Assembly: GCA_023055355.1 (NCBI GenBank)
Contig: JALJCS010000028.1
Span: 3,038,418-3,102,417 of the forward strand
Origin: Agelaius tricolor
Taxonomy: Eukaryota; Chordata; Aves; Passeriformes; Icteridae
Length of the DNA stretch: 64,000 nt
Direction: 5' to 3'
The notes under the pieces were generated by a model. The model made no database searches. It had not been told where the DNA came from and saw only the letters and a list, made by a program, of their open reading frames with translations. Made by a program: the position numbers and the translations under genes. Below, piece after piece: positions 1 to 64,000 of this stretch (within the stretch, counting starts at the first letter, position 1; each line of letters opens with the position of its first letter).

Positions 1-59
1 TGTCCCCTGGCTGGGGGTCACCATTGTCCCCCACATCCCCCCAGTCTCCCCACACTGGG

Positions 60-790
60 GGTCCCCCCATGTGCCCCTCTCTGTCCCCATCCCAGGTCCC
101 CCCATATCACCCCTACAGGGGTCCCCCATTTCTCTCCCGTGTGTCCCTGTCACCGGGGGTCCTACCTCTTATCCCCCCATAGCCACCATGGTGGGTCCCC
201 CTTTTCCCCTCACCCCGTATCCCCCTTTTCCCCTCCAGCTGGGGTCCCTTCTGTCCCCACACCGTGTCCCCTTGTCCCCCATCTCCCCTCACCCCTTGTC
301 CCCCTGCATCCCCTCACGGGGGTCTCCCCTTTCTGCCCCCATCCCGTCTCTCCTCATATCCCGCCCATCTCCCCTCATCCCATGTCCCCCAAATCTCCCA
401 TCTTCCCTCACCCCCTGTCCCCAAATCTCCCATCTTCCCTCACCCCCTGTCCCCCTGTGTCCCCATCTCCCCTCACCCCATGTCCCCCTGTGTCCCCATC
501 TCCCCTCACCCCAAGTCCACCAGATCCCTCATCTCCCCTCACTCCTTGTCCCCCCATGTCCCCTCACCCTGTGTCCCCTCTCATCCCCTCCGCGCTCCCC
601 CCACAGCGGCTCCCACTCTGTCCCCATCTCCCCTCACTGTCCCCCCTCACCCCATTTCCCCCTCACTGTGTCCCCTCACCCCACATCCCCCATCTCCCCT
701 CACTGTGTCCCCTCGCCCCACTTCCCCCATTTCCCCCTCTGTCCCCGTTTCCCCTCACTGTCTCCCCTCACGTCGTGTCCCCATCTCCCC
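60..790. repeat. C-rich minisatellite in 5'UTR intron
   Basis: Irregular units built on ccccatctcccctcacccc and tgtcccc repeat across the block, with pyrimidines almost only on the + strand. The - strand therefore has many G runs that could form quadruplexes. Long frames on the + strand here lack stops only because of composition. Confidence 0.85.
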
Positions 791-905
791 TCACCGCGTG
801 CCCCGGTGTCTGTGGGTGTCTGTCTGTGTGTGTGTCGGTGTCTGTCTGTGTGTGACTGTCAGTCCTGTCCGTGTGTCGCTGTCTGTGTGTCCGTGTGTCG
901 CTGTC
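791..905. repeat. GT/GTC-rich simple repeat before RCC2 exon
   Basis: A run of tgtctgtctgtgtgtgtg-type repeats lies directly upstream of the acceptor that precedes the RCC2 start codon. Confidence 0.85.
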
Positions 906-934
906 GGTGCGGCGGCTGACGCGGTCCCGCAGCC

Positions 935-1246
935 ATGCCCCGCAGGAAGGCGGCGGGGCCGCCCTGGGACGCTGCGGGCCCGGGCCCTCAGGGCGGCGGG
1001 CGGCGGCGGCCGGGCCCTCAGGGCGGCGGGCGGCGGCGGCCCCGGCCCAGCGGCGGCAGCAGCGGCGGCAGCAGCGAGGAGGAGGCGCCCCGGGAGCGGC
1101 GGCCGCGGGACGGCAGCCCCGGGGCCCGCAGGCCCGGCAGGCCCGGCGGGGCGGCGGCGGCAGCGGCGGCGGCGGGGCCCGGAGGCCCCGGGGCCCGCGG
1201 GCAGAGCGTGGTGATCTGCGAGCCCGAGCACAGCAAGGAGCGCATC
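935..1246 (+). CDS. RCC2: RCC2 first coding exon
   Basis: Encodes residues 1-104, starting MPRRKAAGPPWD and ending EPEHSKERI at donor GTGAGC. The exon is very CpG-rich. It contains a perfect 30-base tandem duplication (981-1010 and 1011-1040) that duplicates GPQGGGRRRP in frame, plus Gly/Ser, acidic and poly-Ala runs. Confidence 0.95.
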
Positions 1247-4200
1247 GTGAGCTCGGGGGGGAGGGCGGCAGCACCCCCGGGACCCTGGTGTACCCCCCGT
1301 GCCCTGTTGTGCCCCATGAGACACCCCCAGTGTGTCCCTATTGTGCTCCATTACACATCCCCGCTGTGCCCCCATTGGGCCCCATGAGACATCCCCACTG
1401 TGTCCCTGTTCTCCATTACACACCCCTGCTGTGCCCCCCATCATGCCCCATGAGACACCCCCCGCTGTGCCCCCATTGTGCCCCCTGAGACACCCCCCGC
1501 TGTGTCCCTATAGTGCCCCATGAGACACCCCTGCTGTGTCCCTATTGTGCTCCATTACACATCCCCGCTGTGCCCCCATTGTGCCCCATGAGACATCCCC
1601 ACTGTGTCCCTGTTCTCCATTACACACCCCTGCTGTGCCCCCCATCATGCCCCATGAGACACCCCCGCTGTGCCCCTATTGTGCCCCATGAGACACCCCC
1701 CCCCGCTGTGTCCCTATTGTGCTCCATTACACATCCCCGCTGTGCCCCCATTGTGCCCCGAGACACCCCCATTGTGTCCCTATTGTGCCCCATACATGCT
1801 CCTACTGTGCCCCATTACACACCCCCACTGTGCTGCCATTGTGCCCCTTTATACACCCTCACTGTGTTCCTGTTGTGCCCCTTTATACACCCCCAGTGTC
1901 CCCATTGTGCCCCATTGCACACCCCCACTGCACCCCTTGGACCTACTGTGCCCCTATTGTGCCCCTTTATACACCCCCAGTGTCCCCATTGTGCCCCCAT
2001 TGTGCCCCTTTATACACCCCCAGTGCCCCCACTGTGCCCCATTGCACACCCTCACTGCACCCCTTGGACCTACTGTGCCCCTATTGTGCCCTTTATACAC
2101 CCCCACTGTGCCCCATTGTACCTAATGTTCCACCCCCAATACACCCCAAACCCCACTGCAGCCCCTGACCCCCATCCCGCCCCACTGCACCCCAAATTCC
2201 ATCCCATTGCACCCCAAACCCCACTGCAGCCCCTGACCCCCATCCCGCCCCACTGCACCCCAAATTCCATCCCATTGCACCCCAAACCCCACTGCACCCC
2301 AAATTCCATCCCATTGCACCCCAAACCCCACTTCACCCCAAATTCCATCCCATTGCACCCCAAACCCCACTTCACCCCCTGACCCCATCCTGCCCCACTG
2401 CAGCCCTTTCAGCACCCCATTATTGCCCCCATGTCCCTGCTGTCCCCATGTCCCTGCTGGCTCTGTCCCCAGTGTCCCCCACATCCCCTCTGCACCCCCA
2501 ATGTCCCCTGTGTCCCCCACACCCCCAATGTCCCCCACATCCCCTGTGTCCTCTACATCCCCAATGTCCCCCACGTCCTCCCCAGCCCTGCTGCTCCTTC
2601 TGTCCCCGTGTCCCTGTCCCAGATGACCCCAAGGTCCCTCACATTCCCCACATCTTCCCCCCTTGCTGATGTCCCCGATGTCCCGTGTCCCTCCCATCCC
2701 CGATGTCCCCAATGTCCTGTGTCCCACCCCCAATGTCCCCAGTGTCCCCAGGCCCCCACATCCCTGATGTCTCCATGTCCCCCCTGTCTCCCACAATGTC
2801 CCCAGTATCCCCCATGTCCCCCACATCCCTGATGTCCCACAATGTCCCCTGTGTCCCCAGCATCCCACTCACCCCCAAAGTCTTCCATGTCCTCCCATTC
2901 CTGATGTCCCCATGTCCCCCTGTCCCTGATGTCCCCCTGTCCCCCATATCCCTGATGTCCCTGTGTCCCCCTGTCCCAATGTCCCTGATGTCCCCGTATC
3001 CCCCAGGTCCCCTGATGTCCCTGATGTCCCCCTGTCCCTGATGTCCCCATATCCCTGATGTCCCTGTGTCCGCAGGTCCCGATGTCCCTGTGTCCCTGAT
3101 GTCCCCATGTCCCTGATGTCCCCTGATGTCCCCCATGTCCCCTGTGTCCCTCTGTCCCTGATGTCCCCAGTGTCCCTGATGTCCCCCATGTCCCTGATGT
3201 CCCCAGTGTCCCTGATGTCCCTGATGTCCCCCATGTCCCTGATGTCCCCTGATGTCCCCATGTCCCTGATGTCCCCTGATATCCCCCATGTCCCTGATGT
3301 CCCCTGATGTCCCTGATGTCCCCATGTCCCTGATGTCCCCTGATGTCCCCCACTGCAGCCCCTGACCCTGGGCACATGTCCCTGATGTCCCCTGATGTCC
3401 CCAACGTCCCTGATGTCCCCCATGTCCCTGTGTCCCTCTGTCCCTGATGTCCCCATGTCCCTGATGTCCCCTGACATCCCCTGATGTCCCTGACATCCCC
3501 CATGTCCCCTGATGCCCCTGATGTCCCTATGTCTCCTGATGTCCCTTGATGTCCCCATGTCTCCTGATGTCCCCCATGTCCCTGATATCCCCTGATGTCC
3601 CTGATGTCCCCATGTCCCTGATGTCCCCATGTCCCCCATGTCCCCATGTCCCTGATGTCCCCTGATGTCCCCTGACATCCCCTGATGTCCCCATGTCCCT
3701 GATGTCCCCCATGTCCCCTGACATCCCCTGATGTCCCCTGATGTCCCCTGATGTCCCCATGTCCCTGATGTCCCCTGACATCCCCTGATGTCCCCATGTC
3801 CCCATGTCCCTGATGTCCCCTGATGTCCCCATGTCCCTGATGTCCCCTGATGTCCCCTGATGTCCCCATGTCCCTGATGTCCCCTGATGTCCCCTGATGT
3901 CCCCATGTCCCTGATGTCCCCAGTGTCCCCATGTCCCTGATGTCCCCATGTCCCCACAGAAGCTCGAGGGCTCCAAGAGCCGGGGGCAGCTCCTGATCTT
4001 CGGTGCCACCAACTGGGACCTGATTGGCCGCAAGGAGGTGCCCAAGCAGCAGGGTAGGGCTGGCTCATTAACTAATGAACTGCTTAATTAGTCATTAATG
4101 AACCATGAGGGGCAGGGTAGGGCTGGCTCATTAACTAATGAACTGCTTAATTAGTCATTAATGAACCATGAGGGGCAGGGTAGGGCTGGCTCATTAACTA

Positions 4201-7200
4201 ATGAACTGCTTAATTAGTCATTAATGAACCATGAGGGGCAGGGTAGGGCTGGCTCATTAACTAATGAACTGCTTAATTAGTCATTAATGAACCATGAGGG
4301 GCAGGGGAGGGCTGGCTCATTAACTAATGAACTGCTTAATTAGTCATTAATGAACCATGAGGGGCAGGGTAGGGCTGGCTCATTAACTAATGAACTGCTT
4401 AATTAGTCATTAATGAACCATGAGGGGCAGGGTAGGGCTGGCTCATTAACTAATGAACTGCTTAATTAGTCATTAATGAACCATGAGGGGCAGGGGAGGG
4501 CTGGCTCATTAACTAATGAACTGCTTAATTAGTCATTAATGAACCATGAGGGGCAGGGTAGGGCTGGCTCATTAACTAATGAACTGCTTAATTAGTCATT
4601 AATGAACCATGAGGGGCAGGGTAGGGCTGGCTCATTAACTAATGAACTGCTTAATTAGTCATTAATGAACCATGAGGGGCAGGGGAGGGCTGGCTCATTA
4701 ACTAATGAACTGGTTAATTAGTCATTAATGAACCATGAGGGGCAGGGGAGGGCTGGTTCATTAACTAATGAACTGCTTAATTAGTCATTAATGAACCATG
4801 TGGGGCAGGGTAGGGCTGGCTCATTAACTAATGAACTGCTTAATTAGTCATTAATGAACCATGAGGGGCAGGGTAGGGCTGGCTCATTAACTAATGAACT
4901 GCTTAATTAGTCATTAATGAACCATGAGGGGCAGGGTAGGGCTGGCTCATTAACTAATGAACTGCTTAATTAGTCATTAATGAACCATGAGGGGCAGGGT
5001 AGGGCTGGCTAATTAACTGGTTAGTTAGTCATTAATGAGTGGTGTGGGGCAGGGGAGGGCTGGTTAATTAATGGCTGTTAATTAGTAATCAATGAGTGGT
5101 TTGGGGCAGGGTAGGGGCTCATTAATGGCTGGGATTAATCGGTATTAATTAGTAATCAATTAATGGTTTGGGGCAGGGCAGGGGCTCATTAATAGCTGAT
5201 TACTTTGGGTTAATTAGTAATCAATGAAGGATTTGGGGCAGGGTAGGGCCATATTAATGGCTGGGATTAATTGGTATTGATTTGAGGTTAATTAGTAATT
5301 AAGAAATGTTTTGGGGCAGGGTAGAGGTCCTTAATAGACGATTAATTAATTGGTATCAATTAGTAATCAATGAAGGGTTTGGGGCAGGGCAGGGGCTCAC
5401 TAATGGCTGTGATTAATTTGTATTAATTAGTAATCAATGAACATTTTGGGACAGGATAGGGGCTCACTAATGGCTGTGATTAATTGGTATTAATTAGTAA
5501 TCAATGAACATTTTGGGACAGGATAGGGGCTCACTAATGGCTGTGATTAATTGGTATTAATTAGTAATCAATGAACATTTTGGGACAGGATAGGGGCTCA
5601 CTAATGTCTGTGATTAATTGGTATTAATTAGTAATCAGTGAACATTTTGGGACAGGGTAGGGGCTCACTAATGGCTGTGATTAATTGGTATTAATTAGTA
5701 ATCAATGAACATTTTGGGACAGGATAGGGGCTCACTAATGGCTGTGATTAATTGGTATTAATTAGTAATCAATGAACATTTTGGGACAGGATAGGGGCTC
5801 ACTAATGGCTGTGATTAATTGGTATTAATTAGTAATCAATGAACATTTTGGGACAGGATAGGGGCTCACTAATGGCTGTGATTAATTGGTATTAATTAGC
5901 AATCAGTGAATGTTTCGGGGCAGGGTAAGGCCTCATTAAGGGGTGATTATTGCTATTAATTATGAATTGGGGCAGAGCAGGGCCCTCATTCTTGGCGGTG
6001 TGATTAATTAATGTTAATTTGTAATTAATGACCTTGAGTGGCATCTCGCAGTTTGGGGCAGAATTTGGGTGTCCAGCAGAGCCAAATTCGGGTTTTGTTT
6101 ATTTATGATGCATTTATAATTCATTAATTTTAATGATTGTTTTTATGTAGTTCTAATTAATTAATCAATCAATTAACTGGGGGAGGAGCCTCAGTTTCAC
6201 CCCTTAATTGGAGCAGGTTTGAGGGGGCACCAGCTCTGCTGCAAAGCCAAATTTTGCTTCTTTTGGATGCATTTATAGTTCATCAATTAATCTCTTTCTT
6301 TTCATGTGTATTTATTTAATTGCTATTAATATCTAATTAATTTTTAAGCTGGTTAATTAGGGAGGAGACACAGTTTGATGCAATAATTTGGGGTGCATCA
6401 GACCTGTGGCAAAAAAAAATGAAAACTTGGTTTAGTTGGAATCTTTAATACTCCATTCATTTTCCTGATTATTTTTATCTATTTCTAATTAATTATTTTC
6501 ATTAATTACTGGGGAGGAGCCACAGTTTCACCCCTTAATTGGGGCAGGTTTGAGGGGGCACCAGCTCTGCTGCAAAGCCAAATTTTGCTTCTTTTGGATG
6601 CATTTATAGTTCCTCAATTGATCTCTTTCTTTTCATGTGTATTTATTTAATTGCTATTAATATCTAATTAATTTTTAAGCTGGTTAATTAGGGAGGAGAC
6701 ACAGTTTGATGCAGTAATTCGGGGTGCACCACACCTGTGGCAAAAAAAAATGAAAACTCGGTTTAGTTGGAATCTTTAATACTCCATTCATTTTCCTGAT
6801 TATTTTTATCTATTTCTAATTAATTATTGTCATTAATTACCGGGGAGGAGCCTCAGTTTCACCCCTTAATTGGAGCAGGTTTGAGGGGCGCCAGCTCTGC
6901 CAAATTAAACCTCTGCTTCATTTTCAGCTCACTAATTATATCCTTCTTTTCAGGGGACCTAATTAATGAATATTAAAAATTAGCATTTAAATTAATTAAT
7001 GTTTAAAATGAACGAGCTGGGGGCGGAGTCACAGTTTCAGGTTTTAATTTGGGGCCTGAATTTGGGAGGCACCAGCGCTGCTGTGGAGCCTCTGCTCGTT
7101 AGGGGTGCCTGGAAAGTTCATTAATTAAGAACTCGTTAATTGGGGCAGGTTTGGGTGCCCCGGCCCTGCTGTGCCCTCCCCTGTGGGTTTGTCCCCATTT

Positions 7201-10200
7201 CCTGGCTCTGTCCCCAAATCCACCCTCAATTCCTGAGGGAATCCTGGAGATTGTCCCAGCGATTTTCCCAGAGGATTTTCCAGGTATTCCCAGATTTCCC
7301 AGATGATTTTCTGGGATGATTTTCCTGGATTTTCCCTGATCATTTTCCTGGATATTCCTGAATGATTTTCCTGGATTTTCCCTGATCATTTTCCTAGATT
7401 TCCCTGGATATTCCTGAATGATTTTCCTGGATTTTCCCGGTATTCCCATATGATTTTCCTAGCTGATTTTCCTGGATTTTCCTGCATTACTTTCCTAGAT
7501 TTTCCCAGTATTCCCAGATTATTTTCCTGGGTTATTTTCCCAGAGTTTCCTGGATTATTTTCCTGGATGATTTTCCCAGATTTTCCTGGGTTTTCCAGGA
7601 TGATTTTCCCAGGTGATTTTCCCAGTATTCCCAGATTTCCCAGATGATTTTCTGGGATGATTTTCCTGGATTTTCCTGAATGATTTTCCTAGATTTTCCC
7701 AGTATTCCCAGATTATTTTCCTGGTTGGTTTTCCCAGAGTTTCCTGGATTATTTTCCTGGATGATTGTCCTGGATTTTCCAGGATGATTTTCCCAGATTT
7801 TCCTGGGTTTTCCAGGATGATTTTCCCAGATGATTTTCCCGGTATTCCCAGATTTCCCAGATGATTTTCTGGGATGATTTTCCTGGATTGTTTTCCTGGA
7901 TGATTTTCCCGGTATTCCCAGATTTCCCAGATGATTTTCTGGGATGATTTTCCTGGATTTTCCCTGATCATTTTCCTAGATTTCCCTGGATATTCCTGAA
8001 CGATTTTCCTGGATTTTCCCAGTATTCCCAGATGATTTTCCTGGTTGGTTTTCCCAGGTTTTCTTGGGTTATTTTCCCAGAATTTCCTGGATGATTTTCC
8101 TGGATTTTCCAGGATGGTTTTCCCAGATTTTCCAGGATGATTTTCCCAGATGATTTTCCTGAATTTTCCCAGATTTTCTCGGATGATTTTCCCAGATGGT
8201 TTTCCTGGATGATTTTCCCGGTATTCCCAGATTTCCCAGATGATTTTCTGGGATGATTTTCCTGGATTTTCCCTGATCATTTTCCTGGATATTCCTGAAT
8301 GATTTTCCTGGATTTTCCCTGATCATTTTCCTAGATTTCCCTGGATATTCCTGAATGATTTTCCTGGATTTTCCCTGATCATTTTCCTGGATATTCCTGA
8401 ATGATTTTCCTGGATTTTCCCTGATCATTTTCCTAGATTTTCCTGGATATTCCTGAATGATTTTCCTGGATTTCCCCAGTATTCCCAGATGATTTTCCTA
8501 GTTGATTTTCCTGCATTACTTTCCTAGATTTCCCCAGTATTCCCAGATGATTTTCCTGGTTATTTTCCCAGAGTTTCCTGGATTCTTTTCCTAGATGATT
8601 GTCCTGGATTTTCCAGGATGATTTTCCCAGATTTTCCTGGATGATTTTCCCAGATTTTCCTGGGTTTTCCAGGATGATTTTCCCAGGTGATTTTCCTGAA
8701 TTTTCCCAGATTTTCCAGATGATTTTCTGGGATCATTTTCCTGGATTTTCCCTGATCATTTTCCTGGATATTCCTGAATGATTTTCCTGGATTTCCCCAG
8801 TATTCCCAGATGATTTTCCTAGCTGATTTTCCTGGATTTTCCTGGATTATTTTCTCCGAATTTCCTGGATTTTCCTGGATTATTTTCCTGGATGATTGTC
8901 CTGGATTTTCCCAGATAATTTTCCCAGGTTTTCCAGGATGGTTTTCCCAGGTTTTCCTGGATGATTTTCCAGTATAATTTTCCCAGATTTTCCTGTATTA
9001 TTTTTCTGTATATTTTCCCAGATGATTTTCCTGGCTGATTTTCCCAGATGTTTCTGTATTATTTATTATTTTCCTGGATTTTCCCAGATGATTTTCCTGA
9101 ATTTTTCTGGATTTTCCTGGATTATTTTCCTAGTATTCCCAGATGATTTTCCTGGATTTTCCTGGATTATTTTCCCGGTATTCCCAGATGATTTTTATGG
9201 CCGATTTTCCCAGATTTTTCCAGATTATTTTCCTGGATTTTCCCAGATTATTTTCCCAGTATTCCCAGATGATTTTTCTGGATATTCCCAGATGATTTTC
9301 CTGGATTTTCCCAGATTATTTTCCCAGTATTCCCAGATAATTTTTCTGGATGATTTCCCCGGATGTTCTCGAATGATTTTCCTGGATTATTTTCTGGATT
9401 ATTTCCCGTACTATTTTCCCAGACTGTTCTTTTCCCAGCTGCTTTTCCCATCTCTCTCTTTTCCCGGCCGCGTTTCCGGGCGCTGATCCCGCGCTCCTTC
9501 CCGGTGTTTTCCAGCGGCGTACCGGAACCTGGGCCAGAACCTGTGGGGGCCTCACCGCTACGGGAGCCTGGGGGGGCTGCGCGTGCGCTCGGTGGTGTCG
9601 GGGCCCTGCGCCGCCCACAGCCTCCTGATCACGGCCGAGGGCAAGCTCTGGAGCTGGGGTGAGCGGGAGCCAGCCCGGGAACACGGCTGGGATAATGGGA
9701 TCTATCCAGGGAACCTGGCTGGAATAGCGGGATCCATCCCGGGAACCCGGCTGGGATAATGGGATCTGTCCTGGGAACCCGGCTGGGATAGTGGGAGCCA
9801 TCCGGGGAGCCTGGCTGGGATAGTGGGATCCATCCGGGGAGCCTGGCTGGGATAATGGGATCCATCCGGGGAGCCTGGCTGGGATAGTGGGATCCATCCC
9901 GGGAACCAGGCTGGGAGAGCGGGATCCATCCGGGGAGCCTGGCTGGGATAATGGGATCCATCCAGGAAACCTGGCTGGGATAGTGGGATCCATCCTGAGA
10001 ACCCGGCTGGGATAGTGGGATCCACCCGGGGAACCTGGCTGGGAGAGCGGGATCCATCCCGGGAACCCTCCCAGGATAATGGGGTCAGCTGGGGAACCTC
10101 CCTGGGATAGCGGGATCCATCCCGGGAACCAGGCTGGGATAATGGGATCCATCCTGGGAAGCAGGCTGGGATAATGGGATCCATCCCGGGAAGCAGGCTG

Positions 10201-13200
10201 GGAGAGCGGGATCCATCCAGAGAACCCCCCTGGGAGAGTGGGATCCATCCGGGGAGCCTGGCTGGGATAATGGGATCCATCCCGGGAACACCCCTGGGAG
10301 AGCGTGAGCCATCCCGGAAACCCTCCCAAGATAATGGGGTCAGCCAGGGAACCCCCTTGGGATAGCAGGATCAGCCTGGGAACCCCCCTGGCACAGTGGG
10401 ATCCATCCGGGGAACACCCCTGGCTGGGAGAGCGGGATCCATCCCGGGAACCCCCCTGGGAGAGTGGGATCCATCCGGGGAACCTGGCTGGGATAATGGG
10501 ATCCATCCTGGGAACCTGGCTGGGATAATGGGATCCATCCTGGGAACCCCCCTGGCATAGTGGGATCCATCCCAGGAACCTGGCTGGGAGAGTGGGATCC
10601 ATCCTGGGAACCCTCCCAGGATAATGGGGTCAGCTGGGGAACCTCCCTGGGATAGCGGGATCCATCTTGGGAACCAGGCTGGGATAATGGGATCCATCTA
10701 GGGAACCCCCCTGGAGAGCAGGATCCATCCAGGGAACCCCCCTGGGATAATGGGGTCAGCTGGGGAACCCCCCTGGGAGAGTGGGATCCATCCTGGGAAC
10801 CCTCCCAGGATAATGGGGTCAGCTGGGGAACCTCCTTGGGGTGGTGGGATCCATCCCCAAAACCAGGCTGGGATAATGGGATCCATCCTGGGAACCCCCC
10901 TGGCATAGTGGGATCCATCCCGGGAACCCCCCTGGGAGAGTGGGATCCATCCAGGGAACCTGGCTGGGAGAGCGGGAGCCATCCCAGAAACCCTACCAAG
11001 ATGATGGGGTCAGCCGGGGAACCCCCTTGGGATAGCGGGATCCATCTTGGGAACCAGGCTGGGATAATGGGATCCATCTAGGGAACACCCCAGGAGAGCA
11101 GGATCCATCCTGGAAACCAGGCTGGAATAGCAGGATCCATCCCAGGAAATCCCCTGGGAGAGCAGGATCAGCCTGGGAATTCTCCCCTGGCTTAGTGGGA
11201 TCCATCCCGGGAACCAGGCTGGGAGAGCGGGATCCATCCCAGGAACCCTCCCAAGATAATGGGGTCAGCTGGGGAACCCCCTTGGGATAGCAGGATCAGC
11301 CTGGGAACATCCCTGGCATAGTGGGATCCATCCCAGGAACCAGGCTGGGATAATGGGATCCATCCTGGGAACCCCCCTGGCATAGCGGGATCCATCCCGG
11401 GAACCCCCCTGGGATAATGGGGTCAGCTGGGGAATCTCCCTGGGATAGTGGGATCAGCCTGGGAACCAAACTGGGAGAGCAGGATCCATCCCAGGAACTG
11501 AGCTGGGATAATGGGATCCATCTTGGGAACCAGGCTGGGATAATGGGATCTGTACTGGGAACCAGGCTGGGATAATGGGATCTACTGGGAACCAGGCTGG
11601 GATAATGGGATCCATCCTGGGAACTGGGCTGGGATAATGGGATCTGTACTGGGAACCAGGCTGGGATAATGGGATCTACTGGGAACCAGGCTGGGATAAT
11701 GGGATCCATCCTGGGAACTGGGCTGGGATAATGGGATCTGTACTGGGAACCAGGCTGGGATAATGGGATCTACTGGGAACCAGGCTGGGATAATGGGATC
11801 CATCCTGGGAACTGGGCTGGGATAATGGGATCCATCCTGGGAACCAGGCTGGGATAATGGGATCCATCCTGGGAACCAGGCTGGGATAATGGGATCCATC
11901 CGGGGAACCAGGCTGGGAGAGCGGGAACCCCCCTGGGAACTGGGCTGGGATAATGGGATCCATCCCAGGAACTGGGCTGGGATAATGGGATCTGTACTGG
12001 GAAGCAGGCTGGGAGAGCGGGATCCGTCCCAGGAACTGGGCTGGGATAATGGGATCTGTACCAGGAACCCCCTTGGGAGAGTGGGGTCATTGGGAACCCC
12101 TGGGATAACAGGATCAGCCAGAAACCCCTGGGATTCTGGGATCAGAGGGAACCCCTGGGATAACGGGATCAGAGGGAACCGTTGGGATTCCGGGATCAGA
12201 GGAAACCCCCCTGGGATAACGGGATCAGAGGGAACCCCAGGGGTAGCGGGACCAGCGGGAACTCCCCTGGGATTTCGGGATCAGAGGAAACTCCCTTGGG
12301 ATTCTGGGATCAGAGGAAACTCCCCTGGGATTCTGGGATCCGAGGGAACCCCCCTGGGATTCCGGGATCCGAGGGAACCCCCCTGGGATTCCGGGATCCG
12401 AGGGAACCGTTGGGATTCCGGGATCAGAGGGAGCCCCTGTGACTCCGGGGTTTTTGGGGCCCCGCAGGGCGGAACGAGAAGGGGCAGCTGGGCCACGGGG
12501 ACACGAAGCGCGTGGAGGCGCCGCGGCCGATCGAGGCCCTGGGCAGCGAGGCCATCGTGGCGGCCGCCTGCGGGCGGAACCACACCCTGGCACTGACCGG
12601 TACCGACCAGGACACGGGGCCTGGATCCGGGAAATGGGGCTGGATCTGGGAAATGGGGCTGGATCTGGGAAATGGGGCTGGATCCTGGGAAATGGGGCTG
12701 GATCTGGGAAATGGGGCTGGATCCTGGGAAACGGGGCCCTGGATCCTGGGAAATGGGGCTGGATCCTGGGAAACGGGGCCCTGGATCCGGGAAATGGGGC
12801 CTGGATCCGGGAAATGGGGCTGGATCCTGGGAAACGGGGCCCTGGATCCTGGGACACGGGGCTGGATACTGGGGACACGGGGCCCTGGATCCTGGGGAAA
12901 CGGGGCCCTGGATCCGGGAAACAGGGCTGGATACTGGGAAACGGGGCCCTGGATCCCGGGAAACGGCCCTGGATCCTGGGAAACGGGGCCCTGGATCTGG
13001 GAAATGGGGCCCTGGATCCGGGAAACGGGGCTGGATCCTGGGGACATGGCTGTGGATCCTGGGAAATGGGGCTGGATCCTGGGAAATGGGGCTGGATCCT
13101 GGGAAACAGCCCTGGATCCTGGGACACGGGACTGGATCCTGGGAAACGGGGCCCTGGATCCTGGGAAACGGGGCCCTGGATCCTGGGGAACGGGGCTGGA

Positions 13201-16200
13201 TCCTGGGAAACGGGGCTGGATCCTGGGGACATGGGGCTGGATCCTGGGACATGGGGCTGGATCCTGAGATATGGGCCCCAGGGAAACAGGGCTGGATCCC
13301 AGGAAACGGGGCTGGATCCTGGAAAATGGCCCTGGATCCTGGGGACACGGCCATGGATCCTGGGGAAATGGGGCTGGATCCTGGAAAATGGGGCTGGATC
13401 CCAGGACACAGCCCTGGATCCTGGGAAATGGCCCTGGATCCTGGGGAAACGGGGCTGGATCCCAGGATATGGGGCTGGATCTTGGGGAAACGGGGCTGGA
13501 TCCTGGGAAATGGCCCTGGATCCTGGGGAAATGGGGCTGGATCCCAGGATATGGGGCTGGATCTTGGGGAAACGGGACTGGATCCTAGGAAATGGGGCTG
13601 GATCCTGGAAAATGGCCCTGGATCCTGGGACACGGGACTGGATCCTGGGGAAACGGGGCTGGATCCCAGGATATGGGGCTGGATCCTGGGGAAACGGGGC
13701 TGGATCCCAGGATATGGGGCTGGATCCTGGGGAAACGGGGCTGGATCCCAGGATATGGGGCTGGATCCTGGGACACTGGGGCAGATCCCAGGAAACTGCA
13801 CTGAATCCCAGGAAATGACCCAATCCTGGGAACCTGCCCCATCCCAGGAAACTCCTCTGATCCTGGGAAAGCTGCACCAAATCCACTCCTTTCCTGGGAA
13901 TACTGCCCCAAATCCACCCCATTTCATCCCCCAAATCCCAGGAAAACTGCCCCAAATCCACCCCTTTCACCCCCAAAATCCACCCTTTTTGTCTCAAATC
14001 CACCCCTTTTCCCCAAAAATCTGGGAAAACTGCCCCTAAACCTGCCCATTTTGCTCCAAATTCTGGGATAACTGCCCCAAAATCATCCCTTTTTTCCCCC
14101 CAAATCCACCCCTTTTCCTTCAAAATCCGCCCCTTTTTCCCCCAAATCTGCTCCTTTTGCCCCCAAATTCTGGGAGAACAGTCCCAAAATCCCAGTTTTC
14201 CCCCCAAAATTCCCGTTTTCCCCACAGAGAGCGGCTCCGTGTTCGCCTTTGGGGAGAACAAGCTGGGCCAGCTGGGGCTGGGGAACCAAACGGACGCCGT
14301 GCCCAGCCCCACCCAGGTACGGACCCCAAACCCGGGATTTGGGGCAAATCCGGGGATTTTGGGGCAAATCCGGGGATTTTGGGGCTTTTAGTGACAAATT
14401 CCCTAAAAAACCCCTCAGGGTGCACAATTCCCTCCCAGCCAGGAGCTGTTCCCAGGTGCGGTGGGGAGAGGAAAAACCAGGATTTGGAAATGAATTTTTG
14501 AGGATTTTAGGGATTTTCTGATGGAAGTTCCTTTTGTTTTTTCCTGTTTCCCAAATTTTTTGATCCTGTTTTACCAGCTTTTCCTGCAGGTCAGGGATTT
14601 CCCAATGGAAAATTCCCCTTTTTTCCTTTTTCCTGCGTTTTGTCATCCAGTTTTTCCTGCTTTTCCCGCAGATCAAGGATGTCCCATGGAAATTCTCCTT
14701 TCCCCACATTTCTCTGATCCTGTTTTTCCTGCTTTTCCCATGTTTTTCTGATCCCTTTTTACCTGCTCTTCCCATGTCCTTGATCCCATTTTTCCTGCCA
14801 ATCAGGGATTTCCCATAGAAATTCCCCATTTTTCCCTTTTTCCTGGCCTTTCTGATCCCATTTTCCAGCTTTTCCTGCATTTCTGATCCTTTCCTGGCAT
14901 TTCTCATCCATTTTCCAGCTTTTTCTGATCCCATTTTCCCGGCTTTTCCTGCGTTTCTGATCCCCATTTTTCCTGGCTTTTCTGATCCCCTTTTCCCATG
15001 TTTCTGATCCCCCTTTTCCCCTTTTTCCAGGTTTTTCTGATCCCATTTTCCCGGCTTTTCCTGTGTCTCTGATCCCCATTTTTCCTGGCTTTTCTGATCC
15101 CATTTTCCCAGCTTTTCCCATGTTTCTGATCCTCCTTTTCCCCTTTTTCCTGGTCTTTCTGATCCCATTTTCCAGCTTTTCCCGCATTTTTGATCCTCAT
15201 TTTCCAGTTTTTTTCTGATCCCATTTTCCCAGCTTTTCCTGTGTCTCTGATCCCCATTTTTCCTGGCTGTTCTGATCCCATTTTCCCAGCTTTTCCCATG
15301 TTTCTGATCCCCCTTTTCCCCTTTTTCCAGGTTTTTCTGATCCCATTTTGCCAGCCTTTCCTGTGTTTCTGATCCCATTTTCCCAGATTTTCCCACGTTT
15401 CTGATCCCCCTTTTCCCCTTTTTCCAGCTTTTCCTGATCCCATTTTTCTGGCTTCTCCTGTGTTTCTAATCCCCATTTTCCCCTTCTCCCGCGTTTCTGA
15501 TCCCATTTTCCTGGTTTTTCTGATCCCCTTTTCCCATTTTCCCGGTTTTTCTGATCCCGTTTTCCCGGATTTCCTGACCCCATTCCCGGTTTTTCCCAGA
15601 TCCTGTACAATGGGCAGCCAATCTCCAAGCTGGGCTGCGGGGCCGAGTTCAGCATGGTCATGGACTGCAAGGGGAACCTGTATTCCTTCGGGTGCCCCGA
15701 GTACGGCCAGCTGGGTACGGCATTTGGGATCATCCCATGGGAATGGGATTTGGGATCACCCCATGGGATTTGGGATCACCCCATGGGAACCTGTATTCCT
15801 TCGGGTGCCCCGAGTACGGCCAGCTGGGTACGGCATTTGGGATCATTTCATGGGAATGGGATCACCCCGTGGGAATGGGATTTGGGATCACCCCATGGGA
15901 ATGGGATCACCCCGTGGGAATGGGATTTGGGATCGTCCCATGGGAATGGGATCACCCCATGGGAGCCTGTATTCCTTCGGGTGTCCCAAGTATGGCCAGC
16001 TGGGTATGGGATTTGGGATCCATGGGATCATCCCATGGGATCACCGCATGGGAACCTGTATTCCTTTGGGTGACCCGAGTACGGCCAGCTGGGTACGGGA
16101 TTTGGGATCATTCCATGGGATCACCCCGTGGGAATGGGATCACCCCATAGTAATGGAATTTGGGATCATCCTGTGGGAATGGGATCACCCCATGGGATCA

Positions 16201-19200
16201 CCCCATGGGAGCCGGTATTCCTTCAGGTGTCCCAAGTACGGCCAGCTGGGTACGGCATCTGGGATCATTCCATGGGAATGGGATCACCCTGTGGGAATGG
16301 GATTTGGGATCGTCCCATGGGAATGGGATCACCCCATGGGAGCCTGTATTCTTTCAAGTGTCCCAAGTATGGCCAGCTGGGTACAGGATTTGGGATCTAT
16401 GGGATCACCCTGTGGGATCACCCCGTGGGAATGGGATTTGGGATCGTCCCATGGGAATGGGATCACCCCATGGGCGCCTGTATTCCTTCGGGTGCCCTGA
16501 GTATGGCCAGCTGGGTTCGGGATTTGGGATCCATGGGATCATCCCATGGGATCACCCCATGGGAGCCTGTATTCCTTCGGGTGTCCCAAGTATGGCCAGC
16601 TGGGTATGGGATTTGGGATCTATGGCATCACCCTATGGGATCATCCCATGGGAATGGGATTTGGGATCATCCCATGGGAATCTCTATTCCTTCAGGTGGC
16701 CAGAGTATGGCCAGCTGGGTATGGGATTTGGGATCCATGGGATCACTCCATGGGAATGGGATCACCCCATGGGAACAGGATTTGGGACCATCCCATGGGA
16801 ATGGGATTTGAGATCATCCCATGGGAATGGGATCACCCTATGGGATCACCCCATGGGAACCTGCATTCCTTCGGGTGTCCCGAGTACGGCCAGCTGGGTG
16901 TGGGATTTGGGATCTATGGGATCATCCCATGGGAATGGGAATTGGGATCACCCCATGGGAACCTGTATTCCTTTGGGTGGCCGGAGTATGGCCAGCTGGA
17001 TACAGGATTTGGAATCATTCTATGGGATCATCCCGTGGGATTAGGGCTGGTTGGGATCATCCCATGGAGTGGGGGCAGTTTGGGATCATCCCGTGGGATG
17101 GGGGCAGTTCAGGATCACTCTGTGGGGTCAGGGAAGTTTAGGATGACCCCTTGGGATGGGGCGGTTCAGAATGACTCCATGGGATCGGGGCAGTTCGGGA
17201 TCACCCTGCGGGATCGGGATGACCCTGCGGGATTGGGGCAGTTCAGGATCACCCTGCGGGATCGGGGCGGTTTGGGGTGACCCCATGGGATCAGGGCACT
17301 CCGGGATGACCCCACAGGACGCTCAGGTTGCTGTGCCCCGTTCCCGTTGCAGGCCACAATTCCGACGGGAAGTTCATCGCGCGGGCGCAGCGCATCGAGT
17401 ACGACTGCGAGCTGCTGCCGCGGCGCGTGGCGCTGTTCGTGGAGCGCACCAAGGACGGGCAGGTGCTGCCCGTGCCCAACGTCGTGGTCAGGGACGTGGC
17501 CTGCGGGGCCAACCACACGGTACGGGAATGTGGGAATGTGGGATATTGGGATTGGGATAATGGGAATGGGTCAGGGACGTGGCCTGCGGGGCCAACCACA
17601 CGGTACAGGAATGTGGGAATGTGGGATATTGGGATTGGGATAATGGGAATGGGTCAGGGACGTGGCCTGCGGGGCCAACCACACGGTACGGGAATGTGGG
17701 AATGTGGGATATTGGGAATGGGTCAGGGATGTGGCCTGCGGGGCCAACCACACGGTACGGGAATGTGGGAATGTGGGATTGGGATAATGGGAATGGGTCA
17801 GGCACGTGGCCTGCGGGGCCAACCACACAGTATGGGAATGTGGGAATGTGGGATTGGGATATTGGGAATGGGTCAGGGACGTGGCCTGCGGGGCCAACCA
17901 CACGGTATGGGAATGTGGGATCGGGATAATGGGATTGGGATATTGGGAATGGGTCAGGGATGTGGCCTGTGGGGCCAACCACGTGGTACGGGAATGTGGG
18001 AATGTGGGATAATGGGAATGGGTCAGGGACATGGCCTGTGGGGCCAACCACACAGTACGGGAATGTGGGAATGTGGGAATGTGGGATTGGGATAATGGGA
18101 ATGGGTCAGGGACATGGCCTGTGGGGCCAACCACACAGTACAGGACATGGGAATGTGGGATAATGGGATTGGGATAATGGGATTGGGATAATGGGAATGG
18201 GTCAGGAACGTGGCCTGTGGGGCCAACCACACGGTACAGGACATGGGAATGTGGGATAATGGGATTGGGATAATGGGAATGGGTCAGGGACATGGCCTGC
18301 AGGGCCAACCACATGGTATGGGAATGTGGGAATGTGGGATAATGGGAATGGGAATATGGGATTTGGGAATGGGAATGGGAATGGATGCAGGAATGAGAGA
18401 GCAGGAATGGGACTGGGAGAAGGAGAATGGAAAGAAGAAGACAGGAATGGGAGAGGGCAGCTCTCAGCCCCTGCTCCCCCATCCCAGCTGGTGCTGGATT
18501 CCCAGAAGAATGTCTTCTCCTGGGATTTGGGATTTGGGATCTCTGAGGCCCTGCTCCCTCTCTCCCAGCTGGTGCTGGATTCCCAGAATCGTGTCTTTTT
18601 CTGGGGTTTGGGATTTGGGGTTTGGGATCTGGGATCTCTGAGGCTGTTTTCCTGTCCCAGCTGGTGCTGGATTCCCAGAAGCGCGTGTTCATTTGGGATC
18701 TGGGGTTTGGGATTTGGGATCTCTGAGGCTGTTTCCCCTGTTCCAGCTGGTGCTGGATTCCCAGAAGCGCGTGTTCTCCTGGGATTTGGGATCTGGGATC
18801 TGGGGTTTGGGATCTGGGATCTCTGAGGCTGTTTTCCCTGTCCCCATCCCAGCTGGTGCTGGATTCCCAGAAGCGCGTGTTCTCCTGGGGTTTGGGATTT
18901 GGGATTAGGGATCTCTGAGGCTGTTTTCCTGTCCCAGCTGGTGCTGGATTCCCAGAAGCGTGTGTTCTCCTGGGATTTGGGATTTGGGATCTCTGAGGCT
19001 GTTTTCCCTGTCCCAGCTGGTGCTGGATTCCCAGAAGCACGTGTTCTCCTGGGATTAGGGGTTTGGGATTTGGGATCTCTGAGGCTGTTTCCCTGTCCCA
19101 GCTGGTGCTGGATTCCCAGAATTGCGTGTTCTCCTGGGATCTGGGGTTTGGGATTTGGGATCTCTGAGGCTGTTTTCCCTATCCCAGCTGGTGCTGGATT

Positions 19201-22200
19201 CCCAGAAGCGCGTGTTCTCCTGGGGCTTTGGGATTTGGGATTAGGGATCTCGGAGGCTGTTTTCCTGTCCCAGCTGGTGCTGGATTCCCAGAAGCGCGTG
19301 TTCTCCTGGGATCTGGGGTTTGGGATTTGGGATCTCTGAGGCTGTTTTCCCTGTCCCAGCTGGTGCTGGATTCCCAGAAGCGCGTGTTCTCCTGGGGCTT
19401 TGGTGGCTACGGGCGCCTGGGCCACGCGGAGCAGAAGGACGAGATGGTTCCCAGGCTGGTGAAGCTCTTCGACTTCCCGGGACGCGGCGCCGCCCAGATC
19501 TACGCGGGATACACCTGCTCCTTCGCCGTCAGCGAGACCGGTGCGACACGGCTCTGGGAATGCCGGGGGGGGGCGGTGAGACGGGTGGGATTTGGGATAT
19601 GGGATCTGGGAATGCTGGGGGGATGGCAGCGAGATGGGTGGGATATGGGACACGGGGTCTGGGAATGCCGGGGGGTGGCAGTGAGACGGGTGGGATACGG
19701 GATCTGGGATCTGGGATATGGGAATGCTGCAGGGGATAGCAGTGAGATGGGTGGGATACGGGATCTGGGATATGGGAATGCTGCAGGGGATGGCAGCAAG
19801 ATGGGTGGGATATGGGATTTGGGATATGGGAATGCTGCGGGGGATGGCGGCGAGACGGGTGGGATACGGGATTTGGGATATGGGAATGCCGGGGGGGAAT
19901 GGCAGTGAGATGAGTGGGATATGGGATTTGGGATATGGGAATGCCGGGGGGATGGCAGTGAGACGGGTGGGATTTGGGAATGCCAGGGGGGAATGCCAGG
20001 GAGATGAGTGGAATACGGGATCTGGGATCTGGGAATGCCGGGGGAGTGGCAGCGAGATGGGTGGGATACGGGATTTGGGATATGGGAATGCTGCGGGGAT
20101 GGCAGCGAGATGGGTGGGATACGGGATACGGGATAATGGGAATGCTGGGGGAATGGCAGTGAGATGGGTGGGATGTGGGGTTTGGGATATGGGAATGCCA
20201 GGGGGGAATAGCAGTGAGATGGGTGGGATACGGGATTTGGGATAATGGGAATGCTGGGGGATGGCAGCGAGATGGGTGGGATATGGGACACGGGGTCTGG
20301 GAATGCCGGGGGGGTGGCAGTGAGACGGGTGGGATATGGGATACGGGGTTTGGGATTTGGGAGTGCTGCAGGGGATGGCAGCGAGATGGGTGGGATACAG
20401 GATTTGGGATATGGGAATGCCGGGGGGTGGCAGTGAGATGGGTGGGATACGGGATTTGGGATATGGGAATGCCAGGGGGATGGCAGTGAGATGGGTGGGA
20501 TACGGGATTTGGAATTCAGGATTTGGGAATGCTGGGCGTGATGGCAGCGAGATGAGTGGGATATGGGATCTGGGACTTGGGAATGCCGGGAGGGATGGCA
20601 GCGAGACAGATGGGATTCAGGATTTGGAAATGCCAGGAATGCTGGGGGGGATGGCAGTGACACCAGTGGGGACCTGGGATTCGGGAATGCTGGGAATGCC
20701 GGGTGGGCTGGCAGCGAGACGGGTGGGATTTAGGATATGGGATTTGGGAATGCTGGGGGGGATGGCAGTGAGCCGGGTGGGGATCTGGGATTTGGGAGTG
20801 CTAAGGGGAGATGGCAGCAAGATGGGTGGGAATGCAGGATCTGGGATTTGGGAATGCTGGGGGAGATGGCAGCGGGACAGGTTGGATTTCCAGGATCCCA
20901 GCATTTGGGAATGCCAGGGAAGTCTTCAGCAGGACAGGTGGGAACTGGGATTTGGGATTAGGGAATGCTGGGGGGGCTGTCAGTGAGACAGGTGGGAATT
21001 TGGGATTTGGGAATGCTGGGGGACAGCTCTCAGTGGGACAAGTGGGATTCCCAGGATCCCAGGATTTGGGAATGCTGAGGGAGACAGGTGGGAATGCCAG
21101 GATCGCAGGATTTGGGAATGCTGGGAGAAAGGTGGACTGACAGGTGGGATTCCAGGGATGCAGGATTCAGGAATGCTGGGCAGGCTGTGGGATTCCCAGG
21201 ATCCTGAGATCTGGGAATGCCAGGGGAGCTGTGGCCTGACAGCTGGGATCCCAGGGATCTCAGGATTTGGGAATTCTGGGGGGAGCTGTTACCTGACAGG
21301 TGGGATTCCCAGCATTGGGAATTCCAGGGAATCTGTACCTTGACAGATGGGATTCCTGGGATCCCTGACAGATAGGATTCCTGGGAATGCTGGGATTTGG
21401 GAATTCTAGGGGGAGCTGTTACCTGACAGGTGGGATTCCCAGGATTTGGGAATTCTGGGATCTGTGCCCTGACGGGTGAGGTTCCTGGGATCCCTGACAG
21501 TTGGGATTCCCGGGATTTGGGCATTCTGGGATCTGTACCCTGACAGGTGGGGATTCCCGGGATCCCTGACAGTTGGGATTCCTGGGATTTGGGAATTCCG
21601 GGCTCCCTTGCAGGTGGATTGTTCTTCTGGGGCGCCACCAACACCTCCCGGGAATCCACCATGTACCCCAAGGCTGTGCAGGATCTGTGCGGGTGGAAGA
21701 TCCGCAGCCTGGCCTGCGGGTGAGCGCCGTCCCGGGAATTCCCGACCCCAATCCCGGGATTTGGGGCCCTGGGACACTCAGGGATCAGGGATTGCCTCCC
21801 TTGCAGGAAGAGCTCCGTCATCGTGGCGGCCGACGAGAGCACCATCAGCTGGGGGCCCTCGCCCACCTTCGGGGAGCTGGTACTGAATCACACCCCAAAA
21901 AACCCCAAATAAACCCCAAATGACACCCCAAATCCCCCAAACTGACACCCCAAACCCACCATCAGCTGGGGGCCCTCGCCCACCTTCGGGGATCTGGTAC
22001 TGAATCACACCCCAAAAAACCCCAAATGACACCCCAAAAAAACCCCAAATGACACCCCAAATAAAACACCAAAACCCCAACCTCTGACACCCCAAACCCA
22101 CTGTCAGCTGGGGACCCTCACCCACCTTTGGGGAGCTGGTACTGAATGACACCCCAAATAAAACCCCAAAAAAACCCCAAATGACACCCCAAAAACCCCA

Positions 22201-25200
22201 AATAAAACCCTAAAAACCCCAAACTGACACCCCAAACCCACCGTCAGCTGGGGACCCTCATCCACCTTTGGTGAGTTGGTATTGAATGACACCCCAAGTA
22301 AAACCCCAAAAGACACCCTAAAAACTCCAAATGACACCCCAAATAAACCCCAAAAAAACCCCAAATAAACCCCAAATAAAACCCCAAATCCACCAAACTG
22401 ACACCCCAAAAAAAACCCCAAATGACACCACAACTAAACCCCAAATGACACCCCAAAAAAACCCCAAATGACACCCCAAATAAAACACCAAAACCCCAAC
22501 CTCTGACACCCCAAACCCACTGTCAGCTGGGGACCCTCACCCACCTTTGGGGAGCTGGTACTGAGTGACACCTCTAATAAAACCCCAAAAAAACCCCAAA
22601 TGACACCCCAAAAACCCCAGCCTCTGACACCCCAAACCCACCATCAGCTGGGGACCCTCACCCACCTTTGGGGAGCTGGTACCGAATGACACCCCAAATC
22701 CCCCAAAGTGACACCCTAAAAACCCCAAAGTGACATCCCCAAACCCACCATCAGCTGGGGGCCCTCACCTGCCTTCAGGGAGCTGGTACTGAATAACACC
22801 CCTAATAAAACCCCAAATGACACCCAAAAAACCCCAAATGCCCTTAATACTCCAAGCCCCCCTAACTGACACCCCAAACCCACTGTCAGCTGGGGCCCCT
22901 TGCCAACCTTCAGGGACCTGGTACTGAATGACACCCCTAATAAAACCCCAAATGACACCCCAAAAACCCCAAATAAAACCCCAAAAACCCCAACCTCTGA
23001 CACCCCAAACCCACCATCAGCTGAGGGCCCTCGCCCACCTTCAGGGAGCTGGTAGTGAGTGACACCCCTAATAAAACCCCAAATGACACCCCAAAAACCC
23101 CAAACCCACCATCAGCTGAGGGCCCTCACCCACCTTCAGGGAGCTGGTACCAACACCCCTAATAAAACCCCAAAATGACACCCTAAATCCCCCAAACAGT
23201 CACCTCAAATACCCCTGGGAACCCCAAATCCCCTCAAGCCCTGGGGCCCGGCCCCTCTGCCCCACTGAGTGTTCCCTGTCCATGGGATCTTCCCACAGGG
23301 ATATGGGGACCACAAATCCCCCAAAGGGACACCCCAAAACCCCAAATCCCCCAAACCCCGGGCCCTTACTGAGCATTCCTGTCCATGGGGTGTTCCCACA
23401 GGGATATGGGGACCACAAACCCAAATCCCCCAAACCCCACTGAGTGTTCCCTGTCCATGGGGTGTTCCCACAGGGATATGGGGACCACAAACCCAAATCC
23501 CCCAAACCCCACTGAGTGTTCCCTGTCCATGGGATGTTCCCACAGGGATATGGGGACCACAAACCCAAATCCCCCAAACCCCACTGAGTGTTCCCTGTCC
23601 ATGGGATGTTCCCACAGGGATATGGGGACCACAAACCCAAATCGTCCACGGCGGCGCAGGAGGTGAAAACCCTGGATGGGATCTACACCGAGCAGGTGAG
23701 GGGACCCCACAGCGCTTGGGGATGCACAGGGGGGCTCATCCCATCTGTGGGGTGAGGGAAGGGACATACAGGGGAACATTTGGGGTGGCTGAGGCTGTGT
23801 GAGCTCATCACACCTGTGGGGTGAGGGAGGGAACACCTGGATCCCCCTAAAATGAAAGGGGGCACTGAGACCCTACACAGCTCATCCCACCTGTGGGGCC
23901 CTTCCCCTAAAATGAACAGGGACACTGAGGCCATGCACAGCTCATCACACCTGTGGGGTGATGCAGGGAGCACCTGAATCCCCTAAAATAAACAGGGGGG
24001 GCTCATGGCACCCATGGGGTGATGGAGAGAGGATACAGGGGGCCGTTCCCTAAAATAATTTGGGGTGGCTGAGGCCGTGCCCAGCTCATCAGACCCATGG
24101 GGTGGTGGAGAGGGGCACCTGCATTCCCCTCAAATAATTTGGGGTGGCTGAGGCCGTGCCCAGCTCACCCCACCTGTGGGGCCCTTCCCTAAAATGAACG
24201 GGGACACTGAGACCCTACACAGCTCATCCCACCTGTGGGGCCCTTCCCCTAAAATGAACAGGGACACTGAGACCCTACACAGCTCATCACACCTGTGGGG
24301 CCCTTCCCTAAAATGAACAGGGGTGGGGGGCCCTGTGGTGGATATGGGGCCATCCCATGGAATAAATAGGGACACTGAGACCCTACACAGCTCATCACAC
24401 CTGTGGGGTGAGGGAGGGAGCACCTGAATCCCCTAAAATAAACAGGGGGGGGGTCATGGCACCCATGGGGGTGATGGAGAGAGGATACAGGGGGTCGTTC
24501 CCTAAAATAATTTGGGGTGGCTGAGGCTGTGTGAGTTCATCACCCCCATGGGGTGGTGGACAGGGGCACCTGCATTCCCCTCAAATAATTTGGGGTGACT
24601 GAGGCCATGCCCAGCTCATCCCACCTGTGGGGCCCTTCCCTAAAATGAACAGGGACACTGAGGCCATGCACAGCTCATCACACCTGTGGGGTGAGGGAGG
24701 GAGCACCTGAATCCCCCTAAAATAAACAGGGGGGGGGGGTCATGGCACCCATGGGGTGATGGAGAGAGGATACAGGGCACCATTCCCTAAAATAATTTGG
24801 GGTGGCTGAGGCCGTGCCCAGCTCATCACACCCCTGGGTGAGGGAGGGAGGGCAGGGGGAACCCTCCCCTTGGGTAAACCCAGAGGCTGAGGCCGTGCCC
24901 AACTCATGACACTCGTGGGGTGATGGAGAGAGGGCACGTGAGGGCTGTTCCCTAAAATAAACAGGGAAACTGAGGCCATTCCCTAAAATAACAGGGAAAT
25001 TGAGGCCATTTCCTAAATTAAACAGGGAAACTGAGGCTGTGGACAGCTCATCAGATCCATGGGGTCATGGAGAGGGCACATGGGGCCATTCCCTAAAATA
25101 AACAGGGAAACTGGGGCCATTCCCTAAAATAAACAGGGAAACTGGGGCCATACACAACTCATCACATCCATGGGGTCATGGAGAGGGCACATGGAGCTGT

Positions 25201-26991
25201 TCCCTAAAATAAACAGGGAAAATGAAGCCGTGCCCGGCTCGTGACACCCATGGGGCCCTCCCCTAAAACAAACAGGGCAGTGGGGCTGTACCCAGCCCAT
25301 CCCACCTATGGGGTGATGCAGGGAGGGCACCAGGAGCTGTTCCCTAAAATAAACGGGAAATAAACTGAGGCTGTGCACAACTCATCACATCCATGGGGCC
25401 CTCCCCTAAAACAAACAGGGAAACTGAGGCCGTGCACAGCTCGTGACACCCATGGGTGCTGTGTGTGAATCCCCTTTAAATAAACCCAGGCCATGCACAA
25501 CTCATGGCACCAGGGTCCATTCCCTAAAATAAACAGGGACACTGAGGTCATACACAGCCCATGGCACCAGGGTCCATTCCCTAAAATAAACAGGGACACT
25601 GGGGCTGTGCCCAGCCTGTGACTCCCATGGGTGCCCTGCAGGGGGTGCAAGGTCCTTCCCTAAAACTGCCTTGGGATGCTCCAGCCCATCCTGGATCCCA
25701 GCAGGCGGGAGGGATCCCTCAGCTTCCCTTTCCCTTTTCCATGGGCAATGTCCACTCCTGGGTGACCCCAGTTCCATTCCCAGTTCCATTCCCAGTTCCA
25801 AAACCCCAGTTCCATTCCCAGTTCCACGGGCATTCCCACTCCCAGCCGCCCCATTCCCAGTTCCCTGGGCTATTCCCATTCCCAGCTGATCCATTCCCAT
25901 TCCAGGTGGCCTTGGGCTATTTCCAGCTGACCCTTTCCCATTCCCATTCCAGGTGGCCTGGCCATGGGCTATTCCCATTCCCAGCTGACCCATTCCCATT
26001 CCTGTTCCCATTCCCATTCCAGGCAGCCATGGGCTATTCCCATTCCCAGCTGACCCATTCCTGCTCCCATTCCAAGTGGCCATGGCCTATTCCCACTCCC
26101 ATTCCTGTTCCCATTCCCATTCCAGGTGGCCATGGCCTATTCCCATTCCCAGCTGACCCATTCCTGCTCCCATTCCAAGTGGCCATGGCCTATTCCCACT
26201 CCCATTCCTGTTCCCATTCCCATTCCAGGTGGCCATGGGCTATTCCCACTCCTATTCCTGTTCCTGACCCATTTCCATTCCTGCTCCCTTTCCCATTCTA
26301 GGTGGCCATGGGCTATTCCCATTCCCAGCTGACCCATTCCTGTTCCCATTCCCATTCCAGGCAGCCATGGGCTATTCCCATTCCCAGCTGACCCATTCCT
26401 GTTCTCATTCCCATTCCAGGTGGCCATGGGCTCTTCCCATTCCCAGCTGACCCATTCCCATTCCTGTTCCAGGTGGCCATGGCCTATTCCCATTCCTGTT
26501 CCCATTCCTGTTCCAGGTGGCCATGGCCTATTCCCATTCCCAGCTGACCCATTCCCATTCCCGTTCCAGGCGGCCATGGGCTATTCCCATTCCCATTCCT
26601 GCTCCCATTCCCATTCCAGGTGGCCATGGGCTATTCCCATTCCCAGCTGACCCATTCCCATTCCCATTCCCATTCCCAGCTGACCCATTCCCATTCCTGT
26701 TCCAGGTGGCCATGGGCTATTCCCATTCCCAGCTGACCCATTCCCATTCCCATTCCCAGCTGACCCATTCCCATTCCCAGCTGACCCATTCCCATTCCCG
26801 TTCTAGGTGGCCATGGGCTATTCCCATTCCCAGCTGACCCATTCCCATTCCCATTCCCAGCTGACCCATTCCCATTCCCGTTCCAGGTGGCCATGGGCTA
26901 TTCCCACTCTCTGGTGATCGCCCGGGACGAGTCGGAGGCGGAGCAGGAGAAGCTGCGGAAGCTCCCGGAGTACAACCCCCGCACCCTCTGA
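935..26991 (+). CDS. RCC2: RCC2 (TD-60), regulator of chromosome condensation 2
   Basis: Twelve exons join into an unbroken 531-residue protein: 935-1246, 3960-4053, 9515-9658, 12468-12599, 14228-14316, 15600-15714, 17353-17519, 19360-19540, 21614-21719, 21807-21879, 23618-23695, 26887-26991. All introns are GT-AG. Human RCC2 is 522 residues and matches in order from the VVICEPEHSKER region to the terminal LPEYNPRTL. Residues 1-90 are a basic, Gly/Pro/Arg-rich disordered tail. The rest carries RCC1-type blades with repeated GxGxxGQLGHG-like motifs (LWSWGRNEKGQLGHGD, FAFGENKLGQLGLGNQ, YSFGCPEYGQLG, FSWGFGGYGRLGHAE). Family knowledge: a mitotic centromere/midzone protein linked to the chromosomal passenger complex and to Rac1/Ral-type GTPase control. 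The intron arrays overlap many splice junctions. Where several candidate acceptors exist, the exon-proximal one was chosen because only it joins the full conserved exon in frame. Confidence 0.97.
1287..2120. repeat. RCC2 intron 1 minisatellite A
   Basis: Units based on cattgtgccccatgagacac and tgctccattacacatcccc, later cctttatacacccccagtg, are tandemly arranged with variable spacing. Confidence 0.85.
2126..2383. repeat. RCC2 intron 1 minisatellite B
   Basis: Repeated caaattccatcccattgcac and cccactgcaccccaaa units, about 35-70 bases per period. Confidence 0.85.
2424..3955. repeat. Decamer satellite (ccctgatgtc) in RCC2 intron 1
   Basis: A dense array of ccctgatgtc and ccatgtcccc decamers, most regular from about 3000, runs up to the exon 2 acceptor (ccatgtccccacag). 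The array therefore supplies the pyrimidine tract of the exon 2 acceptor. Confidence 0.9.
3960..4053 (+). CDS. RCC2: RCC2 coding exon 2
   Basis: Encodes KLEGSKSRGQLLIFGATNWD through EVPKQQ, near residues 105-135, the start of the propeller. It ends CAGCAGG before donor GTAGGG. The donor is the first of a regular array of CAGG/GTAGGG motifs every 63 bases. Confidence 0.96.
4052..5010. repeat. 63-bp AT-rich array beginning at the exon 2 donor
   Basis: About 15 near-identical 63-base units begin at the last bases of exon 2 (gggtagggctggctcatta). Each unit holds ggcagggtaggg or ggcaggggaggg, a copy of the exon 2 donor context, then palindromic AT elements such as tcattaatga and a ttaatta homeodomain-type core. 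Confidence 0.93.
5020..5935. repeat. Degenerate and 67-bp array, RCC2 intron 2
   Basis: Diverged relatives of the 63-base unit lead into eight or so 67-base units with gctcactaatggctgtgatt and attttgggacaggatagggg. The gggacaggGTAGGGGC core recalls the upstream donor-like motif. Confidence 0.85.
6181..6990. repeat. About 331-bp tandem duplication, RCC2 intron 2
   Basis: The stretch beginning gggaggagcctcagtttcac starts near 6181, 6511 and 6842, giving 2.4 copies. Internal landmarks such as gctgcaaagccaaattttgc and ctaattaatttttaagctgg recur at the same spacing. Sequence 5936-6180 and 6991-7230 is AT-rich and otherwise featureless. Confidence 0.85.
7230..9440. repeat. attttcctgg-type minisatellite, RCC2 intron 2
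   Basis: About 2.2 kb of gattttcctggattttccc, agtattcccagatgatttt and related 10-base blocks. Frames on both strands stay open because of the repeat only. Confidence 0.9.
9515..9658 (+). CDS. RCC2: RCC2 coding exon 3
   Basis: Encodes AAYRNLGQNLWGPHRYGSLG through EGKLWSWG, residues about 136-183. Donor is GTGAGC. Phase 1 on both sides. Confidence 0.96.
9675..12110. repeat. About 31-bp minisatellite, RCC2 intron 3
   Basis: About 75 units of the form ctgggataatgggatccatc plus ctgggaaccaggctggg. The unit resembles the exon 3 donor region (ctggGGTGAGCGGGAGCC), but the copies read ctgggagagcggg, so the donor GT is lost. Confidence 0.9.
12111..12440. repeat. Second repeat family, RCC2 intron 3
   Basis: Units of gggattccgggatcagaggg and aacccccctggga, about 30 bases, run to 30 bases before the exon 4 acceptor. 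Confidence 0.85.
12468..12599 (+). CDS. RCC2: RCC2 coding exon 4
   Basis: Encodes RNEKGQLGHGDTKRVEAPRP through CGRNHTLALT, residues about 184-227. The open frame continues into the intron 4 array with no stop for over 1.2 kb, but conservation stops at the donor GTACCG. Confidence 0.95.
12610..13820. repeat. About 21-bp minisatellite, RCC2 intron 4
   Basis: ggctggatcctgggaaacgg units repeat for 1.2 kb. The period is mostly divisible by three, so frames on both strands stay open for hundreds of codons. The remaining intron to 14227 has degenerate ccccaaatccaccccttt blocks. Confidence 0.9.
14228..14316 (+). CDS. RCC2: RCC2 coding exon 5
   Basis: Encodes ESGSVFAFGENKLGQLGLG through DAVPSPTQ, residues about 228-257. 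Acceptor ccccacag, donor GTACGG. Confidence 0.95.
14520..15590. repeat. tttctgatccc minisatellite, RCC2 intron 5
   Basis: Units of tttctgatcccattttcccag and cttttcctgtgtctctgatc repeat up to the exon 6 acceptor. The acceptor itself, ggtttttcccagATCC, looks like a unit in which ctgATCC became cagATCC. Confidence 0.85.
15600..15714 (+). CDS. RCC2: RCC2 coding exon 6
   Basis: Encodes ILYNGQPISKLGCGAEFSMV through YSFGCPEYGQLG, residues about 258-295. Its last 30 or so bases and donor GTACGG are copied about ten times in the following intron. Confidence 0.95.
15715..17010 (+). repeat. Exon 6 3'-end/donor copies, RCC2 intron 6
   Basis: Ten partial copies of the exon 6 end (tattccttcgggtgccccga then gtacggccagctgg) with donor, near 15792, 15966, 16058, 16213, 16346, 16482, 16566, 16684, 16862 and 16964. 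Nine of ten keep GT right after cagctgg; the last reads ggatac. Between them lie atgggatcaccccatggga spacers. Confidence 0.93.
17035..17330. repeat. gggatcggggcagttc repeats, end of RCC2 intron 6
   Basis: About eight degenerate units of ggggcagttcaggatcaccc lie between the exon 6 copies and exon 7. Confidence 0.8.
17353..17519 (+). CDS. RCC2: RCC2 coding exon 7
   Basis: Encodes HNSDGKFIARAQRIEYDCEL through VVVRDVACGANHT, residues about 296-351, ending at donor GTACGG. The last 30 or so bases plus donor are repeated ten times in intron 7. Confidence 0.95.
17520..18330 (+). repeat. Exon 7 3'-end/donor copies, RCC2 intron 7
   Basis: Ten copies of gtggcctgcggggccaacca with cacgGTACGG follow the real exon end, separated by gggaatgtgggatattggg spacers. 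All ten keep a GT at the donor position. Length is about 70-95 bases per unit. Confidence 0.95.
18480..19356 (+). repeat. Exon 8 acceptor/5'-start copies, RCC2 intron 7
   Basis: Ten copies of cccagctggtgctggattcc plus cagaagcgcgtgttctcctg precede real exon 8, separated by gggatttgggatctctgagg. All ten keep the AG acceptor and a short pyrimidine stretch. The copies truncate where real exon 8 continues into ggctttggtggctac. Confidence 0.95.
19360..19540 (+). CDS. RCC2: RCC2 coding exon 8
   Basis: Encodes LVLDSQKRVFSWGFGGYGRL through YTCSFAVSET, residues about 352-411. Ten upstream partial copies of the acceptor and exon start precede it. Only this copy continues into GFGGYGRLGHAEQKDEM, which fixes the choice of acceptor. 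Confidence 0.95.
19545..20950 (+). repeat. Exon 8 donor-derived array, RCC2 intron 8
   Basis: Roughly 25 units of about 50-55 bases carry ggcagcgagatgggtgggat, which matches the exon 8 end gtcagcgagaccGGTGCG. The spacers are acgggatttgggatatggga and aatgctgggg. Confidence 0.85.
20950..21610 (+). repeat. Acceptor-like array upstream of exon 9, RCC2 intron 8
   Basis: Units of tgacaggtgggattcccagg and atttgggaattctggg. The recurring gacagGTGGGATT resembles the real exon 9 acceptor and start, ttgcagGTGGATTG. Confidence 0.75.
21614..21719 (+). CDS. RCC2: RCC2 coding exon 9
   Basis: Encodes GLFFWGATNTSRESTMYPKA through IRSLACG, residues about 412-446. The next intron is only 87 bases and is the one RCC2 intron with no repeat array. 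Confidence 0.95.
21807..21879 (+). CDS. RCC2: RCC2 coding exon 10
   Basis: Encodes KSSVIVAADESTISWGPSPT then FGEL, residues about 447-471. The donor is GTACTG, and the exon end plus donor recurs nine times downstream. Confidence 0.94.
21880..23190 (+). repeat. Exon 10 3'-end/donor copies, RCC2 intron 10
   Basis: Nine copies of accatcagctgggggccctc, then cacctt and ggggagctgGTACTG, near 21958, 22100, 22240, 22519, 22641, 22748, 22881, 23012 and 23108. The spacers are gaatgacaccccaaaaaccc repeats. All keep GT after the CTG or TTG codon. Confidence 0.93.
23270..23617 (+). repeat. Exon 11 acceptor/5'-start copies, RCC2 intron 10
   Basis: Four units of about 75-100 bases carry gttcccacagggatatgggg then accacaaac, ahead of the real exon 11. 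Each keeps cacag/GGATATGGGGACCACAAA. Confidence 0.93.
23618..23695 (+). CDS. RCC2: RCC2 coding exon 11
   Basis: Encodes GYGDHKPKSSTAAQEVKTLD then GIYTEQ, residues about 472-497. Four decoy copies of acceptor plus GYGDHK start lie within the preceding 330 bases. Only the last continues into KSSTAAQEV. Confidence 0.94.
23696..25640. repeat. Complex array, first part of RCC2 intron 11
   Basis: Units include cagctcatcacacctgtggg, gtgagggagggagcacctga and cctaaaataaacaggg. The recurrent tggGGTGAGGG resembles the exon 11 donor cagGTGAGGGG, but the resemblance is short. Confidence 0.8.
25740..26886 (+). repeat. Exon 12 acceptor/5'-start copies, RCC2 intron 11
   Basis: About sixteen copies of ttccaggtggccatgggcta ttccc lie between 25895 and 26830, joined by attcccagctgacccattc linkers. 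Most keep AG; two read ccaa and have lost it. Confidence 0.93.
26887..26991 (+). CDS. RCC2: RCC2 last coding exon
   Basis: Encodes VAMGYSHSLVIARDESEAEQ through LPEYNPRTL and stop TGA at 26989-26991. About sixteen imperfect copies of the acceptor and VAMGYSHS start precede it. Only this copy carries SLVIARDE. Confidence 0.95.
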   Translation: MAMGYSHSLVIARDESEAEQEKLRKLPEYNPRTL

Positions 26992-28010
26992 GGGGCCCCG
27001 ATCCCGATCCCGATCCCAATCCCGCTTCTCCATCCCGCCCGCCGTGCTCCCTCCCCGCTCCCGCACTCCCAGCCCTCAGGGGGGTCATTCCCACCCCCAT
27101 TCCCGGCTTTTGGAATTCCCGACCGCAGCCGGGCCTTCCGGCACGTCCCGCCCCGGGTTTTGTAGGGTCTGGCCTTGAATTATTTTTTATTTTATTTGTA
27201 TTTTTCCGCAGCTTTTTTTTACTGTTTCCCATTTTTCCAGCCCCGAATCTCTGCAGCTGCCGGCTCGGGATAATTTTGGGGATCTGATCCCAGCTTGGGA
27301 TCCCTTTAGGGATCTGGGATCCCTAAAGAGCAGCTGCCAACACCTGGTTTTCCCTCTATATTCCCATTTTTTTTCCCCCAATATTCCCATTTTTTTGCTG
27401 GTTTTCCCTACTCTGGGTGCTACAGTTTTTGGGATTTCCCCCCTCCCACCCCTCCAGCATCCGCAGGGATCCCGGATCCCATCCCAGCAGCATTCCCGGG
27501 CTCCCCACCCTCACCCACCCCGGGGACATCTCAGGGATCACGAGGGGAGTCCCAAAGGAATTTTTTTCCCGGGAATTCGGGGTTTTTTTCCTTCTGGCGG
27601 ATGGTTTGGCCCGGGATCAGCCGGAATTCCCACATTCCCAGTTCCCTCCGTGCCAGGTCACTGTGCTGGAATCTCGAGGTGCCTTCAGGAGCAGAGCCTG
27701 GCTCTGCCCCGCGCCATTCCCGCTCCCTTCGGGCCGTTTTTAGGGATTCTCCTGGATTTTTCCATGGATTTTTGCTCCTTCCCATCTCCCCCGGGGCGGC
27801 GCTCGGGGAGTTTGCAGTAAAAAAAATGGGTTTTGGTCAATTTTTGGGATCGGGGGTTGTTTTCCAGGGGGTTTGGAGAGGGGAGATCCTGGCCGGGGGG
27901 AGCAGCCGGCAGGAAAATCCCAAATCCTGCTTTTTTAGCAGTGTTTAGGATTTGGGGGTGGAAATCACCAAAACCCCACTTGGAGTCCCAAAAGCTGTGG
28001 GCTGGGGAGG
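26992..28010 (+). other. RCC2: RCC2 3' region
   Basis: Follows the stop codon. It begins with gatcccgatcccgatccc and is otherwise unique. I see no AATAAA on the + strand here. The only weak candidate is AGTAAA at 27816-27821, so the 3' end is not fixed. Confidence 0.45.
27816..27821 (+). promoter_or_regulatory. Candidate RCC2 poly(A) signal AGTAAA
   Basis: AGTAAA variant hexamer 825 bases past the stop codon, followed by t/g-rich sequence (tgggttttggtcaattttt). No better signal was found nearby. Confidence 0.25.
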
Positions 28011-28275
28011 TCATTCCCACATTCCAGAGGGGCCATTCCCGCATTCCCAGGGAATTCCCAGATTCGGGAAGGATCCAGGAGGCTCATTCCTGCATTCCTG
28101 AGGGTCATTCCTGCATTCCCGGGGAATTCTCAGCTCAGGAAGGATCCTCAGGGGTCATTCCCAAGGGGTCGTTCCCAGGGAATTCCCAGGTTCAGGTAGG
28201 ATCTGGGGGTGCCATTCCCACATTCCTGAGAGTCATTCCCACATTCCTGAGGAATTCCCAGCTCGGGAAGGCTCC
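28010..28275. repeat. Short minisatellite between RCC2 and PADI3
   Basis: About four units of cattcctgcattcctgaggg, ggaattcccagctcgggaag and gatcc. It ends at the CR1 fragment. Confidence 0.8.
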
Positions 28276-28287
28276 AGGAGGGGCCGG

Positions 28288-28735
28288 GGGAGCTGCTGGA
28301 GCCAGGCCAGAGGAGGCTCCAGGGGGATCAGGGGGATGGAGCAGCTCTGCTGGGAGAGCTGGGAATGCTCACCTGGAGAGGAGAAGCTCCAGGGAGAGCT
28401 CAGAGCCATTCCAGGGCCTGAAGGGGCTCCAGGAGAGCTGGAGAGGGACTGGGGACAGGGGATGGAGGGACAGGACACAGGGAATGGCTTCAGACTGAAG
28501 AGGGACAGTTTGTATTGGGATGTTTGGGATAAATCCTTCCCTGAGAGCATGGGAAGGGGCTGGGATGGAATTCCCAGAGCAGCTGTGGCTGCCCCTGGAT
28601 CCCTGGAGGTGCCCAAGGCCAGGCTGGACACTGGGACTTGGAGTCACCTGGGAGAGTGGGAGGTGTCCCTGCCCCGGGAATGGATGAGCTTGAGGGTCCC
28701 TCCATCCCAAGATTCCATGATTCCCTGATCCCAGG
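28288..28735 (+). mobile_element. CR1 LINE 3' fragment
   Basis: Recognised from memory of the avian CR1 3' end: ordered matches at gagaggagaagctccaggga, gagggactggggacagggga, gggaatggcttcagactgaa, cagctgtggctgcccctgga, and tgggaggtgtccctgccc. It ends in the CR1 tail attccatgattcc. It is 5'-truncated and non-coding. Such elements identify the source as a sauropsid, most likely a bird. Confidence 0.85.
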
Positions 28736-28849
28736 TGGATTTTGGCACCGGGATAGCGGTTCCAGAGCCCCACCCCATTCCCCACCAGTTTAACCAGTCC
28801 AGCATTCTCCCAGTGCCAGGAGAGCCCCGCAGAGCGGCCGCAGCCCGGA

Positions 28850-28855
28850 TTTATT
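28850..28855 (-). promoter_or_regulatory. PADI3: PADI3 poly(A) signal AATAAA
   Basis: tttatt on the + strand reads AATAAA on the gene strand, 78 bases beyond the PADI3 stop codon. Confidence 0.8.
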
Positions 28856-28932
28856 TCCACCACCGAAGGCACTTGGCAGGGACAGGGCGGGGACTGGGAC
28901 AGGAGGGGACACGGAGGGGACACGGAGCCACC

Positions 28933-29166
28933 TCAGGGCACCACGTGCCACCACTTGAAGGCGAAGGGCTTGCGGCGCACGTTGGTGCCGCAGTGAACCT
29001 CGCCCAGCAGGACGTGGTAGGAGAAGAAGTCGTCGATGAAGGTGCAGGAGAGGCCCAGCGGCTCCAGCAGCTCCCGCACGCGCTGCTCCAGGCAGCAGCG
29101 CCCGCCCACCACGGGCCCGAAGGGCTTGGGGATGCCCAGGTGCCGGCCCAGCACCAGCATGTTCAC
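28933..29166 (-). CDS. PADI3: PADI3 last exon with catalytic Cys639
   Basis: Encodes [20 protein letters not shown] through KWWHVVP and stop TGA. It carries the nucleophile in [12 protein letters not shown]. From 29008 upward, including 31 intron bases, it is identical to the PADI1 last exon. Confidence 0.95.
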
Positions 29167-32100
29167 CTGGAGCAGCACGGGGATCCAGCAGGGAGCGGCC
29201 AGGGACACCCCCATCCCATCGGGGAACATCCCAACCCCAATCCCATCAGGGCACATCACAACCCCATCAGGGAACATCCCAACCCCAATCCCATCAGGGC
29301 ATATCCCGATCCCATCAGGGCACATCCCGGCCCCAACCCCATCAGGGCACATCCCAACCCCATCCGGGCACATCCCAGTCCCAATCCCATCAGGGCATAT
29401 CCCGATCCCATCAGGACACATCCCGGCCCCAACCCCATCCGGGCACATCCCGGCCCCAATCCCATCAGGGCATATCCCGATCCCATCCAGGCACATCCCA
29501 GCCCCAATCCCATCAGGGCATATCCTGATCCCATCAGGGCACATCCCAGCCCCAATCCCATCGGGACATTCTGGCCTCAATCCCATCAGGAAACATCCTG
29601 GCCCAGGGACATCCCCGTCCCATCAGGGCATATCCCAATCCCATCAGGGCACACCCTGGCCCGATCCATCAGGGGACATTCTGGTCCCAATCCCATCCGG
29701 GCACATCCTGATCCCATCAGGGCACATCCCAGCCCAGGGACATCCCGGCGCTGATCCCACCCCAGGGAGCATCCCGGCTCAATCCCATCAGGGAACAACC
29801 CAGCCCTGATCCCATCAGGGAACATCCCGGCCCTGATCCCACCCTGGGGAAACCTCGATCCCATCAGGGAACATCCCAGCCCCAATCCTGGCTCGGGGAC
29901 ATCCCGACCTGACCCCAACCCTGATCCCATCAGGGAACATCCCGGCCCTGATCCCGACCCCAGTCCCACCCCAGGGAGCGTCTCAGCCCAGGGAATCCCC
30001 AATCCCATCAGGGGACATCCCGGCCCTGATCCCGACCCCAGTCCCACCCCAGGGAGCGTCTCAGCCCAGGGAATCCCCAATCCCATCAGGGGACATCCCA
30101 GCCCTGATCCCATCAGGGAACATCCCGGCCCCAATCCAGACCCCAATCCCACCAGGGAACATTCCGGCCCCAATCCAGACCCCAATCCCACCAGGGAATA
30201 TCCCAATCCCGGCCCAGGGAGGTCAGGGGTGCCGCTACCATGTCTGGGAAGAAGGCCTCAGCGTCCGAGTTGGCGTTGCTCTGGAAGAGCTGCGGGATGT
30301 CCAGGATGTCTGGCTCGGCCAGGCCCAGCGAGCGCTTCAGGATGTCCCGGTTCCAGCTGATGCAGCTCTGGGAGCCACCAGGGAGGGAGGGTCAGCGGGA
30401 GAGGGACAGGAGAGGGACAACGGGATGGGGAGATGGAGGGACAAAAGGATGGAGAAATGGAGGGACAAAGTGGGGGAAAAGGGATGGAGGAACAAGGAGA
30501 TGGACAATGGGATGGAAGGACAAGGAGATGGACATTGGGATAGGGAGATGGAGGGAGGAAGGCATGGGGAGAGAGGGATGGGGAGATGGAGGGACAAAGG
30601 GAGGGAAAGAGGGACAGAGGGATGGATGTCAGGATGGGCGGGCAGCTGGAGGGAGGGAGGGAGGGATGGAAGGGTGGGCAGAGAGGTGGATGGATGGATG
30701 GATGGATGGATGGATGGATGGATGGATGGATGGATGGATCCATGGATCCATGGATCCATGGATGGATGGATGGATGGATGGATGGATGGATGATGGATGG
30801 ATCCATGGAGGGATGGATGGATCCATGGAGGGATGGATGGATGGATGGATGGATGGATGGATGGATGGATGATGGATGGATGGATGGATGGATGGGTGGA
30901 TGGATGGATGGATGGATGGATGGATGGATGGATGGATGATGGATGGATCCATGGAGGGATGGATGGATCCATGGAGGGATGGATGGATGGATGGATGGAT
31001 GGATGGATGGATGGATGGATGGAGGCATGGATCCATGGATGGATGGATGGATGGAGGCATGGATCCATGGATGGATGGATGGATGATGGATGGATGGATG
31101 ATGGATGGAGGCATGGATCCATGGATGGATGGATGGATGGATGGATGGATGGATGGAGGCATGGATCCATGGATGGATGGATGGATGGATGGATGGATGA
31201 TGGATGGAGGGATGGATCCATGGAGGGATGGATGGAAGGTTGGACAGAGGGAGGAATGGACGCAAGGAGGGACAGAGCAGTGGGGAGATGGATGGAGAGG
31301 AGGGTGGTGATGGAGGACGGGTGGAGGGATGGAAGGGAGGAAAGAGGCTTGGGGGACACGGAGGGAGCAATGGTTTGGAGCCTCCTGCTCCCCATCCTCA
31401 CCTGGGCGTAGTCATTGAACTTGCGGAGCTCCTCGTCAGCCAGGATCTCGTTTATGGTCGGCTTGGGCACCCTGTCCAGCCCTGCCGAGAGGGAGCCAGG
31501 CTGGAATTCTGCCCCAGCTCAGCCAGGCTCAGACTCCAGCTCTGACCCCAGAGCTCCATCCCAACCCAGCAATCCAACCCCTGCAGCTTTTATTAATTAT
31601 TAATAAATCAATTCTGCTCCGTTCTGCCCCCACATCCCAGCCAGCTTTCAGGGTCCATCCACCTCCCCCACCACATTTTGCAGGAAAAAGGGGAATCAAA
31701 CCCACGGATCCCCATTGCCCGTCCTGCCCTACCCTGGAACATCACGGCCTCGCCAAACCCCTCCTCCTGCTTCTCCTTCAGGAGCTGGTAGCAGGCGCTG
31801 GGGCTGGCCAGGAGCAGCCGGAATCCCTGTGCGGGAGGAAGAGGAAGAGGAGGAGGTTGGGGAAGGCTCTGAGGGTCTCATCCCCCTTTTTCCCACTCCC
31901 GGGACCCGTTACCTTCCGGTCGGGCGCGGGGACGAAGCTCAGGAACTCATCCACGTGCCCGACGTTGAGCCAGTCCGAGAAGAGCTCCACGGGCGCCTGC
32001 ACCTTCTGGGCCACCAGGAAATCCCGCACGGCCTTGGCCATCCTGCGGCCGCCCACCCTGGGGAGTGCCGCGGGTTGGGGCGAGGTGAGGCTCGGAACCG

Positions 32101-35100
32101 ACCCCAAACGGGGCTGGGAAATCCTGTGTTTGGGGTTTTCCCTGATCCTCTCAGAGCTGACCCCAAACGGGGCCGGGAAATCCTGGTTATGGGGTTTTCC
32201 CTGATCCGCTCGGAGCCGACCCCAAATAGGGCTGGGAAATCCTGGTTTTGGGGTTTTTCCTGATCTGCTCAGAGCCGACCCCAAACAGGGCCGGGAAATC
32301 CTGGTTATGGGGTTTTCCCTGATCCGCTCGGAGCCGACCCCAAATAGGGCTGGGAAATCCTGGGTTTGGGGTTTTCCTGCTCTGCTCAGAGCTGACCCCA
32401 AACGGGGCTGGGAAATCCTGGTTTTGGGGTTTTTTCTGATCTGCTCAGAGCCAACCCCAAATGGGGCTGGGAAATCCTGTTTTTGGGGTTTTCCTGCTCC
32501 GCTCGGAGCTGACCCCAAACGGGGCCGGTGTTGCGGTGTGATGCATTAGCCTGTCTCAGCCATCCCGGTTCTTTCCCCAGGTGTGCCAATCACCTCTCCC
32601 TTCCCCTCCCTTCCTCTTCCTTCCCCTCCCTTGCCCCCTTGCTGAGTGCTGTCTGTCAATCCTGGCATTCCAGCAAGGGCTTCGTTCAGATTGGCAGAGT
32701 TCAAAAGATGCCCCTCAGCCCTGGGGGACATTGGGCCATGCAGGTGTCACTTGTCCCCTGAGCCTTTCCCCCCTTACCCGGCTGGTGGGATCCCTACCCC
32801 TTCCCTGCCCCTCTCTCCGGGGTTAAAAGACGCAGGACCAGGCCGGGAGATCCCGGGTTTGGAGTTTGTCCTGCTCCTGGCTCACCTGGGGAAGCTGCTC
32901 CCGATCAGGATGCGCCCCAAGGGGTACTCCTTGCCCTGCACTGTCACAGGCGGGCTCACCTCCAAATTCCCGAAGGAATCCAAGCTGGAACAGCCCTCTG
33001 GAGCCTGCCGGGCCACGTAGCCAAAATCGGGGCCCTGGGTGGTGGGAAAATGGGAGAAAGTGGTTAAAAAAATGCAGCTGTCAGCACTAAATCCTCCATG
33101 CTGGAGCATCCCACCCCAAAAATACAGGAGATAAAGGGATTTATCTGTTTTTAAAGGGATTTATCCCAGTTTTTAGGGGATTTATCCCAGTTTTTGAATG
33201 GATTTATCCCAGTTTTTAGGGGATTTATCCCAGGTTTTGAAGGGATTTTTCCTAGGTTTTAGGGGATTTATCCCAGTTTTTGGAGGGATTTATCCCAGGT
33301 TTTGAAGGGATTTTTCCCAGTTTTTGAAGGGATTTTTCCCAGTTTTTAAAGGGATTTATCCCAGTTTTTAGGGGATTTATCCCAGTTTTTGGAGGGATTT
33401 ATCCCAGGTTTTGAAGGGATTTTCCCCAGTTTTTAAAGGGATTTATCCCAGTTTTTAGGGGATTTATCCCAGTTTTTTAAGGGATTTATCCCAGTTTTTA
33501 GGGCATTTATCCCAATTTCTAGGGGATTTATCCCAGTTACTAAAGGCATCTATCCCAGTTTTTGGAGGGATTTATCCCAGTTTTTAGGGGATTTATCCCA
33601 TTTTTAAAGGGATTTATCCCAGTTTTTAGGGGGTTGCCAAGCTGGGCAAGGCAGAAGGAAGGGGCTGGATACCAGGATGCTCCTGACGGGAAAATCCTTC
33701 AGGCCACGGTCCCGGGGCGAGTCAAAGACCACGGGGAGAGTCTTGTGGGGGGCTTGGATGTAGCCGAACTCCACCTCATCCTGGAGGAGGGATGGAGAAT
33801 TTTGGGACCCCTCCCAGCACTGCTGCGGCGAGGAGGGGCCGGGCAGACCCTGCTCCCACCTGGATCCAGCGGTCCTGCTGGTTCTGCGGCGCCGGGCACA
33901 CGGTCAGCGGCACCTGCGCCCGCTCGGCCAGCGCGCCCACGGCCGCCACAAACTCCTCGTTCTTGTCCACGCTGGGGGCAAAACGGGAAAATCGGGATTT
34001 GGGAGTGGATCCGGCGGCGGGAAGGGGGGGAGCACCCCAGCAGCACCCACCTGCAGACAAAGACCTCGAGCGGCGCCGCCGTGTTGGGCGTCATGATCCA
34101 GGGAGCCACGCGGAACACCACGGTGTCCGTGAAGATCGGAGACTGGAGGCCCTGGGGTGGTGGGGATGGAGTTTGGGATCTGACCCCGCTGTCCCAACCC
34201 ACCCTCGGATGGCAGGGACGGAGTTTGGGATCTGTCCCCATTGTCCCACCCCTCCTGGCAAGGTGGGGATGGAGTTTGGGATCTGTCCTCCCTGTCCCAA
34301 CCCACCCTGGGATGGCAGGAATGGAGTTTGGGATCTGTCCCCACTGTACCATTCCCTCCTGGTGAGGAAAACTTGAGGAAAAAGTGGGGGAATGGGAGTT
34401 CTGGGTGGTGGTAGAAAGGCAAAACTGAGGGGAAATTTGGGGTTCTGGGATGGTGGGGATGGAGTTTGGGATCTGTCCCCATTGTCCCACCCCCCAGCAT
34501 GGTGGGGATGGAGTTTTGGATCTGTCCCTGCTGTCCAAGCCCCCCCAGGGAGGAAAAACTGAGGGAAAAATGGGAAAAAGGGGGTTCTGGGATGGCAGGG
34601 ATGGAGTTTGGGGTCTATCCCTGCTGTTCCAGCCCCCTCAGGGTGGAAAACTTGAGGGAAAAGTGGGGGAATGGGAGTTCTGGGTGGTGGTAGAAAGGGA
34701 AAATTGAGGGGGAAAATGGGAAAATGGAGGTTCTGGGATGGTAGGGATGGAGTTTGGGATCTGTCCCTGCTGTCCCACCCCCGGTGCCCCCCAGCCAGAC
34801 CTTCTCAGGGCTCTCGAGCAGGGTGACGTGCAGGGACACGAGGCCCGAGAAGGCCACGTCGGGGAAGGCCAGGCCCTCCACGTAGAAGACGCTCTCGTGC
34901 TGGTGCCGGCTGGGCCGCACGGTGTAGGCCAGCTTGGAGCCCCCCAGGACAGGCTTGAACATCTCCAGCTCCACATTGTCTGCGGGACACAGACACTTCA
35001 AAGCCAAACCCCAGCCCCGTTCCCACAGCGTTCCCCCTTGGGCCCTAAAGCCGCCCCAAACCCCGCCGGGATCGGCTCAACCGCGCCCGGGGCGTTGGAG

Positions 35101-38100
35101 AAGCAGCGCAAGGATTTGGGGTTGATCCCGGTGAGCAGAGGGGTCTGTGTCCCCAAATCCCCCCAAATCCCCCCAAATCCGGGCACTCACTGCCCCCGTA
35201 GAAAACCCTGATCTTGTCGGCGTCGCCGAAGTCCAGGTGCAGCAGCAGGCGGTGCCCGGCAAAGGTGGCGCAGGGCCCGCGCGTCCTCAGCACCAACTGC
35301 GCCATGTCCTGCAGGTCTGGGGAAACACCACGGCTCAGGGAAAATTGGGGGGAAAAGGGAAAACCAGGGAAAAGGGGAAAACTGAGGGAGAGGGGGGAAG
35401 CCAGGGGGGAACCCAAGGGGAAGGGGAAAACTGAAGGAGAAGGGGGAAACCGAGGGGAAAGGGGAAAACCAGGGGGAAACCAGGGGGAAACCGAGGGGAA
35501 AAGGGAAACCCAGGGAAAAGGGGGAAACCAGGGGAAAACTGAGGGAGAAGGAGGAAACCCAGGGAGAAGTGGAAAACTGAGGGAGAAGGGGAAAACTGAA
35601 GGAAAAGAGAGAAACTGAGGGAAAAGGGGGAAGCTGGGGGAAAAGGGGGAAATTGAGGGAAAAAAGGAAAATTGGGGAGAAATGGGAAAACTGAGAGAAA
35701 AGGGGAAAATTGGGGGGAAAGAGGGGGAAAGGGGGAAATTGAGAGAAAAGGGGGAAACTGAGGGAAAAGGGAAACAGAAAAGGGGGAAACTGAGGGAGAA
35801 GAGGGAAAACCAAAGAAAAAGGGGGAAACTGAGGGAAAAGGGAAAAATTGGGGGGAAAGGGCAAAACCAGGGGAAAAGGGGGGAACTGAGGGAAAAGGGG
35901 GAAACTGAAGAGAAAGGGGAAAACTGAGGGGAAAGGGGGAAAATTGGGGGAAAATTGGGAAACTCAGAGAGAAAGGGAAAACCAGGGGAAAAGGGGGAAA
36001 CTCAGGGAGAAGGGGAAAGTTGAGGGAAAAGGGGGAAAACTAGGGGAGAAGTGGGAAAATTAGGGGTTCTGGCCTGGGGTAAGGAGAGAAAACTGAGAAG
36101 TGAGAGAAAATTGAGGGAAAAGTGGGAGAATGGGGGTCCTGGGCTGTGGCAGGGAGGGAAAATTGAGGGGAAAGTGGGAAAGTGGGAAAGTGGCAGATTC
36201 TGGGCTGTGGAAAGAAGGGGAAATTGAGGGAAAAGTGGGAAAATTTGGGCTCTGGCTGTGTTAGGAATGGAAAATTGAGGAGAAATTGGGAAAATTCAGG
36301 GTAAAGGGAGGAAAACTCAGGGAAAAGTGGGAAAGGGGAGGGAAAAGCGGGAGACGGGGGCTCGGGGCTGTCGGGACCATTGTAGGAGCGCACGGCGCTG
36401 TCCTCGTTGTCCAGGCCCTCGGCGCCGGGGTCATCGCGGTCGCAGTTGACGAGGAGCACGGCCCCGTGGCCATCGGGGCCCCATGTCCAGCTGGCCTGGG
36501 GGACACAGAGCAGGGCCGGCTCAGTCAGGAATCCCCAATCCCATCAGAGTCTGGGGGCTTATCCAGGAATCCCCAATCCCATCAGAGTCTGGGGGCTTAT
36601 CCAGGAATCCCCAATCCTATCGGGATCTGGTGGTCAGCTGGGAATTCCCAATGCCATCAGAGTCTGGGGCTCAGCTGGGAATTCCCAATCCCATTTGGAT
36701 CTGGGGCTAATCCAGGAATTCCCAATCCCATCAGGGTCTAGGGGCTCATCCAGGAATCCCCAATCCCTTTGGGATCTGGGGGTCAGCTGGGAATTCCCAA
36801 TCCCATTTGGATCTGGGGCTCAGCCAATTCCCAATCCCATCAGGGTCTGGGGCTCAGCCAGGAATTCCCAATCCCATTGAGATCTGAGTTTCAGCTGAGA
36901 ATTCCCAATCTCATCGGGGCCTGGGGGCTCATCCAGAAATTCCCAGTCCCATCGGGGCCTGGGGGCTCATCCAGAAATTTCCAATCCCATCGGGGCCTGG
37001 GGGCTCATCCAGGAATTCCCAATCCCATCAGGGTCTGGGAGTCAGCTGGGAATTCCCAATCCCATTGGGATCTGAGCTTCAGCCGAGAATTCCCAATCCC
37101 ATGAGGGCCCAGGGGCTCAGGGCCTGGGGCTCAGCCATGAATTCCCAATCCCATTGGGGTTTGAGGCTCATCCAGGAATTCCCAATCCCACGGTGTTCCC
37201 GGCCCCTCTGGATACCTTGTCCAGCAGCGTCCGGCTCACGGCCCCGCTGCGGGTGACGTCAGCGTCCAGTGACACCTCTGTGGGACAGGGATGAGATGGG
37301 AAAAGGGGAAACCCCGGGAAGGGGGGGTCAGGAAGGGTGGTTGGGGAATGGGGTTTGGGGAATGGGACTGGGGGAATGGGGATTTGGGAATGGGGTTTGG
37401 GAATGGGGGTTTGGGGAAGGGGAGTTTGGGAATGGGGGTTCAAGAATGGGGGTTTGGGAATGGGGTTTGGGGAATGGGAGTTGGGGAATGGGGGTTTGGG
37501 GAAGGGGGGTTTGGGAATGGGGATTCGGGAATGGGGTTTGGGGAAGGGGGGTTTGGGAATGGGGATTCGGGAATGGGGTTTGGGACAGGGGGTTTGGGAA
37601 GGAGATTTGGGAATGGGGGTTTAGAAATGGGTGTTTAGGAATGAGGATTTGGGAATGGGAGTTGGGGAATGAGGATTTGGGAATGGGATCTGGGGAATGG
37701 GAGTTGGGGAATGAGGATTTGGGAATGGGGTTTGGGGAATGGGGTTTGGGGCCGTCCCCCCTTACCCACGCAGGTGAGGTAGAGCACGGCCCGGCCCACG
37801 GGAACCCCCCCGTCCTCACGGAAATAGGAAATCCTGACCTGCAACGAGGAGCGGGGCTGGCACCGAGACAGCCAGGCGGGATCCCGGGATCCACTGGGAA
37901 TTCCAACACCCAGAGGGGATCCCAGCACCCAGCCAGAATCCTGGTATCCAGAGGAATCCTAGGATCCAGCAGGCATCCCAACACCCAACAGGAATCCCAA
38001 CACCCATCAGGAATCCCAGAATCCAGTGGGAATCCCAACACCCAGCATGATCCCAGGATCCAACAGGAATCCCAACACCCATCGGGAATACTGGGGTCCA

Positions 38101-41100
38101 GCGGGAATCCCAACACCCAACAGGATCCAGTAGGAATCCCAATACCCAGCAGGATCCAGCAGGAATCCCAATACCCATCATAATCCCAGGATCCAGCGGG
38201 AATCCTGACACCCATCATGATCCCAGGATCCAGCAGGAATCCCAACACCCAACAGGATCCATCAGGAATCCCAACATCCAACAGAAATCCTCAGATCCAG
38301 CGGGAATCCCAACACCCATCATAATCCCAGGATCCAGTGGGGAATCCCAACACCCATCAGAAATCCTCAGATCCAGTGGGAATCCCAACATCCAAAAGGA
38401 TCCCAGGATCCAGCAGGAATCCCAACACCCATCATGATCCCAGGATCCAGCAGGAATCCCAACACCCATCAGGAATCCCAACACCCATCATAATCCCAGA
38501 ATCCAGCGGGAATCCCAACACCCATCATAATCCCAGAATCCCGCGGGAATCCCAACACCCATCAGAAATCCTCAGATCCAGTGGGAATCCCAACATCCAA
38601 AAGGATCCCAGGATCCAGCAGGAATCCCAACACCCATCATGATTCCAGGATCCAGCGGGAATCCCGACACCCAGCAGGATCCAGCAGGAATCCCAACACC
38701 CATCAGGAATCCCAACACCCATCATAATCCCAGGATCCAGCGGGAATCCCAACACCCATCACGATCCCGGGATCCAGTGTGAATCCCAACACCCATCACG
38801 ATCCCAGGATCCAGCGTGAATCCCAACACCCATCACGATCCCGGGATCCAGCGTGAATCCCGTCACCCGTCCCGGCCCCAGCGCGTGTCCCACGGGAATC
38901 CCGTCCCACCTTCTCGTCCCCCGGCTCCCTGCTGGGGCGCTCCATGGCCAGCAGCAGCTCGGGCCGGGGGCCCAGGGGCCAGCGCCCGACGCTCGAGGGC
39001 AGCTTCACGCTCCGGGCCTCGTGCAGCACCCACAGCTTCACCCCCGCCGAGCCCTGGGCCTGGAACGAGGCGGCGCCGCGCGGGGCCGAGCTGCAACGGG
39101 AGCGCGGTCAGGACAGCGGGAATGGAGCCGGGAGCCGGGCTGGGCACCCGGGAAACGCCACCTCCGCCAGGGCTGCGCTGTGGAACTGGGGGAAACCTTC
39201 CCAAGGGAACAAATCCTGGGGTTCGGAATATCAGCGAGCCATGGGAAATTCAAATACTCCTGGGAAACCTCAGCCAGGGCTGGGATGTGGAATTGGGGTA
39301 AAAACTTCAAAAGGGAACAAATCCCGGAATATCAGCGAGCCATGGGAAATTCAAATACCCCCAGGAAACCTCAGCCAGGGCTGGGATGTGGAATTGGGGT
39401 GAAACCTTCCCAAGGGAACAAATCCTGGGGTTCGGAATATAAACGAGGCATGGGAAATTAAACTATTCCTGGAAAAATTCAAATATTCCTGGAAAATTCA
39501 AATATTCCTGGAAAATTCAAATACTCCCAGAAAATTCAAATACTCTCAGAAAATTCAAATATTCCTGGAAAATGCAACCTCAGCAAGGGCTGGGATGTGG
39601 AATTGGGGTGAAACCTTCCCAAGGGAACAAATCCTGGGGTTCGGAATATAAACGAGGCATGGGAAATTAAACTATTCCTGGAAAAATTCAAATATTCCTG
39701 GAAAATTCAAATACTCCCAGAAAATTCAAATACTCCCAGAAAATTCAAATACTCTCATAAAATTCAAATATTCCAGGAAAATGCAATCTCAGCAAGGGCT
39801 GGGATGTGGAACTGGGGCAAAACCTTGTAAAGGGAACAAATCCCAGGGTTTGGGATATCAGTGAGGCATGGAAAATTCAAATATTCCTGGGAAATGCAAC
39901 CTCAGCAAGGGCTGGGATGTGGAATTTAGGTAAAATGTTCAAATGGGAATAAATCCCAGGGTTTGGAATATCAGCGAGTCATGGGAAATTCAAATATTCC
40001 CAGAAAATTCAAATATTCCTGGGAAATGCAATCTCAGCAAGGTCTGCAATGTGGAACGGGGTTAAAACCTTCCCAAGGGAACAAACCCTGGGGTTTGGAA
40101 TATCAGTGATCCTGCGATCAGGACCAATGAGTCATGGGAAATGCAAATATTCCTGGAAGATTCAAATATTCCTGGGAAATGCAACCTCGGCAAGGGCTGG
40201 CATGTGGAATTTAGATAAAATCTTCAAAAGGGAACAAATCCTGGGGTTTGGAATATCATCGAGTCATAGGAAATTCAAATATTCCTGGAAAATTCAAATA
40301 TTCCCGGAAAACGCCACCTCAGCAAGGGCTGGGATGTGGAATTGGGGTAAAAACTTCAAAAGGGATCAAATCCCAGGGAAATATCAGAGAGTCATGGGAA
40401 ATTCAAATATTCCTGAAAAATTCAAATATTCCCGGAAAATTCTAATATTCCAGGAAAATGCAATCTCAGCAAGGGCTGGGATATGGAATTTGGATAAGAC
40501 CTTCCCAAGGGAACAAATCCCAGGGTTTGGGATATCAACAAGTCATGGAAAATTCAAATATTCCTGGAAGATTCAAATATTCCTGGAAAATGCAACCTCA
40601 GCAAGGGCTGGGATGTGGAATTGGGGTGAAACCTTCCCAAGGGAATAAATCCTGGGGTTTGGAATATAAACGAGTCATGGGAAATTAAACTATTCCTGGA
40701 AAATTCAAATATTCCTGGAAAATTCAAATACTCCCAGAAAATTCAAATACTCTCAGAAAATTCAAATATTCCAGGAAAATGCAATCTCAGCAAGGGCTGG
40801 GATGTGGAATTGAGGTGAAACCTTCCCAAGGGAACAAATCCTGGGGTTTGGAATATCAGCGAGCCATGGGAAATTCAAATACTCCCGGGAAACCTCAGCC
40901 AGGGCTGGGGTGTGAAATTGGGGTGAAACATTCCCAAGGGAATAAATCCTGGGGTTTGGAATATAAACGAGGCATGGGAAATTAAACTATTCCTGGAAAA
41001 TTCAAATATTCCTGGAAAATTCAAATATTCCTGGAAAATTCAATCTCAGCCAGGGCTGGGATGTGGAATTGGGGTGAAACATTCCCAAGGGAATAAATCC

Positions 41101-44100
41101 TGGGGTTTGGAATATAAACGAGTCATGGGAAATTAAACTATTCCTGGAAAAATTCAAATATTCCTGGAAAATTCAAATACTCCCAGAAAATTCAAATACT
41201 CTCAGAAAATTCAAATATTCCAGGAAAATGCAATCTCAGCAAGGGCTGGGATGTGGAATTTAGGTAAAATGTTCAAATGGGAATAAATCCCAGGGTTTGG
41301 GATATCAGCGAGTCATGGGAAATTCAAATATTCCCAGAAAATTCAAATATTCCTGGGAAATGCAACCTCAGCAAGGTCTGCAATGTGGAACGGGGTTAAA
41401 ACCTTCCCAAGGGAACAAATCCTGGGGTTTGGAATATCAGTGATCCTGGGATCAGGACCAATGAGTCATGGGAAATGCAAATATTCCTGGAAGATTCAAA
41501 TATTCCTGGGAAATGCAACCTCGGCAAGGGCTGGCATGTGGAATTTAGATAAAATCTTCAAAAGGGAACAAATCCTGGGGTTTGGAATATCAGTGAGTCC
41601 TGGGAAATTCAAGAATTCCTGGAAAATGCGATTTCAGCACATGCTGAGATGTGAAATTCTGGTAAACCCTTCGATATGGGAAAATCCTGGAATTCTGAAT
41701 ATCCAAGAGTTCTGGAAGTGCAAATATTCCTGGGAAATGCAATTTCAACAAGGTCTGCAATGTGGAATTGGGGTAAATCCTTCAATGGGGAATGAATCCT
41801 GAGGTTTGGAATATCAATGAGTCATGGAAAATTCAAATATTCCTGGAAAATGTGATTTCAACAAGGGCTGAGATACGAAATTGGAATAAATCCTTCGATG
41901 GGGAAAAAAAAATCCTGCAATTTAGAACAGCAATAAATCATTGAAAATGCAAATAATCCTGGAAAACGTGAAGGCAACAAGTGCTGAGATGTGAATCCCT
42001 GAGAAACCCTTCAATACAAACAAACCCTGAAATTTAGAACAGCAACAGGTCCTGGAAAAATGGAATTAATCCTGAAAAATACAACAGCAGCAAGCACTGC
42101 AAGATGAAATGGGGATAAATAATTCAGAGTGGAAAGAATCCTGCAGCAAATCCTGCAAAGTGGAATTGCATGGATTCCCTGGATAGGCACAAATCCTGGA
42201 ATTGCATGGATTCCCTGGATGGGCACAAATCCTGGAATTGCATGGATTCCCTGGATAGGCACAAATCCTGGAATTGCATGGATTCCCTGGATATGAACAA
42301 ATCCTGGGATTGCATGGATTCCCTGGATGGGCACAAATCCTGGAATTGCATGGATTCCCTGGATATGAACAAATCCTGGAATTGCATGGATTCCCTGGAT
42401 GGGCACAAATCCTGGAATTGCATGGATTCCCTGGATAGGCACAAATCCTGGGATTGCATGGATTCCCTGGATGGGCACAAATCCTGGAATTGCATGGATT
42501 CCCGGGATAGGCACAAATCCTGGAATTGCATGGATTCCCTGGATAGGCACAAATCCTGGAATTGCATGGATTCCCGGGATAGGCACAAATCCTGGAATTG
42601 CATGGATTCCCTGGATAGGCACAAATCCCCCAAAACGTGCGGGCAGCCGCTCCTGGAAGCGGCAATTCCCGCAAATCCCCAAAGGCGATTAAAGCAAATC
42701 CCGCCCGAGGCTGCGAACCCGGGGCGAGGCGGCGGCGCCAACCCCGCGGCAGGAATCCCTGAAAAACCCCAAATCCAGGGATATTCCGGGTGCAAAGCGC
42801 ACCTGGGAATAAACGGGAATTGGTGGGAATGAGCCCCAGAGAAAGAACCGCAGGAATCCCTGAAAAACCCCAAATCCAGGGATATTCCGGGTGCAAAGTG
42901 CGCCTGGGAATAAACGGGAATGGGCGGGAATGAACCCCACGGAAAGAACCGCAGGAATCCCTAAAAAAACCCAAATCCGGGGATATTCCGGGTGCAAAGT
43001 GCGCCTGGGAATAAACAGGAATAGGTGGGAATGAAGTCTGCAGAAAGAACCGCAGGAATCCCTAAAAAACCCCAAATCCGGGGATATTCTGGGTGCAAAG
43101 CGCACCTGGGAATAAACGGGAATGGGCGGGAATGAAGTCTGCAGAAAGAACGGCAGGAATTCCTCAAAAAAACCCAAATCCAGGGATAGTCTGGGTGCAA
43201 AGCGCACCTGGGAATAAACGGGAATAGGTGGGAATGAATCCCAGGGAAAGAACCGCAGGAATCCCTAAAAAACCCCAAATCCGGGGATATTCCGGGTGCA
43301 CAGCGCACCTGGGAATAAACGGGAAAGAACCGCAGGGGTCGCTCCGAAATGCCCCAAGTCCGGGGATATCTCCGGTGCAAAGCGCGCCCCGTCCCGCCAT
43401 GGGAAACGGGAATAAACGGGAATAAATCCCACGAAAATAACCGCAGGAATCTCTCCGAAAAGCCCCAAATCCTGGAATAAAACCCGCGAACCTCCCGAGG
43501 GCAGCGGGGACGGGACCGGGCCGCGATGCGATCGATGCCGGCGCTGCCCGGGGGGGGTTCGGGCACGGATCTCCCCACAATCGGCATTTGCCATGGGGAA
43601 GTTTCCCCCACCGGCATTTCCGAGCGCTGCCGGGCAGGTCGGAGCCCGTCCCGCCCCGCCCCGCTCCGGAGGCCGCGGGCGATGGGCCCGGAGCGGAGCC
43701 CGGAGAAGGAAACGCGGCTCCGTGCCCGGGAATGGGAAAATCCCAGCCCGGGGCAGCGCAGGGAACGGCAGCGAGCCCCGGGCCCCGAGCGGGGAGAAAA
43801 ACCCCGGGGCTGCTGCGGAGAGAGAGCCGGAGCCGGGCCGGGGGCTCGCTCTCTGCCTGCCCCCCGAAAGTCGGAAATGTTTCTTATCTCATCCCGCCGG
43901 GGTTTTTGGCGTTAAAACCCCAAAAAGGGCTTGTGGCACCCCAAAAGGGGCAAAATCCCGCTGGGAATGTTGCGGTCCCGCTGATGCTGAGGTGTTTGGA
44001 GTGTCTGTGAGGGACAGAGGGATGGACAGAGGGATGGACAGATGGACAGTGGGATGGGCAAGAGGGATGGACACTGGGATGGACAGATGGCCAGCGGGGA

Positions 44101-44603
44101 TGGACTGTGGGGTGGACAGAGGGATGGACAGAGGGATGGACAACAGGGATGGACAGATGGACCGTGGGGATGGACAGCGGGATGGACACAGGAATGGACA
44201 CTGGGAAAGGACAGAGGGATGGACACTGGGATGGAGAGAGGGAATGGACACTGGGAAAGGGCGCTGGGAACAGACAGTAGGGATGGACAGAGGGAAGAGG
44301 CAATGGGGATGGACACTGGGAATGGATCCAGGGAATGGACACTGGGAAGGGGCACCGGGAATCCCACCCCTCACCCCTCCCCGCTCCCGGGACAGCATCC
44401 CCTGGGAAAAGCCCCCGGAGCAGCAGCACCGCCCCCGCCCCACCGCGCGCTATTTTCGGGCTTTGGTTAATGGGATCAAGGGGGAAAAGCGGATTTGTGC
44501 CCCGCGCTCACCCGCACACGTCCAGGGCCAGCTCGGTGCCCAGCACGCACACGGCGCTGCCGGGGCGCTGCGTGGACAGCTGGACACGGCGCTGCTGCGC
44601 CAT
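28933..44603 (-). CDS. PADI3: PADI3, protein-arginine deiminase (type III)
   Basis: Sixteen exons on the - strand give a complete 657-residue protein: 44603-44512, 39090-38910, 37838-37766, 37277-37216, 36495-36378, 35316-35191, 34979-34801, 34142-34051, 33971-33860, 33780-33673, 33034-32886, 32057-31913, 31826-31733, 31481-31402, 30367-30239, 29166-28933. Every junction is GT-AG and phases agree. Function (family): Ca2+-dependent conversion of protein arginine to citrulline. The catalytic residues are present: Asp346 ([10 protein letters not shown]), His465 and Asp467 (GHVDEF), Cys639 ([12 protein letters not shown]). The calcium loop NCDRDDPG is in exon 5. PADI3 rather than another paralogue is based on adjacency to RCC2 and on PADI3-like strings ([27 protein letters not shown]). 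Some donors are weak (GTCCCG after exon 5, GTCTGG after exon 7) but phase supports them. Confidence 0.93.
29217..30215. repeat. PADI3 intron 15 minisatellite
   Basis: Units of aatcccatcagggcacatcc and cggccccaa, about 25-30 bases, for 1 kb. Confidence 0.9.
30400..31345. repeat. (GGAT)n tetranucleotide array, PADI3 intron 14
   Basis: Long runs of gatg/ggat repeats, interrupted by ggatccatggatccatgg and ggagggatgg blocks. The edges carry related gggatggagggacaaag repeats. Confidence 0.95.
31913..32057 (-). CDS. PADI3: PADI3 exon 12, active-site His/Asp
   Basis: Encodes [20 protein letters not shown] through [14 protein letters not shown] holds His465 and Asp467, which in the family help position and protonate the substrate guanidinium. 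Confidence 0.95.
32085..32528. repeat. PADI3 intron 11 minisatellite
   Basis: Eight or so units of about 58 bases with gctgggaaatcctggttttg, gggttttccctgatccgctc and ggagccgaccccaaa. It is interrupted at 32529 by the LTR-like insertion and resumes at 32841. Confidence 0.9.
32529..32840. mobile_element. Possible solo LTR inside the intron 11 minisatellite
   Basis: A 312-base unique segment starts TG (tgttgcggtgtgatg) and ends CA (cgcaggacca). It is flanked on both sides by ggccgg (32523-32528 and 32841-32846), which could be a 6-base target duplication. It splits an otherwise continuous repeat array. It has no coding capacity and I recognise no specific family. The flanks are repeat units, so the direct repeat could be chance. 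Confidence 0.4.
33120..33635. repeat. PADI3 intron 10 minisatellite
   Basis: About 23 units of gggatttatcccagttttta, 20-25 bases each. Confidence 0.95.
33673..33780 (-). CDS. PADI3: PADI3 exon 10, active-site Asp346
   Basis: Encodes [20 protein letters not shown] then [16 protein letters not shown]. The first residue is the catalytic Asp. The two Glu residues after it and FDSPR are calcium and substrate residues in the family. Confidence 0.95.
34160..34790. repeat. PADI3 intron 7 minisatellite
   Basis: Units of ggatggagtttgggatctgt, ccccactgtccca and gaaaacttgagggaaaa. Confidence 0.85.
35335..36330. repeat. 1-kb purine-rich array, PADI3 intron 5
   Basis: Units of gggaaaactgagggagaag and gggggaaaccaggg make the + strand almost all purine for 1 kb, and pyrimidine on the transcribed-sense strand of PADI3. 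Confidence 0.9.
36378..36495 (-). CDS. PADI3: PADI3 exon 5, calcium-binding loop
   Basis: Encodes [20 protein letters not shown] then [19 protein letters not shown]. The NCDRDD acidic loop matches the middle-domain calcium site of PADI enzymes. Donor GTCCCG is atypical. Confidence 0.92.
36525..37195. repeat. PADI3 intron 4 minisatellite
   Basis: Units of aattcccaatcccatcaggg and tctgggggctcatccagg, about 40 bases. Confidence 0.9.
37325..37750. repeat. G-rich minisatellite, PADI3 intron 3
   Basis: gggaatggggtttggg and ggggaaggggggtttggg units, 14-16 bases each, give dense G runs on the + strand. Confidence 0.92.
37870..38870. repeat. PADI3 intron 2 minisatellite
   Basis: About 30 units of ggaatcccaacacccatcat and aatcccaggatccagcg, roughly 34 bases, reach to 40 bases before exon 2's donor. 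Confidence 0.92.
39190..42000. repeat. PADI3 intron 1 composite array with higher-order copy
   Basis: About 110-base units (ctgggatgtggaattggggt, aaccttcccaagggaacaaa, tatcagcgagtcatgggaaa) alternate with 16-base attcaaatattcctgg units. A block at about 39900-40260 recurs 1334 bases later at about 41230-41590, including the rare segment atcaggaccaatgagtcatg. Confidence 0.88.
42150..42625. repeat. 36-bp array, PADI3 intron 1
   Basis: About 13 units of tggaattgcatggattccct plus ggataggcacaaatcc. Because 36 is divisible by three, frames stay open in several registers. Confidence 0.95.
42730..43480. repeat. About 118-bp array, PADI3 intron 1
   Basis: Six units with gaaccgcaggaatccctaaa, caaatccggggatattccgg and gcgcctgggaataaacggga. 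The remaining unique GC-rich part of intron 1 runs 43490-43990. Confidence 0.9.
43995..44350. repeat. gggatggacaga repeat, PADI3 intron 1
   Basis: gggatggacagagggatgg and gacactgggatgg units, 12-15 bases. A related array lies in PADI1 intron 13. Confidence 0.9.
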
Positions 44604-44653
44604 CGCGGCCGCCCCGGGCACCCTCGGGTGCCGCGCCCGGCGGCCGCGGGGGA

Positions 44654-44659
44654 TTTATA
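44654..44659 (-). promoter_or_regulatory. PADI3: PADI3 TATA box
   Basis: The gene strand reads CTTTATAAATC, 51-56 bases upstream of the ATG at 44603. This would place the transcription start near 44625 and give a very short 5'UTR. The surroundings are GC-rich. Confidence 0.6.
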
Positions 44660-44669
44660 AAGCCGGGCT

Positions 44670-45880
44670 GCTGGGAGGGGATCAGCCAAAGCCCGGCCTG
44701 ATCCCACCCCCGGGCTGGGTGTGCGCGGGTCCGGCCGCGCTGCCGGCGATCGGAGCGGGGGGAAGCGGCCCGGGACGCCCACGGGATGTTCGGGGCTCCG
44801 GGGGGCTCCGGGGGGGGTCCGGGCTCCGGGCTTCGGGCAGCACCGAGGGACGCGGGGGGAGCGCTCCCGGTCCGGCCCACGCCGTGAAATATTCACCGCG
44901 ACACCCGAGCCGTGCTGGGGCCGCGCCAGCGCCGGGCCCGGCCGGGTTTGATTTCTCCTTCTGCTGAAAGGTTCCATTTGTTCGGCCGGGACAAAGCGCT
45001 GGAATTCTCCCTCCGGGGCGGGCGCTCGCCCGGCTCCGCGGGGCGCTGCCACCTGCGCTGGGGACAGCGGACCCCCGGCGGCTTTAATCGCCTTTGTTTT
45101 AATTAAAGCCCCGGCTGCGCGTGGGAGCCCAGAGCGCTTTGTCCCCGCAGCTGTTCCCAAACCCCCTCCCCGCCGTCACGCGCGGCCCGGATTTAATGTC
45201 GCTCCTCGGGGCCCGGGAATATCAGCAGGGACACAGCCCCGGGGGATGGGGCTGGAAATGGGCTTAGAAATCCGCTTTTGGGGCAAAAAGAGGGCGGGGG
45301 ACGGGGATGTGTGGGAGCATCCCCTCGCGGGCTCTCCAGCGCCGCAGGTGCAGCTGCACCTCAGAAACGCTGCCAGGAGAGCAAATTGCGCAAAATAAGC
45401 GTGTCCGGCCCCAGAACGGCAGCGGGGCTGTGCGGGGCCGGGCCGTGCCCGGGGCACTGGGCGGGTTTCGGTTCCGGGCCGGTGCCAGGCGGTGCCAGGC
45501 GGGCACCGGGAAGTGCCGCGCTCCGGTGGAGATGAAGAGTGGAGGAAATTCCCTCCTGGAGAAGGCGTGAAAAGGTCCCGAGGAGGGCAGGAGGGGTTCC
45601 TGCAGCCTGAGAACCAGGTTCCCCAGCAGGAAGCGATTTTTTGGCCAAAACAGGGAATTTTGGGGGTGCCATCAGCTGCAAAGCCACGGGCGGGGACTCC
45701 GTGACCCCGCGGGCGTGGGATGGGGCCCTCACCCCTCAGAGCAGCCTCTCCACCCCCGCTGTCCCCACCAGCCCCAGACCAAACCCCCCTGCCCAAAACC
45801 AGGCTCCAAACGACATCTTCACGCCGGGAGCAGAAGAAGGAAAGACGAGAGACAGGGAAGCGCTGCCCCCTCAGTGTCCG
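44670..45880. other. Intergenic spacer between PADI3 promoter and PADI1 3' end
   Basis: Unique, GC-rich sequence that must hold PADI3 upstream control elements. I see no exon or mobile element. It includes an AT pocket tttgttttaattaaagcc at about 45095. Confidence 0.5.
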
Positions 45881-45886
45881 TGAAGC

Positions 45887-45892
45887 TTTATT
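45887..45892 (-). promoter_or_regulatory. PADI1: PADI1 poly(A) signal AATAAA
   Basis: The gene strand reads GGCCAATAAAGCTTC about 100 bases beyond the stop codon. Confidence 0.8.
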
Positions 45893-45993
45893 GGCCAAAC
45901 CCGAGCTGTTGGTGCTTTTCCAACGCAGGAAATGCACCTTTCCCCCGGGCTGCAGGAAATGCACCTTCCCCTGCAGGACCCGGCCCAGGGGGC

Positions 45994-46227
45994 TCAGGGC
46001 ACCACGTGCCACCACTTGAAGGCGAAGGGCTTGCGGCGCACGTTGGTGCCACAGTGGACATCCCCCGACAGGACGTGGTAGGAGAAGAAGTCGTCGATGA
46101 AGGTGCAGGAGAGGCCCAGCGGCTCCAGCAGCTCCCGCACGCGCTGCTCCAGGCAGCAGCGCCCGCCCACCACGGGCCCGAAGGGCTTGGGGATGCCCAG
46201 GTGCCGGCCCAGCACCAGCATGTTCAC
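45994..46227 (-). CDS. PADI1: PADI1 last exon with catalytic Cys647
   Basis: Encodes [20 protein letters not shown] through KWWHVVP. It differs from the PADI3 last exon at only six bases, all clustered near DVHCGT, and gives two amino-acid changes (LLGEVH versus LSGDVH). Confidence 0.95.
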
Positions 46228-49200
46228 CTGGAGCAGCACGGGGATCCAGCAGGGAGCGATCCCGGGGGATTGGGATCGGGGCAGGGTTGTGGGGTCGGGG
46301 TCTCACCATGTCTGGGAACAGCGCGTCGGCGCGGGAGTTGGTCAGGATGAAGAGCTGTGGGATGTCCACGATGTCCTGCTCGCTCAGCCCCAGCTCCTGC
46401 TTCAGCAGGTCGCGGTTCCAGTCGATGCAGCGCTGTGGGAAGGACCCAGAACTGCCATCCCAGCCCTCCACATCCCACCCACAGGCCCTGCTGGATCCTG
46501 CCTGAATCCCACCCCATCCCTGTGCACAACCTCCCACCCCATCCCCATCCCAACCTCCCATCCCCATCCCCACCCCATCCCCATCCCAACCTCCCACCCC
46601 ATCCCCATCCCAACCTCCCACCCCATCCCATCCCATCCCTTCCCCATCCCATCCTCTCCGTGTCCCTCGGCTCATCTCCCTCTCCTCGGCCCCTCTGGGC
46701 ACTCCAGCCATTCCCCAGGACCCCAAATCCCGTCCCTGCACCCCGGAACCCCCTGGAATGAGGAGGGGGAGCCCCCAGGTCCCACCTGCACGTGGCGGTT
46801 GTCGCTGCGCAGGGACTCGTCCGCCAGGATCTCATCGATGCTCTTCTTCTCACTGCCCTTCAGCCCTGGGGCGTGGGAGCGGTCAGGGACAGAGGGATGG
46901 ACAGAGGGACAGGCACCAGGAATGGACAGAGGGAGAGACAGACGGATGGACAGAGGGATGGACACTGGGAATGGACAGCAGGATGGGCACTGGGATGGAC
47001 AGAGGGATGGACAACGGGGATGGGCAGCGGGATGGACAGCAGGATGGACAGCAGGATGGACAGAGGGATGGACACTGGGAATGGACAGCAGGACAGAAGA
47101 CAGCGGGATGGACAGAGGGAGGGACAGTGGGATAAAAAGTGGGGTGGACAGAGGGATAGACAGAGGGATGGACATTGGGAATGGACAGAGGGATAGACAG
47201 CAGGAGGGACAGCAGGATGGACACTGGGAATGGATACTTGGAAGGGACAGCAGGAATGCCGTTCCCTAGGGATGGCCTCAGCCAGCCCTCACCTATGAAC
47301 TGCGTGGCCTCCCCGTGGCCCTGCTGCTGCTTCTCCTTGAAGAGTTTGTAGCAGGCGTTGGGACTGGCCAGGAGCAGCCGGAATCCCTGGGGGACAGAGC
47401 CCGGGGGTCACCCCTGGTGTGGGGATAAAACACCCCAGAGTCCGGCTGGGAGGCACCATGGCCATCCCAAACCCAGCCCTGGGGCCATGGGATGGCCATG
47501 GAGATCCCAAACCCAGCCCTGGGGCCACGGGACGGCCATGGAGATCCCAAATCCATCCCCGGGGCCATGGGATGCCCAGAGCAATCCCAAATCCATCCCT
47601 GGGGCTATGAGATGCTCATGGAGATTCCCAAACCCATCCCTGGGGCCATGGGATGCCCAGAGCAATCCCAAATCCATCCCCGGGGCCATGGGATGCCCAG
47701 AGCAATCCCAAATCCATCCCTGGGGCTATGAGATGCCCACACCAATCCCAAATCCATCCCTGGGCCATGAGATCCTCATGCCAATCCCAAACCTATCCCC
47801 CTGAGCCACCCCAAAGGGTCTCCATTCCCCAGAGCCCCCGGAAGGACAAACAGCTGGCAAAGGGGATTTTTGGGGTGCTGCGAAGAGCCCTGGGCAGGCT
47901 CTGGGGTCAGCACCTTCCTGTCCAGGGCAGGGACGAAGGTGAGGAACTCATCCACGTGGCCCACGCTGAGCCACTCCGAGTAGACCTCGAGCGGCGCCTG
48001 CACCGTCTGCGCGAAGAGGAAATCCCGCACGGCGCGGCACATCCTGCGCCCGGCCATCCTGCAGGACAGCTGGGGTGGGCACCAGGCACCACTCCTGCCC
48101 CAAAACCCTGCCCCAAAACCCTGCCCCAAAACCTGCTCCCTGCCCCAAAACCCCTGCCCCAAAATCCCCTCCCCAAAACCCTGCCCCAAAACCTGCTCCC
48201 CACCCCAAAACCCCCACTCCACAACTCACTCCCTGCCCCAAAACCCCCTCCCCAAAACCTGCCCCCCTTCCCAAAACCTGCTTCCCAAAACCTGCTCCCT
48301 GCCCCAAAACCCCTGCCCCAAAATCCACTCCCCGCCCCAAAACCCACTCCCCAAAATCTCCTCCCTGCCCTAAAATCCCCTCCCCAAAACCTGCTCCTGC
48401 CCCAAAACCCACTCTCTGCCCCAAAACTCACTCCTCTCCCTAAAACCTGCTCCCCAAAATCCCCTCCCCACCCCAAAACTCGCTCCCCACCCCAAAACCC
48501 ACTCCCTAAAATCTCCTCCCTGCCCCAAAACCCACTGCCCACCCCAAAACCCCCTGCCCAAGCCCGCTCCTGATCACCCCAGGGCTCATTTTTGTCCTGT
48601 TTTTCAGGGAAAATGGCCCAAGCTACATTATAGACATCCATGTATTTAAATACATGTAATAATATAAATTATAGATTGTTCTGCTTTAATATAGATTTAT
48701 CTGCCTGATGGTCCGATTATGTATCATTATGTCTGTTATATATTAATATAGTCCTGTGTTGTATATCAAGTGGGGTAATATATACGTGTTACATAAATAT
48801 ATATTGCTAAATCCCTATCTTATATAAATATATCAAAATAAATACTCATTACTAGATCCCTATATAATAAAAATATATACTGCTAAATCCCTAGATTGTA
48901 TAAATATATCAACATAAATATATATTGTTAAATCCATATATTATATAAATATATATGCTAAATCCCTATCTTATATAAATATATATTACTAGATCCTTAT
49001 CTTATATAAATATATATTACTAGATCCCTATCTTATATAAATATATCAACATAACTCTCTCTGTGTTTTAGATAAATACATCAATATATTCCTATTATAT
49101 ATAGTGTTAATAATACATGTTATATAAATATATACTGCTAAATTCATATATTATATAAATATATATTGCTAAATTCCTATAATATATAAATATGTATTAC

Positions 49201-52200
49201 TAGATCCCTCATATGACATAAATATATGAACGTATCTCCCTGTATTTTAGATAAATACATCTATATATCCCTATATTATATATAAATGTTAACATATGCA
49301 TGTAATAGAAATATATACTGCTAAATCCCTATATTATTTAAATATATATTGTTAAATCCATATATTATAGAAATATATATTACTAAGTCCCTATCTTACA
49401 TAAATATATATTAGTAGATCCCTAATATTACATAAATATATGAATGTGTCTCCCTGTATTTTAGATAAATACATCGATATATCCCTATATTATATATAAA
49501 GGGTATAAATGTATACATTATATAAATATATATTGCTAAATCCCTATAAATATATAAGTACAAATATATATTATTAGATCCCAAATATTCCATAAATATG
49601 TCAGTGTATCTTGCTGTATTTTGGATAAATACATTGATATATCCCTATATTATATATAAAGGGTGTAAATGTGTAAATAATATAAATATATGTTGCTAAA
49701 TCCCTATAAATATATCAGTACAAATATATATTACTAGATCCCTAATATTATTTAAATATATCAATGTGTCTCCCTGTATTTTAGATAAATACATCGATAT
49801 ATCCCTATATTATATATAAAGGGTATAAATGTATACATTATATAAATATATATTGCTAAATCCCTATAAATATATCAGTACAAATATATATTATTAGATC
49901 CCTAATATTCCATAAATATATCAGTATATCTCCCTGTATCTTGGATAAATACATTGATATATCCCCTCATTTTTCATAAACACATCTCCAGGCCAGATCT
50001 ATCCATAGGGATGGGATCATTCCATGCCCGGTTCCACTCGGACACCTCTGGGATGAGTTTTTCCCATCCCTGTGATTCCCAAATCCCGCCTCACTTTGGC
50101 GTGAGGGCCAAGTTTTCTTAGACAGAACGGGCTGGGAAGGCGTTAATTAAATTCCCGGTAATGAGGGACAGTTCGGGCCCCAGTGGGGGCTGGGAAAATC
50201 CCATTTCCCTGCATTTCCTTTCCTCTGGAAGCAGCGCGAGCCCCGGGCTGGGACGGGAGCATCCCGTGGGGTTTTTTGGGACGGAGCAGGCGGGATCGGG
50301 AGTGGGTGTTGTTTTTCCCGGAAAATGCCCTCCATTGTGGAGGCTTGGCAGAGAGCTTTGTTCACCGCCTGCCCTGGACACAACAACCCCGGTTATTCGG
50401 GATTTCATGGGCACAACAACCCCCGGTTATTCGGGATTTCATGGGCACAACAACCCCGGTCATTCGGGATTTCATGGGCACAACAACCCCGGTTATTCGG
50501 GATTTCACGGGCACAACAACCCCGGTTATTCGGGATTTCACGGGCACAACAACCCCGGTTATTCGGGATTTCACGGACACAACAACCCCGGTTATTCGGG
50601 ATTTCATGGGCACAACAACCCCGGTTATTCGGGATTTCATGGGCACAACAACCCCCGGTTATTCGGGATTTCATGGGCACAACAACCCCCGGATATTCGG
50701 GATTTCATGGGCACAACAACCCCCGGTTATTCGGGATTTCACCCTGTCCTGGGCTCCCCTGCTCCTCTCCCAAAGAACAAACTCAGCCCGGGTGTGAGGG
50801 GTTGGGGAAAAAGGGGTGAAAATGGGAAAAACGGGAAAAGGGGGGAAAGGGGGAAAAGGAAAATGGGAAAACAGGAAAAAGGCGGCTGGGTTTTGTGATG
50901 GTGGGAGGAGCAGCCATGGGGTTTGCCTGTAAAATCTGGGATTTTATGGGCATCGGGACCAGGTTTTTTTCTCCGAGATCTTCCCGAGGGAGGGTTTTGG
51001 GATCTCCCAAGGGACGATTTTGGGATCTCTGAGGGAGGGTTTTGGGATGTCCCGAGGAGGGTTTTGGGATGTCCCGAGGAGGGTTTTGGGTGCTCACCAG
51101 GGCAGGGGGCTGCCGATGAGGATCCGCCCCAGCGGGTACTCCTTGCCCCGCACCGTCACCGGCGGGCTCACGTCCAGGTTCCCGAAGGAATCCAGGCTGG
51201 TCACGCTCTTCCCGGGGGGCTCCCGGGTCACGTAGCCAAAATCCGGGCCCTGGGAAAGAGGGAAGAGGTGCCAAGGACCTCCCGTGAGGGAATTTTGGGG
51301 GGAAAAAGGGGGATTTCAAAGCAAGGGCACACCAGGATCTTCTTAAAAGCGAAATCCTTCAGGCCTCTGTTCCTGGGAGAGTCGAAGACCACAGGGAAGG
51401 TTTTGTGTGGAGCGTCCACGTAGCCAAACTCCAGCTCATCCTGTGGGAAGGAGACGAGGAGGAGAAGGAGGAGGAAGGCTCCCGGGGGTGATAGGAATCT
51501 CCACCAGGGATGTGGGGAGGGTGGGGCAGGAAATGGGGCGAGCCGGGCAGAGCCCAGCCTAAACCATCGGGAAGGCTCCTGCCCGGCCCTCCCAGGGTGA
51601 CACCACAGCCACGGTGTCCCCCTGGGGTCCCCCTGGCGCTGGGACACTCCTGCACAGCCCCACAGGGTGACACTTTCAATGGGGTGCCCTTGTACAATGA
51701 GGTCACTCTGGAGGTGTCCCTTGGGTCCCTCTTTCAAAGCACCACGGGGATCCTTCTGCAAAAGGGACCCCCTTGCACTGTCCCACAGTGTCCCTTTTGC
51801 AGCAGGGCCCCCCTGTGATGTCCCATGGGGTCCTTCTTGCACTGGGGTCCCCTTTGCAATGTCCCATGGGGTCCCTTTTGCAATGTCCCCGCAGGGTCCC
51901 CTCCCTCACTGGGGTCCCCCCTGCAGTGGGGCCCCTCCTGCACAGCCCCACGGGGTCCCTGTCCCGGTGCCCTTCTGTGTCCCCGGTGCCAGCCAGGGCT
52001 CCCAGGCCATTGTCCCCATCCACGCCATCCCGGCAGCATTCCCTGTGCCTCAGTGCCCGCTCCCTGGCCCATCCCCTGGCATTCCAGGAGCTGCCCAAGC
52101 CACGCGGGGGCTCTCCTGTTCCCAGGTGAGCTGACCTGGATCCAGCGGTCGCTGCGCGAGTCCTGCTCCGAGCACACGGTCAGTTTGCAGTTGGCTTTCC

Positions 52201-55200
52201 GCAGCAGCGCCCGCAGCCCCTCCAGGAAGGCCTCGTTGGAATCCGAGCCCTGCTTGATGCTGGGGGGACAGAGAGGGACCAGGGCTGCGAGGGGGATCAT
52301 GGGGAGACCCCAAAACCCCGACCCCGCTGCTCGTTCCTCAATCCTGAACACCCTGGGCAACATTCCTGCATGGGAATGGAGCTGGAGAGGGAACTCCAGC
52401 CTTTGTGGGACTGGAGCTGGAGAGGGAACTCCAGCCTTTCTCCCTAGAATTTAAACACCCCAGGCAGCATTCCTGCATGGAATTGGACCTGGAGATGTTC
52501 TTCCAGCATTTCTCCTTGAGATTTAAATGCCCTGGGCAGCATTCCTGCATGGGAATGGACCTGGAGAGGGAACTCCAGCCTTTCTCCTTGGGATGGAAAT
52601 GACTCCCACAGCAGCAGCTGGCTCCCTTCCCAAACATTCCCAGCTAGGAATGCCTAAACCTGGCTCACCTAGGGCCCCACACAGCCAGGAAGGGTGGGAA
52701 CTCCTCCCTGGTGAGTGCCCCAGGGCAGGGGACACCCCTGTCCATGGACACCCCTCCTACCTGCAGACAAACACCTCCAGGGGCTGTTGGGTGTTGGGTG
52801 TCATGATCCAGGGCGCCACGCGGAACACCACGGTGTCCGTGAAGATCGGCGTGCCCGGCGAGTCCTGGTGGAGCCAAAACGGAGTCTGGGACCTCCACCA
52901 CAGGGGGTTTGCTAGGGGAGGGGTGGGGCCGACCCCCCTGTACCTTATGGGGCACCTCCAGCAGGCTGGCGCTGAAGGACACGAGGCCACTGAAGCCCCT
53001 GTCAGGGAACGCCAGCCCCTCCACATAGAAGGTGCTGTCCCCGTGGCCAGCGTGGTCCAGCACGTAGGAGAGCTTGTCTGGGCCCAGCACGGGCTTGTAG
53101 AGTGGGTAGGCATCACCACCTGGGGAACCCCAAAGCCAGCAGCCTGGAGAATCCCAAACCCAGCAGCCTGGAGAACCCCAGATTCCCACCCCAAACTCAG
53201 CAGCTTGGAGAACTCCAGATTCCCACCCCAAACTCAGCAGCCTGAAGAACCCTGGATTCCCACCCTGAACTCAGCAGCTTGGAGAACCCTGGATTCCCAC
53301 CCTGAACTCAGCAGCCTGAAGAACCCTGGATTCCCACCCTGAACTCAGCAGCTTGGAGAACCCTGGATCCCCACCCTGAGTTCAGCAGCCTGGAGAACCC
53401 CACATTCCCACCCCAAACTCAGCCTGGAGAACCCCAAATTCCCAGAGCCTGCCCACAGGGGGACACGCCAGCCGGAGGAGGCTGGTGCCCAAGGGTGGCA
53501 GAAGAGCCTCCTCCTCCTCCTCCTCCTCCTCCCTGGGGAACACGCTTGATGTTCCCGGGACAAAGAGGGCTCCGTCCCCTCGGGTCCAGCCCTTTCAAGG
53601 TGCGTGGCTCTGGCTGAGGATCTCTAATGACACCCTTGGCTCCCCGGACCTGATTTTCGGCGCGGAGCTGCCGGGGATCCAACCGTTCAAAGGCGAAGGG
53701 CGCTGCCCAACGGGATGGGCTGCTTGGCTGCTTGGCTCCCTGCCCGAGCCAAAACAGTGCCGGGAGCCACGTGGGGCTTCCCGCGCCATGGGAATGTCAA
53801 AATTCCAGCCCCCGTTGGGAAAAGCCTCTTTGGAGCCTTCTCCCCCTTGGTTTTTCCCATACACCCCCACCCCGTGCAACAGCAGAAGAGCTTTGGGGGT
53901 AAAAGGGCGATTACAGCAAATAGGGGCGCCCCAATGAACAAAGCCTGTGGGGCTGGCTGGCTTTGGGGTCCCGCAGGGCTGCTGGGGCAGGGGGAGGCAG
54001 AGGCACTCACGGACGGCGTGGAACACCCGCACTTTGTCTGCGTCGCTCTCGGGGACGTGCAGCACCACCGGGTACTCAGCGAAGATGGCACTGGGGCCCT
54101 CGGTCCGCAGCAGCATCACCGACATGTCCTGGAGGTCTGGGGGACACAGGGGACACGGAGGGAGGGGATGGCAGCGGGGAAGCCCCCGGGTGCCCCTCGG
54201 GGTCGCAGCCCACCTGCTGGTGTCCGTATGTCTGCCTGGCCGCTGTCCGTGCCCCCCATGCCGGGGCTGTCCCGGTCACAGTTGACCAACAGCACGGCCC
54301 CTTGTCCGTCCGGGCCCCACGTCCACTTGGCCTGGAGGAGAAGCACCGAGAGGGGACAGGAGCAGGATTTCCTCCATGCTGGGCCAAGGAAAGCCACGGG
54401 CTTGGAGGAGAACCCAACCACGCCGCGAGGAAACACCAGCGCCGCTCCAACCGCCCCATCCCAACGGCAGCTCCAGCAGGGCCTGCTCTGAGATTTTATC
54501 TCCCAGCCAGGCTGGAAGTGCCTCCAGCCTCGCCTGGACATGGCTGCAGAACTTCTGGAAGCTCAGCCCATCTTGATACCAACTTGCGCCGCCGATCAGG
54601 CTGCGGTTAATTAGCCCAGCTGATCTGTGGTTAATTAGCCCAGCTTGAGGGCCTGGGCACAGGCAGATGTGTGGCCAAAGGGGGAAATCTCCTGCTATTC
54701 GCTCAATGCATTCCATGGCAGCTTTGGGGCCCAAAAAGGAAAAGAAAAAGAGAAAGGAGATGGAATAGAAAGGGAGGAAAAAGGGAAGAGAAATGGAGGA
54801 AAAAAGGGAGAAAGAAGGGAGAAAGAAAGAAGGGAGAAAGAAAGAAGGGAGAAAGAAAGAAGGGAGAAAGAAAGAAGGGAGAAAGAAGGGAAGAGAAAGG
54901 AAGAAAAAGCTGAGAGTTTTCTCCTACAGGATCCTCAGGGCCAGGCTGTAGCTGCAGGTGGTTTTGGCGTGGAATAGGAAAATCCTTTTCCTGCTCAATT
55001 AGTAGGCTGAGGATCTGCCGGGCTGTTTGCCCTCACAGGGACACCACCCAGGTCCCTGTCTCCCCTGGAGATTTTCCAGGAAGAGGCTGGGGACGGATCC
55101 GCCCTCGCAGGACGCTCTCCTCACTCACCTTGTCCTTGTCCTTGTCCTTGCCCTTGCTCTTCACTCGGCCGCTGCGGCTCCAGTCCACGTCCAGGGACAC

Positions 55201-58200
55201 CTCTGGAACAGCGAGAGGGAAGGAAGCCACGGGCAGGGGACGAGCTCTTGGGGCCATTTTGGGCTCTCCTTGGCACCATGACCCCACAAAAACCCCACCT
55301 CACCCCCCCGAAGCTGCTCCAGACCCAACAGAACAGGAGAAGAAAATCCAACCCAACGGCTTTGCCGTGACTTTCCCTCTTTGATCTCCAGCTGTCTCCT
55401 CTCATTTTGGTTCCCCCCAGCAGGGACATCCCCACTTCATGGCAGATTTTATTTTTCCATAGCATTTTTTATGTTTTCATGTCATATTTTATGTTTTCAT
55501 GTCAGATTTTAGGTTTTCATAGCATTTTTTCATGGCAGATTTTGTTTTCATGCCATTTTCTTATGTTTTCACAGCAGATTTTATGTTTTCATGGCAGATT
55601 TTATGTTTCCTTGGCATTTTTTATGTTTTCACCCATTTCCTATTGACTGTCCTGTTTTCCACGAAGCCAAAACACGGTGAAGGCACAAAAATGCGTTTTC
55701 ACTGTGGTTGAGCAAACACCCAAATAATTTCTAGGAAATCTGAGAATTTCCTCACAGAGCTCTTCTTGCCCCGAATTTCTGCCTCTGCTGCAGAGATTTA
55801 CCGGTGACCAAACCCTACCTCAACCCAAACCCAAAAACTCCTCCAGATGGGACACAAAGTGTGGAAAACACAGGGATTGAGTCAGAGATTGTTCTCCTTG
55901 GGGCAGAGAGGACGACGTGGAAAAGCCAGGAGGGAAACTCCAAATCCAACCAAGAGAAGAAGATTTGGAAGGCAAAATCCCTGTGGCCAGTGGTGGCCCC
56001 AGTTGGCTCCAGTGAGGCCCATCAGCCACGGGACATGGGAAACCTTCAGCCTCTCCAGGGGCAATTTTGGGAGGCGTAGGCACGACTTGAGGACACAGGT
56101 CAGACTGTCATGTGAACGCTTCAGAAAATCCCAAATTTAGGGTAATTAATCCATCCAAGTGGAGACTTCTGCACCCAGACTGGTTGTCTAGACTCCCTTT
56201 GTAGTCAGCAGGGGAGAGCAGGCATTTGGAGGGGATGATTCACCTCACCCTAAACTCCTGAAATAGGTCAGGCACCGCTTCGGTGCCGATCCCTCTCCCC
56301 TGGTGCTGGCTGGAGCTGGGTGAGGAGATCTCCCATGGATCCTCTTCTCCCGAGGAACCACCTCAGCACAGGAGGATGCTCTTGGGTGGGGACACGGCCC
56401 AGCCTCCGTCTCTCCCACACCATATAAGGCGATGTTTAATTAATCATGGTTTAATTATTTCCCTCTTGCTCGTCAGCATCGGTGAACACCCAAACCTTTA
56501 TTGCCTGTGGCCCCCAAGGAATTCTGGCCTCATGGATCCAGCCAGATCCCAAGAGACCAGGAATCCCCAGAGCCTTGGTGGGCACCTACCGACACAGGTG
56601 AGGTACAGCCAGGCCACCGCCAGCTCGCGGCCCTCACGGTCGTAGTAGGAGATCTTCACCTGCAGAGACATCCCCACACCATGACCCACATCCCACCGGG
56701 CTGGTGGGATCTCCATCCCCACACCGTGACCCACACCCCACCGGGCTGGTGGGATCTCCATCCCCACACCGTGACCCACACCCCACCGGGCTGGTGGGAT
56801 CTCATCCCCACACCGTGACCCACATCCCACTGGGCCACCAGGATCTCCATCCCCACACCGTGACCCACACCCCACCGGGCTGGTGGGATCTCTGCCCTCT
56901 TGGGATCATGGAATGAGCTGGGAAGAGCCCCATAAGGATCACTGCTCCAACCCCTGCCTGCCCACCCATACGGGCCCTGGGAGGTCCATCCCAGCTGTTC
57001 TCAATTAATCACAGTTCATTGGAACCCTCTGTGCCATCTTCAGCACAAAATCAGGCAGGAAAAAGTCAGAATTGGTGCATTTTTTGCTGCCTGGCACTGA
57101 CTTTTGCAACCCCTGTGATGTTGTCGTTGGGGCACCAAGTGGGACCTTCTCCTTCTGGGTTTCATTTCTTGTCAGTGCCAATTACACAACTCTGCTCAAG
57201 CTTTCACCATGACAAACCACCCTGCTGTCAGCGTAACTCAGAAGTCCTTGAGTTCTCCTAGGAAATGCCGCTCATTTCCCCCAGTTTGGCCACATGAACA
57301 GCACGTAGGACATCCTGACCTGGTTGTCATCGACAGTCCTGCTGGTGACATCGATGGTCACCACCACCTCGATGTCGGGATCCAGGGGCCACCGGGCGTC
57401 CAGGCTGGGCTTTGTGGCGGGGCTGTGGATCATGTGCACCGTCACTGCCGGCGTGGCGTGCACGTCAAAGGACGCGGCACCTCTCGGGGTGGACCTGGAA
57501 TGGAGCAACCTCGGGTCAGAGACCACGGGAGCCAAGTCCCTGAACCTGGAATTAAACCCAGCCACGAGTGGGCGGGAGGGGCCCCGAGACCATCCCTGGG
57601 TGATGAAATGGTCCCTGGAGTTCCACACGTGGGACCTCTGTGGCGGCGTTGGGCAAGCCCAGCTCCCGCTGCAGCTCCGGCACGTCCGGCCGTGGTTTAT
57701 CCCACATCCAACCTCCCTCTGCAACCATGAGAAATTCCCTGGATTTCAGCGTCCCGTGACAAAACCCCAACCGGGGAAGAGCCAGGAGGATTGTCATGCC
57801 AACCACGCATGGAGCTGGGTGTTGTGGGACCATCCCGTGACCCGAGGGATGCTGGGGCTGGAGCGGAGCCTGGATCCAGGCAGGCAGCACCCGCGCCCGG
57901 CTCCGTGACATCCTCGGGAGCCTTTGAAGTGCTGCTCCCTGCTCATTACAGCCCCGGCCGCTCCATCCTGGCAGCCCTGACCTGCTCCCGCTCCCCTGGC
58001 TGCGTCCCAGGGGGAACCGGGTGGGAACTTGGGCAGCGAGAACATAAAAACCACAACATCAAAACCCCGCCATGGCAGGGATTTATCCCTGGTGTTGTTC
58101 TTGGCGCGGCGTCCCCGGTGCCTCCAGCAGATTGTGAGGAGATTAAGGCATTCCATGGGCTTGGCATCCCCATCTGGAACACCCCATGAAGATGTGGATC

Positions 58201-59938
58201 CAGGAAATGCTGGATCCCATCCCAACGACCCACAAAGCCGTGGATCCAGAGGGATGCTGGATCCCATCCAGAACACCCCACAAAGCTGTGGATCTGGGGG
58301 ATGCTGGATCCCATCCCAAACACCCTGCGAAGCCATGGACCCACAGATTTGGGACTCTTTGCCTTGGGTTTGTGGCCCTCCCACCTGAGCAGTGCTGCCC
58401 GATTCCCAACGAGCTCCACGTTCTGCCCGAAGCAGCCCAAAATTGATGCATCCATCACTAAATTCCCCCCAACCAGTGCTCCCCATGAATAAAATTATTC
58501 CATTTTTCAGCTGGAAGAGCTTCCATCATCTGCTGTTTGGGGCCACGGCTCAAATTTGTTACCAAGAAGCCAAATTACCCCATTTGGGCTCCATAGGTTT
58601 AAATAGGACTGAGAGGGCTCCAAGTCCAAAAGCAGGACAAAAAATTGCAGATAATGGGTTTTCTACATTCCCATCTGCATGAGGGGGGAAACGAGGCTGT
58701 TTTAGGGCAGCCAGAGCTCTCTGAGGGGATGGTGGCACATCCTGGCCCAGCTCCAGTGCTCCATCCCAATAATTGCCGGGATGCGATGCTGACCAGGCGG
58801 GCCTGCGTTCTCTGTCATTATAAATGTGATTTATTAAATAATGACACTGTGGCAGCAGGGCAGGGACAGCTCCCTATCTGCCCAATAAAGCCGCCCCATA
58901 TTTAATTCTGCAAAAATCCCTTTTCCTGACACTGCCCGTGTACGGCCGCTGCTAAATTTTTTCTGCCTGAGCCACACATTTTATTCCTCCTCCCGTTTTA
59001 GCTCCAAGTTGCACATCTTAAATTGCTCTTGCCCAATGTTCTTAGAGCCAGAAATAGACCCGGGCTTAGCTTAGCTGGGGTGTGCTTGGGCTTTGCCTCC
59101 AAACCATCCTGGCCCGGCTCCGCTGCAATGCCTTGAGCCAACATTCCACCTTTGGATGAGCTCCCTGTGGGATATTGTCCCCAAAAATGAGCTCCCTGTG
59201 GGACATCATCCCCTAAAACACACACAGTGGGACATCATCCCCTAAAAAAAACCTTGGATGAGCTCCCCATGGACATCATCCCCCAAAGCACACCCAGCTC
59301 TGGAGGGAGCTGTCCCTCCAAACCCTTGGGTGAACTCCTGACAAACTCTGCGTCCCCCACCACCCGTTCCTCCTCCAAACCCATCCCAAAGCCCTGCAGC
59401 TCTGTGGAACATGCCAGGATGCCATGATGCTGGGCAAACCCATCCCAAATCCCTGGCCCAGGATGCCCCAATCTCAATCAAACCCATCCCAAATCCCTGG
59501 CTGGAATACCCCAATCCCAATCAAACCCATCCCAAATCCCTGGCCCAGGATGCCCCAATCCCAATCAAACCCATCCCAAATCCCTGGCTGGAATACCCCA
59601 ATGCTGATCAAACCCATCTCAAATCCCAGCCCAGGATGCTCCAATCCCCATCAAACCCATCCTAAATCCCCAGTCCAGGATGCCCCAATCCCAATCAAAC
59701 CCACCCCAAATCCCTTGCCCAGGGTGCCCCAATCCCCATCAAACCCATCTCAAATCCCAGCCCAGGATGCCCCAATCCCCATCAAACCCATCCCAAATCC
59801 CAGCAGCTCCATGGAGCACACCGGGCTGCCCCGTGCCCGGCCTTACCGGCGCGTGTCCAGGAAGACCTCGGTGCCCAGCACGCAGACGCCGCGGGCGGCG
59901 TGGCTGGTGGACATGGGCACGACGTGACGCGGGGCCAT
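45994..59938 (-). CDS. PADI1: PADI1, protein-arginine deiminase (type I)
   Basis: Sixteen exons on the - strand give 665 residues: 59938-59847, 57494-57320, 56659-56590, 55202-55129, 54331-54214, 54136-54011, 53119-52944, 52864-52761, 52259-52136, 51440-51333, 51249-51098, 48058-47914, 47386-47293, 46865-46786, 46432-46307, 46227-45994. All phases close. Catalytic set: Asp354 ([10 protein letters not shown]), His474 and Asp476 (GHVDEF), Cys647 ([12 protein letters not shown]). The calcium loop NCDRDSPG is in exon 5. The PADI1 call rests on its place next to PADI3 and its MAPRHVV start, like mammalian PADI1 MAPKRVV. Exon 4 ends in a KDKDKDK run coded by a hexanucleotide repeat. Donors GTCAGG (exon 2), GTGTGC (exon 10) and GTGCTG (exon 12) are weak. 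Family role: calcium-triggered citrullination of cytoplasmic and structural proteins such as keratins. Confidence 0.92.
46490..46660. repeat. PADI1 intron 14 minisatellite
   Basis: ccatccccatcccaacctcc units of about 22-27 bases. Confidence 0.88.
46890..47260. repeat. gggatggacaga repeat, PADI1 intron 13
   Basis: gggatggacagagggatgg and gacactgggaatggacag units, the same family as the array in PADI3 intron 1. Confidence 0.9.
47415..47810. repeat. PADI1 intron 12 minisatellite
   Basis: Units of caaatccatccctggggcca and tgggatgcccagagcaatcc, about 42 bases. Confidence 0.9.
47914..48058 (-). CDS. PADI1: PADI1 exon 12, active-site His/Asp
   Basis: Encodes [20 protein letters not shown] through FVPALDRK with GHVDEF (His474, Asp476). 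A second AG twelve bases upstream (ccccagctgtcc) was rejected because it adds residues found in neither paralogue. Confidence 0.93.
48085..48575. repeat. ccccaaaacc repeat, PADI1 intron 11
   Basis: Units of ctgccccaaaacccctgccc and ctccccaaaacctgctcc, 12-16 bases. Confidence 0.92.
48620..49975. repeat. AT-rich minisatellite island, PADI1 intron 11
   Basis: About 1.35 kb of tataaatatatattgctaaa and tccctatcttatataaatat units, with larger repeats around ccctgtattttagataaata. Composition is sharply different from the GC-rich flanks. Confidence 0.92.
50385..50745. repeat. 33-bp array, PADI1 intron 11
   Basis: About 11 near-identical units of cacaacaaccccggttattc plus gggatttcatggg, 33-34 bases. 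Confidence 0.95.
51333..51440 (-). CDS. PADI1: PADI1 exon 10, active-site Asp354
   Basis: Encodes [20 protein letters not shown] then [16 protein letters not shown], starting with the catalytic Asp. Donor GTGTGC is weak. Confidence 0.94.
51660..51965. repeat. PADI1 intron 9 minisatellite
   Basis: Units of gggtcccttttgcaatgtcc and ccatggggtcc, about 27-30 bases. Confidence 0.85.
52340..52600. repeat. PADI1 intron 8 repeat
   Basis: Four units of cattcctgcatgggaatgga and ggagagggaactccagcctt, about 60 bases. Confidence 0.88.
53125..53430. repeat. PADI1 intron 6 minisatellite
   Basis: Eight or nine units of cagcagcctggagaacccca and gattcccaccccaaact, about 37 bases. Confidence 0.92.
54765..54905. 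repeat. Polypurine tract (ggagaaagaaagaa), PADI1 intron 4
   Basis: 140 bases of near-pure purine on the + strand with a 16-base gggagaaagaaagaag core, mirror-symmetric in places. Confidence 0.92.
55129..55202 (-). CDS. PADI1: PADI1 exon 4 with KD repeat
   Basis: Encodes [20 protein letters not shown] then KDKDK. The end of the exon is an aaggac hexanucleotide repeat running to the donor GTGAGT. PADI3 has SRTLLDK at the same place, so the charged run is specific to this gene. Confidence 0.92.
55435..55640. repeat. tttatgttttcatggcaga repeat, PADI1 intron 3
   Basis: About ten 20-base AT-rich units. Confidence 0.9.
56420..56429. promoter_or_regulatory. CArG-box match CCATATAAGG
   Basis: A perfect CC(A/T)6GG match to the serum response factor site, followed by gatgtttaattaatcatgg. 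It sits in PADI1 intron 3. Function is unknown. Confidence 0.35.
56690..56895. repeat. 45-bp array, PADI1 intron 2
   Basis: Five units of ccccacaccgtgacccacac and cccaccgggctggtgggatc, starting in the exon 3 acceptor region. Confidence 0.93.
56901..56965 (-). mobile_element. Short CR1 tail fragment
   Basis: tgggatcatggaatgagctg, ggaagagccccataaggatc and actgctccaacccc follow the order of an inverted CR1 3' end. Only about 65 bases remain. Confidence 0.5.
57495..59846. other. PADI1: PADI1 intron 1
   Basis: Mostly unique sequence with two short minisatellites (58185-58345, ggatcccatcccaacaccc; 59440-59810, about nine 42-base units of atcaaacccatcccaaatcc). A hairpin candidate lies at 58814-58845. 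No exon is seen. Confidence 0.7.
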
Positions 59939-60004
59939 GGCGAGCCGGGCACGGCTGCATGGGCAGGGAGCTCCGCCGGCTGTGCCGGGAAACCAGCAGG
60001 ACTG

Positions 60005-60014
60005 GATTAAAAGG
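60005..60014 (-). promoter_or_regulatory. PADI1: PADI1 TATA-like element
   Basis: The gene strand reads CCTTTTAATCC about 70 bases upstream of the ATG at 59938. It is a weak match compared with the PADI3 TATA box. Confidence 0.35.
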
Positions 60015-60019
60015 CTCGG

Positions 60020-63000
60020 GAGGAAACTCCTCCTTCCCGGGATGACGGGGTTCGGCCGGGGGACCCTGGTTCCACCTCCATCCCGAGATGGAGCTGATAG
60101 GGCAGCCCTGGGGCGGCTCCAGGGGATGCTGCAGGTGACAGCCAGCCCTGCTGGATGCTCCTCAGCCAGGGTTTGGGTTTATTCCCCTCTTTTTGTTCCT
60201 CCCCAGCACCATCTCAAGCCCTGCAGCTCATGCATTAAACATTCCCACTCCCCCGGCAGCACAGGTGGTTGTTTGGGGTTATTACAATGCTGTCATTAAA
60301 ACCGGGCATTTTCTTTAAAACACCCCAAATTTTCCAGCCGGCCTCTCTGGGCCGTGTGAGTCACAGCCCCAGCTGCAGCAGCAGGGCCATGCCTGAGTAC
60401 AGCTGAACAAAAGGAAATGTTTGCTCAGGCCGGTCCTTCCCATCCCAACCATCCCAAGGACGGGAGGGACAGGCAGGGAGAACTGGTTATGGGGCAGGCG
60501 GGGAAGGGGAAAACACCAACAGCCAACAACCAGAGACTTCCCAAGGAAACTCAACCTCCTCCGTGTCTCACTTGGACCTCGAGCTCCAGGGGAATGGAGG
60601 TTTCCAGGCCAAGGTCCCACGGGAAGGATCCCCTTTGCTGGAAGCTGTACCACAGATATCCATCACTCTCCAGGCCATCCCATCCCAGAGGATTTGCCTG
60701 CCTGGGAGCGGGGAAACCTGGCTGGAGTGGGAGGGAGGGAGCCCTGCCTGCTCCAGAGGGTCCCTTTTATTTTACTTTATAAATATTACTATATTTCAAA
60801 ACTTTAAATTTTAAGTTTCCTACTCTGTGATATTATACACTTTTAATTAACTGCACACTCATAATCTTAGTGTTATTAAATTTTGGAAGCTTTCTTTTCA
60901 GCTTTAGGTTAAATGCAGTGTTTCCTTGAGTTAGAGTTTGTAGTACAAAAGTTTAAAGGTCTCAGCATCTAGAATTCCAACGGCTCATCCTCAGGGAATG
61001 GGGTGGGATGTGTTTGGGACAGGGAATGGGAAGGATGGGATGTACTCAGCACAGGGAATGGGAATGATGGGATGTGTTTGGGACAGGGAATGGGAAGGAT
61101 GGGATGTACTCAGCACAGGGAATGGGAATGATGGGATGTGTTTGGGACAGGGAATGGGAAGGATGGGATGTATTGGGAACGGGGAATGAGAAGGTCAGGA
61201 TGTGTTTGGGACAGGGAATAGGAAGGAGAGGGCTGGGAAGGGCCAAACCCCCATGGGGAGCAGCAGGAAAAGGCCCAGGGGAGCCGGGCAGGGCTCAGAG
61301 GAGCCCGGGCCAGCACTGCACTGAGCTGCACATCCTCAGCTGCCAGAGCAGGGAATTCCCTGTGGGATCAAACTGCTGGGATGAGCCCAGCCAGGCTCCA
61401 GGAATGGGATCTGGGAAAGGGCTCCAGGAAAGGGCTCCCTCCCACTTAAACTGCAGCAACCACCCCCAGCTCTGTGTCTCATGCCCCAGAACAGCTTCAG
61501 GAATTAGAGGGGCCCAGAGGAGCAGCCAGGATGCTCCAGCAGGGAATGCTGGTGTCATTTCCAGGCTCTCCCAGGCCTCACTCGCTGGAGATTTTGGATA
61601 AAAACCCATTTTCCACATCTCAGCACCACCCAAACTCCTGCTGGGAATGGTGTTGGCTCTCCAGGCCTTCCTGGAAGCACAAGCCCTGGTCGATCCCTGG
61701 ACTGGGAGCTGGAATGGTGGAGTGGCCCCAGAGGGGCGGGCTCCCCACTGGAGGCTGCTGGTTGCACTGGTTTATACTGGGCAGGGGCTGGGGCTGTGTC
61801 CCGAGCCTGCTCGGCTGGTTTGGGCCGAGGGATGGACAGGAACACACCTGGGGCTGTACGGGAGCACACCTGGGGCTGGGACAGCGGGATTGGGGCACTC
61901 TGGGGAGGGGAGCTCAGCAGGAGCTGGGGCCTCAGTGCTCCCCAAAATCCAGCGGGATCGCACCCCTGGGCAGGAGGGCCCAAACCTTCCGGGGCCGGGT
62001 GGGTTTTGCAGCTCAGTCCCAGCCCATTCTGAGCCACTGCGGATCTCGCCCAGCCCCAAGCACCGGCAGGGTTTGGGCGGAACCTGCGCTCCCTCCTCTT
62101 CCTCCTGCAGCTGCCATCGGCTCCGACGGGCCGTGCTCGGGGACAGCAGGGTTTGGAGCCACCCGGCGCGGCTGGAGCTCAGCGCTTCTCCCTAATTACA
62201 GCCTGTCCTGGGAAAGTGGCACATGACAGACGGATCCCGCCTGTCCATCACACAGGGAGCTTGGGCAGCCTGCTCTGGGGGTGCCTTTGGCTTTGCCCCA
62301 AACCCAGACTCTGTCCTTCCCCAGTCCCAGCCACCTTCCTCAATCCCAGACTCTTTCTTGCCCCAATTCCAGTTTTCCCCCAATCCCAGCCTCTTTTCCC
62401 CAACCCCAACCTCTTTCCTTCCCTAGTCCCAGCCCCTTTTCCCCAATCCCCTTTTCCCCAATCCCAGACTCTTTCTTGCCCCAATTCCAGTTTTCCCCCA
62501 ATCCCAGGCTCTTTTCCCCAATCCCAGTCCATCCCAAGCCCCCCGAACGCCCCCAGGAACAGTCGGATCCCTCCGGGGCGTTGCTCCTCGCCCATCCTGC
62601 AGCACCACTCTGCCAAGGAAAGTTCGATAATCTCTCTAAGCCGATAATTACAGCTTGTTAATTACAGCTGGTTAATTACTCTGCATGCAGAATTGCAGGC
62701 AGGAACCTTTACGAGCCGTGTCAGCCTAATTACCTGAGCAGGGCGAGACATCGAACCAGTTATCAAACCCCGCCGGGCTCGGCAGGGCTTGAGGCTCCTG
62801 AAGGGTTTCTTAAGAGTTTCCTTTACGGTTTCTTTAGATTTTTTAGGGTTTCTTTAGGTTTGCTTTAGATTTCTTTAGGGTTTTTTTTTGGCTGAAGCAT
62901 CCCCCATCCCGTCTGGGAGCCAGGGAAAAAGAGCAGGAGGCAGATTCGGGGGCGGGAAAAAATTCTGGGAAAACCCAGAATTTGGGTTGGTGTGGAGCGT

Positions 63001-64000
63001 GGAAAACACTCGGAATGCCCAAGCACCCCAAAACTCGCTCCGTCCCTTCCTCTGCCCCAGACCAAGGCGGCTGCACGCAGGGAGGCTCCGGAGCTGCCGA
63101 TCCCAGAGCGAAGCGTCCTGGAAAAGCAGAATAGCGAAAAGCCCCAGCTCTGCCCCAGCCCAGCCCCGGCTCTGCCCCAGCGCCTCCATCCCGAATTCCC
63201 GAATTCCCGAATTCCCGGCAGGAGCGGGCAGCGCCCGGCCTGGCACGGGCACCTGTTGGCACCTCCCGAAGGCGAAAGGTCAGCCCGGAGCGCTGCGGGG
63301 AACGTTCCCCTCCCACCCCCGGAATTCCGAGCCTGCAGCGCGGAGCCGGAACGACCCCCGGGCACCCGGAGTGAGCAAATCCCCGAGCTCCAGCTCCGGG
63401 AAAACCTCGGGAATGGAGCGCGGGGGCCGCTCCCAAGCTCCGGGCTGGGATCTGCTCCCGGCTCCTGGGAATCCGGGCGGGCAGCGCTGTCCCGGCAGAG
63501 GGAGGTTCGGGCACAGAAGCTCCCGGTCCGGTCTGGGCGTTAAAAACCCCCGGGAATCCTCGGAGCGCCTCGGGATTCACCGGGAAACCGCGAGACAGAT
63601 CCAGGGATAAACCGGGATCCCTCCGGCTCCCGGCACAGCCGCGGGACAAATCCATGGAAAAACCGAATTCCAATGAAATGATCCCAAATCCAGTGGAAAT
63701 GGTCTCGATTAACTCAGATTCCCTGTTTTCCCAGCCCTGAACTTCCCAGCTCCTGGCCCGGATGCTCATCCGGGATATTCTGTTGCACAATCCTGGAAAT
63801 ATTTGGGCTGGAAGGGCTTTAAATCCCATCCCATTCCCCCTCATTCCATGGGGAGATTCCAGGGGGAGGATGATCCCTGAAAAATCCAGGAATATCCATT
63901 CCCCAGCCCTTCCCATCCCTCAATTCCAATGGAAATGATCCCAATTCCAATGATAATTATCTCAATTTAGATCAGATTCCCACGTGGAGCTAGCCCTGAA
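60020..64000. other. Intergenic sequence upstream of PADI1
   Basis: No exon recognised on either strand. It holds an AT-rich patch (60770-60990), a 64-base repeat of 3.5 units (60995-61225, gatgtgtttgggacaggga), a short tandem repeat (62320-62530, ccaatcccagactctttctt), and an AT-rich conserved-looking stretch with repeated taattac (62640-62740). PADI2 would be expected beyond the window. Confidence 0.6.
63788..63840 (-). mobile_element. Possible CR1 tail remnant
   Basis: aatcctggaaatatttgggc, tggaagggctttaaatccca and tcccattcccc resemble an inverted CR1 3' end, strongly diverged. Confidence 0.35.

Follow-up and report, generated by a model that had tools for sequence, protein, structure and literature searches.

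Several introns of the RCC2 gene of Agelaius tricolor are filled with tandem arrays, and the question raised by this locus is whether these arrays were made from the splice junctions of the gene itself and, if so, whether the exon edge is a privileged place for their formation. The original prediction had proposed the first and offered for the second either a slippage or repair hotspot at exon edges or a tolerated or selected redundancy of splice sites.

The RCC2 gene and its setting

We have analyzed a stretch of 64 kb (the window) within a 9.32-Mb contig (C28) of an assembly that comprises 1.157 Gb in 214 contigs. RCC2 lies on the plus strand and has 12 exons with GT/AG borders and an intact frame of 531 codons, and its C-terminal 60 residues match PDB 5gwn ('Protein RCC2'). 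Two PADI genes on the minus strand, also with tandem repeats in their introns, were used as controls.

935..26991, plus strand: RCC2 coding region from ATG to stop (frame, borders and PDB 5gwn match)
935-1246, 3960-4053, 9515-9658, 12468-12599, 14228-14316, 15600-15714, plus strand: RCC2 exons 1-6
17353-17519, 19360-19540, 21614-21719, 21807-21879, 23618-23695, 26887-26991, plus strand: RCC2 exons 7-12
28933..44603, minus strand: PADIa, control gene, 661 codons, 15 introns, intronic tandem repeats
45994..59938, minus strand: PADIb, control gene, 666 codons, 15 introns, intronic tandem repeats

The start of 4052 given in the original prediction has to be corrected, the GT of the exon 2 donor being located at 4054. 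Intron 11 of PADIb contains a very AT-rich block (48600-50000, with a GC of 0.215 at 49001-50000) with recurring ATATAAATAT-like runs.

Copies of the exon edges in RCC2

Three tests were applied to the exon edges. In the exon-only test, 30-mers were taken wholly from the exon (its last 3 or first 2 bases being omitted) and an edge passed when it beat all 100 shuffles and all the other introns. Six of the 22 RCC2 edges did so (the donors of introns 6, 7 and 10 and the acceptors of introns 7, 10 and 11). Among the 60 edges of the two PADI genes only the acceptor of PADIa intron 1 passed, marginally (11.5 against a null maximum of 10.5), and it was confirmed neither by the junction test nor by the blast screen. 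The junction test, based on 24-mers centred on the exon-intron junction, was significant at eight of the 22 RCC2 edges (donors of introns 2, 6, 7, 8 and 10, acceptors of introns 7, 10 and 11), whereas exon-junction copies were found at none of the 60 edges of PADIa and PADIb (Fisher P about 9e-6). Finally, the blast screen followed the thresholds of Hron et al. (blastn-short, at least 20 nt and at least 42.1 bits), here on the plus strand only and with our own exon models. It gave 38 proximal and no distal matches in RCC2, distal ones being absent also at 34 bits, and zero matches in PADIa and PADIb. Exon-edge copies were therefore absent from PADIa in two tests, with one marginal edge in the third, and from PADIb in all three despite its intronic tandem repeats.

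All 46 of the RCC2 matches with at least 34 bits fall in the intron that adjoins the copied edge, in agreement with the claim that the real donor is the first copy and the real acceptor the last, and 44 of them extend to within 2 bases of the exon border. Tandem repeats (TRF) cover 0.98, 0.93, 0.91 and 0.63 of introns 6, 7, 10 and 11. That RCC2 introns carry arrays derived from the gene's own splice junctions is thus largely real, and the individual arrays, all on the plus strand, are the following.

4049..5018, plus strand: intron 2, donor side, 63-bp unit repeated 15.4 times (98% matches); of 16 mapped decoys, extending as far as 5095, 11 have an intact GT in the 9-mer of the real donor
9653..12056, plus strand: intron 3, 32-bp unit, starting 6 bases before the end of exon 3, most copies without the donor
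15785..17018, plus strand: intron 6, donor side, 10 copies with about 43 nt of exon 6 and the donor, GT intact in 9 of 10
17569..18341, plus strand: intron 7, donor side, 10 copies with the last 34 nt of exon 7 and the donor, GT intact in 10 of 10
18462..19310, plus strand: intron 7, acceptor side, 10 copies, each with an intact AG, of the acceptor and up to 44 nt of exon 8
19602..21022, plus strand: intron 8, donor side, at the level of the junction, 14 partial matches of which 9 reach the exon part
21957..23162, plus strand: intron 10, donor side, 9 copies with about 40 nt of exon 10 and the donor, GT intact in 9 of 9
23260..23571, plus strand: intron 10, acceptor side, 4 copies, each with an intact AG, of the acceptor and about 26 nt of exon 11
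25835..26857, plus strand: intron 11, acceptor side, 18 decoys with the acceptor and about 23 nt of exon 12, AG intact in 14

The units had been described as including the end of the upstream exon with its GT or an AG with the start of the downstream exon, and this holds for the donor sides of introns 6, 7 and 10 (exon part up to 43, 34 and 40 nt) and for the acceptor sides of introns 7, 10 and 11 (up to 44, 26 and 23 nt), introns 7 and 10 being seeded at both ends. The donor unit proposed for intron 8 is real at the level of the junction, about 11 exon bases plus GTG, which occur in 12 copies with up to 2 mismatches and in none among the 48,023 bases of the other introns. The array of intron 2 does begin at the donor, as had been stated, the first 5 bases of its unit being the end of exon 2. 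For intron 3, only the position of the start could be maintained, since the match to the junction is within chance (9 of 200 shuffles match as well) and most copies have no donor, and we have rejected it as a donor-seeded array. Copies in the intron 2 array are much more alike than those of the other arrays, so that it is probably recent, and GT has become GG in 5 of its 16 copies. AG|GT is present in most of the intron 11 copies.

Fate of the decoy splice sites

The dozens of decoy sites announced for this gene are there. We mapped 77 of them in seven RCC2 arrays (donors of introns 2, 6, 7 and 10, acceptors of introns 7, 10 and 11), and 67 keep their GT or AG (39 donors and 28 acceptors), 24 of the 77 being an exact match to the genuine splice core. 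When used as a simple extension of the exon, none of the 67 intact decoys gives an in-frame, stop-free product. Over seven arrays, six from RCC2 plus that of a third PADI gene described below, with the intron 2 array left out, the GT and AG of the decoys had accumulated 6 substitutions; random dinucleotides other than CpG, drawn from these units, would predict 7.4 (P of as few = 0.51). The intron 2 array shows the opposite trend, with a core rate of 0.133 versus 0.020 overall, because several of its nearly identical copies have GG in place of GT. The pooled count shows neither retention of decoys by selection nor a general purging of them, and both ideas were dropped. Selected splice-site redundancy, among the original proposals, is thus left unsupported, with decoy sites changing at the background rate and no usable extension among them. 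The spare splice sites in the RCC2 introns look like neutral by-products.

In each of the seven RCC2 arrays, divergence was slightly lower in the exon-derived than in the intron-derived part of the unit (for example 0.053 vs 0.059 at the intron 7 donor, 0.088 vs 0.107 at the intron 6 donor and 0.000 vs 0.039 at the intron 10 acceptor). The array of the third PADI gene was reversed (0.032 in the exon-derived and 0.018 in the intron-derived part). The lower divergence of the exon part in RCC2 could be a hint of constraint or of conversion by the exon.

Identity to the exon edge drops with distance from it, with a mean Spearman rho of -0.46 over eight arrays that none of 4000 permutations equalled, although the permutation overstates the gradient because the copies within one array are related. 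The gradient was negative in all seven RCC2 arrays tested, three of them individually with P < 0.05; the array of the third PADI gene had no such gradient (rho +0.36). This fits growth near the exon as well as local homogenisation by the conserved exon copy, which look alike in these data.

Random duplication and the exon edge

In order to have a reference for the number of arrays that contain exon bases, we used a model in which tandem duplications fall at random over intron and border and those internal to the exon are removed by selection. Its inputs were the unit lengths of the sequence itself and the collapsed intron lengths, and an array was counted if it carried at least 20 exon bases. 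With TRF periods and collapsed introns standing in for the ancestral state, the model predicts 5.0 to 11.0 exon-bearing arrays for RCC2 and the two PADI genes together, depending on how arrays are counted, versus the 6 seen, all of them in RCC2. For RCC2 alone the expectation was 1.9 to 6.2 versus 6 (P of at least 6 between 0.013 and 0.59), and for PADIa plus PADIb 2.0 to 4.8 versus none seen in the blast screen (P of none from 0.135 to 0.009). Under this model RCC2 may possibly be modestly enriched over the random expectation. The model predicts about the observed count and therefore an exon-edge hotspot is not needed. Of the hotspot proposal, what stands is the local seeding of arrays from the borders, and a special property of those borders is not required.

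Other genes and the repeat-rich island

A third PADI gene (PADIc) was found on the plus strand by tblastn with the first two PADI genes and by Pfam PAD matches. It extends beyond the window, and its last exon shows the same pattern as RCC2, so the idea that RCC2 is the sole such gene here was rejected. The first 43-44 nt of this exon are copied 8 times in the preceding intron at no less than 42.1 bits (11 times at 36 bits or more), with AG|GT in most copies; it was the only one of the 11 coding segments tested in this gene that had copies.

60001-64000 of the window plus sampled pieces L020 and L021 (C28, about 3105-3117 kb), plus strand: PADIc
L021, about 3447-4450: PADIc acceptor-side exon-stuttering array, 7 of the 8 aligned copies retaining AG

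Past PADIc there is an SDHB-like gene with two Fer2_3 matches, of which one exceeds the Pfam cut-off and the other falls short of it. Six segments that Pfam identified in other C28 genes (two SDHB-like, one kelch, one HSP20-type and two CLC) had no copies at 34 bits or more, the kelch segment being part of a longer open frame. Among RCC1-family segments from the rest of the genome, 21 were examined out of the 67 matches listed (three of those 67 being RCC2 itself), and a single one had a copy at 38 bits or more. These segments are weak controls, being cores of matches whose ends are often not exon ends, so that border copies could be missed. Pfam scans of three further pieces (L018 and L022 on the minus strand, L016 on the plus strand) gave no match.

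In an RCC1-family gene of another contig (piece L040, C36, about 101.6-101.9 kb) we found a single 28-nt copy about 260 bp away. The tandem duplication involved takes in an exon-like stretch together with an intron and the first part of the exon after it, and it is perhaps an early stage.

Tandem repeats covered from 0.16 to 0.89 of each of 15 pieces taken in the window and between 2.8 and 3.3 Mb of C28 (two of those sampled being half N). In all ten other pieces of C28, the telomeric one apart, the coverage was 0 to 0.10. Ten 3-kb pieces from other contigs gave 0.25 and 0.36 for C31 and C33 and 0 to 0.09 for the other eight. The interval from 2.8 to 3.3 Mb (pieces L015-L023 and the window) appears as a GC-rich island, rich in tandem repeats, in an otherwise repeat-poor contig. 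The first 5 kb of the contig are also tandem repeat, of the telomeric CTAACCC type where inspected. Two sampled pieces (L019 and L009) contain exactly 5000 N at their positions 5001-10000, and one of them adjoins the left end of the window.

Origin of the arrays

The reading that we hold as quite probable is that the RCC2 arrays are a case of exon stuttering, that is, neutral duplications across exon borders that are tolerated on the intron side. Short tandem duplications would arise at many places along this microchromosome stretch, which is rich in GC and prone to expansion. Those internal to an exon would harm the protein and be lost, and those spanning a border would be tolerated because the duplicate falls on the intron side and the exon stays whole. 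The genuine donor would stay at the head of its array, or the genuine acceptor at the end, and exon definition, by picking the innermost acceptor-donor pair, might protect the transcript. Further slippage or unequal exchange would multiply the unit, mostly near the exon, older copies would drift together with their decoy splice sites, and the length of the arrays is presumably polymorphic in the population.

Exon borders could instead be true hotspots, where replication-transcription conflict, break repair or secondary structure seeds duplications. The strictest variant of the model, with 1.9 arrays expected for the 6 strong RCC2 edges (P = 0.013), points in this direction, as do the double seeding of introns 7 and 10, the tendency of the nearest copies to be the most exon-like and the chicken data, in which more than 90% of the sources lie no further than 1 base from the border (Hron et al., 2026; PMC12954441). 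However, the other three variants gave no significant excess (P = 0.08 to 0.59), the pooled count of the three genes is what random duplication predicts, the 60 PADI edges were all negative in the junction test, and closeness to the border would be expected anyway if only border-spanning copies are tolerated. We regard hotspots as unlikely. A related reading, to which we give slightly more credit but which is still doubtful, takes exon edges as preferred, polar seeds in interior GC-rich islands of ordinary microchromosomes, with arrays that extend outward from the conserved border and are re-templated by the exon again and again; if so, polar seeding would depend on the local sequence environment rather than on dot chromosomes.

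Decoys kept by selection, either as an aid to splicing or to tune RCC2 output through nonsense-mediated decay, would agree with the many intact GT and AG (67 of 77) and the 24 exact cores, with AG|GT in most intron 11 copies and with the report that human introns contain usable sites of the unannotated and AGGT kinds (Duan et al., 2024; PMC10809524). Yet the decoy cores are conserved no better than the rest of the unit, no intact decoy out of 67 yields an in-frame, stop-free extension, and 5 of the 16 copies in intron 2 have lost their GT to GG, which makes this explanation very improbable. We give even less weight to an assembly artefact, arrays that would be an over-expanded consensus of difficult GC-rich repeats. 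It might be suspected from the near uniformity of the intron 2 array (98% matches) and from the caution over local technical variation in such introns expressed by Hron et al. (PMC12954441), but most copies in the other arrays differ by scattered substitutions, the RCC2 exons and splice borders are intact, and in chicken PHF8 the general intron structure was checked against raw nanopore reads (PMC12954441).

Comparison with known systems

The original prediction considered that repeated seeding at exon borders was not a described pattern. It has in fact been described in chicken as exon stuttering or sequence stuttering, in 236 introns of 115 genes (Hron et al., 2026; PMC12954441), the only source in which our literature search found these terms. 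Judged by its sequence, RCC2 is a new example, of the same kind in another setting. The resemblance lies in the tandem partial exon copies with a splice site, confined to the adjoining intron, in the source at the border, the intact exon and the introns of simple repeats, and in the size of the exon part, 23-44 nt versus a median of 36 nt in chicken (PMC12954441). With the thresholds of that work RCC2 has 38 proximal and no distal matches, a border source, intact exons and repeat-covered introns. Replication stress or meiotic exchange were the causes proposed in chicken, and local repeat expansions that differ between species were already mentioned for other birds (PMC12954441). The main text of Hron et al. 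contains no mention of RCC2.

The setting is different from that of most chicken cases, 190 of the 236 introns being on dot chromosomes, 10 on other microchromosomes and 36 on macrochromosomes (PMC12954441). The chicken dots are chromosomes 16, 29-32 and 34-38, with chromatin marks as part of their definition (PMC12954441), and the genes here match chromosome 21, where PADI3, PADI1, PADI2 and SDHB are located at 135-171 kb in an account of the region that does not name RCC2 (PMC6343938). Location on a dot is a strong association in chicken and not a requirement, and neither the 9.32 Mb of the contig nor its synteny with chromosome 21 indicates a dot here. The case adds one gene and one bird to a newly described form of genome instability, and neither size nor synteny marks its chromosome as a dot. 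Two tools come with it, a test at the sequence level, in which decoys made by stuttering changed at the pace of the background, and a null model that does not have to treat exon borders as special.

Introns are reportedly also gained by tandem genomic duplication, when the duplicated stretch carries splice sites. Unlike that process, RCC2 shows no new intron, and it is the existing introns that grow outward from the exon edge.

The closest parallel for the decoys themselves is found in the dual-specific splice sites of tandem repeats such as those of UBC (Duan et al., 2024; PMC10809524). Both have tandem units with splice motifs, and AG|GT appears in most copies of RCC2 intron 11 and of PADIc. 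The UBC repeats are coding and their splice sites functional (PMC10809524), whereas those of RCC2 are intronic and carry putative sites. With dozens of decoys, 24 of them identical to the genuine core, around an intact frame, RCC2 offers a natural test of how the spliceosome chooses its sites.
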